Translations under genes and position numbers: made by a program
Origin: Crossiella cryophila
GTDB taxonomy: Bacteria > Actinomycetota > Actinomycetes > Mycobacteriales > Pseudonocardiaceae
Assembly: GCF_014204915.1 (NCBI RefSeq)
Contig: NZ_JACHMH010000001.1
Coordinates: forward strand, 5,791,501-5,855,500
Length of the DNA: 64,000 bases
Reading direction: 5' to 3'
The notes under the pieces: model-generated
Database searches by the model: none
What the model saw: only the letters and a program-made list of their open reading frames with translations
Told to the model about the DNA's origin: nothing
Shown here: positions 1 to 64,000 of the stretch, piece by piece
Position numbering within the stretch: position 1 is the stretch's first letter
Layout: every line of letters starts with the position of its first letter

Positions 1-948
1 GGCACCTACGCCGACGACTTCTACCCGGTGTACTTCGGCAGCAGGCGCGACCTGGCCGCCGCCCGGCTGCAGACCGAACGCCTCAAGCTGTTCATGCCGC
101 TGGACCTGGCCCAGACCGCGACCCCGGTCAACGCGGTGGAACGCGGTCTGGCCGACCTGTGGACGCGCACCGCGGGACCGCTGACCTCCGCACACCGCAA
201 GTCCTTCCGCAAGGCCAACGAGGACATGCTGGAGAGCTGGGTGTGGGAACTGGAGAACCAGTTCGCCAACCGCATCCCGGACCCGGTCGACTACGTGGAG
301 ATGCGCCGCGCCACCTTCGGCTCGGACATGACCATGGCGCTGTGCCGCCTGCAACTGGGCCAAGCGGTGCCAGCGGAGATCTACCGCTCCAGGCCGGTGC
401 AGGCGCTGGAGAAGTCGGCCCAGGACTACTCCTGCCTGATGAACGACATGTTCTCCTACCAGAAGGAGATCCAGTTCGAGGGCGAGCTGCACAACGCGGT
501 ACTGGTCGTGCAGAACTTCCTGGACTGCGACCGCGACCGCGCCGCCCAGGTGGTCAACAAGCTGATGACCGAACGCATGCAACAGTTCGAGCACATCCTC
601 GCCGTCGAGTTCCCGGCCCTGTTCCGCGACCACAAACTCGACCGCAAGGCCCAGCAGGTCCTGCTGGGCTACGCCGAGGAACTCAAACGCTGGATGGCCG
701 GCATCCGCATCTGGCACGAGGACTGCATCCGCTACAACGAGGCAGACCTCCTCCGCCACAACGCCCCGCCAACCCCCGCCACCGCTCCTCGGCCGGGCCT
801 GCCCCCATCGGCCCCGGCCCGACCAGTCCCGACGCCTGCCCCCACCTCGGCACCAGGGACTTCGACCAGTTCCCAGTCGCTCGGTGGCCCCACCGGACTG
901 GGCACCTCCGCGGCCCGTCTGAAGCCCATCACGGAGCCGGTGCACTGA
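1..948 (+). CDS. geoA: Germacradienol/geosmin synthase, C-terminal domain (5' truncated)
   Basis: The reading frame is open from the first base, so this is the 3' part of a longer gene. The visible protein begins just before a DDFYP motif (residues 5-9), the metal-binding motif of the second terpene-synthase domain of bifunctional geosmin synthases. It continues to NDMFSYQKE, matching the NSE-type Mg-binding motif. In this family the N-terminal domain makes germacradienol from farnesyl diphosphate and the C-terminal domain converts it to geosmin, in the cytosol. The tail after about residue 255 is Pro/Ala-rich and ends with GPTGLGTSAARL, which I recall as typical of actinomycete homologues. 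The N-terminal domain lies outside the window, so its integrity cannot be judged. Confidence 0.93.
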   Translation, partial: GTYADDFYPVYFGSRRDLAAARLQTERLKLFMPLDLAQTATPVNAVERGLADLWTRTAGPLTSAHRKSFRKANEDMLESWVWELENQFANRIPDPVDYVEMRRATFGSDMTMALCRLQLGQAVPAEIYRSRPVQALEKSAQDYSCLMNDMFSYQKEIQFEGELHNAVLVVQNFLDCDRDRAAQVVNKLMTERMQQFEHILAVEFPALFRDHKLDRKAQQVLLGYAEELKRWMAGIRIWHEDCIRYNEADLLRHNAPPTPATAPRPGLPPSAPARPVPTPAPTSAPGTSTSSQSLGGPTGLGTSAARLKPITEPVH

Positions 949-1576
949 TCGAGCGCTCACCGCAACCCCCAACGTCGGTTATGTCCATTCAGGGCGTAGC
1001 CGACGTTGTTACATGTGCGGTTTCTGTTGTGCCCCTTGCTATCCGGGCTTCAGCTGCGGGCCAGAATCTGCTGTTCGCTCACAGAGGAATGGCCTGGGGA
1101 ACCTTTGGTGCTGATCGTTTCGTTCCGCAGAAAGAAGCGGTGCGCGGGGCGGGGCACGACACGGCATGGTGGTCGAGGGTCGGGAGTCGTCAGGCATGGG
1201 GCGGGTCGGTCGGGTGGCTCGGCCGTGGGGTGGGTGGCTCGGCTGAGTGAGGGGTCGTTGGCACTGGGGTGAGCGAGGGGCGCAACACGGGGCACGGGCC
1301 GGGTGGGGCGGCGGGGTGCTCATCGTCGGCGGGGTGCTGACAGTCGGGTGAGCAGGGGGTGGCAGCTCCGGGTCGGGCGCACGGGCCGTTTGGGGCGGGC
1401 GGCCGGAGTGGTCGGTGTCGCTGGGGCGGCGGCCTGCGGTTGGGCTGGAGTCGACTTGGGCTGGAGCCGAGCGGAGCGGGTGGCCCGGACCGGGTAGTCC
1501 GGAGTGGCGGCGTTACCGGTAGCGACGGCACTGGCGTGACCTGGTTGCTGGGCGGCGGGCTGGTCGATGTTGTTCT

Positions 1577-1740
1577 GGCCTCGCGGCCTCGCGGCCTCGC
1601 GGCCTCGCGGCCTCGCGGCCTCGCGGCCTCGCGGCCTCGCGGCCTCGCGGCCTCGCGGCCTCGCGGCCTCGCGGCCTCGCGGCCTCGCGGCCTCGCGGCC
1701 TCGCGGCCTCGCGGCCTCGCGGCCTCGCGGCCTCGCGGCC
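1577..1740. repeat. 20 perfect tandem copies of an 8-bp unit
   Basis: Bases 1581-1740 are exactly 20 uninterrupted copies of TCGCGGCC, preceded by a partial GGCC. The unit is not a multiple of three, so three units give an 8-codon cycle (RPRGLAAS) in every frame. The array therefore keeps all six frames open and creates false ORFs. Perfect identity indicates recent or ongoing slippage. Confidence 0.97.
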
Positions 1741-2339
1741 GTGTGCGGGGTGGGGAGCGCTTGTGGGGCGTGGGGGCTTCCCCGGCGAGGTGGCTTCCTG
1801 GGCGAGGTGGACTCGCGCGGCCCGTCGGGTGGGGTGGGCTTGCGTGGGCTCGGCGCAGCGCGGCGGGGTGGGTTTGCGTGGGCTCGGTGGCGCGGGGTGT
1901 GCATGGAGGGTTGTGCGGTGGGTTGAGGCGGTTGCGATGGGGATTCTCGGGGGCGCCTAGACCGCGGGGATTGCGGGCTGCGGTGGGGCCGGGTTGGCTG
2001 GTGTTGGCGTTGCGCCGGGTGTTGTCGCTGCTCACAGCGTCGGGTGGTGGTGATCGCCGGGGCGTGCTGAGAGGCGCTGCGGTGTGGATCTGGGGAGATG
2101 GGGGTGGTTTTGGTGGGCGGGTCGGGCCCTGGGTGGGTTGGGGGCGGGGTACCTTGGGTGACTATCTTTGGTAAATACGTTGCGACATCCGGGTTGGTGC
2201 GTCACTCTGGTGGCAGTACAACTCCACCTCACAGCGTTACGATGAACGGCTCCGGGGAGCTGCGCGGGCGCGGGCGTCGATCTGATGTCACGCCACTGTG
2301 CCTGCCGCGCTACTCCGATGTGATCGCCGTTCGTCATCG

Positions 2340-2377
2340 GGAAGCCGCCCTCCGCATTGCCGGACCGGGCGGCTTCC
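2340..2377. terminator. 11-bp perfect stem-loop
   Basis: GGAAGCCGCCC (2340-2350) pairs perfectly with GGGCGGCTTCC (2367-2377) across a 16-nt loop. It lies about 210 nt beyond the stop of the minus-strand gene that ends at 2590. It could be a secondary terminator; no U-tract is present, as is common in actinomycetes. Confidence 0.45.
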
Positions 2378-2542
2378 GCTATTTCCGGGGTTGGTTTCCT
2401 GCCGGGGCCGTGGTGCCCTTTCCGCCGGGTGCCTGTGTTGGGCTTTAGGTACGGCTGAAGGTGGTTAGGTCCGGTTCGGGGGCTTGGTACCGTGCGTGCG
2501 CCGACGCGATCCATGGTGGGACACGGCGGCCGAAACGGGTGG

Positions 2543-2580
2543 CCATCCGGTTTTCCCGTGCGCGCGGGGCAACCGGATGG
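2543..2580 (-). terminator. Hairpin terminator after the NAD(P)-binding protein gene
   Basis: CCATCCGGTT (2543-2552) and AACCGGATGG (2571-2580) form a perfect 10-bp stem. The 18-nt loop contains a further short CCCG/CGGG pairing. It begins 9 nt past the stop codon at 2590, the expected place for an intrinsic terminator. Confidence 0.7.
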
Positions 2581-2589
2581 TCCGCCTGT

Positions 2590-3267
2590 TCAGTAGCCGA
2601 CGGTGAAACGCAGGCCCACGTGTCGCGGGTGTTCGACCTCGTCCAGTACCGCCACCGCCAAGTCTTCCGCGGAGATCGCGCTGGTGCCGTCGGCGCGGAC
2701 CAGCAGTTGGTTGCGGCCAAGGCGGTACCGGCCGGTGCGTTCGCCTGGGGGGATCAGCAGGGCTGAGGGGCTCAGGTAGGTCCAATCGCGGTTCGACAGG
2801 CGGTAGAGGTTGAGGGCCGCGCGGTGGGCTCGGATTACCTGGAGGTACTCGGGTGGGGTGCCCAGGTCGGTGGGGAGGGACTCGGCGATGCCGTCGAGGT
2901 CGGCGATCTGTTGGCCGGGGCTGACTTCCAGGCTGCCCGCGCCGCCGATGACGATCAGGCGGGTGCGGGGGTGGGATTCCAGGGCGCGTAGCAGGGAGCG
3001 GGCTGCTGTGGGCAGGGCGTTGGCGTTGCGGATGGTCTCGTCGATGTCGCGGCCCGCGTTGATCGCGTTGACGAGCACGTCCAGGCCGGGCAGTAGTTCG
3101 GTGACCGCTGCCGGGTCGCTGATCTCGGCCTGTCGCCAGGTCACCGGGCCGGGTTTGGTGGGAATGGTGGATCTGCTGATGGCGGTGACCTCGTGGCCAC
3201 GGGTGACCGCCTCGTGGACGATGCGGCTGCCGATGACGCCGGTGGCGCCGAACACGCCGATGCGCAT
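2590..3267 (-). CDS. NAD(P)-binding Rossmann-fold protein (NmrA/epimerase-like)
   Basis: A 225-aa cytosolic protein that starts MRIGVFGATGVIG, a classic GxxGxxG dinucleotide-binding loop of atypical SDRs. IVIGGAGSLEV near the middle is a second conserved strand of this family. It probably reduces or senses a small substrate with NAD(P)H; the substrate cannot be told. The ATG at 3267 has a GGGAGA ribosome-binding site a few bases upstream; an upstream in-frame extension to 3345 would run through the operator region and is rejected. It is divergent from a TetR gene, which probably controls it. Confidence 0.85.
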   Translation of the reverse strand: MRIGVFGATGVIGSRIVHEAVTRGHEVTAISRSTIPTKPGPVTWRQAEISDPAAVTELLPGLDVLVNAINAGRDIDETIRNANALPTAARSLLRALESHPRTRLIVIGGAGSLEVSPGQQIADLDGIAESLPTDLGTPPEYLQVIRAHRAALNLYRLSNRDWTYLSPSALLIPPGERTGRYRLGRNQLLVRADGTSAISAEDLAVAVLDEVEHPRHVGLRFTVGY

Positions 3268-3311
3268 GGTTGTCTCCCCAGTCTGGTGCACGCTGTTCGA
3301 GAACTGAACGG

Positions 3312-3328
3312 CGTGTAGTAAATACACG
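3312..3328. promoter_or_regulatory. Palindromic operator between the NAD(P)-binding protein and TetR genes
   Basis: CGTGTA (3312-3317), 5-nt spacer, TACACG (3323-3328): a perfect inverted repeat with 6-bp arms. A TACTAT box at 3334-3339 could be the -10 of the TetR gene. Its position in the divergent intergenic region fits a TetR operator controlling both genes; binding is inferred. Confidence 0.65.
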
Positions 3329-3371
3329 GGGGATACTATCCGCACGGCTTAGAGTGTCAAGGGTGCGAGAT

Positions 3372-4079
3372 GTGACGCGGAACCGGCGGGCGCGGCTGCG
3401 GGCCGAGACGACCGAGGAGATCCAGGCGATCGCCCTGCGGTTGCTGGCCGGGGGCGGGCCGGACGCGGTCACGTTGCGCGCCATCGCCCGGGAGATGGGG
3501 ATGACCGCGGGCGCGATCTACGGCTACTTCGCGACCAGGGACGAGTTGATCACCACGCTGATCCAGGGCGTGTACGGCGACCTGGTGGACGCGGTGGAGG
3601 CGGCGCGGGATGCCCGGCCGGCCGAGGACACGGCTGGGCGGATCATCGCTTGGGGGGAGGCGTTCCGCGGCTGGTCGGTGGCCAATCCGCAGGGCTTCCG
3701 GCTCATCTACGGCGACCCGGTGCCCGGCTACGCGGTGCCGGAGGGCGGCGCCGCCCCCGGGCCCGCGCACCGGGCCTGTTCCGGACTGGTCGAACTGGTC
3801 GCGGCGGCCTGGCCCAGCGCGGAACTGCGGCAGGGCGGTGGCGGGTACCGGTGGGCCGACTTCGACTCCGGACTGGTGAGCGTGGTTCGCGCCGACTTCC
3901 CGAAGCTGCCGCCGGCCGGGGTGGCCCTCGCACTGCGGGTGTGGGGCCGGATGCACGGTCTGGTCGCCCTGGAGATCTACGGCCACCTGGGCGCCCAGAC
4001 CGGCCAGAGCGCCGAGCTGTACGGCTACGAACTGCGGGATCTGGTGGTCTCGCTGGGACTCACTCCGCCGGAGTGGTGA
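3372..4079 (+). CDS. TetR-family regulator with WHG-type C-terminal domain
   Basis: About 235 aa. The N-terminal helix-turn-helix (residues 10-60, LRAIAREMGMTAGAIYGYFATRDEL) is typical TetR. The C-terminal half contains RVWGRMHGLVALEIYGHL, matching the WHG C-terminal domain. I chose GTG 3372 because AAGGG lies about 8 nt upstream; GTG 3363 is possible. It most likely represses itself and the divergent NAD(P)-binding protein through the palindrome at 3312-3328. Its 3' end overlaps the convergent esterase gene by 20 bp. Confidence 0.88.
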   Translation: MTRNRRARLRAETTEEIQAIALRLLAGGGPDAVTLRAIAREMGMTAGAIYGYFATRDELITTLIQGVYGDLVDAVEAARDARPAEDTAGRIIAWGEAFRGWSVANPQGFRLIYGDPVPGYAVPEGGAAPGPAHRACSGLVELVAAAWPSAELRQGGGGYRWADFDSGLVSVVRADFPKLPPAGVALALRVWGRMHGLVALEIYGHLGAQTGQSAELYGYELRDLVVSLGLTPPEW

Positions 4080-5841
4080 GCGTCCACTGCTCGTCGATCC
4101 GCATGGTGTGCGGGGTTTCGGTGGTGTAGGCGGGCCAGCCCGGATCGCCGGTGGTGATGAATCTGCTCCAGGCGGCGTGCGTGCGCGCGACCAGTTCCGG
4201 TGACGGTGGGGTGGGGCCGAGCAGGGACTGAGCGCCGTGTAGTTCCTGAACGGCTGTGGTGGCGAAGACGAAGGGCAGTTCCACGCAGTGGCAGGCGCCC
4301 AGGGATCCGTCGAAGGCCGCGGAGCGCCAGGCGAACTCGTATCGGTGTGTTCGACCAGGTAGCTGCGTGGCGTGTGCCTGGGCCAGCTGTCGGCTGCCCG
4401 CGCCGAAGAGCGCTTCGGTGGTGAGCCAGGGTGCGTGGCGGTTGGTGGGGACCAGGTAGAGGTTCGCCTCGTCGGTGTTGATGCCGATCAGCAGGTCCAC
4501 CGGCGGCAGCGCTGACTCGGTGGGTGGCCGGGGCAGTGTGTCCGGGTCCAGGACCAGGCCGAACGGTGTGATGCCGCGCAACGGGCCGTCTGTTGGCAAC
4601 GGAATCCGGCCCAGTGCCGCGATGAGGTCCGCGTCCGCCACGCCGGTGAACCCGGCCGCGGTCGGCGCGACCCCGAGTTCGGCCGCGAGTGCCGCGGTGA
4701 TCCGGTACGCCTGCTCCGGGGTGAGTACGGCGGCCGGGTTGCCGCTCTGGCTGATCACCCGCCGGAACAGTCCGTGCGCGCGGGGCGCGGCGAGCAGTGC
4801 GGTGGCCAGCATCGCCCCGGCGGACTGACCGGCCACGGTGATGTTGTTCGGATCGCCACCGAAGGCGGAGATGTTGTCCCGCAACCATTCCAGCGCGGCG
4901 ATGACGTCCAGCAGGCCGCGGTTGGCCGGGGCGTCGGGCAGGTGCAGCCAGCCGGGCGCGCCGAGGCGGTAGTTGACGGTGACCAGCAGGATGCCGTCGC
5001 GGGCGAACGCGGTGCCGTCGTAGAGCGGGGCGGAGCCGGAACCGGTTTGGAAGCCGCCGCCGTGCAGGAAGACGAGGACGGGGCGAGGGGTGGTGGCGGT
5101 GGGCGGGGTCCAGATGGTGAGGGTGCGGTAGTCGGGGCCGGGGGTGGTGGGGGAGTTGAGGGGGGTGAGGTCGAGGCGGCCGAGGGTGGGGCGGTGTGGG
5201 GCTGGGGCGGTGGGGCCGGGGGTGGTGGCGTCGCGGATGCCGGGGCGGGGAGGGGGTGGGGTTGGGGCGGTGAAGCGGGTGTCGGGTGGGGTGGCGGTGG
5301 GCAGGAGACCTGGGCGCGCGAGGGCTGGGGCAGGTGGGACAGCGGTGGTGCGGGTACCTGGATGGGCGGGCGGTGAGGTTGGGGCAGGCGGGGCGGCGAA
5401 GGGGCGGGCACCTGGGGCGGTGGGCGGCGGGGTTGGGGCAGGTGGGGCGGGGACGGTGCGGGCACCTAGGTGGGTGGGCGGTGGGGTTGGGGCTGGTGAG
5501 GCGGAGAGGGTGTGGGCATCTGGGGGTGAGAGGGGCGGAGCAGGGGAAGGGCGGCAGGGGTTTGCCGGGGCTGAGGTCAGGTGGATGGCCGGCTGAGGGA
5601 GTGGTGGGGCGGAAGCAGGTGGGGATGAGGTGGGGAAGGGGCTGTTGGGTGCGGTAGCCCGGATGCCCGGATTGGGGAGCGTCGCGGTGCTGAGGGCTGG
5701 CTGGGTTGGGCTGGGCGATGCAGCGGTGGGGGTTGGTGCGTGGTCGTGGACCGGGGCGGCGTAGGGCACGGCGTGGTAGACGGTCACCTCGGCGCGGTGT
5801 TCGCCCTGGACGGGGCCCTGGGCTGTGTGCACGGTGTTCAT
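4060..5841 (-). CDS. Carboxylesterase type B with a ~170-aa proline-rich insert
   Basis: 593 aa. The alpha/beta-hydrolase core is clear: oxyanion loop HGGGF (260-264), nucleophile elbow GQSAG with Ser340, an acidic residue in GINTDEANLY and a His in GACHCVELPFVF, all as in para-nitrobenzyl-esterase-type enzymes. The N-terminal strand GPVQGEHRAEVTVYHAVPYAAP (split here by its own turns) is also typical. Between that strand and GIRDATTPGP the family normally has a short PPxGxLRFxPP linker; here residues about 31-198 are almost pure Pro/Ala/Thr, including 18-residue tandem repeats. No signal peptide is visible. The start ATG overlaps the MBL gene stop by ATGA, so the two are translationally coupled. 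The 3' end overlaps the TetR gene. Confidence 0.87.
   Translation of the reverse strand: MNTVHTAQGPVQGEHRAEVTVYHAVPYAAPVHDHAPTPTAASPSPTQPALSTATLPNPGIRATAPNSPFPTSSPPASAPPLPQPAIHLTSAPANPCRPSPAPPLSPPDAHTLSASPAPTPPPTHLGARTVPAPPAPTPPPTAPGARPFAAPPAPTSPPAHPGTRTTAVPPAPALARPGLLPTATPPDTRFTAPTPPPPRPGIRDATTPGPTAPAPHRPTLGRLDLTPLNSPTTPGPDYRTLTIWTPPTATTPRPVLVFLHGGGFQTGSGSAPLYDGTAFARDGILLVTVNYRLGAPGWLHLPDAPANRGLLDVIAALEWLRDNISAFGGDPNNITVAGQSAGAMLATALLAAPRAHGLFRRVISQSGNPAAVLTPEQAYRITAALAAELGVAPTAAGFTGVADADLIAALGRIPLPTDGPLRGITPFGLVLDPDTLPRPPTESALPPVDLLIGINTDEANLYLVPTNRHAPWLTTEALFGAGSRQLAQAHATQLPGRTHRYEFAWRSAAFDGSLGACHCVELPFVFATTAVQELHGAQSLLGPTPPSPELVARTHAAWSRFITTGDPGWPAYTTETPHTMRIDEQWTLTTPAE
5305..5496 (-). 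repeat. 54-bp (18-aa) in-frame tandem repeat inside the esterase gene
   Basis: The landmark TTGGGGCAGG (one copy CTGGGGCAGG, one TTGGGGCTGG) recurs at 5325, 5379, 5433 and 5487, exactly 54 bp apart. On the protein this gives three full degenerate units starting PAPTPPPTHL, PAPTPPPTAP and PAPTSPPAHP (residues 116-169) and a partial fourth. The unit is a multiple of three, so the frame survives copy-number change. Confidence 0.85.
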
Positions 5842-6749
5842 TTGGTGAACGCCGCCCAGTTGGTGATGGCGAACTTCGATCCGTCGCGGGTGACCTCGGC
5901 CGCGCCGCTGCCGCCGAAGTGGGCCGGGATGATCAGGGCGTTGGTGTCGGCGGCCTCGGCGAGTAGCCGGCGGCGGGTGGCGATGGCGGCGGGTTCGTCC
6001 TCGCTGAGGCAGGGCTCGTGGTCGGGTTCGATCAGTTGCAGTGGGGTGTGGGCGATGTCGCCGATGAACAGGGCCCGGTCGGTGCCTGAGGTCAGGCGCA
6101 GGACGGCGGAGCCGGGGGTGTGGCCGGGGGCCAGTTCCAGGGTCAGGTTGGCGTCGAGCCGGTGGGTTGGTCCGTCCCAGGTGGACAGTTGGCCGGTGTG
6201 GTGCAGTGGGGCGATGCTGTCGAGGTAGATCTGGGCGTCGTCGCGGGTCTGGCCGCCGAAGGGGGAGTGGCGGGGGATGTTGTTGATGGGGTTGGTGAAG
6301 GTGTTCTCGGGGGTGCTCAGCAGGTATCGGGCGTTGGGGAAGGTGGGGATCCACTCGCCGTTGTGCAGGCGGGTGTTCCAGCCGACGTGGTCGGCGTGGG
6401 CGTGGGTGTTGACGACCAGGTCGACGTCTTCCGGTCGCACGCCCGCCGCTGCGAGGCGGTCCAGGAAACCGGTCTCGAGGTGGTGGAAGGCGGGGACCTG
6501 ACGTTCCTTCTGGTCGCCGATTCCGGTGTCCACCAGGATGATCCGGCCCTCGCTGCGTAGCACCCAGGACTGGGTGCGGGCCAGGTACATGTCCGTGGCG
6601 GGGTCCCAGTGGTCGGGGCTGAGCCAGGAACTGTTGGCCTGCCAGAGGTTGTGCGGCAGGGTGGGGAACAGGGTGCTGACAGGGGCGAAGGGGCCTTGCC
6701 ACTCAGTGACCCGGCTGATCTCGACGTCGCCGAGGGTGATGGTGTTCAT
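5838..6749 (-). CDS. MBL-fold metallo-hydrolase
   Basis: 303 aa. THAHADHVGW is the HxHxDH metal site of metallo-beta-lactamase-fold hydrolases; APGHTPGSAVL, the Asp in FIGDIAH and the His in IIPAHFGG supply the remaining ligands, so the site looks complete. The layout resembles the lactonase/AiiA-like branch; the substrate is unknown. Start ATG 6749 is preferred; a GTG three codons upstream (6758) is possible, and neither has a strong ribosome-binding site. The gene is coupled to the esterase by a 4-bp overlap, so the two probably act on the same ester or lactone. It is divergent from an AraC regulator. Confidence 0.86.
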   Translation of the reverse strand: MNTITLGDVEISRVTEWQGPFAPVSTLFPTLPHNLWQANSSWLSPDHWDPATDMYLARTQSWVLRSEGRIILVDTGIGDQKERQVPAFHHLETGFLDRLAAAGVRPEDVDLVVNTHAHADHVGWNTRLHNGEWIPTFPNARYLLSTPENTFTNPINNIPRHSPFGGQTRDDAQIYLDSIAPLHHTGQLSTWDGPTHRLDANLTLELAPGHTPGSAVLRLTSGTDRALFIGDIAHTPLQLIEPDHEPCLSEDEPAAIATRRRLLAEAADTNALIIPAHFGGSGAAEVTRDGSKFAITNWAAFTK

Positions 6750-6846
6750 GCCGATCACGCTAGGTTCGGTGCTGCCGGGTCGGGAATGATCCAGGGTCTT
6801 GGGTGTTTACGTCTACGTCTTGATCGTTGGGGGTGGGGGTCGGCGG

Positions 6847-7716
6847 ATGGATGTGCTCAGTGACGCGATCGCGGCCATGCGCAGTGGGCGGCCGTACTCG
6901 GCGTTGACCGAGGCGGACGGGCCGTGGTCCCGGGAGTTCCCGGACTTCGCCGGGGCCCGGCTGCATGTGGTGCTCGTCGGTGCGATCAAGGTGGTGCTGC
7001 CGGGGCGGGAGCCGGTGTCGCTGACGCCGGGGGACGCGGTGGTGTTGCCGCGGGGCGGGGCGCACGAGCTGGTCGACGCGGGGGTGCGCACCCGGTTGCT
7101 GTGCGGGGCGTTCCAGCTGGAGCAGGCGCGGCCGCACCCGTTGCTGGCCGAGTTGCCCGAGCTGCTGGTCCAGACCGCGCGGGCTGGTGAGCACGCGCCG
7201 TTGCAGGGGATCATCTCGGTGCTGGGGGCGGAACTGGCCGAGGTGCGGGCCGGTCGGGACGCGGTGCTGCCGTCGTTGCTGGAGGTGCTGCTCGTCTACC
7301 TCTTGCGGGCCTGGATGGACGAGCACGGCGACGGGCGGAACTGGGATGCTGCGATGCGGGATCCGGTGGTGGGCAAGGCGTTGCGGGCCATCCACCAGGA
7401 TCCGGCCGCACCGTGGACGGTGGAGGGGATGGGGGCCGCGGCCGGGCTGTCGCGGGCGGCGTTCGCACGCCGGTTCAGCCAGCTGGTCGGGCAGCCGCCG
7501 TTGGGGTACCTGACGTGGTGGCGGTTGGCGTTGGCGGCGCGGATGTTGCGTACCACCGATTCGACGCTGGCGGTGATCGCGGACCGCTGTGGCTACGGTT
7601 CGCAGTTCGCCTTCGCCAACGCGTTCAAGCGGGAGTACGGGGTGTCGGCTGGACGGTACCGGCGGTTGCGCCGGAGCGACCACGAACACATCGGCGAGTG
7701 GGAGCGGCCAGGCTGA
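6847..7716 (+). CDS. AraC-family regulator with N-terminal cupin
   Basis: About 289 aa. The N-terminal part (LTPGDAVVLPRGGAHEL) is a cupin sensor of the RCS/AraC_binding-like type. The C-terminal ~100 residues contain the double helix-turn-helix, including AGLSRAAFARRFSQLVG and the signature ADRCGYGSQFAFANAFKREYGVSAG-like end (quoted in pieces: CGYGSQFAF, FKREYGVSAGRYRR). ATG 6847 sits after a G-rich stretch. It most likely activates or represses the divergent MBL/esterase pair. Confidence 0.88.
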   Translation: MDVLSDAIAAMRSGRPYSALTEADGPWSREFPDFAGARLHVVLVGAIKVVLPGREPVSLTPGDAVVLPRGGAHELVDAGVRTRLLCGAFQLEQARPHPLLAELPELLVQTARAGEHAPLQGIISVLGAELAEVRAGRDAVLPSLLEVLLVYLLRAWMDEHGDGRNWDAAMRDPVVGKALRAIHQDPAAPWTVEGMGAAAGLSRAAFARRFSQLVGQPPLGYLTWWRLALAARMLRTTDSTLAVIADRCGYGSQFAFANAFKREYGVSAGRYRRLRRSDHEHIGEWERPG

Positions 7717-7721
7717 GCGGA

Positions 7722-7750
7722 CCGCCTCCGTCCGAAGTGGACGGAGGCGG
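7722..7750. terminator. Bidirectional terminator between the AraC and GH2 genes
   Basis: CCGCCTCCGTCC (7722-7733) and GGACGGAGGCGG (7739-7750) form a perfect 12-bp stem with a 5-nt loop. It sits in the 46-bp gap between the two convergent stop codons (7716 and 7763). Confidence 0.88.
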
Positions 7751-7762
7751 CCTGGTGAACGC

Positions 7763-10700
7763 CTAGCGGGTGCGGCCCTCCAGGGATTCGATGGACACGG
7801 TGCCGCCGTCGCCGCGCATGGCGACGCCGTGCCGGAACTGGCTGAGCACCGTGGGATCGGACAGGTTCAGCCGTGGATCGATCGAACCGGTGCGCACCGA
7901 GGTCCACCGCCCGTCGCGGCCGTGGAAGATGTCCAGGGACTTCCCAGCGACCACGAGCGCGAACTTGTCACCGGGTTGCAGGTCCAGGCGGGCGGTCGGA
8001 TTGCCGTAGAGGAACTGGCCGTTGAGCCGGATGTCGAAGCCGGTCTGTTTACGGAAGTGGTTGTACCAGGCCACCACATAGGTGTCCTTGTCCTTGACCA
8101 GACCGGTGAACAGACTGTTCTCCCGCATGTTGCCACCGGCCAGTTCGCCGACCTCCACGATGGTCACCGCAGGGTTGGCCGAGGGGGTGGCGGTGGAGCC
8201 GAGCATGGTGAAGAACTGGTTCGGGTGACTGACCTTCAGCTTGGAATCCGACACCGTGGGGCCTGGCGCGGCCTCACCGCCGAAGGGCTGGTGACCGCGG
8301 TAGCTGGCGCTGGTGTCGGAGTCGAAACCGTCGAGGATGGTGCGCTTGGGGTAGTTCGCCTCGGTCGGCTCCGGCACCGGCACGGTCACCAGCCAGGGCT
8401 CGTCGACCACCTGACGCCCGGAATCGTTGCTGTAGAAGGCTCTGGTGGTCACCTGGGAATCACCGACACTGCCTGGGACGAGCCGGTACCGCGCCACCGT
8501 TGATTCGCCGGGGCGAAGGTCCACTGTGGACACCTCGCCGACCGGTTCGGCCCGCCAGCCAGCCGGCAGCACCAGTTCGGGGTGGACCTGGCGGACCGTG
8601 CGCGGTGAGTCGTTGACCACCAGCACACTGGCCGGGGTGGCCTGGCCGTCCTTGAGCGTGCCCGGCACGAAATGCGTGTTGACCCCGGCGCCCTCGGTGG
8701 TGTCGACGTAGGACTCCGACTGCTGCACCGGCGGCCCGGACACGCCGCGGCCCTGGGACAGCACGAGTTGCGGGCTGATCCCGAACCGGCCGGTGCGCGG
8801 TCCGTGCACGGTCAGCCCACCACCGGAACCGGCCAGGGACAGGGTGAACCTGCCGTCGGCGGCGGCTTCCTTGAGCTTGCGCGCGTCCAGATCGAGGACC
8901 ACCCGGTAGCCGTACTGGCCGGGGTCGAAGCCGGATTCGTTGGACAGCGCGCCGCGGGCGTCGGCCGGATCATCCGGCAGCACAACGGCCTGGGTGGACA
9001 CACCGTCCACAAAGGCCCGGAACGTGGTGGGGTAGCGACGCTCGGAGGTCTGCGGGAACCGGGTTCGGGGCGAGCCCGGCCGGGACGCGGATGCCTCCAG
9101 GACCAGCTGGGCGGTGTTCCAACGACCCTCGCGCAGCTCGTCGGGCAACTCGACGGTCCACTGGAACTCGCCGTCGCCGTAGCCCCAGGCCGCGCTGGAA
9201 CCGTCGTTGCGGAAGGTGTCGTGGCCCTGCGGCCAGTTCGCCTTGGCCGCGGCCGGATCCAGCCGGATGGTGCCGGCCACCCTGGACGGGCTGGTGCGCT
9301 GCTCGCCGAGCACGGTGGCCCGGTCGGTGCGGGTGCTCCAGTCGGCGAGGAAGGTCTGGCCGGTGGCCAGCACGTCCCGGCCGCGTACCAGCTGGATGTC
9401 CAGGCGGCCGTGGGTCAGGTCCTCGGGCACGGTCACCTCGACCTTGCCCAGGTCGCTGGTGGTGTACTTCTTGGGGGACACCGGTTTCCGTGCCCACTCG
9501 GTGCCGCGGACCGGCGCGCCGGTCTGGTCGGTGCCGGAGATCCGCCAGCGCAGCTCGGTGGCGCCGAGATCGCGGCCGGAGAACAGCGAGGACTTCGCGG
9601 TCAGCGACACCGGCTGGCCGGGGGTGACCCGCTGCACCGGGCGGGCGTCGAAGAACAGCACGTCGTCGGCGTTGGCCAGGTGCACACCGCCCTGTTTCCC
9701 GTCGGCGTCGAGGTAACCGGGCACCTGGAGCGTGCGGTCGTAGGCCGACCAGCCGTTCCACTCCCACTCGATGTCGGCCAGTTCGGTGAACAGGTAGCCG
9801 TTCATCTTGGGCTGGTTGCGGAAGAGTTCGGTGGTGTAGCGGAACGGCGCGGCGACGTCCTGGTCCTTCTCCCTGCCGCCGGACCACGGGCCGAACTCGG
9901 AGTTCAGCAGCGGCTGACCGGCCTGCTTCTTGCCCTCCTCCATGTTGAAGGTCGAGCCGGGATAGGTGTTGCGCACGATGTGGTCCACATTGGACTTCCA
10001 TTCCTCCCATGTGGACAGATAGCCGTGGAAGTCCAGCAGGTCCGTGCTCTCACTGGGATGGTGGTTGTTGCAGCAGGGCGAGTTGTCCACGATCAGCCTG
10101 CCGCCCTGGGTGAGCTTCTTGGTGAGCTGCACCATGCGTTCCACCCACGGCTTGGCGTCCTCGCGCATGCCGTTGCCGTCGGTGATGCCCCAGCCCTCGT
10201 TGAAGACGTCCCAGATCACGATCGAGGGGTGGTTGTAGTCCCGTTTCACCGCGTCGTGCAACACGTTCTCGAACAGTTTCTCCGCACTGGCCTGGTAGCC
10301 GTTGTAGCCGAAGTTCGGCTGGTCGTACCAGACCATCAGGCCCATCACGTCGGCCCAGTGGTAGTAGAGCGGATCGTTGATCTTGATGTGCAGGCGGGTG
10401 GAGTTCAGGCCGAGTTGCTTGGCCAGCGCCAGGTCGAAGAGCACCGATCCCTTGCGCGGGTCCCCGACCGAGCCCGCGCGCAGGTCGCCGCCCTGGTAGA
10501 GGCCGGTGTAGGAGTAGGTGCCCCAGGGGTTGAACGCCTGGTCGAGCGCGGAGCGCAGGTAGATCGGCTTGTTGTTCAGGTGCAGGTATTGGTACTGCTG
10601 CTGGGGATCGGACTGTTCGGCCGGGGAGTGGCCGGGCGCCCAGTCCCGGGAGATGGTGCGCAGACCGGTCCAGGTGTGCAGCGCGTCCCGGCCCTGACCG

Positions 10701-11965
10701 CCGGACAGTTCGACCTGGACCTGGTAGAGCCAGGGCGTGTTCGGCGACCAGAGGCGGGCCGCCGGGATGTCCACTGTGGACTTCCCGGTGACGCCGTCGA
10801 GGATCAGCGTGCTGGTGGCGACGACCCGGCCCGCTTTGGGCTCGACCGGCTTGGGCAGGTCGAGGCCGCGTTGTTCGACGCCGGGCTTGCCTGCTTGTTC
10901 GCGGATGGTGATCTTGGCGGTGGAACCGGCCGCGGCGGTGTTGCCGGTGATCGCGATCTCGGCCTTGGCGCTGGTCAGGCGGTCACCGGCGAAGGTCAGC
11001 TTCGGCGTGACGTGCACGGTGTCCAGGCGGGCGGGGTCGGCCGGTTCCAGCCAGACCGACTGCCAGATGCCGCCGGTGTCGGCGTACCAGCCCATCTGCT
11101 TGCCCTGCGGGTACGGCGTGCGATCGCCGTTGTCCGGGGCGAAAGCGCGGACCACCAGCGAATGCGTGGAACCCGGTGCGAGGCGGCCCAGGTCGACCTC
11201 GAACGGGGAGTAGCCGCCGTCGTGCTCGGCCCGCTGCACACCGTTGAGGAACACCACGGCGTTCCACTCCACCGCGCCGAAGCGCAGCAGCACGTTGCGG
11301 TCGGCAGGCCAGTCGGCCGGCACGGTGAGCTGGCGCTGGTACCAGACCGCGCCCCGGTTGGCCTCGAACTGGCTGGCGTAGACCTGGTTGTTGGCGCGGG
11401 CTTCCTCGCCGACACCGGCCAGGGAGGTGTAGCTGAACGGAACGCGCACGGCGTGCTGCCACTCGTGCCCGCCCGCGGCCCAGTTCTCGGTGCGGCCGAC
11501 ATCGCGCGGGTCGAAGCTCAGTGACCAGGTTCCGTTGAGGTTGAGCCATTTGCCGTTCGCGCCTGCCCGGCGGTCCAGGTCGGGGCGCGGGTAGTCCGGG
11601 TGCGGCAGGGAACGCGGGGTCTCCCGGTCCAGGCGGAGGGTGACCGCGGTGTCGCCGCGGGATTCCAGGGGTAGCCAGCGGAAGGAGTAGCCCTGTTTCG
11701 CCGCGACCACGCCGATGGCCTCCGCAGGCACCTTGGGCAGGGTGAACCGGCCGTCGACGCCGGTGCGCACGCTGGTGGTCTGGGCCGCCGCGTGCACCAC
11801 CGCCCCGGCGACCGGGGCGCCGGTGACCGTGTCTCGGACCTGGCCGGTGACCGTGCGTTCCGCGGGCGCGGCCTGGGCCGCCGGTGGGGTGATCGTCGAC
11901 GCCGAGGCGGCGACCAGGGCCAACGCGGCTACCAGTGGTGCGGTGCGCAATCGGGAACGGGGCAT
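7763..11965 (-). CDS. Secreted glycoside hydrolase family 2 enzyme, multidomain
   Basis: 1400 aa, far longer than a simple GH2. In order: signal peptide (1-32, ending AQAA), carboxypeptidase-regulatory-like beta-sandwich (about 36-112, TVTGQVRDTVTGAPVAGA), GH2 sugar-binding domain (about 138-308), Ig-like domain (about 310-440), TIM barrel (about 445-740), then several beta-rich domains; the last ~170 residues (from DGFDSDTSASY) resemble a concanavalin-like LamG/DUF1080-type domain. Catalytic residues look intact: acid/base Glu590 in WDVFNEGW and nucleophile Glu690 in LLNSEFG. It acts outside the cell on beta-galactosides, glucuronides or similar; the substrate cannot be fixed. AGGAGG lies about 10 nt before the ATG. 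A LacI-type palindrome is 84 bp upstream. Confidence 0.9.
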   Translation of the reverse strand: MPRSRLRTAPLVAALALVAASASTITPPAAQAAPAERTVTGQVRDTVTGAPVAGAVVHAAAQTTSVRTGVDGRFTLPKVPAEAIGVVAAKQGYSFRWLPLESRGDTAVTLRLDRETPRSLPHPDYPRPDLDRRAGANGKWLNLNGTWSLSFDPRDVGRTENWAAGGHEWQHAVRVPFSYTSLAGVGEEARANNQVYASQFEANRGAVWYQRQLTVPADWPADRNVLLRFGAVEWNAVVFLNGVQRAEHDGGYSPFEVDLGRLAPGSTHSLVVRAFAPDNGDRTPYPQGKQMGWYADTGGIWQSVWLEPADPARLDTVHVTPKLTFAGDRLTSAKAEIAITGNTAAAGSTAKITIREQAGKPGVEQRGLDLPKPVEPKAGRVVATSTLILDGVTGKSTVDIPAARLWSPNTPWLYQVQVELSGGQGRDALHTWTGLRTISRDWAPGHSPAEQSDPQQQYQYLHLNNKPIYLRSALDQAFNPWGTYSYTGLYQGGDLRAGSVGDPRKGSVLFDLALAKQLGLNSTRLHIKINDPLYYHWADVMGLMVWYDQPNFGYNGYQASAEKLFENVLHDAVKRDYNHPSIVIWDVFNEGWGITDGNGMREDAKPWVERMVQLTKKLTQGGRLIVDNSPCCNNHHPSESTDLLDFHGYLSTWEEWKSNVDHIVRNTYPGSTFNMEEGKKQAGQPLLNSEFGPWSGGREKDQDVAAPFRYTTELFRNQPKMNGYLFTELADIEWEWNGWSAYDRTLQVPGYLDADGKQGGVHLANADDVLFFDARPVQRVTPGQPVSLTAKSSLFSGRDLGATELRWRISGTDQTGAPVRGTEWARKPVSPKKYTTSDLGKVEVTVPEDLTHGRLDIQLVRGRDVLATGQTFLADWSTRTDRATVLGEQRTSPSRVAGTIRLDPAAAKANWPQGHDTFRNDGSSAAWGYGDGEFQWTVELPDELREGRWNTAQLVLEASASRPGSPRTRFPQTSERRYPTTFRAFVDGVSTQAVVLPDDPADARGALSNESGFDPGQYGYRVVLDLDARKLKEAAADGRFTLSLAGSGGGLTVHGPRTGRFGISPQLVLSQGRGVSGPPVQQSESYVDTTEGAGVNTHFVPGTLKDGQATPASVLVVNDSPRTVRQVHPELVLPAGWRAEPVGEVSTVDLRPGESTVARYRLVPGSVGDSQVTTRAFYSNDSGRQVVDEPWLVTVPVPEPTEANYPKRTILDGFDSDTSASYRGHQPFGGEAAPGPTVSDSKLKVSHPNQFFTMLGSTATPSANPAVTIVEVGELAGGNMRENSLFTGLVKDKDTYVVAWYNHFRKQTGFDIRLNGQFLYGNPTARLDLQPGDKFALVVAGKSLDIFHGRDGRWTSVRTGSIDPRLNLSDPTVLSQFRHGVAMRGDGGTVSIESLEGRTR

Positions 11966-12048
11966 GGGGCGCCTACCTCCTGGCGGGGGAGCACAACCGA
12001 AGGTGGGGTGGGCGCGCCATGGCGGCGAGCAGCGTGCCCACCCCGATG

Positions 12049-12062
12049 TGGAACCGCTCCCA
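12049..12062. promoter_or_regulatory. LacI/CebR-like operator upstream of the GH2 gene
   Basis: TGGAACCGCTCCCA matches the CebR box TGGGAGCGCTCCCA known from Streptomyces at 12 of 14 positions and is partly palindromic around a central CG. It lies 84 bp upstream of the GH2 start. Function is inferred from position and resemblance only. Confidence 0.45.
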
Positions 12063-12223
12063 TTAACAGCAACCGATCATGAGCAGTCAAGAACTGACCG
12101 AACTATGGCCGGAAATGGACTGCCAACGTTGTAATCCGATCAGGCCAGCTGGGGGTGGGCGTGTTTGAGTGGGCGTTTGCTCGGGCGTGTTCGCGGTGTC
12201 TCGGTGCCCGGGGCGGTGTCCGT

Positions 12224-12280
12224 AACGGCCAACGTGGCGTACGAGATCGGCCAACATGGCGTACGAGAACGGCCAACACG
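12224..12280 (-). repeat. 22-bp repeat array A, after the acyl-CoA dehydrogenase stop
   Basis: Two full 22-bp units (12224-12245, 12246-12267) and a 13-bp partial unit (12268-12280). The core reads AACGGCCAACRYGGCGTAC on the + strand followed by GAG. The array ends 12 bp before the minus-strand stop codon at 12293, so on the transcript it lies immediately in the 3' untranslated region. Confidence 0.9.
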
Positions 12281-12292
12281 CGGGTGAGGGGG

Positions 12293-13462
12293 TTAGACGA
12301 AGGCGCTGTGGCCGGTGATGGCCCTGCCGACGATCAGGGTGTTCATCTCCCGGGTGCCTTCGTAGGAGTAGATGGCTTCGGCGTCGGCGACGAAGCGGGC
12401 CACGTCGTGGTCCAGGATGATGCCGTTGCCGCCGAGGATCTCCCTGGCCCAGCCGACCGCCTCGCGCATGCGGACCGTGCAGACCGCCTTGGCCAGGGCC
12501 GAGTGCTCGTCGCGGTAGACGCCCTCGTCCTGGAGCTGGGCCAGGCGGGTCACCAGGGCGAGGCTGGTGGTGACGTTGGACAGGATGCGGACCAGGAGGT
12601 CCTGGACCAGTTGGAAGCCGGCGATGGGGCGGCCGAACTGCTGCCGCTGCTTGGCGTAGGCGAGGGCCTTCTCGTAGGCGCCCATCATCACGCCGACGGC
12701 CTGCCAGGCGACGCCGCCGAGGGTTTGGCGGAGGATGTCGGCGGTGTCCCGGAAGCCGGTGGCGCGCTGGAGTCGGTTGGCCTCGGGGACCCGGCAGTCG
12801 GTGAGGGTGATGTCGGCGTTCTGCACGGTGCGCAGCGCGACCTTGTGCTCGATCCGGGTGGCGGTGAAGCCGGGGGTGCCCCGTTCGACCACGAAGCCCT
12901 TGACCTTGTTGTCGGCCTCGTCCCTGGCCCAGACCACGATCAGGTCGGCGAAGGTGGCGTTGCCGATCCAGCGCTTGGCGCCGTTGAGGATCCAGTCCTC
13001 GCCCACCCGGCGGGCGGTGGTGCGCATGCCGCCGGAGACGTCGGAGCCGCCTTCGGGCTCGGTGAGGGCGAACGCGCCGATCTGCTCCATCCGGGCCATC
13101 GCGGGCAGCCAGCGCTGCTTCTGCTCCTCGCTGCCGCAGCGGTTGACGCTGCCCATGGCGAGTCCACTGTGGACACCGAAGAAGGTGGCCAGGGACGGGT
13201 CGACCCGGTTCATCTCCATGGCCAGGAAACCGGTGAGCAGGCTGCGTTCGCCGCGGTAGGCCAGGCCCGCGATGTCCAGTTCGGCGAAGCCCTTGACGAG
13301 GTCGTGCGGGAATTCGGCCGCCGCCCAGGCGGCGTTGGCGATGGGGGCGACCTCGGCGGCCAGGAATTCCCTGGTGCGGCGCACGATGTCCTGCTCGCGG
13401 TCGTCCAGCAGGTGCTGGAAGCCGTAGAAATCGCCGGTGAGCAGGTCGGGTTCGGTGGCCAT
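12293..13462 (-). CDS. Acyl-CoA dehydrogenase (glutaryl-CoA-dehydrogenase-like)
   Basis: 389 aa, normal length for an FAD acyl-CoA dehydrogenase. FALTEPEGGSD and WIGNATFADL are the flavin/substrate loops; the catalytic Glu is in SYEGTREMNTLIVGRAITG, a C-terminal signature most like glutaryl-CoA dehydrogenases. It would introduce a double bond into an acyl-CoA in the cytosol. It is the last gene of the four-gene operon, starting 1 bp after the upstream stop. The exact acyl chain is unknown; other short-chain dehydrogenases share these motifs. Confidence 0.9.
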   Translation of the reverse strand: MATEPDLLTGDFYGFQHLLDDREQDIVRRTREFLAAEVAPIANAAWAAAEFPHDLVKGFAELDIAGLAYRGERSLLTGFLAMEMNRVDPSLATFFGVHSGLAMGSVNRCGSEEQKQRWLPAMARMEQIGAFALTEPEGGSDVSGGMRTTARRVGEDWILNGAKRWIGNATFADLIVVWARDEADNKVKGFVVERGTPGFTATRIEHKVALRTVQNADITLTDCRVPEANRLQRATGFRDTADILRQTLGGVAWQAVGVMMGAYEKALAYAKQRQQFGRPIAGFQLVQDLLVRILSNVTTSLALVTRLAQLQDEGVYRDEHSALAKAVCTVRMREAVGWAREILGGNGIILDHDVARFVADAEAIYSYEGTREMNTLIVGRAITGHSAFV

Positions 13463-13463
13463 G

Positions 13464-14393
13464 TCAGGCTCCTTCGGTGCTGTTCAACGCGGCCAGGATC
13501 GCCAGTTGCCGGTCGTCGCGGCGGCGGGTCCGGCCGGGGTAGTCCGTGCTGCCGAAGTCGTGGTCGGCCGCCGCGGACAGGGTGTCCACTGTGGACTCGT
13601 CAAGGGTGGGGGTGCGGCGCTGGGCCCAGCCGCGGGCCATGCCGGGGCCGAGGTGGGTGAGCAGGTGCCGCAGGCCGCCGGGGCCGCCGCCCAGGTGCAG
13701 GGCCTCGAACGGGCCGACCGCGGCCCAGCGGATGCCCAGGGAGTTGCGCACGATCAGGTCCAGCTCGGCCGGGGTGACCACGCCGTCCTGGACCAGGGTG
13801 ACCGCCTCGGCGAACAGCGCGCCCTGCAGCCGGTTGGCCACGAAACCGCGGCTCTCGGCGCGCAGCGTGACCGGGACCTTGCCGAGTTCGCGGTAGAACC
13901 CGGCGGCGCGGTCGATCAGCTCGGGGGTGCTGGTCGGGTGCGGGACCAGTTCGACCAGGGGCAGGACGTGCGGGGGGTTGAACGGGTGACCGACCAGGAC
14001 CCGGCCCGGGTCGGTCATGCTCGCGCCGAGCAGGGTGGGGACCAGGCCGGAGGTGGAGGAGAGCAGCAGGGCCTCCGGCGGGGCCGCCTTCTCCAGTGCG
14101 GCGAACAGGTCCTGCTTGAACTCCAGGTTCTCCGGGCCGTTCTCCTGCACGGCGTGCACATCCCGCACGGCGTGCAGTGTGTCGGCGGTGCACTCCAGGC
14201 GGGTGAGCAGCTCGGCCGCATCGCCGGTGAAGCCGGGGACGGTGGGCGCGAGTTCGGGGATGGCGGTGGCGGCGACCTCGGCCAGGTCGGGGCGCGGGTC
14301 GCACAGGCGGACCCGGAAACCCTTGGCCAGGAACAGGGTCGTCCAGGACAGGCCGATGACGCCTGCGCCGACGACCGCGATGGTGCGGCTCAT
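13464..14393 (-). CDS. 3-hydroxyacyl-CoA dehydrogenase family protein
   Basis: 309 aa. The N-terminus IAVVGAGVIGLSWTTLFLAKG is an NAD-binding Rossmann loop. SSTSGLVPT, GHPFNPPHVLPLVELV and the His in it are typical of the 3-hydroxyacyl-CoA / carnitine-dehydrogenase-like branch. It would oxidise a 3-hydroxyacyl compound to a 3-keto compound with NAD. It overlaps the upstream acetoacetate-decarboxylase-like gene by ATGA and is followed by the dehydrogenase 1 bp later, so it is mid-operon. Confidence 0.88.
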   Translation of the reverse strand: MSRTIAVVGAGVIGLSWTTLFLAKGFRVRLCDPRPDLAEVAATAIPELAPTVPGFTGDAAELLTRLECTADTLHAVRDVHAVQENGPENLEFKQDLFAALEKAAPPEALLLSSTSGLVPTLLGASMTDPGRVLVGHPFNPPHVLPLVELVPHPTSTPELIDRAAGFYRELGKVPVTLRAESRGFVANRLQGALFAEAVTLVQDGVVTPAELDLIVRNSLGIRWAAVGPFEALHLGGGPGGLRHLLTHLGPGMARGWAQRRTPTLDESTVDTLSAAADHDFGSTDYPGRTRRRDDRQLAILAALNSTEGA

Positions 14394-15136
14394 GACCGGT
14401 TCCCTTCCAGGTAGTCGTGCACCGGCCGGAGCGGGGCGAGCGTGAGGTCGGTGATGATGTGGCTGGCCGAGACGATCTCGCGGACCGGCAGGTCGGCCAG
14501 TGGCGCGAGCACGTGCTCGAACAGCTGCAGCCGGGCGGGGCCGGTCCAGGCGTCCTTGATGGTCAGGTCGGTGATCTGGGTGCGGGCCAGCTCGCAGATC
14601 CGGGGCTTGCCGTCGTAGCCGGGGACGATCTTGAGCATGTAGGTGGGCACCGCGATCTCCGCCCTGGCCCGCTCGAAGTCGAGCGGCCGGTGCTGGTAGC
14701 CCATGGTCGCGGTGGCCACCCGCTGCGAGCCGAGATCCAGGGTGCCGACCAGCGCGCCGTGCTCGGCGAAGAGCGCGGGCGAGCCCATCGACTTGGGGTA
14801 GGCGGCCAGTTCGCGCCCGGCGGCGGTGGCGGCGAAGCTGTCGAGGTACATCTGGTGCAGGTACTCGCCGCGTTCGGCGCCGAAGCGGACCGGGATGACC
14901 TGGCCCGCCTCGGTGTAGGGGCCGTAGTTGCTGGCCTGGTTCATCCGCATGATCTCGAAGCGCACCAGCGGTTCCTCGATCTCGAGGGGCTCCGGGACCA
15001 CGGCGCGCAGGGCGTCCGGGTCGGTGCGGTACACGATGTTCAGGTACTCGCGGTCGCGGAAGCGGGTGCGCGAGGCCGGGTAGGCGGGGGCGGTGAGCGG
15101 GGTGGCCAGCCTGCGGGCCACGTCGGCTGCCTTCAT
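14390..15136 (-). CDS. Acetoacetate decarboxylase family protein
   Basis: 248 aa, the usual length of this family. The motif AAYPKSMGSP contains the Lys that forms the Schiff base with beta-keto acids in characterised decarboxylases, and RFGAERGEYLHQMYLD and YMLKIVPGYDG are other conserved blocks. It would decarboxylate a beta-keto acid, though family members also do aldol or dehydratase chemistry. ATGA overlaps with both neighbours show tight translational coupling with the CoA transferase upstream and the hydroxyacyl-CoA dehydrogenase downstream. Confidence 0.87.
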   Translation of the reverse strand: MKAADVARRLATPLTAPAYPASRTRFRDREYLNIVYRTDPDALRAVVPEPLEIEEPLVRFEIMRMNQASNYGPYTEAGQVIPVRFGAERGEYLHQMYLDSFAATAAGRELAAYPKSMGSPALFAEHGALVGTLDLGSQRVATATMGYQHRPLDFERARAEIAVPTYMLKIVPGYDGKPRICELARTQITDLTIKDAWTGPARLQLFEHVLAPLADLPVREIVSASHIITDLTLAPLRPVHDYLEGNRS

Positions 15137-16332
15137 GACGCGGTGACTCCGTTCTCGGCGAGTGCGCGGCGCTGTTCCGGCGGGTAGCCGAGTTCGGCCA
15201 GCACCTCGTCGTTGTCCTGGCCCAGCCGCGGCGCGTGCCTGCGCAGTCCGGCCGGGGTGGCGGAGAAGCGGACCGGCGAGCCGATCACCCGGTAGGCGCC
15301 CTCGGTGGGGTGCTCGGCGGTCTCCAGCAGGCCGACCTCGCGGACGTAGCCGTCCTCGGTGACCTGGTCCAGGTCCAGCACCGGGGCGAACGGGATGCTC
15401 AGCCGTGCGCAGGCGGCCTCCCAGTCGGCGGTGGCGCGCCGCACGGCGAACTTCTCGATCAGCTCGTAGAGGTCGCCGAAGTGCTCGGCGAGGGACTCGG
15501 CGGTGCCGAACCGGGGATCCTCGGCCAGTTCGGGCGCGCCGGCCTCGGTGAAGAAGTCGAGGAGGTTCTCGCGGCTGTAGGGCAGGATGCAGGCCCAGCC
15601 GTCGGCGGTGCGCACGGCGCGGTGGCCGGGGGCGAGCGAGCGCGGGAAGCCCAGCAGGCCCTGCGCGGGCTCGAAGGTGCGGCCGGCGAGGTGCTCGACC
15701 AGGTTGAACGCCAGCATGGTGTCGGTCATCGGCACCTCGACCCGCTGGCCCTCACCGGTGCGCTGGCGGTGCAGCAGCGCGGCGAGCACCGCGTAGACGA
15801 TGGTCAGCCCGCTGACCTTGTCGCCGAGGATGGTCGGCATGTAGGTGGGGGTGCCGGTGGCGCGGCGCATCAGGTCGGCGGTGCCGGAGGTGGCCTGCAC
15901 GATCTCGTCGTAGGCGGCCCGGCCGGCCAGGGAGGAGTCGCTGCGGAAGCCCTGGGCGTTGCAGTACACCAGGTTCGGGTTGACCGCGGCGAGGTCCTCG
16001 TAGCCGAGGCCGAGGCGGGTGAGCGCGCCGGGGCGCATGTTGGTGACCAGCGCGTCGGCGGTGCGCACCAGGTCGAGGAAGACCTGTTTTCCCTGTGGTC
16101 GCTTGAGGTCGAGTGCGATGGCCCGCTTGTTCCGGTTGACGTTGAGCGCCAGCGCGCCCATGCCCGCGTTGCGCGCCGGGGTGGACAGCCTGCTCATGTC
16201 CCCGGCAGGCGCCTCCACCTTGATCACATCGGCGCCCAGATCGCCGAGGATCTGGGTCGCGTACGGGCCCATCACCACGGTGGAGAGGTCGATGATCCGG
16301 ATCCCGTCGAGCGCGCCCCTGTTCTCGGTCAT
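15133..16332 (-). CDS. CaiB/BaiF family (class III) CoA transferase
   Basis: 399 aa, standard length. GIRIIDLSTVVMGPYATQIL and LGDLGADVIKVE are hallmark N-terminal blocks; the Asp expected to carry the acyl-anhydride appears in the region QGFRSDSSLAGRAAYDEIVQA (broken: GRAAYDEIVQ), as in other family members. It transfers CoA between a CoA-thioester and a carboxylic acid, so it probably activates the pathway substrate. ATG 16332 has AGGAAGG just upstream. It is first in the operon, divergent from the IclR gene. Confidence 0.92.
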   Translation of the reverse strand: MTENRGALDGIRIIDLSTVVMGPYATQILGDLGADVIKVEAPAGDMSRLSTPARNAGMGALALNVNRNKRAIALDLKRPQGKQVFLDLVRTADALVTNMRPGALTRLGLGYEDLAAVNPNLVYCNAQGFRSDSSLAGRAAYDEIVQATSGTADLMRRATGTPTYMPTILGDKVSGLTIVYAVLAALLHRQRTGEGQRVEVPMTDTMLAFNLVEHLAGRTFEPAQGLLGFPRSLAPGHRAVRTADGWACILPYSRENLLDFFTEAGAPELAEDPRFGTAESLAEHFGDLYELIEKFAVRRATADWEAACARLSIPFAPVLDLDQVTEDGYVREVGLLETAEHPTEGAYRVIGSPVRFSATPAGLRRHAPRLGQDNDEVLAELGYPPEQRRALAENGVTAS

Positions 16333-16392
16333 CACGGTCCTTCCTCGTTGTGCTCCGGTCACCTCCGAACTTAGGCAGGCTAACGATCTTAC

Positions 16393-16409
16393 GCAATGTG
16401 ATACGTTGC
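16393..16409. promoter_or_regulatory. Imperfect palindrome, candidate IclR operator
   Basis: GCAATGTGATACGTTGC: outer arms GCAA/TTGC match and one position is mismatched in the 6-bp arms. It is in the 102-bp divergent gap between the CoA transferase and IclR starts, the usual place for an IclR autoregulatory site. Confidence 0.55.
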
Positions 16410-16434
16410 TATCCATATAGGTAAAGGAGCCGCG

Positions 16435-17184
16435 ATGTCCGATCTCGCCCCCAAACGCCCACATCACCGCGCGGTCGACCGCATCGCCGCCATCCTGGAG
16501 ACCGTGGCCACCGAGCCGCAGGGACTGGGCCTCACCCAGCTCGCGCTGCGCCTGGACGCCCCGGTCTCCTCGATCCAGAAGCTGGTCAACGGCCTGGTCG
16601 CGGTCGGCTACCTGGACGAGACCGACCACCGCTTCACCCTGGGCGCCGCGCCGTACCTGCTGTCGCTGCGCGCCGGGCGGGTGCCTGCCAGGGTGGTGCG
16701 GCACGCGGACCTGGTGGCGCTGTCCAGGGAACACCGGTGCAGCGCGGTGCTGGCGGTGCGGCTGGGGGACGCCTCGGTGTACGTGGACTGGGCGGGGACG
16801 GACGACCCGTTCAACTACCTGACGGTGCGGCAGTTGCGCACGCCGTTGCCGGAGACCGCGGTGGGGCGGGTGCTGCTGGCACACCTGCCGGAGCGGGAGC
16901 GGCATGAGGTGGTGAGCGCGCACGTGGGCGGGGAGGCGGAGGCCGCGCTGGGGCTGCTGGCGGAGCTGGCGGAGATCCGCGAGGACGGGTTCTCGCTGGG
17001 GGACAGCGGGCCGATGCTGCGCGGGATCGCGGCGGTGGCGGCGCCGGTGTGGGCGGAGGGGGTTGTGGTGGGGGCGGTGTCCCTGGCGGGGCGGCGGGAG
17101 GGGGTGGGGGAGCGGTTGCCGGAGTTGGCTGAGGTGTTGGTGTCGGCGGTGCGGGAGTGGGCTGGGCGGGCGGTGGAGCGGTGA
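16435..17184 (+). CDS. IclR-family transcriptional regulator
   Basis: 249 aa. N-terminal winged helix (AVDRIAAILETVA, LGLTQLALRLDAPVSSIQKLVNGLVAVGYL in separate helices) and C-terminal effector-binding GAF-like domain (from about residue 75, PETAVGRVLLAHLP and RGIAAVAAPVW). AAAGGAG lies 6 nt before ATG 16435. Divergent arrangement makes it the likely regulator of the CoA-transferase operon, with a CoA ester or free acid as effector; this is inference. Codon and base composition become markedly G-rich in the last third. Confidence 0.9.
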   Translation: MSDLAPKRPHHRAVDRIAAILETVATEPQGLGLTQLALRLDAPVSSIQKLVNGLVAVGYLDETDHRFTLGAAPYLLSLRAGRVPARVVRHADLVALSREHRCSAVLAVRLGDASVYVDWAGTDDPFNYLTVRQLRTPLPETAVGRVLLAHLPERERHEVVSAHVGGEAEAALGLLAELAEIREDGFSLGDSGPMLRGIAAVAAPVWAEGVVVGAVSLAGRREGVGERLPELAEVLVSAVREWAGRAVER

Positions 17185-17320
17185 GGTGGGCGGGCGCCGG
17201 GTAGCGGGTGGCCGGTGGGTGAGTCGGGTGGGGCAGGCCGAAGGTGCTCTGGGTGGCGGTTCGGGCGGGGCTGGGGTGTGGTGATCGGGGCGGGGGCCAG
17301 GGGCGGGTTTGTGGTGGCTG

Positions 17321-17366
17321 GCCTGTACGAGTTCGGCCAACATGGTGTACCGGAACGGCCAACACG
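17321..17366 (-). repeat. 22-bp repeat array B, after the propeller/DUF5648-like gene
   Basis: A partial unit, one full 22-bp unit (17332-17353) and a 13-bp partial unit (17354-17366) with core CGGCCAACAYGGTGTAC. It ends 9 bp before the minus-strand stop at 17376, the same position and orientation as array A. Confidence 0.88.
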
Positions 17367-17375
17367 CGGGCGGGG

Positions 17376-19232
17376 TCAGGTGAGGGCGTAGCCGAGGCGG
17401 CCTTCGTTGCGGCCGCCGGGGACGCCTTCGCAGTTCTCGTGTGGGGACAGGAAGTGGTCGTCCTGGGTGGGCCAGTAGCAGCGGTACAGCGGGATGGACG
17501 GCGCGGTGGGGCGGTCGAGGTAGGCCCAGCCCTCGGTGCGGAGCACGGTCTGGTTCTCGCAGCCGGGCTGGGTGGAGGTGAAGTGGTTGAGGCCCTTCAC
17601 ACTGGTGTACGAGCAGCCGTACAGGGCGAGGGTGCCTGGTTTGGGCGCGGATTCCAGGTACCAGCGGTGTTCCAGGGCGTACTTGGGGGTGACGGGGCCG
17701 GTGGTGTCCCAGTGTTCGCGGCCGTCGTAGAAGCGGCTGAACGCGCGCTGGGTGGTGGTCAGGGCGTGACCGAGGAACCTGTCCTGGGTGCCTCGGCCCT
17801 CGCAGTCCGCCGCGGTCGAGGTGAAGTGGTCGTTGCCGGATTTGCAGCGGTACAACGGGGTTGACGGCGCGGCGGGGGGTTCGATGTGGATTCGGCCCTC
17901 GGTTTGCAGCACGGCGTGCTGCGGTGCGTCACAGCCCGCGGCCAGGGACAGGTAGTGGTCGGTGCCGTTGCGGCAGCCGTGCAGCGGGACGGTGCCCGGC
18001 TCGGCCGCGGTCTCCAGCTGCCACAGCCTGCCGGGTTCGGGGGCGAAGCCGGGGGTGCGGTCCAGGATCGTGCTGGTGCGGTGCTGGGTGCCGTTGACGT
18101 AGCCGGTCAGCGTGGTCCTCGGCAGGGTGCGGCCTGCGACGCAGGTGATGTGGCGGCGCATGGTGACCGCGTTCGCCCAGTCGCCGGGCTTGGCCCATTG
18201 CAGGTAGTACAGGTAGAAGTCACTGTCCACAATGGACGGGTCGGGGCCGGTGCCGACGATGGTGGGGTAGGCGTTGCCGCGGTCTGGGTCGCGGAACAGG
18301 GTGGTCGGGCCGGACCAGCCGGTCATCCCGTCCGGTGAGGTGGCCAGCACGAACTCGGTGATGCTGTTGCCCGCCACCATGATCGTGCCGCCGCGGGTGG
18401 TCTTCACCACGCTGGGGTGCCAGGCGCCGACGCCCTGCTCGCGCACCGCGCTGCTGGGTCCGTTGCGGCCGGGGGAGTTCCAGGCGCCCTCGTGGTACTT
18501 CCGCCAGTCGCCGGCCTTGCCCTGCCGGGCCGCCGCGATCACCTCGGCCAGCGGGGCGCGGGCCACCGACAGCGGGGTGTTGACCCACTTGCCGTTGTCG
18601 AAGGAGTAGTCCGGGAAGTAGGCGTGGAGGTAACCGTCGCGCAGCACGAAGCTGGACGTGCCGATGTCGGCGGTCAGCTTGTGCTGGAAGGCGGTGGCGA
18701 ACTCCATGTCCGGGGCGATGATCTCGCCAAGCCGCCGGGTGTGGCCGGTGACCGGGTCGTGCAGGCCCAGGTGCAGTTCGGAGTAGAACTGGTGCTGCGG
18801 ACCCTGCAGATCGCGTTCCAGGTGCAGCATCTGCAGCACCAGGCCGCTGCCCGGATCGCGGAAGACCGGGCCGCCGCCGGCGTACTGGTAGCCCGCCGGG
18901 ATGTTCTGCACCTGTCCGTGCTTGGCCCCGCCCGCCACCGGGTTGTCCAGCGTGCCGCGGGTGGTCGAGATGCTCTGGTTCGTGGCGCCGGAGGGCACCA
19001 GCGCGGACACGGCCAGGAACCGGTACTGGCCGTCGCCCTCGGGCAGCACCCCGAAGGCGGTGTCCGGCCAGCCCTTGAGGCCGAGGCCGAGCCGGGTGGC
19101 GTTGTCCACCACGACCTGGGCCGGTCCGGCGGAGACCGCGGCACACGGTTCGATCGCAGTGGGGGCGGCCGCGGCCGGTTGCAGGCCGGTGGCGGTCAGC
19201 GCGACCGCGGCGGCCAGTACTCGGATGATCAC
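17376..19232 (-). CDS. Secreted protein: propeller-like N-terminal region plus Cys-containing DUF5648-type repeats
   Basis: 618 aa with a signal peptide (1-22, LTATGLQPAAAA). Residues about 30-380 alternate short strands with Asp-Pro turns (FRDPGSGLVLQM, FPDYSFDNGKW, GAWHPSVVKTT, DPSIVDSDFYLYYLQW), which suggests a GH43/sialidase-like beta-propeller; I cannot assign catalytic residues with certainty. The rest contains at least four units of the pattern xPLYxCxxGxDHFxSxxxxCE, similar to DUF5648-type lectin-like repeats but with paired cysteines (PLHGCRNGTDHYLS, PLYRCKSGNDHFTS, ALYGCSYTS, PLYRCYWPTQDDHFLS). Probably extracellular carbohydrate binding or hydrolysis. Start GTG 19232 has no strong ribosome-binding site. 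Confidence 0.78.
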   Translation of the reverse strand: MIIRVLAAAVALTATGLQPAAAAPTAIEPCAAVSAGPAQVVVDNATRLGLGLKGWPDTAFGVLPEGDGQYRFLAVSALVPSGATNQSISTTRGTLDNPVAGGAKHGQVQNIPAGYQYAGGGPVFRDPGSGLVLQMLHLERDLQGPQHQFYSELHLGLHDPVTGHTRRLGEIIAPDMEFATAFQHKLTADIGTSSFVLRDGYLHAYFPDYSFDNGKWVNTPLSVARAPLAEVIAAARQGKAGDWRKYHEGAWNSPGRNGPSSAVREQGVGAWHPSVVKTTRGGTIMVAGNSITEFVLATSPDGMTGWSGPTTLFRDPDRGNAYPTIVGTGPDPSIVDSDFYLYYLQWAKPGDWANAVTMRRHITCVAGRTLPRTTLTGYVNGTQHRTSTILDRTPGFAPEPGRLWQLETAAEPGTVPLHGCRNGTDHYLSLAAGCDAPQHAVLQTEGRIHIEPPAAPSTPLYRCKSGNDHFTSTAADCEGRGTQDRFLGHALTTTQRAFSRFYDGREHWDTTGPVTPKYALEHRWYLESAPKPGTLALYGCSYTSVKGLNHFTSTQPGCENQTVLRTEGWAYLDRPTAPSIPLYRCYWPTQDDHFLSPHENCEGVPGGRNEGRLGYALT

Positions 19233-19257
19233 CGGATGAGTGTGCCCGGATCGCGGG

Positions 19258-19791
19258 TCACGGCGTGGCGGAATCGCCCAGGTCGAGGCGGAAGCTGAGG
19301 CGGTCCAGGCCGGGGCCGTCGTAGTCGGGCTGCACCGGGCGGCCCTCGAACTCGGCCGGTCCGGGCTCGGTGACGAAGCCCATCCGGGTGTGGAAGGCGT
19401 GCGAGGCGGCGTTGGCCGGGGAGGTGATCGCGCGCACCACGGTGCGCCCGTTGGCCCTGCTGTGCGCGAAGAACCGCTCGTAGAGCCAGCCGCCGACGCC
19501 CAGGCCGCGCAGGGCCGGGTCCACCCCGACGAAGTGGATGTAGCTCTCGGCCGGGCGGGACTGGGACAGGAAGCCGATCAGGAACGCCGCGATCCGCCCG
19601 TCGCGTTCGAGCACCGTGCTGCTGGTGGCGAAGTGCTGGAACATCAGCCGCGGCACCAGCAACGCCCGCTGCTGCTCGCCCGCGGCCCCGCCGAGGCCGC
19701 CCCACCAGTCGGAGAGGGCAACGGTGACCTTGGCGTGGTCGGCCTCCACCGGCTCCCGTGCGGTCAGATACCCGGGAAGTTTTCTGGTCAT
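19258..19791 (-). CDS. GNAT-family N-acetyltransferase
   Basis: 177 aa. The acetyl-CoA-binding motif A is GVDPALRGLGVGGWLYERFF, and SHAFHTRMGFV is the usual motif B end. It would acetylate an amine of unknown identity in the cytosol. ATG 19791 (MTRKLPGYLTAREP) is favoured over a GTG five codons upstream because family members begin with the R-x-x-x-D-x-AREP-type strand. Lies 25 bp downstream of the secreted protein's start region; probably a separate unit. Confidence 0.85.
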   Translation of the reverse strand: MTRKLPGYLTAREPVEADHAKVTVALSDWWGGLGGAAGEQQRALLVPRLMFQHFATSSTVLERDGRIAAFLIGFLSQSRPAESYIHFVGVDPALRGLGVGGWLYERFFAHSRANGRTVVRAITSPANAASHAFHTRMGFVTEPGPAEFEGRPVQPDYDGPGLDRLSFRLDLGDSATP

Positions 19792-19879
19792 GTGTCCAGT
19801 ATCCACCGGGTGAAGATCGCGCCGCCACGACCAGGGTGCCCGAGGTTGGTTCGGCCGGTCCTTCGTCTAGGCTCTGACC

Positions 19880-20536
19880 ATGCGTTATGGGGGGATCGCC
19901 GGTGCACTGGCGCTGGCCTTGCTGTCACTGACCGGTTGCGGCACCCAGGCCGTCATCGGTTCGGCCGAGGCGGTGCCGATCGAGGGCACGCCGCGGGCCG
20001 TGCTGGTCACGCCGGGCAAGGTGGCGCCGCTGAAGGTGGACGAGGCGCGCAAGCTGATCCCTGGCGAGCCCTTCGACGCCCCGCCGCTGAAGAAGATGGT
20101 GGAGGAGCTGCGCCTGCAGACCCTGGTCATGGTGCAGTTCCGCGGCGAGGTCGCCGGTTCCTGCAAGGACGACAAGATCGTGTTCAAGGCCGGCGGGATC
20201 ACTGACTGCATGGTCACCTACAACGGCCTGCAGGTGCCGTGGCAGATCACCGTCTCCGACGACTTCAAGGAGTCGGACATGCTGGTCAAGTACACGATGA
20301 AGCCGCTCAAGGGCGTGCTGCAGGCCGAGGCGGTGCACGCGCTGTTCGCCGAGCAGTACCAGCGGCTGGGCGATGAGCTGCGCTGCGACCAGCTCCCGGC
20401 CGCGCAGCTGGTCGAGCCGGGCAAGAAGACCGAGTTCAAGTGCCAGTACCGGACGGTGTCGGGCAACGGCCGCCAGATCACGTTGCGGGATGTGACGGTG
20501 GACGTGTCCCGGCGCGGGTCGATCGCCTTCCTCTGA
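19880..20536 (+). CDS. Lipoprotein, DUF4333-like
   Basis: 218 aa. LLSLTGC gives a clear lipobox with Cys at about residue 20, so the protein is exported and lipid-anchored. Two cysteine pairs (GSCKDDK...TDCMVTY and ELRCDQLP...FKCQYRT) suggest two disulfide-closed domains; the duplication looks like DUF4333-type modules. Function unknown. Only 4 bp separate its stop from the convergent DUF1963 gene's stop. Confidence 0.8.
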   Translation: MRYGGIAGALALALLSLTGCGTQAVIGSAEAVPIEGTPRAVLVTPGKVAPLKVDEARKLIPGEPFDAPPLKKMVEELRLQTLVMVQFRGEVAGSCKDDKIVFKAGGITDCMVTYNGLQVPWQITVSDDFKESDMLVKYTMKPLKGVLQAEAVHALFAEQYQRLGDELRCDQLPAAQLVEPGKKTEFKCQYRTVSGNGRQITLRDVTVDVSRRGSIAFL

Positions 20537-20540
20537 GGGG

Positions 20541-21410
20541 CTACTGACAGTCCACCCGCACCGGGTGGTCGAGTGACACCGGGCAGACGAAGATCCGCAC
20601 GGCGTCGTGCAGGTCCATGCCGGTAGGGCGGTCCGCCAGGTGGTCCACGAGGTCCTCCTCGATCGGCCGCCAGCGCGGGAGGCTTCCGCCGTCCCACTCG
20701 TAGTCGTCGATGGTGAGCAGGTGGTCCATCGGGCTCGCGCACTCGGGGCAGGGTTGTGGGATCTGGTCGGTGACCGACCAGGCCACCCAACCGCCGACCT
20801 TGCTGCCCGAGGCGATGGACAGGCTGTACTGGTAGCTGTACTGGTCGTTGCCCGCTGCGACGCCGAACTCGGCTTCCAGTCCATCGAGTGCCTGGACGAG
20901 TTCGGCAGGCAGTTCCTCGTACCAGGGGTACTCGCGCACGCGCTCCGGGTTCAGCACGCAGGGAAGCGGAAGCCTGCTGTCGTCGCCGTCGAGCATGCCT
21001 GGCTCGGGCGGTGGTTCGGTGGTGGGCGTGATCGAGTCGGAATCTCGCCAGAAGAGCTGGACGTACGGGCCGATGCTGCCCTGGAGGTCCTCGTGGGTGT
21101 GCGGACACCACAGCACCTGGAGCAGGTCGGTGCCGGGCGGGAAGGGCAGTTCGGGCAGGTCGCGGGCATAGAACTGGCCGACCCCGACGGTGGCCTCGGG
21201 CTGCTGGGGATTCGGGTGGAAGGCCTTGGGGCGTCCGCAGGACGGCCACGGCTCACCCGCGGGCCACAGCAGCGGACCGCCCAGGTGGCTGTCCTGGGCG
21301 GTGGGGTTGCCGCGGCGCGGGTGCAGGCGCACCGTGGTGCGGGCGTAGGCGGCGATCGCCGGGAACCGGGCGGCCAGGTCGAGGGCCGGTGGACGGGTGG
21401 TGCGGGTCAT
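20541..21410 (-). CDS. DUF1963 (YwqG-like) protein
   Basis: 289 aa. Blocks such as SHLGGPLLWPAGEPWP, FYARDLPELPFPPGTDLLQVLWCP and the late CPECASPMDHLLTIDDYEWDGG match the DUF1963 fold, which binds no known substrate. A CPEC/C pattern may bind a metal. ATG 21410 (MTRTTRPPALDL) is preferred; an in-frame extension to 21566 is Arg/Ser-rich and non-homologous. Cytosolic, no signal peptide. It is separated from the polyol operon by a strong terminator. Confidence 0.8.
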   Translation of the reverse strand: MTRTTRPPALDLAARFPAIAAYARTTVRLHPRRGNPTAQDSHLGGPLLWPAGEPWPSCGRPKAFHPNPQQPEATVGVGQFYARDLPELPFPPGTDLLQVLWCPHTHEDLQGSIGPYVQLFWRDSDSITPTTEPPPEPGMLDGDDSRLPLPCVLNPERVREYPWYEELPAELVQALDGLEAEFGVAAGNDQYSYQYSLSIASGSKVGGWVAWSVTDQIPQPCPECASPMDHLLTIDDYEWDGGSLPRWRPIEEDLVDHLADRPTGMDLHDAVRIFVCPVSLDHPVRVDCQ

Positions 21411-21449
21411 GGCCGCAGCGTAGGGCGGGCCACTGACACTTCGGTGGTG

Positions 21450-21490
21450 CCGGAGCGCCCCCACCTTCGCGGGTGGTGAGGGCGCTCCGG
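21450..21490 (-). terminator. Terminator of the polyol operon
   Basis: CCGGAGCGCCC (21450-21460) pairs perfectly with GGGCGCTCCGG (21480-21490); inside it CCACC/GGTGG forms a second stem with loop TTCGCG. It starts 2 nt past the dehydrogenase stop at 21493. Confidence 0.9.
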
Positions 21491-21492
21491 GG

Positions 21493-22488
21493 TCAGGCGC
21501 CCGGCAGGACCTGGATCTTGCGGCCCTCGCCGCGGCGGAAGGACTCCAGCGCCTCGGCGTAGTCATCCAGCGGCAGGCGGTGGCTGATGAAGATCTCCGG
21601 GTCGAGCACGCCGGTGGCGAACAGGTCGGCGGCGCGTTCGTAGGAGTGCAGCACGGCCATCGAGCCGGTGATGGTGATCTCCTGGTTGTAGATCTTGTAC
21701 GGCTCGATCACCGCCCGCGCGGAGTAGTCGGAGACGCCGAACTGCAGGAAGGTGCCGCCCTTGGCGACCCGGCCGAGGCCGTCCTGGATGGCCTTCTCGT
21801 TGCCGGTGGCGTCGATGACCACGTCCCAGCCCTCCGGCCGGTCCAGCTCGTCGGCGTTGGTGGCGGTGCCGCTGACGCCGAGCTGGTGGGCGGTGGCCAG
21901 CCGGTCCGGGTTGAGGTCGACCACCTCGATGCTGGCCGCGCCGGTGCGCTTGCCCAGTTCGAGCATCATCAGGCCCATGGTGCCGGAGCCGTAGATGAGC
22001 ACCCGGCTGGCCAGCTGGGAGTTGAGGATGTCGTAGCCGCGGACCGCGCAGGAGAGCGGTTCGATCAGCGCCGCGTCCTCGGTGCGCACGTGCTCGGGCA
22101 GCTTGACGCAGTTGGCCACCGGGGCCACCGCGAACTGGGCCGCGCCACCGGGGTTGGTCACGCCGATGGCGGCCCAGCGCTCGCACAGGTTGTTGCGGCC
22201 GCGCCGGCAGTAGCGGCATTCGTGGCAGTACAGCGAGGGGTCGACCGCGACCCGGTCGCCGGCGCGGACCTCGGTGACGTCCTTGCCGGTCTCCACCACC
22301 ACACCGGCGAACTCGTGCCCGGGGATCACCGGCAGGGTGGGGGCGAACTCCCCTTGCAGGATATGGAGATCGGTGCCGCACAGGCCGCAGGCGGAGACCT
22401 CGACGACGACCTCACGGGGGCCGGGAGTGGGATCGGGCACCGTGGTGACCTCGACCTGACCGACTCCGGTGATGACGGCGGCCTTCAT
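21493..22488 (-). CDS. Zinc-dependent medium-chain alcohol (polyol) dehydrogenase
   Basis: 331 aa. The catalytic-zinc segment CGLCGTDLHILQGEF...PGHEFAG and the structural-zinc cysteines in YCHECRYCRRGRNNLC are intact; the NAD-binding loop is IYGSGTMGLMML. It resembles sorbitol/L-iditol dehydrogenases and would oxidise an imported polyol to a ketose. Its ATG overlaps the upstream permease stop by one base (TAATG), so it is translated as part of the transporter operon. Confidence 0.87.
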   Translation of the reverse strand: MKAAVITGVGQVEVTTVPDPTPGPREVVVEVSACGLCGTDLHILQGEFAPTLPVIPGHEFAGVVVETGKDVTEVRAGDRVAVDPSLYCHECRYCRRGRNNLCERWAAIGVTNPGGAAQFAVAPVANCVKLPEHVRTEDAALIEPLSCAVRGYDILNSQLASRVLIYGSGTMGLMMLELGKRTGAASIEVVDLNPDRLATAHQLGVSGTATNADELDRPEGWDVVIDATGNEKAIQDGLGRVAKGGTFLQFGVSDYSARAVIEPYKIYNQEITITGSMAVLHSYERAADLFATGVLDPEIFISHRLPLDDYAEALESFRRGEGRKIQVLPGA

Positions 22489-23312
22489 TACTTCACAGCT
22501 CCCAACGACAGGCCCTGGACCAGCTTGTCCTGGGCGGCGAAACCGGCGACCAGCACCGGCAGTGACACCACGGTGGCCGCGGCGCACATCTTGGCCAGGA
22601 ACAGGCCCTGGCTGGTGACGAACCCGGTGAGGAAGACCGGCGCGGTGCCGGCGACGACCCCGGTCAGCACCCGGGCGAAGAGCAGCTCGTTCCAGCTGAA
22701 GATGAAGCAGATCAGCGCGGTGGCCGCGATACCGGGCATGGCGACGGGGGCGACCACCCGGCGCAGGGTGGTGATCAGGCCGGCGCCGTCCAGGGCGGCG
22801 GCCTCCAGCATCTCCCTGGGGATCTCGGCCAGGAAGGAGCGCATCAGCCACACCGCGATCGGCAGGTTCATCGAGGTGTAGAGCACCACCAGGAAGGAGA
22901 TGTTGTCCAGCAGCCCGGTGTACTGGGCGATCAGGTAGATCGGCAGCAGTCCGGCGACCACCGGCAGCATCTTGGTGGAGAGGAAGAAGAAGAGCACATC
23001 GCTCCACTTCTGCACCGGCCGGATGGACAGGGCGTAGGCGGCCGGCACCGCCAGCAGCAGCACCAGGATCGTCGAGCCCACGCTGGCGGTGACCGAGTTG
23101 AGCAGCGGCGGCCAGGGGCTGGCGCCGCCGTCCGCGCCGAAGAACTCCGCGTACCCGCTGAAGGTCAGCGGGGCCAGCACCGACGGCGGGTTGGTGGCCG
23201 CGTCGGACTCGCTGTGCAGCGAGGTCAGCACCATCCAGGCCACCGGCAGGAAGAACAGGATGCCGGCGAACCAGGCCAGCGCGCCCCACGGGCGCCAGGC
23301 GCGGCGGGTCAT
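22488..23312 (-). CDS. ABC sugar/polyol transporter permease (MalG/SmoG-like)
   Basis: 274 aa with six predicted membrane segments. FFFLSTKMLPVVAGLLPIYL and YTSMNLPIAVWLMRSF are the form seen in mannitol/sorbitol permeases, and EAAALDGAG is the EAA loop that contacts the ATPase. Together with the neighbouring permease and binding protein it forms a CUT1-type importer. Its ATG overlaps the upstream permease stop by 4 bp. Confidence 0.9.
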   Translation of the reverse strand: MTRRAWRPWGALAWFAGILFFLPVAWMVLTSLHSESDAATNPPSVLAPLTFSGYAEFFGADGGASPWPPLLNSVTASVGSTILVLLLAVPAAYALSIRPVQKWSDVLFFFLSTKMLPVVAGLLPIYLIAQYTGLLDNISFLVVLYTSMNLPIAVWLMRSFLAEIPREMLEAAALDGAGLITTLRRVVAPVAMPGIAATALICFIFSWNELLFARVLTGVVAGTAPVFLTGFVTSQGLFLAKMCAAATVVSLPVLVAGFAAQDKLVQGLSLGAVK

Positions 23313-24232
23313 CGGGTCACCTCATTCTTGAGTAGGGAGGACACCGCGCGCAGGGCGAAGGTGGCGATGGCGATGGAGCCGATCACCACGACCACCCCGG
23401 CCGCGGAGGCCGCTCCGTAGTCGTGTGCCTGGTAGAAGGTCTGGTAGATGGTGTAGGGCAGGTTCGCGGTGTCCAGGCCACCGGAGGTGATGGTGAAGAC
23501 CGCGTCGAAGTTCTGCACGATGTAGATCGAGCCGAGCAGCCCGCCCAGTTCCAGGTACTGGCGCAGGTGCGGCAGGGTCAGGTAGCGGAAGACCTGCCAC
23601 CCGCTGGCGCCGTCGATGGCGGCCGCCTCCACCGCGTCCAGGGGGCGGGATTGCAGGCCGGCCAACAGGATCAGCATCATGAACGGGGTCCACTGCCAGA
23701 CCAGCGAGGCGATCACCGCGATCAGCGGCATCTCGCTGATCCAGTCCATCTCGATGCCGAGGATCCCGTTGAACAGCCCGTATTCCGGGTTGTACAGCGC
23801 GTGCTTCCACAGCAGCGCGGCGGCCACCGGGACCACCAGGAACGGTGCGATGAGCATGGTGCGGACCAGGCCGCGGCCGCGGAACTTGTTGTCCAGCAAC
23901 AGGGCCAGTCCCAGCCCGAGGATCAGGCTGACCAGCACCACGCTGGCGGTGAGCAGGATGGTGGTGAGCACCGAGTTCCGCAGGTTCGGGTCGGTGATCA
24001 CGGCCAGGTAGTTGTCCAGCCAGGCGAAGCCGCGGTTCTCCGGGGCCAGGGAGTTCCACTGCAGGAAGGAGATCACCAGGGTGGCGACGAACGGGAGCTG
24101 GGTGACCGCGATGGTGAAGATCAGCGCGGGCAGCAGTGGCGCGCGCCGCGCCCAGCGGGCCGCCGTGGACAGTCCGCGTGGCTGGGCGGGCGGCCCGGTG
24201 ACCGGGCTGGGGCGGGTGGCGAGGGTGGTCAT
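23309..24232 (-). CDS. ABC sugar/polyol transporter permease (MalF-like)
   Basis: 307 aa, six membrane segments after a cytosolic N-terminal tail; EAAAIDGASGWQVF is the EAA loop. ATG 24232 follows GAGGAGG closely. It pairs with the second permease in the inner membrane. Lies 11 bp after the binding-protein stop. Confidence 0.9.
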   Translation of the reverse strand: MTTLATRPSPVTGPPAQPRGLSTAARWARRAPLLPALIFTIAVTQLPFVATLVISFLQWNSLAPENRGFAWLDNYLAVITDPNLRNSVLTTILLTASVVLVSLILGLGLALLLDNKFRGRGLVRTMLIAPFLVVPVAAALLWKHALYNPEYGLFNGILGIEMDWISEMPLIAVIASLVWQWTPFMMLILLAGLQSRPLDAVEAAAIDGASGWQVFRYLTLPHLRQYLELGGLLGSIYIVQNFDAVFTITSGGLDTANLPYTIYQTFYQAHDYGAASAAGVVVVIGSIAIATFALRAVSSLLKNEVTR

Positions 24233-24243
24233 CGTTCCTCCTC

Positions 24244-25599
24244 TCAGGACTTCCGGTACTTCGCGGCGACCTTGTCGGCCAGGCCTTGCGCCGACTTCAG
24301 GGCCTCGTCCACGCTCTGCCGTCCGGCGATGGCCGAGCTGATCTCCTGGGAGACCTGGGTGCCGAGGTTGGTGAACTCGGGGATGCCGACGAACTGGATG
24401 CCGTAGGCGGGCCGGGGTTGCACGCCCGGGTTGCGCGGGTCGGCGGTGGCGATGGCGGTGCGGGTGGCATCGGCGTAGGAACCGCCCAGCTTCAGGTATT
24501 CCGGGCGCTGGTAGGTCGAGGCGCGCTTGCCGTCGGGGACCTTGGACCAGCCGAGCTGCTGCCCGGCCACGGTCTCGTAGTCCTTGCCACTGGCCCAGGA
24601 CAGGAACTTCCAGGCCGCCTGCTGCTTGGCCGATGCCTGCTGCACGGCGAAGGCCCAGGTGTAGAGCCAGCCGGAACTCTTGGTCTTGACCACCGGCGCC
24701 TGGGCGAAGCCGAGCTTGCCGCGCACCGGGGAGTCCGCGGCCTCCAGGAGTCCGGCGGCGGAGGTGGCGTCGTACCACATGGCGGTCTTGCCCTGGGTCA
24801 TGTTGTTGAGGCATTCGGCGAAACCGGCTTGCGGCGCACCGGCTTCACCGTGATCGCGGACCAGGTCGACGTAGAACTTGGTGGCCTCGGTGAACTCGGG
24901 GGAGTCCAGTTTCGCCTGCCAGTCCTGGGTGAACCAGGTGCCGCCGAAGGTGTTGACCACCGTGGTCAGCGGGGCCATCAGCTGTCCCCAGCCGGGCTGG
25001 CCGCGTAGGCAGATGCCCTTCAGCCCTGGCTCCGCACCGTCCACTTTGGACGCGATGTCGGCGACCTGTTGCCAGGTGGGCTTGTCCGGCATGGTGAGGT
25101 TCTTGGCCGCGAGGATGTCCTTGCGGTACATCAGGAAGGAGGACTCGCCGTAGAAGGGCTGGGCGTAGACCTTGCCGTCGGCGGCGGTCAGCGACTGCCG
25201 GATCGGCTCCAGGATGTCCTGCTGGTCGAAGCCGGGATCGGCGGCGATGAAGCCGTCCAGGGGGGCCAGCCACTTGTTCCTGGCGTAGATCGGCACCTCG
25301 TAGTTGGACAGGGTGGCGATGTCGTACTGCCCGGCCTGGCTGGTGAAGTCCTGGCTGATCTTGTCCCGGACGTCGTTCTCCGGCAGCACGGTGAAGTTCA
25401 CCTTCACCCCGGTGCGGCTGGTGAAGTGCTGGGCGGTGAGCCGCTGGATGTCGAGCATCTGCGGGTTGTTCACCATCAGCACGTTGATCGAGTTCGGGTC
25501 GTCCGGATCGCCGATGCCGCCCGCGCCCGCGCATCCCGCGGTCAGCAGTAGCGAGCACGCCGCGATCGCCCCGAGCCCGCGTCGGGTAGGAGACCTCAT
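24244..25599 (-). CDS. Extracellular sugar/polyol-binding lipoprotein
   Basis: 451 aa. LLLTAGC is a lipobox. The mature part starts with INVLMVNNPQMLDIQRL and contains GQYDIATLSNYEVPIYA, which closely follows the pattern of mannitol/sorbitol-binding proteins (family 1). It captures the substrate outside the cell for the two downstream permeases. ATG 25599 has GGAAGG 7-12 nt upstream; an N-terminal extension would run through the repeat array and is rejected. Confidence 0.9.
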   Translation of the reverse strand: MRSPTRRGLGAIAACSLLLTAGCAGAGGIGDPDDPNSINVLMVNNPQMLDIQRLTAQHFTSRTGVKVNFTVLPENDVRDKISQDFTSQAGQYDIATLSNYEVPIYARNKWLAPLDGFIAADPGFDQQDILEPIRQSLTAADGKVYAQPFYGESSFLMYRKDILAAKNLTMPDKPTWQQVADIASKVDGAEPGLKGICLRGQPGWGQLMAPLTTVVNTFGGTWFTQDWQAKLDSPEFTEATKFYVDLVRDHGEAGAPQAGFAECLNNMTQGKTAMWYDATSAAGLLEAADSPVRGKLGFAQAPVVKTKSSGWLYTWAFAVQQASAKQQAAWKFLSWASGKDYETVAGQQLGWSKVPDGKRASTYQRPEYLKLGGSYADATRTAIATADPRNPGVQPRPAYGIQFVGIPEFTNLGTQVSQEISSAIAGRQSVDEALKSAQGLADKVAAKYRKS

Positions 25600-25622
25600 C
25601 GTCCATCCTTCCCAGCCAACGC

Positions 25623-25657
25623 CGTGTTGGCCGTTCTTGTACGTCGTGTTGGCCGTT
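25623..25657 (+). repeat. 22-bp repeat array C1 (inverted relative to C2)
   Basis: A 13-bp partial unit CGTGTTGGCCGTT (25623-25635) and a full 22-bp unit (25636-25657). It lies 24 bp upstream of the binding-protein start and points in the opposite direction to array C2, 46 bp away, so the pair can fold into a long stem. Confidence 0.88.
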
Positions 25658-25703
25658 GTGGGTGGGACCGGGGGCGGGAGCCGTCCGGCAATGGCGAACT
25701 CCC

Positions 25704-25747
25704 CGTACGACAACGGCCAACGTGGCGTACGAGAACGGCCAACACTC
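25704..25747 (-). repeat. 22-bp repeat array C2, after the DeoR stop
   Basis: A partial unit, a full unit (25712-25733) and a partial unit (25734-25747) with core AACGGCCAACGTGGCGTAC. It ends about 10 bp before the DeoR stop codon at 25758, matching arrays A and B in position and orientation. Confidence 0.88.
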
Positions 25748-25757
25748 GGGTTGGGGG

Positions 25758-26519
25758 TTAGACGCGGAGGACCTTGGGGCCCAGGAGGGCGTAGCGGTGG
25801 GCCTCGGTGGGGGAGAGCGTGGTGTCGGTGATGATCGCCTCGAAGTCGCCGACGGCGGCGAACTTGCTGAAGCTGGCCACCCCGAACTTGGTGTGCACGC
25901 CGACGAAGACCTTCCGCCGGGAGGACCGCATCGCCTGTGCCTTGACCGCGCTGACCACCGGGTCCGGGGTGGTGAGCCCGTGTTCGCGGGAGATGCCGTT
26001 GGCGCCGATGTAGGCCAGATCGATGACCAGCTCGCTCAGCATCCGGATCGCCCAGTGGTCCACGGTGGCCTTGGTGCGGCCGCGGACCCGCCCGCCCAGC
26101 AGCAGCACGGTGACGCTGGGCTGCTCGGACATGGCCGCCGCGGTGGGCAGCGAGGCGGTGACCACGGTCAGCGGCCGGTTGGCAGGCAGGTGTTCGGCGA
26201 TGAGGTGCGGGGTGAAGCCCTCGTCGATGAACACCGTCTCGGCCTCGTCCAGCCGGTCGGCCGCGGCCCTGGCGATGCGCTGCTTCTCCGGGACCATGGA
26301 CGCGGCCCGGAAGGCCAGCCCGGTCTCGAACCCGGCGCTCTCCACCGGCAGCGCGCCGCCGTGCGTGCGGCGCAGCAGCCCGTGTTCGCCGAGGGTCTTG
26401 AGGTCGCGGCGCACCGTTTCCGGCGCCACCCCGAACTCACTGGCCATGGCCATCACGTCGACCTTGCCGTCGGCTCGGGCCCTGGCCAGGATGCGTCGCT
26501 TGCGGTCCTCCGCCTGCAT
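25758..26519 (-). CDS. DeoR-family regulator
   Basis: 253 aa. N-terminal winged helix (RKRRILARARADGKVDVMAM, VAPETVRRDLKTLGEHGLLRRTHGGA in two helices) and a C-terminal DeoRC sugar-phosphate sensor domain (IDEGFTPHLIAEHL, YIGANGISREHGLTTPD). AGGAGG is placed ideally before ATG 26519. It likely responds to a phosphorylated sugar or polyol and controls the transporter operon downstream and perhaps the MFS gene upstream. Confidence 0.9.
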   Translation of the reverse strand: MQAEDRKRRILARARADGKVDVMAMASEFGVAPETVRRDLKTLGEHGLLRRTHGGALPVESAGFETGLAFRAASMVPEKQRIARAAADRLDEAETVFIDEGFTPHLIAEHLPANRPLTVVTASLPTAAAMSEQPSVTVLLLGGRVRGRTKATVDHWAIRMLSELVIDLAYIGANGISREHGLTTPDPVVSAVKAQAMRSSRRKVFVGVHTKFGVASFSKFAAVGDFEAIITDTTLSPTEAHRYALLGPKVLRV

Positions 26520-26586
26520 CCAGACCTCCTTGTCCGTTCGGGCGTCGAACCCGGGCTCGACTGTGCCCGTTCGGGCTTGGTGCATA

Positions 26587-26610
26587 GGTGTAACACCACT
26601 GAAACGGTGT
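26587..26610. promoter_or_regulatory. Palindromic site upstream of DeoR
   Basis: GGTGTAACACC (26587-26597) is an 11-bp palindrome, and its right half ACACC pairs again with GGTGT at 26606-26610. It lies 68 bp upstream of the DeoR start. Candidate DeoR autoregulatory site. The rest of the 241-bp gap up to the MFS stop at 26761 holds nothing else I can identify. Confidence 0.5.
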
Positions 26611-26760
26611 GGCCAGCGCCACAGGCTGGCCGGGCGATGCCCGTTTACTGCCCATCTTGCCGTCGCCGTACCTGGGGTTTCCCCAGGTAATCGATCCACC
26701 TGGACCGGCCCGCTGCCTGTTTCGCGTGATCCGGTTGCCCGGGTGGCGGCCCGGACCTTC

Positions 26761-27966
26761 TCAATGAGCACCCGAGAGGGTGACTTTCCGCGCCCGGTCC
26801 TGGCGCACGGTGAGCACCACGCCGAGCACCAGGGGCAGCGCCAGCGCGGCGACCAGGACCATCCCGCCGTCCTGTCCGCCGCCGAGGAAGCCCTGCGCCA
26901 TCGGCCCGAGTGCGGCGGAGGCCGCCGCGGCCGCGGACAGCACGCCCGCGGCGGTGGTTGGGGAGTCGGTCGCGGCCGCGCCCAGCGCGGTGACCAGCGG
27001 GTACAGCGGGGCGATGCCGAGTCCGGCCAGGGCGGTGGCCGCGGTGAGGCTGGGGATGTGCGGCCCCCACAGCACGATGCCGCCGGTGCCCAGGGTGGCC
27101 ACCGCGGCCGAGCCGACCAGCAGCGGGCCGGTGCCCAGCAGGTCGACCAGGCGCACCGAGATCAGCCTGCCCACCGCGACGCTGATCCAGAACGCCGAGG
27201 TCACCGCGGTCGCCGCGGCCGGTCCGGCGGCCGCGACCAGCACCGCGTTCTGGTAGGACCAGTCGGCCAGTCCGGCGTTCATCATGTTCACCGCGGAGAC
27301 CGCGACCATCGGTGCGGCGAGCACCGCGAGCCCGATCGGCAGCCGCGGTTTGGCTGCCCGGTTGAGTTCCGAAACGGGCGTGGCCTGGTGCCGGAACAAG
27401 CGGCTGCCCAGCACGGCCATGGTGCCGGCGGCCAGCGCGTAGGCCGCGCCCCAGTGCCCGGTGAGCCGGCACAGGTAGACCAGCAGCGGGCCGGCGATGG
27501 AGCCCAGGGAGTACCAGAAGTGCAGCTGGGCGACGTGCCGCGGGGCCTGATCGCCCATCCGGGCCACCACCTCGGCGTTGCACACCACGTGCAGTCCGCC
27601 CTGGCCGAGACCCCAGAGGACGGCGGCGAGCACCGCCACCGGGAGCCCGACTGGCAGGAGCAGCAGCAGGAGCCCGGCGGAGTAGCAGAGGAACCCGGCC
27701 AGTCCGAGCAGCGCGGTGGACAGTTTCGCGCCCAGCCAGGCGCAGCCCACCGAGGCGACGAACTGGCCGAGCTGGCGGCCGGAGCGGATCGACCCGGCCA
27801 GCGGCAGCGTGATGGCCAGGGCCTGCGCCAGGTCGCCCAGGGTCGGGCCGAGCAGGGCGCTGCCGAAGCCGAGCACGCCGAAGACGCCGCAGCTGAGCCA
27901 GAACCACTGACGAGCCTGCCAGGGACCGGCCGCCACCTGGGCGTTCACCGGGACGGGTGAGAGCAT
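26761..27966 (-). CDS. MFS transporter
   Basis: 401 aa, about 12 hydrophobic segments. Residues FGSALLGPTLGDLAQAL and GLGQGGLHVVCNAEVVARMG give the general MFS pattern; no substrate-specific motif is evident. Possibly a fucose/hexose-type permease given its location beside a DeoR and a polyol operon, but this is a guess. ATG 27966. Confidence 0.82.
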   Translation of the reverse strand: MLSPVPVNAQVAAGPWQARQWFWLSCGVFGVLGFGSALLGPTLGDLAQALAITLPLAGSIRSGRQLGQFVASVGCAWLGAKLSTALLGLAGFLCYSAGLLLLLLPVGLPVAVLAAVLWGLGQGGLHVVCNAEVVARMGDQAPRHVAQLHFWYSLGSIAGPLLVYLCRLTGHWGAAYALAAGTMAVLGSRLFRHQATPVSELNRAAKPRLPIGLAVLAAPMVAVSAVNMMNAGLADWSYQNAVLVAAAGPAAATAVTSAFWISVAVGRLISVRLVDLLGTGPLLVGSAAVATLGTGGIVLWGPHIPSLTAATALAGLGIAPLYPLVTALGAAATDSPTTAAGVLSAAAAASAALGPMAQGFLGGGQDGGMVLVAALALPLVLGVVLTVRQDRARKVTLSGAH

Positions 27967-28064
27967 CCGGTCTTTGTGGCAGAGACCGACCCGTTCGGTC
28001 GAGTTGTTGCATCGGTGGAATGGAACTAGCGGGAGAAAGAATCTGTTTTCAATCGCAACCAGTT

Positions 28065-28109
28065 ACCATCGGACGATGATCGTCGCAGGTCAGGGCATTG
28101 TCCGATGGT
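28065..28109. promoter_or_regulatory. 10-bp inverted repeat upstream of the MFS gene
   Basis: ACCATCGGAC (28065-28074) and GTCCGATGGT (28100-28109) are perfect inverted copies 25 nt apart, about 100 bp upstream of the MFS start. The surrounding gap (27967-28306) is clearly less GC-rich than the genes and is a divergent promoter region; no gene is seen in it. Confidence 0.45.
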
Positions 28110-28306
28110 CGGATGGATGATCACCGGCAGGAGTTGTCGATCTGGAATCCTGAATTCCACCCGATAGGGACCGGTTTCAAATTAGACTCTCCCCCAGACG
28201 GGTGTGTGCAAGCCAACGGGGTGTCGGTTCGACGTTCGCGGTCCCTCGATGGGAGGCTGTTGCGCGTTCCGAGTTGACGGGCAGTGATGAGGATGGACTC
28301 GAGCCG

Positions 28307-28468
28307 GTGAACGTGAAGAAGCTGATCGTGGTGTTGGCGGTCGTTCTGGTGATCTACTTGATCGTCAGCGACCCGACGGGTGCCGCCGGTGGCGTGCACG
28401 GCATCCTGGGCATGCTCCGCAGTGCCGCCGAGTCGGTGATCACCTTCGTGCAGCGGTTGTTCGTCTAA
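28307..28468 (+). CDS. Small single-span membrane protein
   Basis: About 53 aa. [17 protein letters not shown] is one membrane helix followed by an amphipathic tail ([23 protein letters not shown]). I recall conserved small actinobacterial membrane proteins of this layout; function unknown. Start GTG 28307 (or 28313) is chosen because the upstream residues are not conserved-looking; the ribosome-binding site is weak. Stop overlaps the YeiH stop. Confidence 0.65.
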
Positions 28469-29553
28469 CCGAACAGCAGCAACGCGAGGCCGAGGGCGGC
28501 GACGATGTTGACCACCGTCGCCGCGCCGAAGACACCCACCGGCCGCCAGCCAGCCGCGCGCAACGCGCCTGCCCGGAACTCCAGGCCGATGCTGACGAAG
28601 GCCAGGATCAGGAACCAGGTGCGCAGGTCGTTGGCCACCCCGATGGCGGCCTTGCTCTCCGCGGCGGGCACGAGTCCGATGTAGACGGTCGTGATGACCG
28701 AGGCGGCCAGGAACCCGAGCACGAACTTCGGGAACCGTTGCCACAGCTGGCGGCCTGCCGAGCGCGCGCTGGGTCCGTCGCGTTCCACCTTGAGCGCGAA
28801 GTAGGCGGTCAGGCCGACCGCGACCACGCCGAGCAGCGCGTTCTGGGTGACCTTGACGATGGTGGCGATCTCCAGTGCCTGCTGCCCGGCCAGTGAACCG
28901 GCGGCGGTGACCGCGGCGGTGGTGTCGATGTTGCCGCCGATCCAGGCCCCGGCCACCTCCGGCGGCAGGCCCAGCGCCGTGGCCGCCCAGGGCAGCACGA
29001 AGATCGAGGGCAGTGCGAAGACGATCACCAGGCTGGCGCTGTAGGCCAGCTGTTCCTTCTTGGCCTGCACCGCGCCTGCGGCCGCGATGGCCGCGCTGAC
29101 CCCGCAGATGGCCACCGCCGAGGACAGCAGCGCGCGCAGCTTGTCCTCCAGGCCGAGCCGTCCGCCCAGCCACCAGCTGAAGCCGAAGACGATGGTGATC
29201 AGCAGGATGGACTGGATGATCGCCGGTCCGGCGGCCTGCACGATCACGGCCAGGTTGATCGAGGCGCCCAGCAGCACCAGACCGGTCTTGATGAAGAACT
29301 CGGTGCGGAACCCCCCGGACAGCTTGTCCCGCAGGCCGGTGGCGGTGAGCACCGCGTTGCCCAGCAGGCCGAGCAGGATCGCGTAGACCGGGAACTCGAT
29401 CGAGGCGCCGATCCCGGCCAGCGCGGTGCCCTTGGTCAGCGCGGGCACGGCACCGGAAAGGTAGCGGGTCAGCGCGGACAGGGCGAGCACCACGAGCACG
29501 CCGAGCGCGGCGTAGCCCAGGGTCCGGGAGCGGGTGGGGGCGGTCGTGGTCAT
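28465..29553 (-). CDS. YeiH/UPF0324-type membrane transporter
   Basis: 362 aa, about 10 membrane segments. [42 protein letters not shown] and [18 protein letters not shown] (each in its own helix) match the family often annotated as putative sulfate exporters; the substrate is not proven. Its ATG shares one base with the stop of a 38-codon upstream ORF (TGATG), so the two are coupled. Confidence 0.87.
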
Positions 29554-29669
29554 CACGGCACCAGCCCAGCGGGGATGACGCCGGTCAGGGCGAGAGCGAG
29601 CAGCGCGAGTCCGATGAGGACGGACAGCCAGTCCTCGCTGATCGCGCGGGTGGGCCGCGGTTCGGTCAT
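29553..29669 (-). CDS. 38-aa membrane peptide coupled to the YeiH gene
   Basis: ATG at 29669 to TGA at 29553-29555, GC-rich at third positions. The peptide starts MTEPRPTRAISEDWLSVLIG and continues with one hydrophobic helix of about 18 residues (LALLALALTGVIPAGL). The SEDWL-helix pattern resembles the first segment found at the N-terminus of longer YeiH-type proteins, suggesting this is that segment expressed as a separate chain. The resemblance is from memory and unverified. Confidence 0.6.
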   Translation of the reverse strand: MTEPRPTRAISEDWLSVLIGLALLALALTGVIPAGLVP

Positions 29670-29903
29670 GGCCGGGGACGGTAATCACGGCCGTCCGCCA
29701 TCGGGAGGGACGCCGGTTTCGTCCCAGACACCGGGACGATCGGTGGGCGCTGCGGCCGTTCGGGGTAAGCCTTCTTGACGAGTCCGGGGGCGTTGTGACT
29801 GGCACTTCCGGACAGATTCGACTTCAGGGAAGTTGCTGCGCACTGCCGGTTTCCGCGCGATGCACACGTGTGCGCGGGCAGTTCCGCCAATGCCGTGTCC
29901 TAC

Positions 29904-29927
29904 CAACGGAGGAAACGCTTTCCGTTG
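29904..29927. promoter_or_regulatory. LacI-like inverted repeat upstream of the SDR gene
   Basis: CAACGGA (29904-29910) and TCCGTTG (29921-29927) are perfect inverted arms; the inner GGAAACGCTTTCC (29911-29923) looks like a LacI-family half-site pair. It is about 100 bp upstream of the SDR. A 12-bp palindrome GCACACGTGTGC (29862-29873) is nearby. The remaining gap 29670-30029 shows no gene. Confidence 0.4.
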
Positions 29928-30029
29928 CTCCTGCCGGAGCAGCGGTCCGACCACCGGGTTCGAGAATGTCGCAGCGCGCCACAGTGCCCGGCTCGACCGG
30001 AACCGGACGCGCTCCTACCGTGTCCTCGC

Positions 30030-30740
30030 ATGCGGATCAGCGGGAAGCACATCGTGGTGACCGGGGCGGCGAGCCCGCTCGGCGCCGCGCTGGTGCACCG
30101 GTTCGCGCGGGAGGGCGCGCGGGCGGTGGTGGCCGCGGACTTCGACCTGGCCGGGGCGCGCGCGGTGGCCGCGGCCGCCGGTCCGGTGGTGACCGCGCAC
30201 CGCTTCGACGCCGGGCACGAGTCCGAGGTGCTGGCGCTGATCAACGGCGCGGTCCGCCGCAACGGCGACATCGACGTCTACTGCGCCAACCCGGGCCTGG
30301 CAGGCCCACCCGGTGGCGCGGAGGTGGGAGACGACATCTGGGACACCCTGTGGCGGGCGCACGTGCTCTCCCCGGTGTGGGCGGCCCGCGAGCTGGTGCC
30401 CCGGATGCGGTTGACGGGTGGTTACCTGGTGCTCGCCGCCTCGGCGGCCGGGTTGCTGACCCAGCCCTCGGCCCTGGTGCACACCGTGGTCCAGCACGCC
30501 GCGGTGGCACTGGCCGAGTGGCTCAACCTCAACCACGCCAAGGACAATCTCCACGTGTCCTGCGTCTGCCCCGCCTCCCCGGCCGACCCCGGGCTGATCG
30601 CCGAGGCGGTCGTGGCCGGGATGGCCGACGAACGGCTGTTGATCCTGCCGCACCCCGAAGTGCAAGATCACTTGATGCGCCGCGCGAGTGATCATGAGAC
30701 CTGGCTGAACCACATCCGAGACCTGGTGGGCACCGCGTGA
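30030..30740 (+). CDS. SDR-family protein with degenerate active site
   Basis: 236 aa, normal SDR length. The cofactor loop is TGAASPLG (residues 11-18), with Pro where the family usually has Gly. Ser138 is kept in LVLAASAAG, but the catalytic YxxxK is replaced: His151 and Gln155 in VHTVVQHAAVALAEW, a stretch that otherwise aligns with the usual YSVTKHAAVALAEW. CANPG replaces NNAG. It therefore probably cannot do normal dehydrogenase chemistry and may be a binding or regulatory pseudoenzyme. GTGA overlap couples it to the hydrolase downstream. Confidence 0.85.
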   Translation: MRISGKHIVVTGAASPLGAALVHRFAREGARAVVAADFDLAGARAVAAAAGPVVTAHRFDAGHESEVLALINGAVRRNGDIDVYCANPGLAGPPGGAEVGDDIWDTLWRAHVLSPVWAARELVPRMRLTGGYLVLAASAAGLLTQPSALVHTVVQHAAVALAEWLNLNHAKDNLHVSCVCPASPADPGLIAEAVVAGMADERLLILPHPEVQDHLMRRASDHETWLNHIRDLVGTA

Positions 30741-31585
30741 TCGAACACCTGACCCTGGCCAACGGCCCGCACCGGCACACCGCGATCGCCGCGGGTCCCG
30801 CCGACGGCGAACTGGTCCTGCTGCTGCACGGCTGGCCGGAGTTCGCCGACTGCTGGACCGAACACGTGCGCGCCCTGGCCGCGGCGGGCTACCGGGCGGT
30901 CGCGGTGGACCAGCGCGGTTACGCCCCCGGCGCCCGCCCACCCGGGATCACCGACTACACGGTCCCGCTGCTGGTCGCCGACGCGCTGTCGTTCGCCGAC
31001 ACCCTGGGCGCGGCCCGCTTCCACCTGATCGCGCACGACTGGGGCGGCCTGGTCGCCTGGGCACTGGCCTCCGCGCACCCCGAGCGCCTGCGCTCGCTCT
31101 CGGTGCTGGCCACCCCGCATCCCGTGGCGCTGCGAGAGCAACAGGAGACCGACCCGGACCAGCACAGCCGCCTGGACTACGTCCGCTTCTTCCAGCTGCC
31201 CGACGGTCAGGCCGAGGCCAGCCTGCTGGCCGAGGACGCCGCCCGGCTGCGCGCGGCCTATGAGGGCAAGGTGGACGGGGACCTGGTGGCGCGCAACGTG
31301 CGCAGGCTGTCCGAACCGGGTGCGCTGACCGCCACCCTGAACTGGTACCGCGCGGTGGACGAGAAGCTCACCATCCCGGCGGGCCGGATCCGCACGCCCA
31401 CGCTGTACCTGTGGGGTTCGGCCGACCGCGCGCTGGGCCGGGGCGCGGCGCTGCGCACCGCCGAGTTCGTGGACGCGCCCTACCGCCTGGAGATCCTGCC
31501 AGGGGCCAGCCACTGGCTGCCGGAGGAATGCGCCAACCAGACCATTCCGTTGCTCCTCAACCACCTCGCCGCGCACCCGTCCTAG
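30737..31585 (+). CDS. Alpha/beta hydrolase, epoxide-hydrolase-like
   Basis: 282 aa. LLLHGWPEF is the oxyanion HGxP motif, and IAHDWGG places a nucleophilic Asp as in epoxide hydrolases and haloalkane dehalogenases; GASHWLPEE gives the catalytic His. Substrate unknown. Start GTG 30737 overlaps the SDR stop (GTGA). It is followed by a strong terminator. Confidence 0.88.
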   Translation: MIEHLTLANGPHRHTAIAAGPADGELVLLLHGWPEFADCWTEHVRALAAAGYRAVAVDQRGYAPGARPPGITDYTVPLLVADALSFADTLGAARFHLIAHDWGGLVAWALASAHPERLRSLSVLATPHPVALREQQETDPDQHSRLDYVRFFQLPDGQAEASLLAEDAARLRAAYEGKVDGDLVARNVRRLSEPGALTATLNWYRAVDEKLTIPAGRIRTPTLYLWGSADRALGRGAALRTAEFVDAPYRLEILPGASHWLPEECANQTIPLLLNHLAAHPS

Positions 31586-31599
31586 GCCGAACGAGTGAA

Positions 31600-31625
31600 C
31601 CCCGGGTTGTCTGGGCAACCCGGGG
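31600..31625 (+). terminator. Terminator after the hydrolase
   Basis: CCCCGGGTTG (31600-31609) and CAACCCGGGG (31616-31625), perfect 10-bp stem with a 6-nt loop, 14 nt after the stop codon. Confidence 0.92.
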
Positions 31626-31688
31626 CCCGTCTCAGGGGTGCTACTCCACGGACCGCCCGGATGCGGGCGGCTGGGGAGGGAGCAACAC

Positions 31689-32939
31689 ATGAGGGGTTCT
31701 TTGCTGTCCGTCGCGGTGGTGGCCGCGGCGCTGAGCGCGGGTCTGGCCGTCCCGGCGCAGGCCGCGCCGGCGGATCCGTTGCCCAACGGGGGGAGTTACG
31801 CCGCGCTCAAGGCGGCCAAGGTGGTGCACACCGACCTCGCCGAGCCACTGCGCACATTCCCGGTCACCGAGGACAAGGTGCGGGTGGGTTCCTGGCTGGA
31901 CAAGGGTTTCCACTCCTCGAAGGTCTATCTCACCTTCGACCTGACCGGCATGCACGGCGCGGAACTGCTGACCGCGCACCTGTCCGCGATCGAGACCGCT
32001 GGCGACTGCGAGCGGACCAGGGTCACCGAGGCTTGGGTGGTCGACGGGCACGGTGAGCCGACCTGGCTGAACCCGCCGAGGGAGCGGGTGAAACTGGCCG
32101 GTCCCAGCGCCTTCGGCCCGTGCGCTGGTGACTTCGTGGGCTGGGGCGCCGAGGAGCTGGTGCGCGAGGCGGTCAACTCCCGCAAGCCCAGCATCACCCT
32201 GGCACTGCGGATCTCCGGCGCCGCCCAGCTCAACCCGGCCGACAGCCGCTCCTACGAGCGGCTCGCGCTGGTGGTGCGCTACAACCGGGCGCCGAACGCG
32301 CCGACCGGGCTGGCGCTGATGACCGGGTCCACCAAGCGGGATTGCGTGCGGGAGCACCAGTTCATCAACGATCCCAGTCCGCGGATGGTCGGCGCGATGT
32401 CGGATCCGGACCCCAACGAGCAGCTGCTCGCGAAGTTCACCCTGGCCTCGACCACCGACCCGGCGCACCGGGCGGAGGTGGACGGGGGCTTCCTCAGCAC
32501 CGACTACGCGCACGGCTACGTGCCGGCGAACTTCCTGCGGGACAACGAGACCTACGAGCTGACCCTGCGCGCGGCGGACCCGTTCAACGCGATCTCGCCG
32601 CCGAGCGCGCCCTGCCGGTTCACCACCGACTTCACCCGCCCGGACAAGGCGCCCGGTGTGGTCTCGACGGATTACCCGGCCGGTGACGAGGAACCGGGCC
32701 ACGGCGGCATCGGCGTGACCGGCAAGTTCACCTTCAGCCCCAACGGTGTCGGCGATATCGCCGCCTACTACTGGGGTGACGGCGACCGGATGCGCAGCAC
32801 CCCGGCCAACGCCGACGGCACGCTGACGGTGGAGTTCACCCCGACCCGGGCGCACAGCCAGCTGATGCGGGTCTACGCCAAGGATCGCGCGGGCAACCTG
32901 TCCCCGGCGACCGAGTACGAGTTCTACGTCAAGCGCTAA
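31689..32939 (+). CDS. Secreted DNRLRE/Fn3-like beta-sandwich protein
   Basis: 416 aa with signal peptide (1-25, ending PAQAAP). Residues about 55-200 contain SKVYLTFDLTG and ERLALVVRYN, a pattern like DNRLRE-type cell-surface domains; later blocks (PNAPTGLALMTGS, PDKAPGVVSTDYP, RVYAKDRAGNLSP) are Fn3/Ig-like repeats. No catalytic motif seen; likely a surface structural or binding protein. Its stop overlaps the convergent NlpC gene by 4 bp. Confidence 0.72.
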   Translation: MRGSLLSVAVVAAALSAGLAVPAQAAPADPLPNGGSYAALKAAKVVHTDLAEPLRTFPVTEDKVRVGSWLDKGFHSSKVYLTFDLTGMHGAELLTAHLSAIETAGDCERTRVTEAWVVDGHGEPTWLNPPRERVKLAGPSAFGPCAGDFVGWGAEELVREAVNSRKPSITLALRISGAAQLNPADSRSYERLALVVRYNRAPNAPTGLALMTGSTKRDCVREHQFINDPSPRMVGAMSDPDPNEQLLAKFTLASTTDPAHRAEVDGGFLSTDYAHGYVPANFLRDNETYELTLRAADPFNAISPPSAPCRFTTDFTRPDKAPGVVSTDYPAGDEEPGHGGIGVTGKFTFSPNGVGDIAAYYWGDGDRMRSTPANADGTLTVEFTPTRAHSQLMRVYAKDRAGNLSPATEYEFYVKR

Positions 32940-33496
32940 GGATGACTGTTGGGGCGCATCGGCCGGTAGGCGTGTTCGCCCGGTGCGCCCCACACGTAAT
33001 CCTGGTGTTTCACCGGTGTGGAGCCGAAATCGTAGGCGCGGTAGCGGCCCTCGGCGTAGTCCAGCCAGCGCTCGAAGAGCCGGACGTGCTTGCCGTCGGC
33101 GACCAGGATGTCCCCGGCGCGCAACTGCGGCAGCTGGATCCGGTGCGCCACATCGGCCAGGTCCGGGCTGTCGCCGGGCCGTGGGGTGGCGTAGCTGAAC
33201 TTCAGGCCCCAGGTCATGGAGACGAACCCGGAGCAGTCGGTGCGGTAGTACGGCCACCGGCAGCCGCCCAGCGGCCCGCCCCAGTCGATGTCGGCGTAGC
33301 CGATCCCGGTTTGATAGCACCGTTCCTGGGAGTACTGGAGGTTCTGCCGGTACCAGGTCTCGGCCCGCGCCAGCACCTGCTCCCCGAACCCGCTCGCCCG
33401 CGTCGCGGCCACCCCTGACCCGTCAGCCGCCACCGCCAGCAACAGCCCGACACCCATCGCGACGGCCCCCAGCCGCCCACCCCTGCGCCACCCCAT
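32936..33496 (-). CDS. Secreted NlpC/P60-type peptidoglycan hydrolase
   Basis: 186 aa. A signal-like N-terminus (LGAVAMGVGLLLAVAADG) is followed by YRTDCSGFVSMTWGL, the catalytic Cys motif of NlpC/P60, and GKHVRLFERW with the His. Short for the family, mainly a single catalytic domain. Probably cleaves peptide stems of peptidoglycan. ATG 33496 is uncertain; an internal ATG (33454) is possible. Confidence 0.75.
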   Translation of the reverse strand: MGWRRGGRLGAVAMGVGLLLAVAADGSGVAATRASGFGEQVLARAETWYRQNLQYSQERCYQTGIGYADIDWGGPLGGCRWPYYRTDCSGFVSMTWGLKFSYATPRPGDSPDLADVAHRIQLPQLRAGDILVADGKHVRLFERWLDYAEGRYRAYDFGSTPVKHQDYVWGAPGEHAYRPMRPNSHP

Positions 33497-33529
33497 GCCC
33501 TCATCTTGACATGGCCGGGCGAGGGCCTT

Positions 33530-34345
33530 TCACCGGCTCGGGGGTTGGAAGAACCACTGGCCGTAGCGCAGGTCCTGGCCGCGGATCCGCTGGTACGGGT
33601 TGGCGAAGGCGGGGGTGACCGTGCTCGCGTCGGGGGTGAGCCAGAGGTGGGTGTTCCACGCTCGCTTGTGCACGATCCCCGGATCACGCAGCAAAGCCAG
33701 TGGCGGCACCGGATCGGCCCCGCTGGACTCGCCCTGGAAGCTCTCCCTCGGCGGCACCGGCACGAAGCCGAAGGTGGCGAAGTCGTGGATGCCGCGCTCG
33801 TGCACGTGCCAGTCCCGCCGGGTCAGGCAGACCGGTCCGCGGCCGGTGGGGTGGCGCTCCAGGTTGTAGCCGTCCCAATAGCCCCAGCCCACCAGGGTGT
33901 AGGGGAAGTCGGGGCTGTGCGGGTGCGTGACGGTGCCGGACTCCGGGTTCGGCGCGTAGAACACCAGATCGGGCATGTTCAACGGCAGCAACGGTTTCTC
34001 CCCGACCGGCAGCGGGATCACCACGTGCGATCCGCTCAACGGCGAGTCGGTGCGCGCGATGGCCACCCCCGCGCCGTCGAAGCTGACGAACCCGTGCCCG
34101 AGCGCACCCCACCCGCTCGCCGCGAGCAGTCCGAGCTGCGCCCAGTTCCGCACGGTGCGCACCCGTTCGAGCGCGGGCAGTACCCGATCCCGTTCCCGTG
34201 CCAGGTCCGCGGCCCGTTCTTCCTCGGTGCAGGAGACCGGTGGTGCGGGGGTCGAGGTGGCGGAGGCGGGTAGGGCGGGCGACAACACGGCGACCAGTCC
34301 GGCCACCGCGATCCACGACCAGGTCCTGCGGTGTCTATGCGGCAC
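33530..34345 (-). CDS. Secreted protein of unknown function
   Basis: 271 aa with a signal peptide (MPHRHRRTWSWIAVAGLVAVL...ASAT). The mature part is rich in Trp, Pro and His; WHVHERGIHDFATFGFVPVPP and LVGWGYWDGYNLERHP stand out. I do not recognise a family. Followed 33 bp later by the NlpC gene in the same direction, so the pair may be co-transcribed. GGAGGTGGAGGGACC-like purines precede the ATG. Confidence 0.7.
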   Translation of the reverse strand: MPHRHRRTWSWIAVAGLVAVLSPALPASATSTPAPPVSCTEEERAADLARERDRVLPALERVRTVRNWAQLGLLAASGWGALGHGFVSFDGAGVAIARTDSPLSGSHVVIPLPVGEKPLLPLNMPDLVFYAPNPESGTVTHPHSPDFPYTLVGWGYWDGYNLERHPTGRGPVCLTRRDWHVHERGIHDFATFGFVPVPPRESFQGESSGADPVPPLALLRDPGIVHKRAWNTHLWLTPDASTVTPAFANPYQRIRGQDLRYGQWFFQPPSR

Positions 34346-34541
34346 GGTCCCTCCACCTCCAGGCGAGCCCTCGTCCGCCTCGATGCTTCCGGCCCACGAA
34401 GCAGGCGCGGCAGGGGTTGTCGCCCGTCCGCACCGCCGATAACGCCACCGTGCACCGGATTCAGCCGCCGCGGTGACCCGCCGTCACCCCGCCACCCCTC
34501 TGCCCAGCCCCGTGCCCCGGTTGGCGAAGTTGCCCAGAGAC

Positions 34542-35513
34542 CTAACCCAGCCGGCGCAGCACGAACTCGTCACTGCGCCCACCCCCGAGCAACACATCCA
34601 GGCGCCCGGCCAGCGCGTACGGCCCGCAGTGCGTGTTGACCATGGTCGTCGGCGCCTTGTCCGCCCACGGTGTGGACCCGGTCACGCCCGCCGTCCGCCA
34701 CCCGTCACCCGAGCGCACCTCCACGATCCGGTTCGCCGCGGTGTTGTCCACCGCCAGCAACCGGTTCCCCGGCCGCACCAGCAACCCGTCCGGCTTCCCG
34801 ATCGAGGCGTCCAGGGCGACCAGGTGGAACTTCGCCGGCTCCCGCAACGGAATCCGCACCAGCGCACCCCTGGCCGACAACGCGCCGATCAGCCCGTGCG
34901 GCGTCCACACGATCCCGTTGAGCCCCCAGCCCGCCCCCACCGCGCCGGCGAGCTGCGGATCGCGGATGAGCACGTTGGCGCGTCCGTCCGGGGTGACCCG
35001 GTAGACCGCGCCCGCGAGTGAGTCGGTGACGTAGGCGGTGCCGTCGGGGGCGAGCGCGACGTCGTTGGCGAAGTTCTGGGTGTCGGGGATGAGTTTGCCG
35101 AGGTCGAGGTAGTGCAGCGGCTTGCCGGTCCGCAGGTCGTAGACGCCGAGCCCGGCGAGCTGGTTCCTGGTCTCTGGGGTGGTGCGGTCGCCGCGGCCGA
35201 GGTCGGCGTTGGTGACCAGGACGCGGCCACGGAGGTTGTCCACGGCCAGGCCCATGGTGGTGATGAGGCGCTGGTCGTCGACGAGGGTGACGGCGCGGTT
35301 GTCGGGGCCGACGGTGGAGACGGTGCCGTGGGTGATGGAGCCGATGAGGAACCTGGCCCGCACGGCGTCGTAGGCGACGCCTTCGGGGTGGATGCTGGGG
35401 CCGGTGCCCTGGATGAGTGGGGGGCAGGGCGGGGGAGTGGGGGTTGGGGTTGCGGTGGCGGGGGTTGCCAGGGTGGCGGTGAGGGCCAGTCCCAGGACTG
35501 CGGCTCGGAACAT
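34542..35513 (-). CDS. Secreted SMP-30/NHL-type beta-propeller protein
   Basis: 323 aa with signal peptide (1-20, ALTATLATPATA). HPEGVAYDAVRARFLIGS, NFANDVALAPDGTAYVTDS and GWGLNGIVWTPHGL are repeated blades like the SMP-30/gluconolactonase or NHL propellers; KPDGLLVRPGNRLLAVDN continues the pattern. Function could be lactonase or plain binding. ATG 35513 has GAAGGG upstream; a 24-residue extension is non-homologous. Confidence 0.78.
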   Translation of the reverse strand: MFRAAVLGLALTATLATPATATPTPTPPPCPPLIQGTGPSIHPEGVAYDAVRARFLIGSITHGTVSTVGPDNRAVTLVDDQRLITTMGLAVDNLRGRVLVTNADLGRGDRTTPETRNQLAGLGVYDLRTGKPLHYLDLGKLIPDTQNFANDVALAPDGTAYVTDSLAGAVYRVTPDGRANVLIRDPQLAGAVGAGWGLNGIVWTPHGLIGALSARGALVRIPLREPAKFHLVALDASIGKPDGLLVRPGNRLLAVDNTAANRIVEVRSGDGWRTAGVTGSTPWADKAPTTMVNTHCGPYALAGRLDVLLGGGRSDEFVLRRLG

Positions 35514-35803
35514 GGTTGGGCCCTTCGTGGGTGGCAGGTCCCGGATAGGCTGCCAGGCGGGGGTTTGCCGCTGTACCCGTCGCATGGGGGTTGACCAGGG
35601 GCACGGCTGGGCGACCTGGTTGCGTGCGGCCGGGTCGTTGTCACTCGACCGCGCCGTGTGGCCGGAACCAGGAGTGGTGTGCGCGGGTTCGTTCCCAGGA
35701 CTGGCCTGGATGAGTCCCGGGGACTTGACCAGTCTGGTTGCCAGGCTCGCGGCTGGGTGGGATGTCTATTGGGCGGGATGCCTATGCGGTGTTCATACAC
35801 AGC

Positions 35804-35882
35804 ACGATGGACTGCACAGCGTGATGGGCTGTACAGCGTGATGGGCTGTACAGCGTGATGGGCTGTACAGCGTGATGGGCTG
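35804..35882. repeat. 17-bp tandem repeat with internal palindrome GCTGTACAGC
   Basis: Three perfect copies of GTGATGGGCTGTACAGC (35821-35837, 35838-35854, 35855-35871), a degenerate copy before (35804-35820) and a partial copy after. Each unit carries the 10-bp palindrome GCTGTACAGC, so palindromes repeat every 17 bp. The surrounding gap 35514-36029 shows no gene. It could be an operator array or a simple minisatellite; it lies about 290 bp upstream of the propeller gene and downstream of the ArsR stop. Confidence 0.93.
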
Positions 35883-36029
35883 GGCGGCCTTGGCCGTGTG
35901 GTCCGGGGATCGGCTGGTCCGGTTGGCGAGCATCCGGTGTCGGACGAGCCGGTGTACCCATTCGCCTTCCACCCCCTCGACCTGGGCAACGAGGCGTCAC
36001 CCAGGGACCCGACGACAGCGGTCCTGGGA

Positions 36030-36527
36030 TCAGCCCGACTCGTACATCGTGACCAGCACCCCGTACCCCGTCTCCCCGTCACCCGCGTCGCTCAATGAAT
36101 CCACCAACCCCTGCAACCGCCCCCGGAACTCCGCCGCCTGCTCCGCCGTCAACCGCAGGTGCCGCACCGTCAGCATCGGATCCGGCGACCCCACCACCTC
36201 CTCCGCCACCGCGTGCAACAACGCCGTCGTCGGCCCCGCCAACCCGTCCGGCACCTCGAATCGCCGCGCCGCCCGCTGGTAGTACTGCTCGGTCCCGCCC
36301 CGGACCTGCCGTGTTTCCCCGATCCGCACCATCCCGGCCTCCCGCAGCACCTTCAGGTGGTGCGCCACGCTGCCCTTGGCCACCGACAGTGACCCGGCCA
36401 GCTGGCTGATCGTGGCCGGGGTCTGCCCGAGTGCGAACAGCAGCCGCTGGCGAAGCGGGTGGGCCATGGCTTTGAACTGGGCTGGGGTGGTTACCGCCAG
36501 CACCTCGTCCTGGGGGAGGCTGGGCAC
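36030..36527 (-). CDS. ArsR-family regulator
   Basis: 165 aa. A winged helix (LAGSLSVAKGSVAHHLKVL, GMVRIGETRQVRGGTEQYYQ) of ArsR type fills residues about 15-90; the C-terminal half is helical without metal-binding cysteines, so it is unlikely to be a metal sensor. Divergent from the S41 peptidase gene, which it may regulate. Confidence 0.85.
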   Translation of the reverse strand: MPSLPQDEVLAVTTPAQFKAMAHPLRQRLLFALGQTPATISQLAGSLSVAKGSVAHHLKVLREAGMVRIGETRQVRGGTEQYYQRAARRFEVPDGLAGPTTALLHAVAEEVVGSPDPMLTVRHLRLTAEQAAEFRGRLQGLVDSLSDAGDGETGYGVLVTMYESG

Positions 36528-36586
36528 GGGGGAAAGTGTCTAATGTTCTTGACGCTTTGTCGAGGGGGCTGGTTCACTCCCGGGCC

Positions 36587-37510
36587 GTGGAGACCAATGA
36601 GATTCATCGGATCGTGGGCGAGACCGCCCGGCTCGTCGACCGGCACTACGTGTTCGCCGAGGTGGGGCGGGCGGCGGGGGAACGGCTGACCGGCAATCTC
36701 GCGGCGGGGCGGTATGACGGCGTGGACGGGGCCGAAGGGCTCGCGGCGGCGGTCACCGCGGACCTGCAGGCGGGCAACCAGGACCTGCATCTGCGGTTGT
36801 TGCATCACGGGGAGGAGTTGCCGGCGGAGCCGGGGGAGTTGTTCGAGGTGGTGGTCCGGCGGGAGGCGGAGCGGACCATGGGTGGCGTGCTGGGGGTGCG
36901 GTTGTTGCCGGGGGTGGTGGCGCATCTGGAGCTGGGGCCGTTGCTGATGGATCCGGGGATCAGGGCGGAGGAGTTGGTGGCGGCGATGAATCTGGTCGCG
37001 GGGACGCGGGGGTTGCTGCTGGATCTGCGTGGGGTCCGGGGTGGGTCGCCGGACGGGGTGGCGTTGGTGTGCAGCTACCTGCTGGACGAGCGGACGCACC
37101 TGAACTCGATGCATGAACGGGCGGGGGACCGGATCACCCAGTCCTGGACGTTGCCGCACGTGCCGGGGCCGCGCTTCGGTGGGACGAAACCCGTTGTGGT
37201 GCTGACCGGTTCGGCGACCTTCTCCGGCGGGGAGGAGCTGGCCTATGACCTCAAGCACCTGGGGCGGGCGAGGGTGGTGGGCGAGCGTACGCGTGGCGGC
37301 GCGCACCCTCGGGAGGGATTCCGGGTGCATCCGCACCTGGAGGTGACCGTGCCGGTCGCCCGTGCGGTCAACCCGGTCACCGGGACGAACTGGGAGGGGG
37401 TCGGCGTGCTCCCGGATGTCGAGACCAGCGCCGAGGACGCCTTCGCGACCGGACTGGAACTGCTTCAGGCCGCGTCGTCGCCCGCCGCCTCCCGTGGGTC
37501 GCTGCCCTGA
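36587..37510 (+). CDS. S41-family peptidase (IRBP-like)
   Basis: 307 aa. LLLDLRGVRGGSPDGVAL and VVVLTGSATFSGGEELAYDLKHLGRARVVGERT carry the Ser (in TFSGGE) and downstream Lys typical of the C-terminal-processing/IRBP class. The N-terminal EIHRIVGETARLVDRHYVF helix bundle is also typical. No signal peptide is seen, so a cytosolic role is likely. GTG 36587 is chosen by homology; GTG 36536 would extend it by 17 codons. The 3' end overlaps the ROK gene by 46 bp. Confidence 0.82.
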   Translation: METNEIHRIVGETARLVDRHYVFAEVGRAAGERLTGNLAAGRYDGVDGAEGLAAAVTADLQAGNQDLHLRLLHHGEELPAEPGELFEVVVRREAERTMGGVLGVRLLPGVVAHLELGPLLMDPGIRAEELVAAMNLVAGTRGLLLDLRGVRGGSPDGVALVCSYLLDERTHLNSMHERAGDRITQSWTLPHVPGPRFGGTKPVVVLTGSATFSGGEELAYDLKHLGRARVVGERTRGGAHPREGFRVHPHLEVTVPVARAVNPVTGTNWEGVGVLPDVETSAEDAFATGLELLQAASSPAASRGSLP

Positions 37511-38694
37511 TCCAGCATCGCCGCCACCGGCAGGGTGGCCGCGCCGACCGCCACCGCGTCCGGGCCGAGCTGGGCGATCTCGATCGTGGTCTGACCGTAG
37601 GGATGCCGTAGCGCGTGCGCGGCGGTGGACTGCTCGATCAACGGCAGCAGCGCCGCGCCCAGGGACAGGCCCGCCCAGCCGCCGAGCACGATGCGCTCGG
37701 GGTTGAACAGGTTGACCAGGTTCGCGATGCCCGCGCCCAGGTAGCCCGCGGTGTCCTCCAGGACCTTGGCCGCGGTGCGGGAGCGTTCGGCCGCGGTGAG
37801 CAGGGCGGCCAGGCTGCTCTGCTCGTCCGCGCCGGGCACCGCGCGGCCACCCCTGGCCTTGCGGTAGCGCTCCAGGATGGCCTCGGCCCCGACATAGGCC
37901 TCCAGGCAACCCCTTGCCCCGCAACGGCATTCCAGGCCGTTGTAGGCGATGGTGGTGTGTCCCCACTCGCCCGCGCTGGAGGTGGAGCCGCGGTAGGTGG
38001 CGCCGTCGGTGATCACCGCCGCGCCGACGCCGGAACCCAGCAGCGCGATCACCGCGTGCCGGGCGCCCCGGCCCGCGCCGAACCACAGCTCGGCCTGGCC
38101 CTGGGTCTTGGCGCCGTTGTCGATGAACAGCGGTAGCTCGACGCCCTTGGCGCGCAACAGGTTCACCAGCTCCACGCCGTCCCAGCCAATGGTCTGGGCG
38201 TGCACCCGCAGGGTGCTGCCCTGCTCCACCGTGCCGGGCACCCCGATGCCGACGCCGAGCATGCTCGCCGCGCCGACCCCGGCCGCCGCCATCACCTCGC
38301 GCAGGCCGGAGACCACCTGGGTGACCACCGCGGCCGGGCGTGGCCGGGAGGACGGCAGTGGGTGCTCCACCGCCGCCAGCCTGGTCATCGCCAGGTCGAA
38401 CAGTTCGACTTTTACCCCGGTCTCGCCGACGTCGATGCCCACCACATGGGCGTATTCCGGGTCCACCCGGAGCAACACCCGTGGCCTGCCGCCGTCGGAC
38501 TCGACCAGTCCCGCCTCGACGATGAGCCGCTCCTCCGTCAGCTCCGCGGTGACGTTGCTGACCGTGGCCGCACTCAGACCGGTCTGCTGGCTCAGCTCCT
38601 GACGGCTGAGCGGACCGTCGAAGAACAGCTTGGACAGCAGCATCGACCGGTTGCTGCGGCGCAGATCCCGCACCGTGGAACGTCGTGCCGTCAT
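37465..38694 (-). CDS. ROK-family transcriptional repressor
   Basis: 409 aa. N-terminal helix-turn-helix (LSRQELSQQTGLSAATVSNVT) and a ROK kinase-like sugar-sensing domain with VVGIDVGETGVKVELFDL, the zinc motif ECRCGARGCLE, and GSGVGAAVITDG. IDNGAKTQGQAELW replaces the usual NDANAAALGE, so kinase activity is doubtful. It faces the Opp-type transporter/GH1 operon and most likely represses it until a glucoside is present. GGGGGA lies upstream of ATG 38694. Confidence 0.88.
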   Translation of the reverse strand: MTARRSTVRDLRRSNRSMLLSKLFFDGPLSRQELSQQTGLSAATVSNVTAELTEERLIVEAGLVESDGGRPRVLLRVDPEYAHVVGIDVGETGVKVELFDLAMTRLAAVEHPLPSSRPRPAAVVTQVVSGLREVMAAAGVGAASMLGVGIGVPGTVEQGSTLRVHAQTIGWDGVELVNLLRAKGVELPLFIDNGAKTQGQAELWFGAGRGARHAVIALLGSGVGAAVITDGATYRGSTSSAGEWGHTTIAYNGLECRCGARGCLEAYVGAEAILERYRKARGGRAVPGADEQSSLAALLTAAERSRTAAKVLEDTAGYLGAGIANLVNLFNPERIVLGGWAGLSLGAALLPLIEQSTAAHALRHPYGQTTIEIAQLGPDAVAVGAATLPVAAMLDQGSDPREAAGDDAA

Positions 38695-38920
38695 GATGAC
38701 TTCATCCCCCCTTCCCGCACCTGGGTCGTGACCATTTGTCACGACATGAACCAAGTATGTGAACAACCTCTGCGCCCAGTGTGGGCCAAACGGGGAACTC
38801 CCGCGCCCAGGCACGCCGTCCTGCTTACTTCATGGCTTAAATTTAGACGGGATACGTTATGTTCTCGTTATTGACGTGGCCGGGTGCGGCCGGTTGACTC
38901 CTCGCACAAGCTGACCTGCG

Positions 38921-38930
38921 AGAGCGCTCT
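38921..38930. promoter_or_regulatory. LacI/CebR-like palindrome upstream of the transporter operon
   Basis: AGAGCGCTCT is a perfect 10-bp palindrome and shares the core GAGCGCTC with CebR boxes. It lies 48 bp upstream of the binding-protein start. A TTGACT hexamer is at 38894. The AT-rich stretch CTTAAATTTAGAC at about 38834 could bind the ROK protein. Confidence 0.5.
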
Positions 38931-38978
38931 ACCACTGGCAGGCAAGGGCTTACCGCCACCGACGTCGAAGGAGGTCCC

Positions 38979-40640
<1,662 letters not shown>

Positions 40641-40674
40641 GCGGCGCCTGGGAAGGACAGGAGGACTCACGGGG

Positions 40675-41796
40675 ATGAGTGAGAGCACGATTGCCTCGGC
40701 TTCCGGCACTACGGCGGTGGTGCTGGAAGCCGAGGCCCTGACCAAACACTTCCCGGTCCGCAGGGCGGCCCGAGAGGTGGTCAAGGGCACGGCACGGACC
40801 GTGCACGCGGTGGAACAGGTCACCCTGCGGCTGCGCAGGGGCCGGGTCACCGCGCTGGTGGGCGAGTCCGGCTCGGGCAAGTCCACGGTGGCCAGGCTGC
40901 TGGCCCAGCTCTACCCGCGCACCAGCGGCGAGATCCGGCTGCACGGCGAGCCGGTCACCGTGCGCGGCGGCCGGAAGTTCCGCGCCTACAGCAAAAAAGT
41001 GCAGCTGATCTTCCAGGACCCGTTCGCCTCGCTGAACCCGGTGCACACCGTGCGCTACCACCTCGGCCGGGCCCTGAAGATCCACGGCAACGGCGGCAGG
41101 AACCGGGCCGAGCTGGAGACCGCGTTGCGGGAACTGCTCACCAGGGTCTCGCTGACCCCGCCCGAGCGTTACCTCGACAAGTTCCCGCACGAACTCTCCG
41201 GCGGCCAGCGCCAGCGGGTGGCCATCGCCCGCGCCCTCGGCGCCGACCCGGACGCGCTGCTGGCCGACGAACCGGTGTCCATGCTGGACGTCTCCATCCG
41301 GCTCGGCGTGCTCAACCTGTTGCGGGACCTCAAGGAACGCCTGCAACTGGCCATCCTCTACATCACCCACGACATCGCATCGGCCCGCTACTTCGCCGAT
41401 GAGACCCTGGTGATGTACGCGGGCCGGATCGTGGAGGGCGGCGACAGCGAGACGCTCACCCAGCACCCGGCGCACCCCTACACCCGGCTGCTCATCGACT
41501 CCGCCCCCGACCCGGACCGCGGCGCGCACGAGAACGACCTGCCGGAGAAGGTGGACTCGCTGGCCGCGCTGGGCAAGGACAACGCCCGCGCCGAGCCGCC
41601 CAGCCTGATCGACCCGCCCGCCGGCTGCCGGTTCCACCCGCGCTGCCCGCAGGCGATGGCCCGCTGCCGCACCGAGGTCCCGCCCCGCTTCGACATCGGC
41701 GACGGCGCCGGACACTGGGCCGCCTGCTGGCTGTACGCGGTCGACGATCCGGCCCGCGAGTCGGCAGGGGAACCCGCGGGGGAGCCGGTCTCGTGA
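40675..41796 (+). CDS. ABC transporter ATPase, OppF/DppF-like
   Basis: 373 aa. Walker [10 protein letters not shown], signature LSGGQRQRV, Walker B LLADEP. The C-terminal extension [14 protein letters not shown] is the oligo_HPY tail of Opp/Dpp ATPases. ATG 40675 follows AGGAGG at slightly long spacing. It energises the two permeases together with the second ATPase. Its stop overlaps the permease start by GTGA. Confidence 0.92.
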
Positions 41797-42773
41797 GATA
41801 CGTGCTCCAGCGCCTGGCGTTCTACCTGTTCACCGCCTGGGCCGCGGTGACCATCAACTTCTTCATCCCCAGGCTCATCCCCGGCGACCCGGTCACCTCG
41901 CTGATCTCCCGCCAGCAGGGCGCGATCAGCGCGGAGAACATCCAGTCACTGTATGTCCTTTTCGGACTCGACGGCGACCAGGGCATCTTCGAGCAGTACC
42001 TGGACTACTGCGGTCAGCTGCTCAGCGGCGACCTCGGCCTGTCCTTCACCTTCTTCCCCTCCCCGGTCTCCGACGTGCTCGCGCAAAGCCTGCCGTGGAC
42101 GGTGATCCTGGTCGGCATCACCACCATCGCCAGCTTCCTCATCGGCACCGGCCTCGGCGTGCTCGCCGGGTGGCGGCGCGGCTCCTGGGTGGACCTGGTG
42201 CTGCCGGTGACCACCTTCCTGTCCTCGGTGCCCTACTTCTGGCTCGGCCTGATCGCCATCAGCCTCTTCGCCGGCATCGACGGCGCCTTCCCGGCCTCCG
42301 GCGGCTTCGAGGCCGGCCTGGTGCCCGGCTGGGACCTGGAGTTCATCGGCAGCGCGCTCTACCACAGCATCCTGCCCGCGATCACGATCATCATCTCCTC
42401 GATGAGCGGCTGGATCCTCAGCATGCGCAACATGATGGTCACCGTGGCCGCCGAGGACTACGTCACCGTCGCGCACGCCAAGGGCCTGTCCGAAAGCCGG
42501 GTCGCGCTCAGCTACGCCGCGCGCAACGCGGTGCTGCCCAACGTCTCCGGCCTCGCGCTGTCCCTTGGCTTCATCGTCGGCGGCACCCTGCTGGTGGAGA
42601 TCGTCTTCTCCTATCCCGGGGTGGGCTTCCAGCTCTTCCAGGCCGTCGGCGCCAAGGACTACCCGCTGCTGCAGGGCATCTTCCTGGTGATCACCCTCTC
42701 CGTGCTGGTCGCCAACCTGCTGGCCGACCTGGCCTACCTCGCCCTCGACCCGCGCACCCGCAAGGAGGGCTGA
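41793..42773 (+). CDS. ABC transporter permease, DppB-like
   Basis: 326 aa, six membrane segments. [15 protein letters not shown] at the N-terminus and [34 protein letters not shown] (in two pieces, the EAA-like loop) are standard DppB features. Start GTG 41793. Confidence 0.92.
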
Positions 42774-42776
42774 GCC

Positions 42777-43774
42777 ATGGCCATGCCCACCACCGACCTG
42801 CTCGCCGCGGCCGCGCGACCACCAGGAGAACCGCTGCTCGCGAACAAGCGGCGCCGATTCCGCTTCGCCAGCAACAGCAAAACCCTCATCGGACTGCTGC
42901 TCATCGGCTTCTTCGTGCTGCTGGCCGTCATCGGGCCCTGGATCGCGCCCTACGACCCGTCCCAGCGCAGCTCGGCGTTGCTGGAACCGCCCTCGGCCGC
43001 GCACTGGTTCGGCACCACGCACATCGGCCAGGACATCTTCAGCCAGATCCTGGTCGGCGCGCGCAGCGTCATCCTGGTCGGCTTCCTCGCCGGGGGAGTG
43101 GCCTCGGTGCTGGCCGTGCTCGTCGGCGTCACCTCCGGCTACCTCTCCGGCGCGGTCGGCGAGAGCCTGTCCATGGTCTCCAACGTCTTCCTGGTGCTGC
43201 CCGCGCTGCCCCTGGTCATCATCGTCACCGCGACCCTGCCCGGCACCGGCGACATCACCGTGGCCATGGTCATCGGCTTCACCTCCTGGGCCTGGGGCGC
43301 CAGGGTGCTGCGCGCGCAGACCTTGTCCTTGCGGCGCAGGGACTATGTCGAGGCCGCCCGCGCCACCGGCGAACCGACCTGGCGGATCATCCTGTTCGAG
43401 ATCATGCCCAACCTGTCCGCGGTGATCGCCTCCAACTTCGTCGGCACGGTCATCTTCGCGGTGATGTCGGAGATCACCCTGGCCTTCATCGGCGTCTCCG
43501 GCATCTCCGAATGGAACTGGGGCACCATCCTGTTCTGGGCACAGAGCCAGCAGGCACTGGCCCAGGGCGCCTGGTGGTGGTTCGTGCCCGCTGGCCTGGC
43601 CATCGCGTTGCTGGGCACCGCGTTGTCCCTGCTGAACTTCGGCATCGACGAGTTCGTCAGCCCACGCCTGCGCAGCTCCGGCGGCCGCCGCGCCCGCGGC
43701 CCCGACGGCAAGGTGGTCCGGATGCGGGTCGGCTTCACCCCCGTCCTCGGGGAGTCCACAAAGGACGGTGCGCG

Positions 43775-43778
<4 letters not shown>
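42777..43778 (+). CDS. ABC transporter permease, DppC-like
   Basis: 333 aa. After a basic N-terminal tail come the conserved WIAPYDPSQ and HWFGTTHIGQDIFSQILVGARSVILVG (broken) blocks of DppC permeases, then the loop DYVEAARATGEPTWRI. Starts 4 bp after DppB and overlaps the next ATPase by ATGA. Partner of the DppB-like subunit in the membrane. Confidence 0.92.
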
Positions 43779-44776
<998 letters not shown>

Positions 44777-44792
44777 GCGAGAAGGAGACAGC

Positions 44793-46205
<1,413 letters not shown>

Positions 46206-46279
46206 CGAATGGCGGGTGCGGCGGCCGGTCCGGCTGCCGCACCATGTAGCACGGTTCTCCCGCACACTCCCGCCGCCAC

Positions 46280-46295
46280 GGGAAACCGCTTTCCC
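46280..46295. promoter_or_regulatory. LacI-type palindrome upstream of the glucose-dehydrogenase-like gene
   Basis: GGGAAACCGCTTTCCC has perfect 6-bp arms around a central CCGC, typical of LacI-family operators, 27 bp upstream of ATG 46323. It lies in the 117-bp gap after GH1, so the downstream gene probably has its own regulated promoter. Confidence 0.55.
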
Positions 46296-46322
46296 TCACT
46301 GCACACCTTGAGAGGAACGGTT

Positions 46323-47807
46323 ATGAGAACTGGCTTGAAAGCGCTTACCAGAGTGGCGCTGCCGGTGGTGGTCCTGGCGGGTGGCCTGGTCCTGCCCGCG
46401 CTGCCAGCGGGCGCGGCGCCGGTCAGGTACGAGGCCGAGAACGCCACCATCTCCCAGGGACTGGTGGAGTCCAACCACGCCGGGTTCAGCGGCACCGGCT
46501 TCGTCAACAACGACAATGTGGCGGGCAGTTACGTCGAGTGGACGGTGAACGCCGCCTCCGCCACGAGCAACGCGGTGCTCGCCTTCCGCTACGCCAACGG
46601 CGGCGGGGCCAACCGGCCGCTGGACATCACCGTCAACGGCAACCTGGTCTCCAACGACCTGGCCTTCCCCAGCAACGGCTGGACCAACTACCAGAGCGTG
46701 ACGATCAACGCCGCGCTCAACGCCGGGTCCAACACCATCCGGGCCACCGGGGCCACCGCCACCGGCGGCCCCAACCTGGACGCCCTGGACGTGGACACCG
46801 CGCCGGTGCCCGGCCGCGGCAACCCGCAGCCCCCGGCCAACGTCAGCACCGGCTGGTCCATCCCGTGGGCGGTCTCCTTCCTGCCCGACGGCCAGTCCGC
46901 GCTGGTGACCGAGCGGGACACCTTCCGGGTGTTCCGGGCCGGGCTCAACGGCAGCAAGACCCAGGTCGGCACGGTGCCCAACAGCACCACCACCGGCGGT
47001 GAGGGCGGTCTGATGGGTGTGGCGGTCTCGCCCGGCTGGAACGGTTCCAGCGACCAGGACGTGTTCTTCTTCCACACCTCCAACGACGGTGGCGCGCAGG
47101 CCAACCGGATCGTGCGGATGAGCTTCAACGGCACCACGTTGAGCAACCGCCAGATCATCGTCAACAACCTGCCTGCCAGCCGCTTCCACAACGGCGGACA
47201 GCTCAAGTTCGGCCCGGACGGGTTCCTGTACGCCACCACCGGTGACGCGCAGAACACCAGCCTGGCGCAGAACCTGAACAGCCCGGCAGGCAAGGTCCTG
47301 CGGTTCACCCGGACCGGCGCGGCGGCGCCGGGCAACCCGTTCAACTCGCTGGTCTACAGCTACGGGCATCGCAACGCCCAGGGGCTGGCCTGGGACTCGG
47401 CCGGGCGGTTGTGGTCGGCCGAGCTGGGCAACGTGTCGACGGATGAGTTGAACCTGATCCTGCCGGGACGCAACTACGGATGGCCGCAGTGCGAGGGCAA
47501 CTGCGGGGTCAGCGGGATGGAGAACCCGAAGCGGACCTGGACCACCGCGGAGGCATCGCCGTCCTCGCTGGCGATCGTGAACGACACGGCCTATGTCGCG
47601 GCGTTGCGGGGGCAGCGGCTGTGGCGGGTGGAGCTGAACGGGACGAGCGCGGGGGCCACTACCGCGCACTTCAACTCGTTCGGGCGGTTGCGGTCCGTGG
47701 TGAAGGTGCCGGGGGCGAACGCGATCTGGATCGGGACGACGAACGCTGATGGGAATGGGGGGCAGGGGCCTGGGTCGGATCGGATCTTGCGTAGCGAGAT
47801 CCGGTGA
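46323..47807 (+). CDS. Secreted CBM6/35 plus glucose/sorbosone dehydrogenase-like protein
   Basis: 494 aa with signal peptide (1-33, ending LPAGAA). Residues about 36-160 (VRYEAENATISQGLVESNHAGFSGTGFVN, in pieces; GSNTIRATGATATGGPNLDALDV) form a CBM6/35-type carbohydrate-binding module. From STGWSIPWAVSFLPDGQSALVTER to the end is a six-bladed propeller of the PQQ-type glucose/sorbosone dehydrogenase family (FHNGGQLKFGPDGFLYATTGDAQ, YSYGHRNAQGLAW). It may oxidise a cell-wall-bound sugar outside the cell. GAGAGGAAC precedes the ATG. Confidence 0.87.
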   Translation: MRTGLKALTRVALPVVVLAGGLVLPALPAGAAPVRYEAENATISQGLVESNHAGFSGTGFVNNDNVAGSYVEWTVNAASATSNAVLAFRYANGGGANRPLDITVNGNLVSNDLAFPSNGWTNYQSVTINAALNAGSNTIRATGATATGGPNLDALDVDTAPVPGRGNPQPPANVSTGWSIPWAVSFLPDGQSALVTERDTFRVFRAGLNGSKTQVGTVPNSTTTGGEGGLMGVAVSPGWNGSSDQDVFFFHTSNDGGAQANRIVRMSFNGTTLSNRQIIVNNLPASRFHNGGQLKFGPDGFLYATTGDAQNTSLAQNLNSPAGKVLRFTRTGAAAPGNPFNSLVYSYGHRNAQGLAWDSAGRLWSAELGNVSTDELNLILPGRNYGWPQCEGNCGVSGMENPKRTWTTAEASPSSLAIVNDTAYVAALRGQRLWRVELNGTSAGATTAHFNSFGRLRSVVKVPGANAIWIGTTNADGNGGQGPGSDRILRSEIR

Positions 47808-47829
47808 TCTCGGGCTGGTGAGCTGAGGT

Positions 47830-47860
47830 TGTCGGGCGGGCGGTCCCAGCCCGCCCGACA
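47830..47860 (+). terminator. Terminator after the glucose-dehydrogenase-like gene
   Basis: TGTCGGGCGGGC (47830-47841) and GCCCGCCCGACA (47849-47860): perfect 12-bp stem, 7-nt loop, 22 nt after the stop. Confidence 0.92.
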
Positions 47861-47885
47861 GCCCGCCCAGCGCTGCTCCACCCGG

Positions 47886-47942
47886 CGTGTTGGCCGTTCT
47901 GGTACGGCGTGTTGGCCGTTGTTGTACGGGGTGTTGGCCGTT
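47886..47942 (+). repeat. 22-bp repeat array D1, downstream of the glucose-dehydrogenase-like gene
   Basis: A 13-bp partial unit (47886-47898) and two full 22-bp units (47899-47920, 47921-47942), core GTACGGCGTGTTGGCCGTT on the + strand. It follows the plus-strand gene and its terminator, so in the sense of transcription it has the same orientation as arrays A, B, C2 and D2. No gene is visible between 47808 and 48546. Confidence 0.92.
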
Positions 47943-48055
47943 GTGGGCGGGTTGGTGCACGAGCGGAAGATCAAGATCAAGGGCGTCCTCGCCGGACGGG
48001 CAGGAATCAAAGGATGGGGGGAGGTTCAAAGTCAAGGGCAGAGAGCAGTGCTCGT

Positions 48056-48207
48056 GCGGTTCCCCATCCCCGTCAGCCTTCCGATACCAAACCACATCCT
48101 GGGCGCGCGGACCCCTGCGGTTGGGTGGCTAGGGCGGCGGCGGGTTGCGGGTCCGCGCGCCCAGGATGCGGTGTGTCCTCTCCAGGCTGACGGGGATGGG
48201 GAACCGC
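48056..48207. repeat. 152-bp nested inverted repeat
   Basis: Outer arms 48056-48079 and 48184-48207 are perfect 24-bp inverted copies (left arm begins GCGGTTCCCC, right arm ends GGGGAACCGC). Inner arms 48095-48114 and 48149-48168 are perfect 20-bp inverted copies (CATCCTGGGCGCGCGGACCC on the left). Each arm pair is separated by exactly 15 nt on both sides, and the central loop is 34 nt. The symmetry implies one long hairpin or cruciform with a 15 x 15 internal bulge. Could be a bidirectional terminator, a small MITE-like element or a processed RNA. Confidence 0.95.
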
Positions 48208-48246
48208 TCAGGTGGGGTTTGAAAAGCCACCCCGGCTGCTTGTGTG

Positions 48247-48403
48247 CGGGCTTCGCCCGGTCGCGGCGCGTTCGAACGGCCTAGCCGCATCGTTCCCGGG
48301 CTTCGCCCGCCTCCGTGTCTGGAAATGCCCGGCCGCCATGTCCCGGGCTTCGCCCGCCCACGCGCCCATCACCACCTGGCCGCCTGCCTCCGGGCTTCGC
48401 CCG
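48247..48403. repeat. Four copies of a 13-bp hairpin at about 47-bp spacing
   Basis: CGGGCTTCGCCCG occurs at 48247-48259, 48297-48309, 48344-48356 and 48391-48403, starts 50, 47 and 47 bp apart. Each folds as a 4-5-bp GC stem with a short loop. The sequences between copies are unrelated. Looks like a short interspersed palindromic family, not a CRISPR. Confidence 0.9.
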
Positions 48404-48449
48404 CCTGCCCGCCCGCTGCCCCCTCAACACCCACCGCCGCCCCGTCCAC

Positions 48450-48527
48450 AACCGCCAACACGCCGTACAAAAACGGCCAACACGGCGTACAACAACGGCC
48501 AACACGCCGTACCAGAACGGCCAACAC
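48450..48527 (-). repeat. 22-bp repeat array D2, after the histidine kinase stop
   Basis: Three full 22-bp units (48450-48471 degenerate, 48472-48493, 48494-48515) and a 12-bp partial (48516-48527), core AACGGCCAACACGSCGTAC. It ends 19 bp before the kinase stop at 48547. It is inverted relative to D1 about 500 bp away. The largest array in the window. Confidence 0.92.
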
Positions 48528-48546
48528 ACCGGGTGGGGGCCTGGGG

Positions 48547-49794
48547 TTAGCGGACGTGGCGGGCTAGGTCGGCGTGGGAGCCGCTGGGCATGTAGGCGGG
48601 GAGGATGGCGTCTACCGAGAAGCCGCCGTCGGGGCGGGGGCCCGCGTTGATGGTGCCGCTGACCAGGGCTACTCGTTGGCGTAGGCCCAGTAGGCCGCCG
48701 CCGGTGGCGGGGCCGGGGGATTTGGGGAGGTGGATGGGGGTTGGGGGGCGGGGTGGGGCGGTGTTGCGGATGCTGAGCCAGACTCGGTCGGCGCCGTAGC
48801 GGACCTGGACGCGGACCTGGGTGCCTGGGGCGTGTTTGCGGACGTTGGCCAGGGCTTCCTGGACGATGCGGAAGGCGGTGCGGCCCACTACGGGGGAGGT
48901 GTGCACGGGGGAGCCGTCCTGGACCAGGTCGACGCCGATGCCTACCGAGACCGTTTCGGCGACCAGGGCGGTCAGGTCGGGGAGGGCGGTGGCGGGGGCC
49001 TCCACGGCCGCCTCGCCGTTGGCGCTCTTGGCTGGGAGGGTGCGGAGGATGCCTACCAGGTCACGGAGTTCGTCCAGGGCGTGGCAGCCTGCGGCGCGGA
49101 GGTCTTCGGCGGCCTGGCGGGTGGCCTCGTCGGGGGCGGTCATCCGCAGGGCGCCCGCTTGCAGGACCATCAGGCTGACCCGGTGGGTGAGCACGTCGTG
49201 CATCTCGCCGGCCAGGCGGACTCGTTGGTCGGCGCGGGCCTGTTCGGCCAGCAGGCGGGACTCGGTGGCGGCTCGTTCGGCTCGTTCGGACTCGGCTCGG
49301 GCCAGGGAGCGGCGGGCCAGCAGGTGCCGGCCCAGGAGCACGGGGACCAGGGTGAGCAGGATGCCGGTGGTGATCTCGGCGAGTTCCGGGTGCCAGGGGC
49401 GGGCGGCCAGCACGGCCGCGGCGGCGACCAGGGGCCACCAGTAGGGCTGGAGGGCGCGGGGGATGGTGACGGCGGCGACGGTGAGCGCGGCGGCCAGCCA
49501 GGGGACCGCGAGCAGGTCGGGGGGCAGGAGCAGGCCGGGGGCGGCCAGTTCGGCGAGTGCGGCGCCGGTGAGGCCGAAGGCGACCAGGGCGGGAGTGGTG
49601 GCGCGGGTGAAGACCAGCACGCTGGCGACGGCCTGCAGCAGCACCCCGGCGGGTGGGTAGGCGTCGGCGGGCCACCACAGTGAACCGAGTAGTGGGGGGA
49701 GCAGTCCGATGGCGAGCAGGGCAAGCGCGGCCGCCGCGTCCACGGGTCTAGCCCGGCGCGGTGGCCACCATGGCCGGCGGGAAGGTGCCTGCAC
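48547..49794 (-). CDS. NarL-type sensor histidine kinase (HisKA_3)
   Basis: 415 aa. Four to five membrane segments in the first 170 residues, a short coiled coil, the phospho-acceptor block GEMHDVLTHRVSLMVLQAG, and an ATPase domain with VQEALANVRKHAPG (N box) and GGGLLGLRQRV (G box). It should phosphorylate a LuxR-type response regulator, but none is adjacent, so it is an orphan here. Start GTG 49794. Base composition is unusually G-rich on the + strand in its 3' third. Confidence 0.88.
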   Translation of the reverse strand: MQAPSRRPWWPPRRARPVDAAAALALLAIGLLPPLLGSLWWPADAYPPAGVLLQAVASVLVFTRATTPALVAFGLTGAALAELAAPGLLLPPDLLAVPWLAAALTVAAVTIPRALQPYWWPLVAAAAVLAARPWHPELAEITTGILLTLVPVLLGRHLLARRSLARAESERAERAATESRLLAEQARADQRVRLAGEMHDVLTHRVSLMVLQAGALRMTAPDEATRQAAEDLRAAGCHALDELRDLVGILRTLPAKSANGEAAVEAPATALPDLTALVAETVSVGIGVDLVQDGSPVHTSPVVGRTAFRIVQEALANVRKHAPGTQVRVQVRYGADRVWLSIRNTAPPRPPTPIHLPKSPGPATGGGLLGLRQRVALVSGTINAGPRPDGGFSVDAILPAYMPSGSHADLARHVR

Positions 49795-50176
49795 ACCGAG
49801 AACGGTACTGACTGGATGGTCGGTTCAGGTGAGAGAAACGCCTTTCGGCCCCCTCAAGTCCCTACGAACGTTGTCGTTCGGGGCACCGGGTGCTCCTTTG
49901 GTCGCATTCCGCTGCCCATGTGGGCAGCCGGGAGCGGCGCCTGGTCCGGACCGGTCCGGACCCTGGAGCGGTGAAGTGGTCACCGGACTTATCGGTTCCG
50001 GGTCCTGGCGACCCCGCGAACGACGTCAGGACACGAAACCGCATGTGCAATCGATGACCCGCCGATCGATGCTACGCACCGCGGCCGCGGGCGGGGTGCG
50101 TCCCTTCGGGCTAATCGGCGCACCAGAAAATTGAAACCGGTCAGTCTACTTTTTGTTCGGTGAATAACCTGGAGCC
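49795..50176. other. 380-bp divergent promoter region
   Basis: Between the kinase and HxlR starts. I see no gene or strong repeat. The last 40 bp before HxlR (around 50145, a T-rich run and GGTCAGTCTACT) are AT-richer and probably hold its promoter. Confidence 0.5.
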
Positions 50177-50575
50177 ATGTCCGTCACGCCCTCGATGCTC
50201 ACCGCGCGACTGCCCGCTCCGGTGCCCCTGGACGAGCAGGCGAGTTGTCCGGTCTCCGGGGTGTTCCAGCGCATTGGCGACCGCTGGACCGTGCTCGTGC
50301 TGGTGCTGTTGAACCAGCGTCCGCATCGCTACAACGAACTGCACCGCGCCATGGAGGGCCTGAGTCGCCGCATGCTCACCCTCACCCTGCGGAGCCTGGA
50401 ACGCGACGGCCTCGTCGCCCGCACCGTGTTCCCGACCGTGCCGCCAGGGGTGGAGTACGAGCTGACCGAACTCGGGCGCGGCCTCCTGGTGCCGCTGTCC
50501 GCGCTCTCGGACTGGGCGGTGCACACCGCGTCCCGGATCGAGCGTAACCGGGCGGAGTTCGACGCCCGGCCGTAG
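50177..50575 (+). CDS. HxlR-family regulator
   Basis: 132 aa. SCPVSGVFQRIGDRWTVLVLVLL has the conserved Cys near the N-terminus seen in redox/aldehyde-sensing HxlR members; RYNELHRAMEGLSRRMLTLTLRSLERDGLV (in two pieces) is the winged helix. Probably a redox- or electrophile-responsive regulator; no obvious target gene is adjacent other than the GH3 gene downstream. Confidence 0.88.
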   Translation: MSVTPSMLTARLPAPVPLDEQASCPVSGVFQRIGDRWTVLVLVLLNQRPHRYNELHRAMEGLSRRMLTLTLRSLERDGLVARTVFPTVPPGVEYELTELGRGLLVPLSALSDWAVHTASRIERNRAEFDARP

Positions 50576-50648
50576 CCACTTCGGCCAAACGCGGCAACCT
50601 TGGCGGAACCGGTTGACGACACGATTCAGAACGGCCCAGAATCGCGGA

Positions 50649-50660
50649 GAGAGCGCTCTC
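50649..50660. promoter_or_regulatory. LacI/CebR-like palindrome upstream of the GH3 gene
   Basis: GAGAGCGCTCTC is a perfect 12-bp palindrome 40 bp upstream of the GH3 ATG. It shares AGAGCGCTCT with the site at 38921-38930 before the Opp-type operon, suggesting one regulator for both. Confidence 0.6.
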
Positions 50661-50700
50661 AGCAGTGTGCCGACATCGTCGTCGAACGCCTGGAGTCGCC

Positions 50701-53700
50701 ATGTCCCCTGCATCCCATCGCGGGTCACTCCGTCATCCCGCACTGGTGTTCCTGCTGCTGCTCGCCCTGGTCAGTGGCGGGCTGCTCGTCGGCGGCGCGC
50801 CCGCCCGAGCCGAGGGAGTCCTTGTCTCCCAAGGGAAACCGACCACCGCCTCCTCGGTGGAGAACGCGGTCATGGTGCCTGCCGCGGCCACCGACGGCGA
50901 TCCGGGCACCCGCTGGTCCAGTCAGGCCGCTGACGCGCAGTGGCTCCAGGTCGACCTGGGCGCCCCGGTGACCGTGGACCGGATCACGCTGCACTGGGAG
51001 GCCGCCTACGCCACCCGGTTCCGGCTCGAGTTCTCCACCGACGGCTCGGCCTGGACCAGCCCGCACACCGGCGCGGGCACCCCCGGCACGCAGACCCTGG
51101 CCGTGGCCGGGGTGGCCCGCTACGTGCGCTGGGTCGGACTCGGCCGCGCCACCGGCTACGGCTACTCGCTGTGGGAGTTCCAGGTCTACGGCACCGCGCC
51201 CAGCGCCAACATCGCCGCCTACGCCCAGGTCAGCGCCTCCTCGCACGAGGGCGGCAACGCCCCGGCGGCCGCACTGGACGGGCGGCTGGGCACCCGGTGG
51301 TCCAGTCAGTTCGGCAACGACAACGAGTGGCTGCGGATCGACTTCGGCGGCCGCGCCCAGATCACCGGCCTGGTGCTGCACTGGGAGGGCGCCTACGCCA
51401 GGGCGTATCGCCTGGAGGTCTCCGACGACGGCACCGCCTGGCGGCCGCTGCACAGCACGGCCGAGGGCACCGGTGGCGTGGAACGGATCACCGCCGCGGG
51501 CAGCGGCCGGTACCTGCGCTGGACCGGCGTCACCAGGGCCACCGGGTACGGCTATTCGCTGTGGGAACTCCAGGTGCTGGGCACCGTGGACAACACCGCG
51601 AGCACCCCGCCGCTGCTGTCCGCGCCGACCCGCCCGCCCGGTGGCCCGGCCCGGTTCGCCCTGCACGCCCCCGGCGACCAGGCCATGATCACCGACACCC
51701 GCCGCCCGGAGTTCCGCTGGTCCGCCGTGCCCGGCGCGACCCGCTATGAGCTGTGGCTCAACGTCAGCCGCGCCGACTACGACTACACCGCCCCCGGGAA
51801 CCTCCTTGACCTGCACACCAAGGTCGCCGAGACCACGGTGCCGACCTACACCCCGGCCTGGGACATCCCCGACCGCTGGACCTACCGCTGGCACGTCCTC
51901 GCGGTGACCGGCGGCGGCACCCAGGTCTCGGCCAGTCACACCTTCAGCCTGTACAAGCCCACCCTGGAAACCGTCGCCGACGGCATCGGCCTGATCGGCG
52001 GCAGCCGGGACCTCAACCGGGACGGCGCGATCCAGCCGTATGAGAACTGGCGGCTGCCCGTGCAGGCCAGGGTGGACGATCTGCTCGGCCGGATGACCAC
52101 CGAGGAGAAGGCGTACCAGCTGTTCTACAACGCCCAGCGCTTCCCTAATTCGGGGTGGCACTTCGGCCCGGCCGACGCCCAGGACCTGCACAACACCCTC
52201 CTGGCCGCCAGTGGGACCCGCCTGGGCATCCCGTTCGTCACCGCCGGGGACACCGTCAGCGGCTACAAGACCACCTACCCCACCCAGAGCGGACTCGCCG
52301 CCGCCGGGAACCACCTGTTGACCCACCGGCTCGGCGACATGCAACGCCGCGAACAACTCGAGGTCGGCGCCCGCGGCACCCTCGGACCGATCGCCGAGGT
52401 CGGCACCAAGGTGCTCTACCCGCGGATCCAGGAGGGCAACGGCGAGGACGCCCAGGTGGCCGCCGCCCAGGTCCGCGCACTCGTCTCCGGCCTGCAGGGC
52501 GGGCCGGAACTGAACCCGAACTCGGTGCTGGCCACGGTGAAGCACTGGCCGGGCGAGGGCGCGGGCGGGGAGGCGCTGATCGTCTACGACGGGGTGACGA
52601 TCAAGTACCACATGATCCCGTTCCGGGCCGCGCTGGAGGCCGGCGCGGTCAACATCATGCCCGGCTACGCTGGCAGCTCCTTCCTCGATCCCGGCGGCCC
52701 CGGCGCGGGCGACAGCGCCAAGATCCTGGCCTACCTGCGGCAGCACCTCGGCTACACCGGACTGATCACCACCGACTGGCTGCCGTCCGGGTCCTGGGTC
52801 GGCGCGGCCAACGCCGGCTCCGACGTCATGGGCGGCGCGGATCCCGGCGCGCCCGGCTACTCCATCGGCCAGTTCATCGCCGGCGTCCCACTGCCCCGCA
52901 TCGACGACGCGGTCCGGCGGGTGCTGTCGCTGAAGTTCCGCCTGGGCGTCTTCGAGGCGCCCTACGGCGATCCGGTCAACGGCCCGTACCGGTTCCACCA
53001 GCCCGGCCACGTCCAGCTCGCCAACCAGGCCTCCCGCGAAGCGCTGACCCTGCTCAAGAACGACGGTGTGCTGCCGCTGCGGCTCAACCGCGGCGACAAC
53101 ATCGTGGTCGCCGGACCCCGCGCCGACGACAAGGCGGCCTGCTGCATCTGGACCAGCTTCTTCCACGAGGAGTACGGCTCGCAGACCATGCTCGCCGCGA
53201 TCCGCTCCCGCGCCGAGGCGGCCGGGGTCACCGTGCACCAGGACACCGCGCCCAATCCGAGACTCGCCGTGGTCGCGGTGGGGGAGACCTCCTACACCCA
53301 TGGCACGAACTGGGTGAAGGAACAGCCCTTCCTGCCCCCGGACCAGCTCGCGCTCATCCAGGACTTCCGGCGCCGGGGCATCCCGGTGGTGGTCGCGCTG
53401 GTCATGCCCAGGCCCTACGTGATCACCGAATGGCAGGACCAGGCCGGCGCGATCGTGGTGACCTACCGCGGCGGCGAGGAGATGGGACCCGCGGTGGCCA
53501 GCCTGCTCTTCGGCGACTTCCAGCCCAGCGGCAAGTTGCCGTGGCAGCTGCCGCGGCTGCTCTCCGACGTGCTCCGCCCCGGCGGCCAGGACATCCTCGA
53601 AGACGCCAACGAGGCCTGGGACATCCCGTTCGACCTGGGCGCCACCCCGGCCCAGCGGGCCGAGATCCGGGCGCACATCGACGCCGGACGGCCGGTGCCG

Positions 53701-53754
53701 CCGGTCTACGGCAACCCGCTGCACCAGTTCGGATCCGGCCGCACCGGCTGGTGA
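50701..53754 (+). CDS. Secreted CBM32-CBM32-GH3 beta-glucosidase
   Basis: 1017 aa. Signal peptide (1-37, GGAPARAEG end), two F5/8 type C (CBM32) domains at about 40-165 and 168-295 (each ends GYGYSLWE-x-QV-GT), an Fn3-like linker domain (about 315-420), the GH3 N-domain (about 450-760) with KHWPGEG (614-620) and nucleophile Asp692 in LITTDW, and the GH3 C-domain (about 800-1000, GGEEMGPAV, GKLPWQLP). It would cleave beta-glucosidic bonds outside the cell. GGAG precedes the ATG. Confidence 0.92.
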   Translation: MSPASHRGSLRHPALVFLLLLALVSGGLLVGGAPARAEGVLVSQGKPTTASSVENAVMVPAAATDGDPGTRWSSQAADAQWLQVDLGAPVTVDRITLHWEAAYATRFRLEFSTDGSAWTSPHTGAGTPGTQTLAVAGVARYVRWVGLGRATGYGYSLWEFQVYGTAPSANIAAYAQVSASSHEGGNAPAAALDGRLGTRWSSQFGNDNEWLRIDFGGRAQITGLVLHWEGAYARAYRLEVSDDGTAWRPLHSTAEGTGGVERITAAGSGRYLRWTGVTRATGYGYSLWELQVLGTVDNTASTPPLLSAPTRPPGGPARFALHAPGDQAMITDTRRPEFRWSAVPGATRYELWLNVSRADYDYTAPGNLLDLHTKVAETTVPTYTPAWDIPDRWTYRWHVLAVTGGGTQVSASHTFSLYKPTLETVADGIGLIGGSRDLNRDGAIQPYENWRLPVQARVDDLLGRMTTEEKAYQLFYNAQRFPNSGWHFGPADAQDLHNTLLAASGTRLGIPFVTAGDTVSGYKTTYPTQSGLAAAGNHLLTHRLGDMQRREQLEVGARGTLGPIAEVGTKVLYPRIQEGNGEDAQVAAAQVRALVSGLQGGPELNPNSVLATVKHWPGEGAGGEALIVYDGVTIKYHMIPFRAALEAGAVNIMPGYAGSSFLDPGGPGAGDSAKILAYLRQHLGYTGLITTDWLPSGSWVGAANAGSDVMGGADPGAPGYSIGQFIAGVPLPRIDDAVRRVLSLKFRLGVFEAPYGDPVNGPYRFHQPGHVQLANQASREALTLLKNDGVLPLRLNRGDNIVVAGPRADDKAACCIWTSFFHEEYGSQTMLAAIRSRAEAAGVTVHQDTAPNPRLAVVAVGETSYTHGTNWVKEQPFLPPDQLALIQDFRRRGIPVVVALVMPRPYVITEWQDQAGAIVVTYRGGEEMGPAVASLLFGDFQPSGKLPWQLPRLLSDVLRPGGQDILEDANEAWDIPFDLGATPAQRAEIRAHIDAGRPVPPVYGNPLHQFGSGRTGW

Positions 53755-53775
53755 ACCCGGGCGCGGCCCGTTCCC

Positions 53776-54228
53776 TCAGTCCAGCGGGGGGACGGGCCGT
53801 CCGCGCTCCACCTCGACGAACCGGCCGGTCTCCGTGCGCAGCTGGGCCAGCAGGAACGCGCCGAGGCCGACGTCGTCGGTCAGGCCGATGATCGGCAGGA
53901 ACACCTCGGGCAGCAGGTCGATCGGGGAGATGATGTAGATGATCCCGGCGATCCAGAACAACCGCTTGGACCACGGCGGGGCCGGATAGCGGCGCTGACG
54001 CATCGCGCGCAGCATCCGCGGCAACGCCCGCACCCGCGCCACGGTGCTCGGTGAACCCAGGCCCTTGCGGCGCCGGATCGCGCGGATGATCCCACCGATC
54101 AGCGCCAGTCCGCCCAGCACGGTCAGCACGATGCCCACCGTGTTCGGCGCCATCCACAGCACACTGGAATCCAGCCGCCAGAAGGCCAGTCCGCCCAGTG
54201 CGAGCAGCGCCACCCCGAGAACGAGCAC
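53776..54228 (-). CDS. YkvA/DUF1232 membrane protein
   Basis: 150 aa from GTG 54228, chosen for GGGAGG just upstream; an extension to 54336 is possible. Two hydrophobic segments near the N-terminus and the DUF1232 signature IIYIISPIDLLPEVF...LTDDVG. Family function is unclear. Convergent with the GH3 gene, 21 bp apart. Confidence 0.8.
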   Translation of the reverse strand: MLVLGVALLALGGLAFWRLDSSVLWMAPNTVGIVLTVLGGLALIGGIIRAIRRRKGLGSPSTVARVRALPRMLRAMRQRRYPAPPWSKRLFWIAGIIYIISPIDLLPEVFLPIIGLTDDVGLGAFLLAQLRTETGRFVEVERGRPVPPLD

Positions 54229-54367
54229 CCGACCTCCCCCACTCCTTGACCGGACAACGGTTCCCGGCCAACTGATCGCTGAACCAGGTGAACTATCCGG
54301 CGTGTCACCAGGATAGCCCGGAGCGAACTGGCGCAATCCTGGCGCGCTTCGCTACAACCCGGTCCCC

Positions 54368-55417
54368 ATGGACCAGACAGCAGCAGACCCGCCACCGCAC
54401 CAGCCCCGTCCACAGTGGATCGGCTGGACCCTGACCGCGGTCACGGTGCCCGCGCTGCTGGCCGGACTCGGCGTCGCGGTGGCCGGACCCCGGATCGAAC
54501 GCGAACTCGTCACCACCGCCGAGGACGCCCTCGGCGGCGCCGGGCACCCCGACGCCCAGGTGGCCGCGGTGGGCCGCGAGCTGAGCCTGGCCGGGTTACC
54601 GGGGGAGCGGCTGGCCGCGGTGAGCACCATGGTGGCCAACCTGCCGGGGGTGGACTCGGTGGTGGTGCGCGAACTCGCGCCCACCCCGGTGCTGCTGCGG
54701 GTCCGCGACGGCGAACTGCTCGTCTCGGCCACCGGGCACAGCGTGCTGGCCACCGGCCGCCTGCTTGAGGAGATCATCGCCCGCTGCCCAGGCCACCGGG
54801 TCACCGACCTCACCCTGCCCGTCCCCGGCACCGGACCCGCCTTCGCCAGCACCGCCCTGGCCGCCGTCGCCCAGGCCGCCGCCGAGGCCCGCGGCGCGGA
54901 CCTCACCGTCGCGATCCGGCCCGACGGGGTCACCGTGCGCGGCGTGGTGGCCGATGCCGACCAGCGCAACGTGCTCCTGGAACGGTTGCGCGGCAGCGAG
55001 TTCGGCCCGGTGCAGGCCGGTGGACTGACCGTCGGACCGCCACCCCATCCGTCCACTGTGGATATCCGAGCCCTGGACGCCGCGGTGGGCCGGATGATCG
55101 ACGGCAGCGGCGGGGTCAACTTCGAGGCGGCCACCGTGCGCTGGGGCGAGGGCCACGGCGCCGCCCTGCTCGAGCGGATCGGCAGGCTGCTGCGGGTGGC
55201 GCCCAAATCGCTGATCACGGTGACCGCCTGGGCCTCCGAGGAACAGCCGCCGGGTGTCGACCCGCGCCGGCTGGCCGGCCGCCGGGCCGACCTGGTGCGC
55301 GATCTCCTGGTGGCCCAAGGGGTTCCGCGCGAACTGGTCAGCACGGTCGCCAGGGTCGAGCCCGGCCCCGAGACCTTCGTCCCGCACCTGCGCCGCGCGC
55401 GGGTCACCGTCAGCTAG
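54368..55417 (+). CDS. arfA: ArfA-like OmpA/BON envelope protein
   Basis: 349 aa. One membrane segment (WIGWTLTAVTVPALLAGLGVAV), a central BON-type region (about 60-230) and an OmpA-like C-terminal end (RRLAGRRADLVRDLL). The layout matches mycobacterial ArfA (Rv0899), a membrane-anchored protein linked to ammonia export and acid tolerance. The usual OmpA TDxxG motif is TAWAS here, so peptidoglycan binding is questionable. Co-directional with an ArfC-like gene 11 bp downstream. Symbol by similarity. Confidence 0.72.
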   Translation: MDQTAADPPPHQPRPQWIGWTLTAVTVPALLAGLGVAVAGPRIERELVTTAEDALGGAGHPDAQVAAVGRELSLAGLPGERLAAVSTMVANLPGVDSVVVRELAPTPVLLRVRDGELLVSATGHSVLATGRLLEEIIARCPGHRVTDLTLPVPGTGPAFASTALAAVAQAAAEARGADLTVAIRPDGVTVRGVVADADQRNVLLERLRGSEFGPVQAGGLTVGPPPHPSTVDIRALDAAVGRMIDGSGGVNFEAATVRWGEGHGAALLERIGRLLRVAPKSLITVTAWASEEQPPGVDPRRLAGRRADLVRDLLVAQGVPRELVSTVARVEPGPETFVPHLRRARVTVS

Positions 55418-55428
55418 GAGCTGCAACG

Positions 55429-55812
55429 ATGATGTGGTTGTTCTGGCAGGTCTTCCTGCTGTGCCTGGCCGCCTTCCTGATCGGCGGACTGGTGAGCTGG
55501 CTGCTCCTGGTACGCCCGCTCGCCGAACGCCGCGCCGCCGCACCCGCCCCGGCACCGGCCCCGGCGTCAGCCCCGGTGGAGACGCCGGAACCGCCGATGT
55601 CCTTGGCGGAGCCGGAGATCCCGGTCCAGGTGCTCCCCGAACCGGTCGAGGCCGCGGTGAAGGGCAACACCCGCACCAAGCGGTACCACACCCCGGACTC
55701 GCCCTACTTCAACCGCACCAAGGGCGACATCTGGTTCGCCTCGGTCGCCGAGGCCGAGCAGGCCGGTTACACCGCCGGAGTGGCCCGCCGCCGCGCCGAA
55801 GCCGTGCGCTGA
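55429..55812 (+). CDS. arfC: ArfC-like accessory protein with sunset domain
   Basis: 127 aa. One N-terminal membrane helix (VFLLCLAAFLIGGLVSWLLL), a Pro/Ala-rich linker, and a C-terminal module KGNTRTKRYHTPDSPYFNRT...WFASVAEAEQAGY that matches the sunset-domain form of ArfC. Probably acts with the ArfA-like protein; a short ArfB-like gene was not found between them. Symbol by similarity. Confidence 0.72.
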   Translation: MMWLFWQVFLLCLAAFLIGGLVSWLLLVRPLAERRAAAPAPAPAPASAPVETPEPPMSLAEPEIPVQVLPEPVEAAVKGNTRTKRYHTPDSPYFNRTKGDIWFASVAEAEQAGYTAGVARRRAEAVR

Positions 55813-55828
55813 CCGCCGCCCGTCCCGG

Positions 55829-57061
55829 TCACGATTCCGCTCGTGGCCGGGGCGGCGTGGCCACGCCCTCCGGCCGCACGACCTGACCCAGCACCACCCG
55901 GAACAGGTCCCGGTCCACCGTGCTCGGCTCCGCGGCCAGCCACTGCCCGATCTCGGTGATGAACTGCTCAGGGCTCATCGGCGGCGCGGGCACCTCGGGC
56001 GCCTCGCCGGTGGTGATCTCCCCGGCCCGGTTCGGGTACAGCACCAGCACCCCGCGCACCTCCACCTCGGGCAGCAGATCGCGGAACGCCTCCACGCCCT
56101 CGGGCAGCCGGGTGCCGCCACCGCGGTAGGCGTGTCCGTTGCGCCGCAGGTCACCCGCCTCGTCCGCGGTGTAGTGCCCCGGCAGCCACAGCTTCGACTC
56201 GATCAGCACCAGGCGCCGCCCGCACAGCACGGCGTGGTCGATGTCGGCGAACACCGAGTCCGGCCAGGCCAGCCCGTGGAAGATGCGCACCCCGGGCAGC
56301 CGGGTCAGGTACCGGCCCAGCAGCCGCGCGGTGAGCTGCTCGGCGACATCGCCCTCCTCCGCGCCAGGACGGCCGAAGACGGTGCGGATGCCGAACTCCG
56401 CGGTGAACTCCCGATCGGTGCGACTGGCCGCCAGCTGATTGCGCCACAGGTGCAGGGTGACCCCGGTGACCACGGCGAAGACCGCCAGCCACAACCCGAT
56501 CAGCCACACCGAGCCGGTCAGCACCGGCAGCAGCACCCACATCAGCAGCCAGACCGCCAGCGAGCCGAACGCGGGGCCGTGGCCGGGGCCGGTGGGCGGC
56601 ACCAGGCGGATCCGCTCCACCGGGTCCACCTCGGGCCACCACGGGATCGTGTCCGGGTCCAGCCTCGGCATCGCCGGGGTGAACTCCGGGTCCGGGCCGA
56701 AGGTCCTGGTGCGCCTGGCGGATCCGGTGCGCGGCCACGGCCGGGCGCGCTGCCGGGTGCCGCGGCGCGGTGGTTCCGGGGTCTCGACGGTGACCTCGAT
56801 GTCGGACTCGTCGACCCAGTCCTCTTCCTCGTCCCAGTCGTCTTCCCAGGAAGTGTCACCGTCGTCGCCGCGGTCGTAGTCCGCGCGGCGCTCCGGGTCG
56901 TTGAGGGTCTCGTAGGCCTCGCGCAGCAACCGGAACGAGCCGGAGGTGCCCCCGGCGTCCGGGTGCATGACCTTGGCCAGCGCCCGATAGGCGGTTTTGA
57001 TCTCCGCCGTGGTCGCGGTCCGGCCGACGCCGAGCAGCTCGTAATAGTCGACCGCGCCCAC
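55829..57061 (-). CDS. J-domain protein with membrane segments and NERD domain
   Basis: 410 aa from GTG 57061 (GGAAGG lies about 12 nt upstream). J domain at residues 4-66 with the HPD motif (33-35); an acidic linker DDGDTSWEDDWDEEEDWVDESD; two membrane segments (about 165-205); then a NERD-like region with DIDHAVLCGRRLVLIESKLW, which carries the D...ExK pattern of restriction-like nucleases. The fusion suggests a membrane-located chaperone recruiter combined with DNA- or RNA-related activity; the actual role is unknown. Divergent from the 54-aa ORF. Confidence 0.82.
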   Translation of the reverse strand: MGAVDYYELLGVGRTATTAEIKTAYRALAKVMHPDAGGTSGSFRLLREAYETLNDPERRADYDRGDDGDTSWEDDWDEEEDWVDESDIEVTVETPEPPRRGTRQRARPWPRTGSARRTRTFGPDPEFTPAMPRLDPDTIPWWPEVDPVERIRLVPPTGPGHGPAFGSLAVWLLMWVLLPVLTGSVWLIGLWLAVFAVVTGVTLHLWRNQLAASRTDREFTAEFGIRTVFGRPGAEEGDVAEQLTARLLGRYLTRLPGVRIFHGLAWPDSVFADIDHAVLCGRRLVLIESKLWLPGHYTADEAGDLRRNGHAYRGGGTRLPEGVEAFRDLLPEVEVRGVLVLYPNRAGEITTGEAPEVPAPPMSPEQFITEIGQWLAAEPSTVDRDLFRVVLGQVVRPEGVATPPRPRAES

Positions 57062-57256
57062 GATCCCGCCCACCTTCCGTGTCTGCGCGAACACCCTATG
57101 GGGTGCCCGCGGAAGATGATCAACCGACTCCACCCTGCGCGGCGGAAGGAGTGATAAGCGATCCGTATTTCGACCAGTGTTCTGCATATACCCGCGCGCG
57201 AAAGGCACCTCTTCCTCTAACGTGATAGCCGACACACACGAAAGGCGGTAGCCGAG

Positions 57257-57421
57257 ATGATGGAACAGGTCCGAGAACGCACCGAGCAGGCGCCCAAGGT
57301 CGGACTCCCGGTCCAGGCCGAGCGTGCGGCCAGGTCAGGCGGCCGGGGACGGAGCCCGATCCCGCAGTGGCTGCTCGACGACGACACCTTCGAGCCGCAC
57401 ATTGTCCGCGGACTGGACTGA
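57257..57421 (+). CDS. 54-aa peptide of unknown function
   Basis: ATGATG start with AAAGG about 10 nt upstream. The peptide has a charged N-terminal half (MMEQVRERTEQAPK), a Gly/Arg stretch, then PIPQWLLDDDTFEPHIVRGL near the C-terminus. Third codon positions are GC-rich, and a terminator-like hairpin follows. The two-part layout recalls ribosomal-peptide precursors, but no modification enzyme is nearby; it may equally be a small regulator. Confidence 0.5.
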   Translation: MMEQVRERTEQAPKVGLPVQAERAARSGGRGRSPIPQWLLDDDTFEPHIVRGLD

Positions 57422-57442
57422 CTCGTTTCGTAATAACGCCCC

Positions 57443-57464
57443 GGTCTCGATGATCTCGGAGACC
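57443..57464 (+). terminator. Hairpin after the 54-aa ORF
   Basis: GGTCTC (57443-57448) and GAGACC (57459-57464), perfect 6-bp stem with a 10-nt loop, 21 nt past the stop. Supports transcription of the small ORF. The rest of the gap to 57603 shows nothing further. Confidence 0.55.
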
Positions 57465-57603
57465 AAGGGCCGACAGTATTAGGCTCCCCGACCGGGTGAT
57501 TTCCGGTGTGGCACGGCATCGAGGCGCTGACGCGGTGATCCCGCGCACCAGCGCCGCGCCCCCACCCCGTTGAGGCCCGGCCCGGTCCAGGGAGAGTTCC
57601 CCC

Positions 57604-58077
57604 TCAGCTCACCGTCGAGCGCGTGCCGTTGGTCTCGCGCAGCGTGCGCATGGCTTCGGCGAGGGCGGCGGCCTGCTCGGACCCGAGCGGGGTGAGCACG
57701 GTGCGGCGCAGGTTGTCCGCGCCCGTGCGGCGGGCCGCCGCCGCCACCGCCAGCCCGTGCTCGGTGAGCACCGCGTAGGTGACCCTGCGGTCGGTCTCGC
57801 ACGGTTCCCGGCGGATCAGGTCGGCCTTGACCATGCGGTCGGCCACCTTGGTGAACCCGCCGCTGGTGAGCGCGGCCTCGGTGGCCAGCCGGGTCATCTG
57901 CATCCGGTGGCCGGGGGAGCGGACCAGGCGCAGCAGGATGTCGAAGGGCGCCGGTTGCAGGCCGAACTTCTCCGCGATCTCGCTCATCAACCGCTCCTGG
58001 GTGGCCAGGTAACCCTCGATCACCAGGCCCCACCAGGTGATGATGTCGTCATCGGCGATGTTCTCCTGCTTGCTCAT
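57604..58077 (-). CDS. MarR-family regulator (MhqR-like)
   Basis: 157 aa. Winged helix in QMTRLATEAALTSGGFTKVADRMVKADLI and EPCETDRRVTYAVLTEHG, with one Cys (EPCE) in the wing. It is divergent from an MhqO/MhqD pair, the arrangement of the quinone-sensing MhqR repressor of Bacillus. ATG 58077 is favoured; the sense of the ribosome-binding site is weak. Confidence 0.87.
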   Translation of the reverse strand: MSKQENIADDDIITWWGLVIEGYLATQERLMSEIAEKFGLQPAPFDILLRLVRSPGHRMQMTRLATEAALTSGGFTKVADRMVKADLIRREPCETDRRVTYAVLTEHGLAVAAAARRTGADNLRRTVLTPLGSEQAAALAEAMRTLRETNGTRSTVS

Positions 58078-58114
58078 GCCCGCCAGTCTATCCGGCGAAC
58101 CGCTTCCGTAGAAG

Positions 58115-58132
58115 TATCTTGCGCGGAAGATA
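58115..58132. promoter_or_regulatory. MarR operator between the regulator and mhqO
   Basis: TATCTT (58115-58120), 6-nt spacer, AAGATA (58127-58132): a perfect inverted repeat in the 77-bp divergent gap, 23 bp before the dioxygenase start. Confidence 0.75.
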
Positions 58133-58154
58133 AATGGGGCGTAGCGTTGCCGCC

Positions 58155-59099
58155 ATGAGCATCCAGACCAGCGGGTTGCACCACGTGACGGCGATCGGTG
58201 GCGACCCCCAGCGCAACGTCGACTTCTACCTGCGCGCACTGGGTCTGCGCCTGGTCAAGACGACGGTCAACTTCGACGACCCCGGCACCTACCACCTCTA
58301 CTACGGCGACGGTTCCGGCCGGCCGGGTTCGCTCATCACCTTCTTCCCGTGGAAGGACGCCCCCAAGGGCCGGATCGGCACCGGGCAGGCGACCACCACG
58401 TCCTTCTCCGTGCCTGAGGCCTCGCTGGGCTGGTGGCGGCGGCATCTGGCCGCGGCGGGCGCCCAGGTCAGCGACATCAAGGGCCGTGATGGCGAGGAGG
58501 CACTGCTCTTCCGCGACCCCGACGGCCTGGAACTGGCCCTGGTCGCCCACCCCCAGGAGGACCCGCGGGACCCGTGGGACCACGGCCTGGTGCCGCCGGA
58601 GCACGCCATCCGCGGCCTGCACTCGGTGACCCTGTCGGTCACCGCGGAGGAAGCCACCGCCGGCACCCTCACCGACGACCTCGGCCTGCGTTTCCTCGGC
58701 CAGGAGGACAACCGGCTGCGCTTCGAGGCAGGCGACGGCGGTCCCGGCGCGCTGGTGGACGTGCTCGTGCGGCCCAAGGGCGAGCGCGGGGTGGTCGCGG
58801 TGGGCACCGTGCACCACGTGGCCTGGCGGGTGCCGGACGAGGCCACCCAGGTGTCCTGGCGGGACGAACTCCTCGACCGAGGGGTGCGGGTCACCGAGAT
58901 CCTGGACCGGCAGTACTTCCGGTCCATCTACTTCCGCGAGCCCGGCGGCACCCTCCTGGAGGTGGCCACCGACGGACCCGGTTTCGCCGCCGACGAACCG
59001 CTGCTGGAACTGGGGCGCGCGCTCAAGCTGCCGCCGTGGCTGGAGCCCAGCCGCGAGCAGATCCAGCACGCCCTGCCCACGCTGCGGCTGCCGGAATGA
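58155..59099 (+). CDS. Ring-cleaving glyoxalase-fold dioxygenase (MhqO/MhqA-like)
   Basis: 314 aa, two glyoxalase/VOC modules. GLHHVTAIGGDPQRNVDFYLRALGL and HHVAWRVPDE supply metal-binding His residues; the C-terminal IYFREPGGTLLEVATDGPG supplies the Glu. MhqO-type enzymes open hydroquinone rings during quinone stress. Coupled by ATGA to the esterase. Confidence 0.88.
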   Translation: MSIQTSGLHHVTAIGGDPQRNVDFYLRALGLRLVKTTVNFDDPGTYHLYYGDGSGRPGSLITFFPWKDAPKGRIGTGQATTTSFSVPEASLGWWRRHLAAAGAQVSDIKGRDGEEALLFRDPDGLELALVAHPQEDPRDPWDHGLVPPEHAIRGLHSVTLSVTAEEATAGTLTDDLGLRFLGQEDNRLRFEAGDGGPGALVDVLVRPKGERGVVAVGTVHHVAWRVPDEATQVSWRDELLDRGVRVTEILDRQYFRSIYFREPGGTLLEVATDGPGFAADEPLLELGRALKLPPWLEPSREQIQHALPTLRLPE

Positions 59100-59698
59100 A
59101 CCTCGAGCACAAGTTCCGCGAGGGCGACCCGGCCGCACCGGTGCTGCTGCTGTTGCACGGCACCGGCGGCGGCCCCGAGGACCTCCTGGGCCTGGCCGAG
59201 CACCTCGACCCGGCCGCGACGGTGCTCGCCCCGCGCGGGCCGGTCTCCGAACACGGCATGGCCCGCTGGTTCCGCAGGCTGGCCGAGGGTGTCTTCGACC
59301 ACGAGGACGTCCGCCGCCGCGCACACGAACTGGCCGAGTTCATCCTGGCCGCCCAGGCCGAGTACGGGCTGGCCGGGCGACGGCTGGTCGCGGTGGGTTT
59401 CTCCAACGGCGCCAACATCGCCGCCGCCACCGCGCTGCTGCGCCCGGAGGTGCTGTCGGAGGCCGCCCTGTTCGCCGGGATGAGCCCACTGCCGGAGGAC
59501 CCGGGCACGGACCTCAGTGGCAGCCGGGTGTTCCTGGCCAACGGCACCGCCGACCAGATGGCCCCGCTGGACTCGGTGCAACGCCTGGACGCGCTGCTGC
59601 GGGCGCGCGGCGCCGCGGTCACCCCGTTCCGCCACCCCGGCGGGCACCAGCTCACCCTGGAAGCCGCCCGCGCCGCCGCGAGCTGGCTGTCCATTTGA
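59096..59698 (+). CDS. Phospholipase/carboxylesterase-like hydrolase (MhqD-like)
   Basis: 200 aa. LLLLHGTGGG oxyanion motif, nucleophile in VGFSNGANIA, Asp and His in GTADQMAP and HPGGHQLT. Same family as MhqD, a companion of MhqO in quinone detoxification. Confidence 0.88.
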   Translation: MNLEHKFREGDPAAPVLLLLHGTGGGPEDLLGLAEHLDPAATVLAPRGPVSEHGMARWFRRLAEGVFDHEDVRRRAHELAEFILAAQAEYGLAGRRLVAVGFSNGANIAAATALLRPEVLSEAALFAGMSPLPEDPGTDLSGSRVFLANGTADQMAPLDSVQRLDALLRARGAAVTPFRHPGGHQLTLEAARAAASWLSI

Positions 59699-59711
59699 GA
59701 TGATTCGGTCC

Positions 59712-59933
59712 ATGGGCAGCATCCGCACGGTGGAGATCCGCGACGACATGATCCGGCTCGGTCAGTTCCTCAAACTGGCCGGGCTGGCCGAGGACGGCGG
59801 CGAGGCGAAGACGTTGATCGAGGAGGAGGAGGTCACCGTGAACGGGCGCGTGGAGACCCGGCGCGGCGCCCAGCTGCACGACGGTGACGTGGTCGCGGTG
59901 GGGGAGAACAAGGCCAGGGTGATCACCGCCTGA
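59712..59933 (+). CDS. S4-domain RNA-binding protein (YbcJ-like)
   Basis: 73 aa. DDMIRLGQFLKLAGLAEDGGEAKTLIEEEEVTVNG (in pieces) is the S4 RNA-binding fold. ATG 59712 is chosen because homologues begin MGSIRTVEIR-like; ATG 59700 is possible. Lies 13 bp after the MhqD stop, so probably co-transcribed. Its end overlaps the LuxR gene by 11 bp. Confidence 0.85.
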   Translation: MGSIRTVEIRDDMIRLGQFLKLAGLAEDGGEAKTLIEEEEVTVNGRVETRRGAQLHDGDVVAVGENKARVITA

Positions 59934-62214
59934 CCCGCTGGGCCACCCAGGCCGCCACCTGGGACCGCGACCGCAGTCCCAGCCGGGCCAGGATGTGCTC
60001 CAGATGCGCCTCCGCGGTGCGTTGCGCGATGGTCAGCTCGCGGGCGATCTCCTTGTTGCTCAACCCCTGCGCGACCAGTTCGGCCACCTCCAGCTGCCGC
60101 CGGGTCAGCGCCTGCGGGGCTGGTGAGGTGGTGAGCAGCTCCTCGGCGTAGGCCACCGCCTGGGCCAGGTCGAACCGCAGCCCGCGCCGCCGGGCCGCGT
60201 CGAACTCCTTGGCGGACAAGGACTTCCGGATCCGCGCGGTGGCCTCGGCGCGGTAGCCCGCCATGATGTCGATGGTGAAGAAGCTGGTGCCGACCGGGGT
60301 CAGCATCGACTCCACCGCCCCGGTCAGGCAGGCGGCCTCGGCGGGTCGGCCGGTGGCCGCGGCACTCCACACCAGCACCTCCAGGCTCATGCTCAGCCCG
60401 AACCGGTCGGCGAAGGTGCGTTTGGCCCGGATGCTCTCCAGCAGCAACGGCGCCGCGTCCGCCGGTCGCCCGGAGAGCCACAGCGCCAGGGCCATCAACG
60501 TCTGCCCCCAGGACCGCAGCCACACCTCGCCGACCGCGCCGGCGGCGGCGGTGGACTCCCGGCACAGCGCGATCGCCGCGGTCAGGTCGTCCTGCGCGGG
60601 GTCGGCGCGCAGGCAGTGGCACAGCGCGGCCTGGGCCAGGGTCAGGCAGATGGCCAGCTCGTCGCCCTCCCGCCGGTGCCGGTCGGTGGCTTCCCGGTAG
60701 AGGGCGAGTGCCTTGGTGGTCTCGCCCTGGTACATCGCCAGGGTGGCCTGATACTGGATCGCATAGGCCAGCGTGGCCGCCGAGTCCAGTTTCCCGGCCA
60801 GCTCCGCGCATTCCTCGACCCGCCGGGTCGCGGTCTCCAGGTCGCCGCGCACCACCGCGGTCTGCGCGGCGATCCACAGCGCGGTGGCCCGCCACTCGGT
60901 GGGTTCGGGCGCGGCGGCCAGGCACCGGTTCAGCCAGAGCTGGCCTTCCTGGGTGGCGCCGCAGGCCGCCCAGTACCAGCCGAGCGCGGCCACCAGGCGC
61001 AGTGCCTCGGGCGCCTCTCCCGGCTCGGACAGGCTGAATTCCAGCGCCGCCCGCACGTTGGCCAGGTCGGCGTCGCAGCGCCGGCTCCAGCGGGCCTGGT
61101 CGGGGCCGTGCCAGCTGGCCCGGAACTCCAGGGCCATGGCCAGGTAGTGGTCCCGGTGCCTGCGCCGCCAGCCGGTGAGTTCGGCCTTGGCCAGCAGCCG
61201 GTCCCGGCCGTACTGGCGGATGGTCTCCAGCATCCGGTAGCGGGCCCGGTGCCCGTCGCTGTCCTTGGTCACCACCGATTTGTCGACCAGCCCGGTCAGC
61301 GCGTCCAGTACCTCGGCGCGGGTCAGGTCGGGGCCGGTGGCGAGGTGTTCGGCGGCGGCCAGGTCGAATCCGCCCGCGCACACCGAGAGCCGCTCCCACA
61401 GGATGCGTTCGGCCGGGGAGCACAGGCCGAAGCTCCACTCCACGGTGGCCAGCATGGTCTGCTGCCTTGGCACGGTGCCGCCGCCGGCGATGAGCACCTC
61501 GAACCGCTGGTCCAGGCGATCGAGGAGTTCCTCGGGGCCACTGCCGGGCAGTCGGGCCGCGGCCAGTTCGATCGCCAGGGGAATGCCTTCCAGGCGTCGG
61601 CAGAGCTGGGCGATGGCCTCCCGGTTGACCGGGGTCGCGGCGAGTCCGCCGCGGGCGAGCAGCAGCCGGACCGAGCCGAAGTCGCGTAACTCGGTGAGGG
61701 TGAGCCGCCGGTCGCCGGGGGGCACGGTCAGCGGTGGCACCGGCAGCAGGTGTTCGCCGTCGATGCCAAGGCCCTGGCGGCCGGTGGCCAGCACGGTCAG
61801 GCCGGGCGCCCAGGCCAGCAGCGCGCTGACCAGTTCGGCGCAGGCGGCGATGAGGTGTTCGCAGTTGTCCAGCACCAGCAGCAGCCGCCGGGTGCGCAGG
61901 AACTCCCGCATGGCCTCCAGGGGCGGGCGGGTGGAGCGTTCGGCGCCGCCGAGCCGGTCGGCCACGGTCTGGGCGAGCAGCCGGGGGTCGTCCAGTGGCG
62001 CCAGTTCGACGTGCCACACGCCGTCGGGGTAGGCCCGCCTGGCCTGTCCGGCCACCCGTACCGCGAGCCTGCTCTTGCCCACCCCACCCGGTCCGGTCAA
62101 TGTGACCAGGCGGTGGTCGTGCAGGAGTTGCCTGGCCCTGGCCGCCTCGCGGGTGCGGTCGATGAAACTGGTCATGTCGACCGGCAGGTTGCGCAGCGGT
62201 GCCGCCGAGGACAT
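59923..62214 (-). CDS. Large LuxR-type regulator with NB-ARC-like ATPase
   Basis: 763 aa. P-loop GPGGVGKSRL (41-50), Walker B LLLVLDNCEHL, a long helical TPR-like middle, and a C-terminal LuxR/GerE helix-turn-helix (LTRRQLEVAELVAQGLSNKEIARELTIAQRT, in pieces). This architecture is the common actinomycete ATP-dependent activator class. No target is obvious. ATG 62214 lacks a clear ribosome-binding site. Divergent from the STAS fusion across an AT-rich gap. Confidence 0.9.
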   Translation of the reverse strand: MSSAAPLRNLPVDMTSFIDRTREAARARQLLHDHRLVTLTGPGGVGKSRLAVRVAGQARRAYPDGVWHVELAPLDDPRLLAQTVADRLGGAERSTRPPLEAMREFLRTRRLLLVLDNCEHLIAACAELVSALLAWAPGLTVLATGRQGLGIDGEHLLPVPPLTVPPGDRRLTLTELRDFGSVRLLLARGGLAATPVNREAIAQLCRRLEGIPLAIELAAARLPGSGPEELLDRLDQRFEVLIAGGGTVPRQQTMLATVEWSFGLCSPAERILWERLSVCAGGFDLAAAEHLATGPDLTRAEVLDALTGLVDKSVVTKDSDGHRARYRMLETIRQYGRDRLLAKAELTGWRRRHRDHYLAMALEFRASWHGPDQARWSRRCDADLANVRAALEFSLSEPGEAPEALRLVAALGWYWAACGATQEGQLWLNRCLAAAPEPTEWRATALWIAAQTAVVRGDLETATRRVEECAELAGKLDSAATLAYAIQYQATLAMYQGETTKALALYREATDRHRREGDELAICLTLAQAALCHCLRADPAQDDLTAAIALCRESTAAAGAVGEVWLRSWGQTLMALALWLSGRPADAAPLLLESIRAKRTFADRFGLSMSLEVLVWSAAATGRPAEAACLTGAVESMLTPVGTSFFTIDIMAGYRAEATARIRKSLSAKEFDAARRRGLRFDLAQAVAYAEELLTTSPAPQALTRRQLEVAELVAQGLSNKEIARELTIAQRTAEAHLEHILARLGLRSRSQVAAWVAQRVRR

Positions 62215-62384
62215 TGCGTGCACATTACGGCACTCTCCGTAGAAGATCATCTTGTTGTGGTTGGTTCCAGACACATGCAAACTGCAAATAACACAAAATG
62301 CAGTAGTACTCCCGATGTGCCGGGCGGCGACTCCGTGTGACCGTTCCGGTACCTCAAGGCAGGGCAACTCACAGGAGGCGCCCG

Positions 62385-63098
62385 GTGGACGGCACCGGTT
62401 TTCTGGATGTCGAGGTTCGGGACGAGGCGCGGGTACGGGTCGTCGGGCTCAGCGGCGAGCTGGACCGGATCGCGTGTTACGAGGTACGCGAGCTACTACT
62501 GGGGCTGGCGGTGGAGCGGCCGCGGGCGATCATCGTGGAGCTGGGCGAGATCAAGGTGGTCTCGCCGGCGCTGCTGGTGGTCTTCGACGTGGTCGCGGCC
62601 GAGACCGCCGAGTGGCCCGGCGTGCCGGTGCTGCTGGTGATCACCAGTACACCGGTGCGGATGATCTTCGCCGCGGCCGGGCTGCCGGAGCGGGTGCTGG
62701 CCTGCCAGAGCATGGCCGAGGCGATGGCCGCGCTGGACACCGGTCCGCGCGCCCGGCGACTGCGACTACCGGTGCCCGCCTCGCCCTCGGGGGAGTTGCT
62801 GGCCAGGGCCGCGGCCGAGCAGGTCTGCCACAGCTGGCGGCTGCCGGGACTCACCCAGGTGCTGCCGCCGGTGGCCGCGGACCTGATCGCGCACATCGCC
62901 GCCGAGCGAGGGGAGTGCGTGACGCTGCAGTTCTGGACCGACGTGCAGCGGATGGTGGTCTCGGTGCGCGGCCTGCTGCGCGGTGAGGCCGCGCTGGCGG
63001 TGCCCGCCTGGCGGGACACGGTCTCCGGGCACACCCCGACCGGGGACGGCGGCGTGGTCGTGTGGACCTCGCTGGGACTGGCTTGCGTGAAGGACTGA
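62385..63098 (+). CDS. STAS domain fused to degenerate RsbW-like ATPase domain
   Basis: 237 aa. STAS anti-anti-sigma fold in residues about 5-110 (VVGLSGELDRIACYEVRELLLGL; VKVVSPALLVVFDV region). The second half (about 130-237, ARAAAEQVCHSWRLPGLTQVLPPVAADLIAHIAAERGECVTLQFW, in pieces) has the outline of an anti-sigma kinase but its N-box reads DLIAHIAAE where ELVxNAxxHG would be expected, so it lacks the Asn. GTG 62385 follows a strong AGGAGG. It may act as a binding-only switch in a sigma-factor partner-switching system. Confidence 0.78.
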   Translation: MDGTGFLDVEVRDEARVRVVGLSGELDRIACYEVRELLLGLAVERPRAIIVELGEIKVVSPALLVVFDVVAAETAEWPGVPVLLVITSTPVRMIFAAAGLPERVLACQSMAEAMAALDTGPRARRLRLPVPASPSGELLARAAAEQVCHSWRLPGLTQVLPPVAADLIAHIAAERGECVTLQFWTDVQRMVVSVRGLLRGEAALAVPAWRDTVSGHTPTGDGGVVVWTSLGLACVKD

Positions 63099-63117
63099 AT
63101 CGCGGTTCACTCCTTGC

Positions 63118-63729
63118 ATGGCCTACCGACGCACCCCCGGGGTCGACGCGCGCCGCGCCGCGACCAGGGACCGCGTTCTCGGCGTGACCAGGGAACTCCT
63201 GGCCGAGACCGGGTACGCCGGGTGCTCGATCGCGGCCGTGGCCAAACGGGCCGGGGTCGCGGCGGGTTCGGTGTATCTGCACTTCCCGAACAAGGCCGAC
63301 CTGCTCGCCGAGGCCTTCCGCGTGGTGGTGCGGCACGAGGTCGAGGCGGTGGCGCAGGCGGTGCTGGCCGCCCCTGACCATCGCGCCGGGGTGATCGCGG
63401 TGGTGGAGACCTTCGCCGGCCGCGCGCTCAAGGCGCCCCGGCTGGCCTACGCGCTGCTGGCCGAACCCATCGACGCCGCGGTGGAACGGGAGCGGCTGCG
63501 CTTCCGGCTCGCCTTCCGGGACATCGTGGCCGAGGTCCTGGACCAGGCGGTCCGGCGCGGCGAGCTGCCGCCGCAGAACCCGGCGGTCACCGCGGCCGCA
63601 CTGGTCGGCGCGGTCGGCGAGGTCCTGGTCGGACCGCTCGCGGCTGGCCACGCCGACCCGGACACCATCCCGAACCTGATCTCCTTCTGCCTGCGCGCGA
63701 TCGGAGCCGACGATGCCGTCCACCCATGA
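63118..63729 (+). CDS. TetR-family regulator
   Basis: 203 aa. Helix-turn-helix CSIAAVAKRAGVAAGSVYLHFPNKADLLAEAF at the N-terminus; the C-terminal half is a typical TetR ligand domain. Its stop lies 17 bp inside the following aidB-like gene, so the two are translationally coupled and it probably regulates that gene. Confidence 0.9.
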   Translation: MAYRRTPGVDARRAATRDRVLGVTRELLAETGYAGCSIAAVAKRAGVAAGSVYLHFPNKADLLAEAFRVVVRHEVEAVAQAVLAAPDHRAGVIAVVETFAGRALKAPRLAYALLAEPIDAAVERERLRFRLAFRDIVAEVLDQAVRRGELPPQNPAVTAAALVGAVGEVLVGPLAAGHADPDTIPNLISFCLRAIGADDAVHP

Positions 63730-64000
63730 GGTCACCAACCAGGTCCCGCCGCTGACCGGCCACGACACCGCCGCCGACCCGGCACTGCTGGAAGCACTGC
63801 ACCGGGAGGGCGCGGGCTGGGCCGAACCCGGGCTGCGGGAACTGGGCGAGCTGGCCGGCAGCGCACAGGCCCAGGAGTGGGGCCGCCAGGCCGAGGAGCA
63901 CCCGCCGGTGCTGCGCACGCACGACCGCTACGGGCACCGCGTGGACGAGGTCGAGTTCCACCCGGCCTGGCACCAGCTGATGACCGTCGCGGTCGGCCAC
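63713..64000 (+). CDS. aidB: AidB-like acyl-CoA dehydrogenase family protein (3' truncated by window)
   Basis: The first 96 codons are present. THEVTNQVPPL, LHREGAGWAEPG, HPPVLRTHDRYGHRVDEVEFHPAWHQLM match the N-terminus of AidB / isovaleryl-CoA-dehydrogenase-like proteins. AidB is linked to DNA alkylation stress, though close relatives are plain acyl-CoA dehydrogenases. The reading frame is open to the window edge. Confidence 0.85.
   Translation, partial: MPSTHEVTNQVPPLTGHDTAADPALLEALHREGAGWAEPGLRELGELAGSAQAQEWGRQAEEHPPVLRTHDRYGHRVDEVEFHPAWHQLMTVAVGH

What the first reader, a model, noticed from the sequence alone, without database searches (positions are those of the whole stretch)
12224..48527. 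A dispersed 22-bp tandem repeat family placed just after gene ends
Arrays of 2-4 copies of the same 22-bp unit (core AACGGCCAACACGGCGTAC plus three variable bases) occur at 12224, 17321, 25623, 25704, 47886 and 48450. Five of the six lie within 9-80 bp downstream of a stop codon, always with the same orientation relative to that gene's transcription. Units vary in the same few positions, so the rest is under constraint or recently spread. The position fits a 3'-end RNA element or a protein/DNA-binding site; I know of no described family that matches.
Basis: seen in the sequence. Interest (0 to 1): 0.75.

Follow-up and report, generated by a model that had tools for sequence, protein, structure and literature searches.

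The report
Species-specific 22-bp repeats at gene ends
An actinobacterium and its closest relatives carry hundreds of short repeated DNA blocks that sit just behind the stop signals of genes, mostly as mirror-image pairs able to fold into long hairpins, and species spell the block differently, which suggests a fast-evolving way of marking or finishing gene ends.

Summary
The genome (genus Crossiella) holds 683 near copies of the core (reversed control 4); a two-unit pattern is common in four of five Crossiella genomes and absent from 385 other family genomes. In 2.06 Mb examined, 84 of 114 arrays are arms of inverted pairs that can fold into stable hairpins. None lies inside a called gene; they abut stop codons: 32 of 109 convergent, 20 of 444 tandem, 3 of 310 divergent gaps over 60 bp. 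The claimed fixed orientation fails (41 against 43). Convergent gaps with arrays seldom hold another hairpin (4 of 29 against 50 of 125). Congeners spell units differently at shared loci; one genome, 96% identical to an array-rich one, lacks them at six of six loci compared but keeps two relics. It works like a REP/BIME but is not a REP: the unit is no palindrome, and two array-rich genomes lack the Y1 transposase. Likeliest role: a hairpin that ends or protects transcripts (0.42). A selfish repeat and a protein-binding array remain live. Against termination: arms do not co-vary, and in six of 20 tandem gaps the array ends 12-41 bp before a start codon.

The parts
12224..12279 (+). Array of three 22-bp units, tail towards the stop codon of the acyl-CoA dehydrogenase gene 12293-13462 (-)
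   Evidence: array at the same place in G001
12280..12292 (+). G-rich tail between the last unit and the stop codon
17332..17365 (+). Array of two units, the first degenerate, 10 bp from the stop codon of the gene 17376-19232 (-); the G001 orthologue holds TTGGSCCAA cores
   Evidence: coordinates read off the sequence
25624..25657 (-). Left arm (two units) of a head-to-head inverted pair; 24 bp upstream of the start codon of the solute-binding-protein gene 24244-25599 (-)
25712..25745 (+). Right arm (two units) of that pair, 12 bp from the stop codon of the DeoR-type gene 25758-26519 (-)
   Evidence: paired arrays at the same place in G002, a TTGGSCCAA array in G001, none in G003 and G004
25746..25757 (+). 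G-rich tail between array and stop codon
47887..47942 (-). Left arm (three units) of an inverted pair between convergent genes 46353-47807 (+) and 48547-49743 (-)
47943..48449 (.). 507-bp body inside the pair, not present in the pair of G001 and G002: most simply a later insertion of a second dispersed repeat
48057..48206 (+). 150-nt near-perfect hairpin inside the body (second repeat family)
48247..48403 (+). Four copies of the short hairpin CGGGCTTCGCCCG (starts 48247, 48297, 48344, 48391)
48450..48527 (+). Right arm (four units) of the pair, 19 bp from the stop codon of 48547-49743 (-)
48528..48546 (+). G-rich tail between array and stop codon
47830..47860 (+). Ordinary terminator-like hairpin (12-bp perfect stem) behind the left gene's stop codon; array-less G004 has an imperfect version
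   Evidence: read by eye

Best explanation
The arrays are arms of a genus-specific gene-end palindrome that works like the REP/BIME elements of other bacteria but is built differently. Each arm is 2-5 head-to-tail copies (more in G003) of a 22-bp unit. Two arms in opposite orientation, joined head-to-head (centre 11-54 bp, 11-13 in 9 of 15) or tail-to-tail (centre 24-36 bp, by eye often a small hairpin), lie between or behind stop codons. Shown: genus restriction in the genomes searched, extragenic position, stop-codon anchoring, inverted pairing, hairpin potential, scarcity of other hairpins beside them, unit spellings that differ between species. Inferred: once transcribed, the pair folds into a long hairpin that ends the transcripts of one or both flanking genes or shields their 3' ends. 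Also inferred: new units replace old ones by copying between or within arrays (concerted evolution), by a mechanism I did not identify.
For: None of 114 arrays lies within a called gene (three overlap a called gene end by 2-14 bp); 68 are in convergent, 41 in tandem, 5 in divergent gaps. Of gaps over 60 bp, 32 of 109 convergent, 20 of 444 tandem, 3 of 310 divergent carry arrays (Fisher 1e-17 against divergent and 2e-12 against tandem); over all gaps the denominators are 337, 1074 and 336 (sums). In tandem gaps the stop-side edge is at most 43 bp from the stop in 18 of 20, the start-side edge within 60 bp of the start in 6 of 20. 15 head-to-head pairs fold with mean z -9.6, 28 tail-to-tail pairs with -10.6; 24 lone arrays range from -2.7 to 0.9. 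Array-bearing convergent gaps hold another perfect stem of 9 or more in 4 of 29, array-less ones in 50 of 125 (p 0.009), and those ordinary stems also lie close to stops (median 8.5 bp, n 46). At one locus G004 has an ordinary hairpin where G002 has the array, and one of two relic arrays in G004 stands directly before an ordinary hairpin; both hairpins read by eye.
Against: Pairing between arms is not kept by compensatory change: true elements fold better than arm-swapped chimaeras in only 8 of 14 and 9 of 28, and variable positions of opposite arms match no better than random in tail-to-tail pairs (2.81 against 3.06 of 6, n 42) and hardly better in head-to-head pairs (3.56 against 3.23, n 9). 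In 6 of 20 tandem gaps the array ends 12-41 bp upstream of the next start codon, where a strong terminator would cut off the next gene; the window pair at 25624-25745 is one. At 48 kb the array stands beside an ordinary hairpin. At two array-less sites (one in G004; one in G002 and G004) the convergent stop codons overlap, so there is no gap for a terminator at all (frames read by eye). 24 arrays have no other array within 160 bp. No expression data.
Confidence: 0.42

Rival explanations
1. Selfish or neutral repeat: a short mobile or recombination-spread element that survives only where insertion does no harm, that is behind stop codons and away from promoters. No function; the hairpins are a by-product of inverted arrangement.
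For: Lacking at six of six compared loci in G004, which is 96% identical to array-rich G002; no arm co-evolution; fast unit turnover; the position bias equals that of places tolerant of insertion.
Against: Fewer other hairpins beside arrays; arrays at the same gene ends in three species at three loci; no target duplication seen by eye, and the one transposase family searched (Y1) is missing from two array-rich genomes.
Confidence: 0.3
2. Arrays of binding sites for a DNA- or RNA-binding protein (nucleoid protein, gyrase-like activity or roadblock), units two helical turns apart, with the protein's specificity changing between species.
For: Sequence rather than pairing is kept: positions 3, 5-9, 16, 17, 19 and 21 nearly invariant among full units; spacing 22 bp in 200 of 228 and 21 bp in 25 of 228, nearly in step through the centre of 9 of 15 head-to-head pairs; G001 and G003 have their own unit spellings in large numbers.
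Against: No candidate protein was found or systematically sought; position is tied to stop codons rather than promoters; copying between arrays explains uniform units without a reader.
Confidence: 0.2
3. DNA-uptake-type signal with species dialects, spread by biased transformation as in Neisseriaceae.
For: Species spellings and, at 25.6 kb, a G002 flank that by eye looks like G000 while G004 looks like G003, as if the array travelled with its flank.
Against: None of 114 arrays in genes, whereas uptake sequences also occur in genes (recalled); natural transformation of Crossiella is not known to me.
Confidence: 0.04
4. CRISPR array, ends of an insertion sequence, or chance.
For: Tandem repeats with varying spacers look superficially like CRISPR; outer ends can be read as TG...CA.
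Against: Spacers of 9-10 nt in 225 of 228, 84 kinds in 228, built round GTAC; 683 against 4 in the reversed control.
Confidence: 0.02

Closest known systems
REP / BIME elements (GTAG and CGTC super-families; PMC3733652, passages read)
   Same: High-copy, mostly extragenic, mostly in convergent and unidirectional gaps, convergent ones within 20 bp of both flanking genes in the two species diagrammed there, HH and TT dimers, mosaics with other repeats, abundance differing between close relatives.
   Different: REP units are themselves small stem-loops tagged GTAG or CGTC, and head-to-tail dimers are absent or scarce in most genomes. Here the unit is not palindromic (longest self-stem 3-5 in 213 of 213) and head-to-tail arrays are the rule. 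Y1 transposase is absent from two array-rich genomes. The word 'actinobact' does not occur in that paper's main text.
STAR elements of staphylococci (PMC3532100, first part and passages read)
   Same: Intergenic GC-rich direct repeats in one genus, numbers not following relatedness; a core TNTGTTGNGGCCC that by eye recalls GTGTTGGCCG.
   Different: 62-90 motifs per S. aureus genome, interspersed with at least 40 bp; the words 'stop codon', 'convergent' and 'orientation' do not occur in that paper's main text.
DNA uptake sequence dialects of Neisseriaceae (PMC3630211, search listing only; terminator pairs recalled)
   Same: Species-specific spellings of a short repeat, also found as inverted pairs at gene ends (recalled).
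   Different: Not in 22-bp tandem arrays; present in genes too; read by a pilus protein (recalled).
Multi-site transposon ends (Tn7, Mu; recalled)
   Same: Several 22-bp sites per end in opposite orientation, TG...CA ends, Tn7's insertion behind a gene.
   Different: No target duplication seen by eye; their transposases were not searched for; tail-to-tail forms also fill whole gaps.

Membership tests
REP/BIME | High-copy extragenic repeat at gene ends, scarce in divergent gaps | tested here: met
REP/BIME | The unit itself is a palindromic stem-loop (stems 5-13 bp) tagged GTAG or CGTC | tested here: not met
   longest perfect self-stem 3-5 nt in 213 of 213 unit-plus-core stretches (5 nt in 24), no more than random sequence; no such tag seen by eye
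REP/BIME | Alternating orientation, HH and TT dimers, head-to-tail rare | tested here: inconclusive
   HH and TT pairing of arrays is present, but within arms head-to-tail is the rule
REP/BIME (GTAG type) | Y1 (RAYT) transposase in the genome | tested here: not met
   PF01797: G000 1 (with a stop inside), G001 3, G002, G003 and G004 0; G002 and G003 are array-rich
CRISPR | Unique spacers of about 25-40 nt between identical repeats (recalled) | tested here: not met
   spacers 9-10 nt in 225 of 228, 84 kinds
STAR | TNTGTTGNGGCCC motif | not tested
   pattern not searched; unit consensus differs
DNA uptake sequence | Also frequent inside genes (recalled) | tested here: not met
   none of 114 arrays within a called gene; single units in genes were not tallied
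DNA uptake sequence | Drives uptake of DNA | not testable with these tools
   needs an uptake assay
Insertion sequence or MITE | Target duplication and transposase | tested here: inconclusive
   array-less sites compared; no direct repeat seen by eye; only one transposase family searched

The most novel reading that the evidence does not exclude
Crossiella species mark gene ends with tandem-arm palindromes written in species-specific dialects, and much of a genome's set changes dialect while the loci stay put. This would mean a trans-acting reader (protein or RNA machinery) or a strong copying drive acting on gene ends: a kind of repeat system I found described in no actinomycete, and one that a sister lineage (G004) has all but lost or never built up.
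Probability: 0.25. Interest if true: 0.85.

Novelty: new variant of a known kind. Interest (0 to 1): 0.6.

Why it matters
Gene-end repeats are known from Proteobacteria and other phyla as REP/BIME elements. Here is a separate family in an actinomycete genus with another architecture and a natural comparison at hand: two genomes 96% identical over the window's orthologues, one with about 250 two-unit pattern hits, the other with two, and close species with different unit spellings at the same loci. That makes the old questions of how gene-end repeats spread, homogenise and act on transcript ends directly testable.

Tried and rejected
Chance: rejected. CRISPR: rejected. REP with RAYT: defining features failed. 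Phage origin: 0 exact two-unit matches in viral contigs. Kutzneria as host genus: my first guess, dropped when the only named hit was Crossiella and that record proved identical to G001 over 8 kb. Rfam: no family above its cut-off near 48 kb; the best sub-threshold match was a microRNA model. Compensatory pairing between arms: looked for in two ways, not found. Fixed orientation to the gene: not found. Target duplications: none seen by eye, no formal test. Direction of the G002/G004 difference is not settled: at 25.6 kb G004 shares array-less sequence with G003 (by eye), which speaks for an original array-less state or later exchange, while two degraded arrays in G004 and arrays shared by G000, G001 and G002 speak for loss. 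The three divergent regions with arrays were not examined for missed genes; one apparent divergent case in G003 looks by eye like a missed gene.
Full report
What was checked. The 19-bp core occurs 10 times in the window with up to 3 mismatches, against 0.05 expected, and Tandem Repeats Finder reports 22-bp arrays of this unit at 12224, 47883 and 48450. The window lies at 5,791,501-5,855,500 of a 10,058,141-base single-contig genome (G000), which holds 683 matches to the core with up to 3 mismatches (342 forward, 341 reverse) against 4 for the reversed control.

Whose genome. Among 120 genomes (G000 and relatives), only the five members of its genus match a two-unit pattern with up to 2 mismatches: G000 698, G001 203, G002 252, G003 170, G004 2. 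In a wider search of 390 genomes of the family with a slightly different two-unit pattern and 1 mismatch, the same five match (G000 649, G001 163, G002 272, G003 188, G004 1) and the other 385 do not. An exact three-unit pattern hits one contig in the named collection of 84,980 species genomes, Crossiella sp. S99.2; the window's own genome may be left out there, and an exact pattern misses other spellings. That 8-kb locus is 100% identical to G001 and 94% identical to G000. The genus is therefore Crossiella, family Pseudonocardiaceae. No viral contig holds the two-unit pattern exactly.

The unit. From 342 cores in four stretches of G000 and one of G002, the unit is AACGGCCAACAC followed by a 10-bp spacer built around GTAC. 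In full units with a 10-bp spacer, positions 3, 5-9, 16, 17, 19 and 21 are nearly invariant; spacing is 22 bp in 200 of 228 and 21 bp in 25 of 228; 84 spacer kinds occur. Cores were searched with up to 2 mismatches, which limits the variation that could be seen. The end after CAC often carries a G-rich tail.

Architecture. I fetched 1.66 Mb of G000 and 0.4 Mb of G002 and called genes with my own codon-usage script (86-92% coding, starts uncertain). There are 114 arrays of two or more units, none within a called gene, three overlapping a called gene end by 2-14 bp, in 55 intergenic regions. 84 of the 114 are arms of inverted pairs less than 60 bp apart: 15 head-to-head with a centre of 11-54 bp (11-13 in 9) and 28 tail-to-tail with a centre of 24-36 bp that by eye often is a small hairpin (three-array mosaics share an arm). 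By region: 17 hold one tail-to-tail pair, 13 one head-to-head pair, 9 one single array, 16 combinations.

Position. Arrays occupy 32 of 109 convergent, 20 of 444 tandem and 3 of 310 divergent regions over 60 bp. Since arrays lengthen regions, the fairer denominators are all regions: 337, 1074 and 336 (sums), with the same order. In tandem regions the element is anchored to the upstream stop codon (at most 43 bp in 18 of 20) rather than the next start (within 60 bp in 6 of 20). Of 84 outermost arrays facing a stop, 41 face it with the tail and 43 with the head, median distance 19 bp for both.

Hairpins and terminators. Head-to-head pairs (15) fold with mean z -9.6, tail-to-tail pairs (28) with -10.6, 24 lone arrays between -2.7 and 0.9. 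Convergent regions without arrays hold a perfect stem of 9 or more in 50 of 125, those with arrays, arrays masked, in 4 of 29 (p 0.009; regions under 25 or over 1200 bp left out, so 29 of the 32). Three of those four have 300 bp or more outside the arrays. Ordinary stems also lie close to stops (median 8.5 bp, n 46). This is what a shared role would look like, but it is correlational. Against it: arms do not co-vary (true better than chimaera in 8 of 14 and 9 of 28; variable positions), and in six tandem regions the array ends 12-41 bp before a start codon, as at window 25624, upstream of a solute-binding-protein gene.

Relatives. Over the window's orthologues identities are G000-G001 93.7, G002-G004 96.1, G000-G002 87.1, and about 81-82 to G003. 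At 25.6 kb G002 has paired arrays, G001 an array with another core, G003 and G004 none. At 48 kb G001 and G002 have the inverted pair without the 507-bp body, G003 and G004 none. So the pair is most simply older than the body. At the region-C locus (9,152,607) G000, G001 and G002 have arrays, of opposite pairing in G000 and G002. At the region-B locus (3,311,524) G000 and G001 have arrays while G002 and G004 have overlapping stop codons. Where G002 has an array and G004 could be compared, G004 lacks it at six of six loci: two, three, one by alignment gap only. At one of these G004's convergent stop codons overlap, at another it has an ordinary hairpin, at a third other sequence that looks coding (by eye). 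In 53 kb of G004 a tandem-repeat scan found no array of this kind. The two pattern hits of G004 are degraded arrays between called genes, one directly before an ordinary hairpin (by eye): G004 is not wholly free of the family, and these relics favour loss. At 25.6 kb, by eye, the G002 flank resembles G000 while G004 resembles G003, which hints at recombination. I could not settle gain against loss.

Dialects. Two-unit matches with the core TTGGSCCAA number 497 in G001, 3 in G000 and 0 in G002, G003, G004 and three genomes of other genera; G001 also keeps 203 hits of the window's spelling. G003 spacers begin GAG in 34 of 48 units, while GAG is not among the seven commonest in G000. G003 keeps both pair types. 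In G001, two loci are mosaics with the window's spelling outside and TTGGSCCAA inside. So unit spelling shifts genome by genome while loci persist, which I read as concerted evolution. The means is unknown.

Comparison with known kinds. The position pattern matches REPs: Di Nocera and colleagues report REPs mostly in convergent and unidirectional gaps, most convergent ones within 20 bp of both flanking genes in two species, with HH and TT dimers (PMC3733652, passages). RepRanger's authors discuss REPs within 15 nt of stop codons that stall ribosomes (PMC12306157, passages). But a REP unit is a tagged stem-loop; this unit is not palindromic, and the Y1 transposase was not found in G002 and G003. 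STAR elements are the nearest direct-repeat kind I know (PMC3532100, first part and passages). Searches of the held library for Kutzneria or Crossiella with genome and repeat, and for actinomycete gene-end tandem repeats, listed no description; only the Kutzneria albida paper PMC4210621 was looked into, by passages. Most subscription papers are not held.

Verdict. Real, confined to one genus in the genomes searched, gene-end bound, organised mainly as hairpin-forming inverted pairs, with species dialects. Works like a REP/BIME; is not a REP. Most likely a transcript-end hairpin (0.42), with a selfish repeat (0.30) and a protein-binding array (0.20) as serious rivals.

Noticed in passing
window 47975-48235 (hairpin 48057-48206): Second dispersed repeat with a 150-nt near-perfect hairpin (fold z -9.2): 109 matching pieces in G000, 40 of them near full length, 34 in G002, 24 in G004, 15 in G001, 0 in G003; only 40 candidates per genome were scored, so these are lower bounds. 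Present in array-poor G004, so independent of the 22-bp arrays. At several G001 places the two flanks lie joined, with 8 bp overlap, without the hairpin, as if it had inserted into another repeat.
   Followed up: partly
window 48247, 48297, 48344, 48391: Short hairpin CGGGCTTCGCCCG in four copies here and seen in other intergenic bodies; looks REP-like.
   Followed up: no
window 1577-1740: Perfect tandem repeat of GGCCTCGC, 20.5 copies, in a 1.6-kb convergent gap of my gene calls.
   Followed up: no
window 35806-35882: 17-bp tandem repeat, 4.5 copies, 96% matches.
   Followed up: no
window 5311-5550: 54/108-bp tandem repeat of G-rich, imperfect units.
   Followed up: no
G000:C1:1974180-1975310: A gene of about 0.9 kb is bounded by a minus array on the left and a plus array on the right, like the cargo of a transposon; not tested whether it is one.
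   Followed up: no
L203 and L204 (G004, G003) against G000:C1:9152607-9153273: Where G000, G001 and G002 carry arrays, G004 and G003 carry longer sequence that looks coding; whether the two are related was not tested.
   Followed up: partly
G000:C1:7289300-7291300 (L202): Where G002 has an array, G000 has over 1 kb of other sequence, with repeated motifs that look coding, between the same neighbours.
   Followed up: no
L034 (around 1500-1650) and L039 (around 1499-1532), G004: Two degraded 22-bp arrays, the only pattern hits in G004; the one in L039 is followed at once by an ordinary hairpin.
   Followed up: partly
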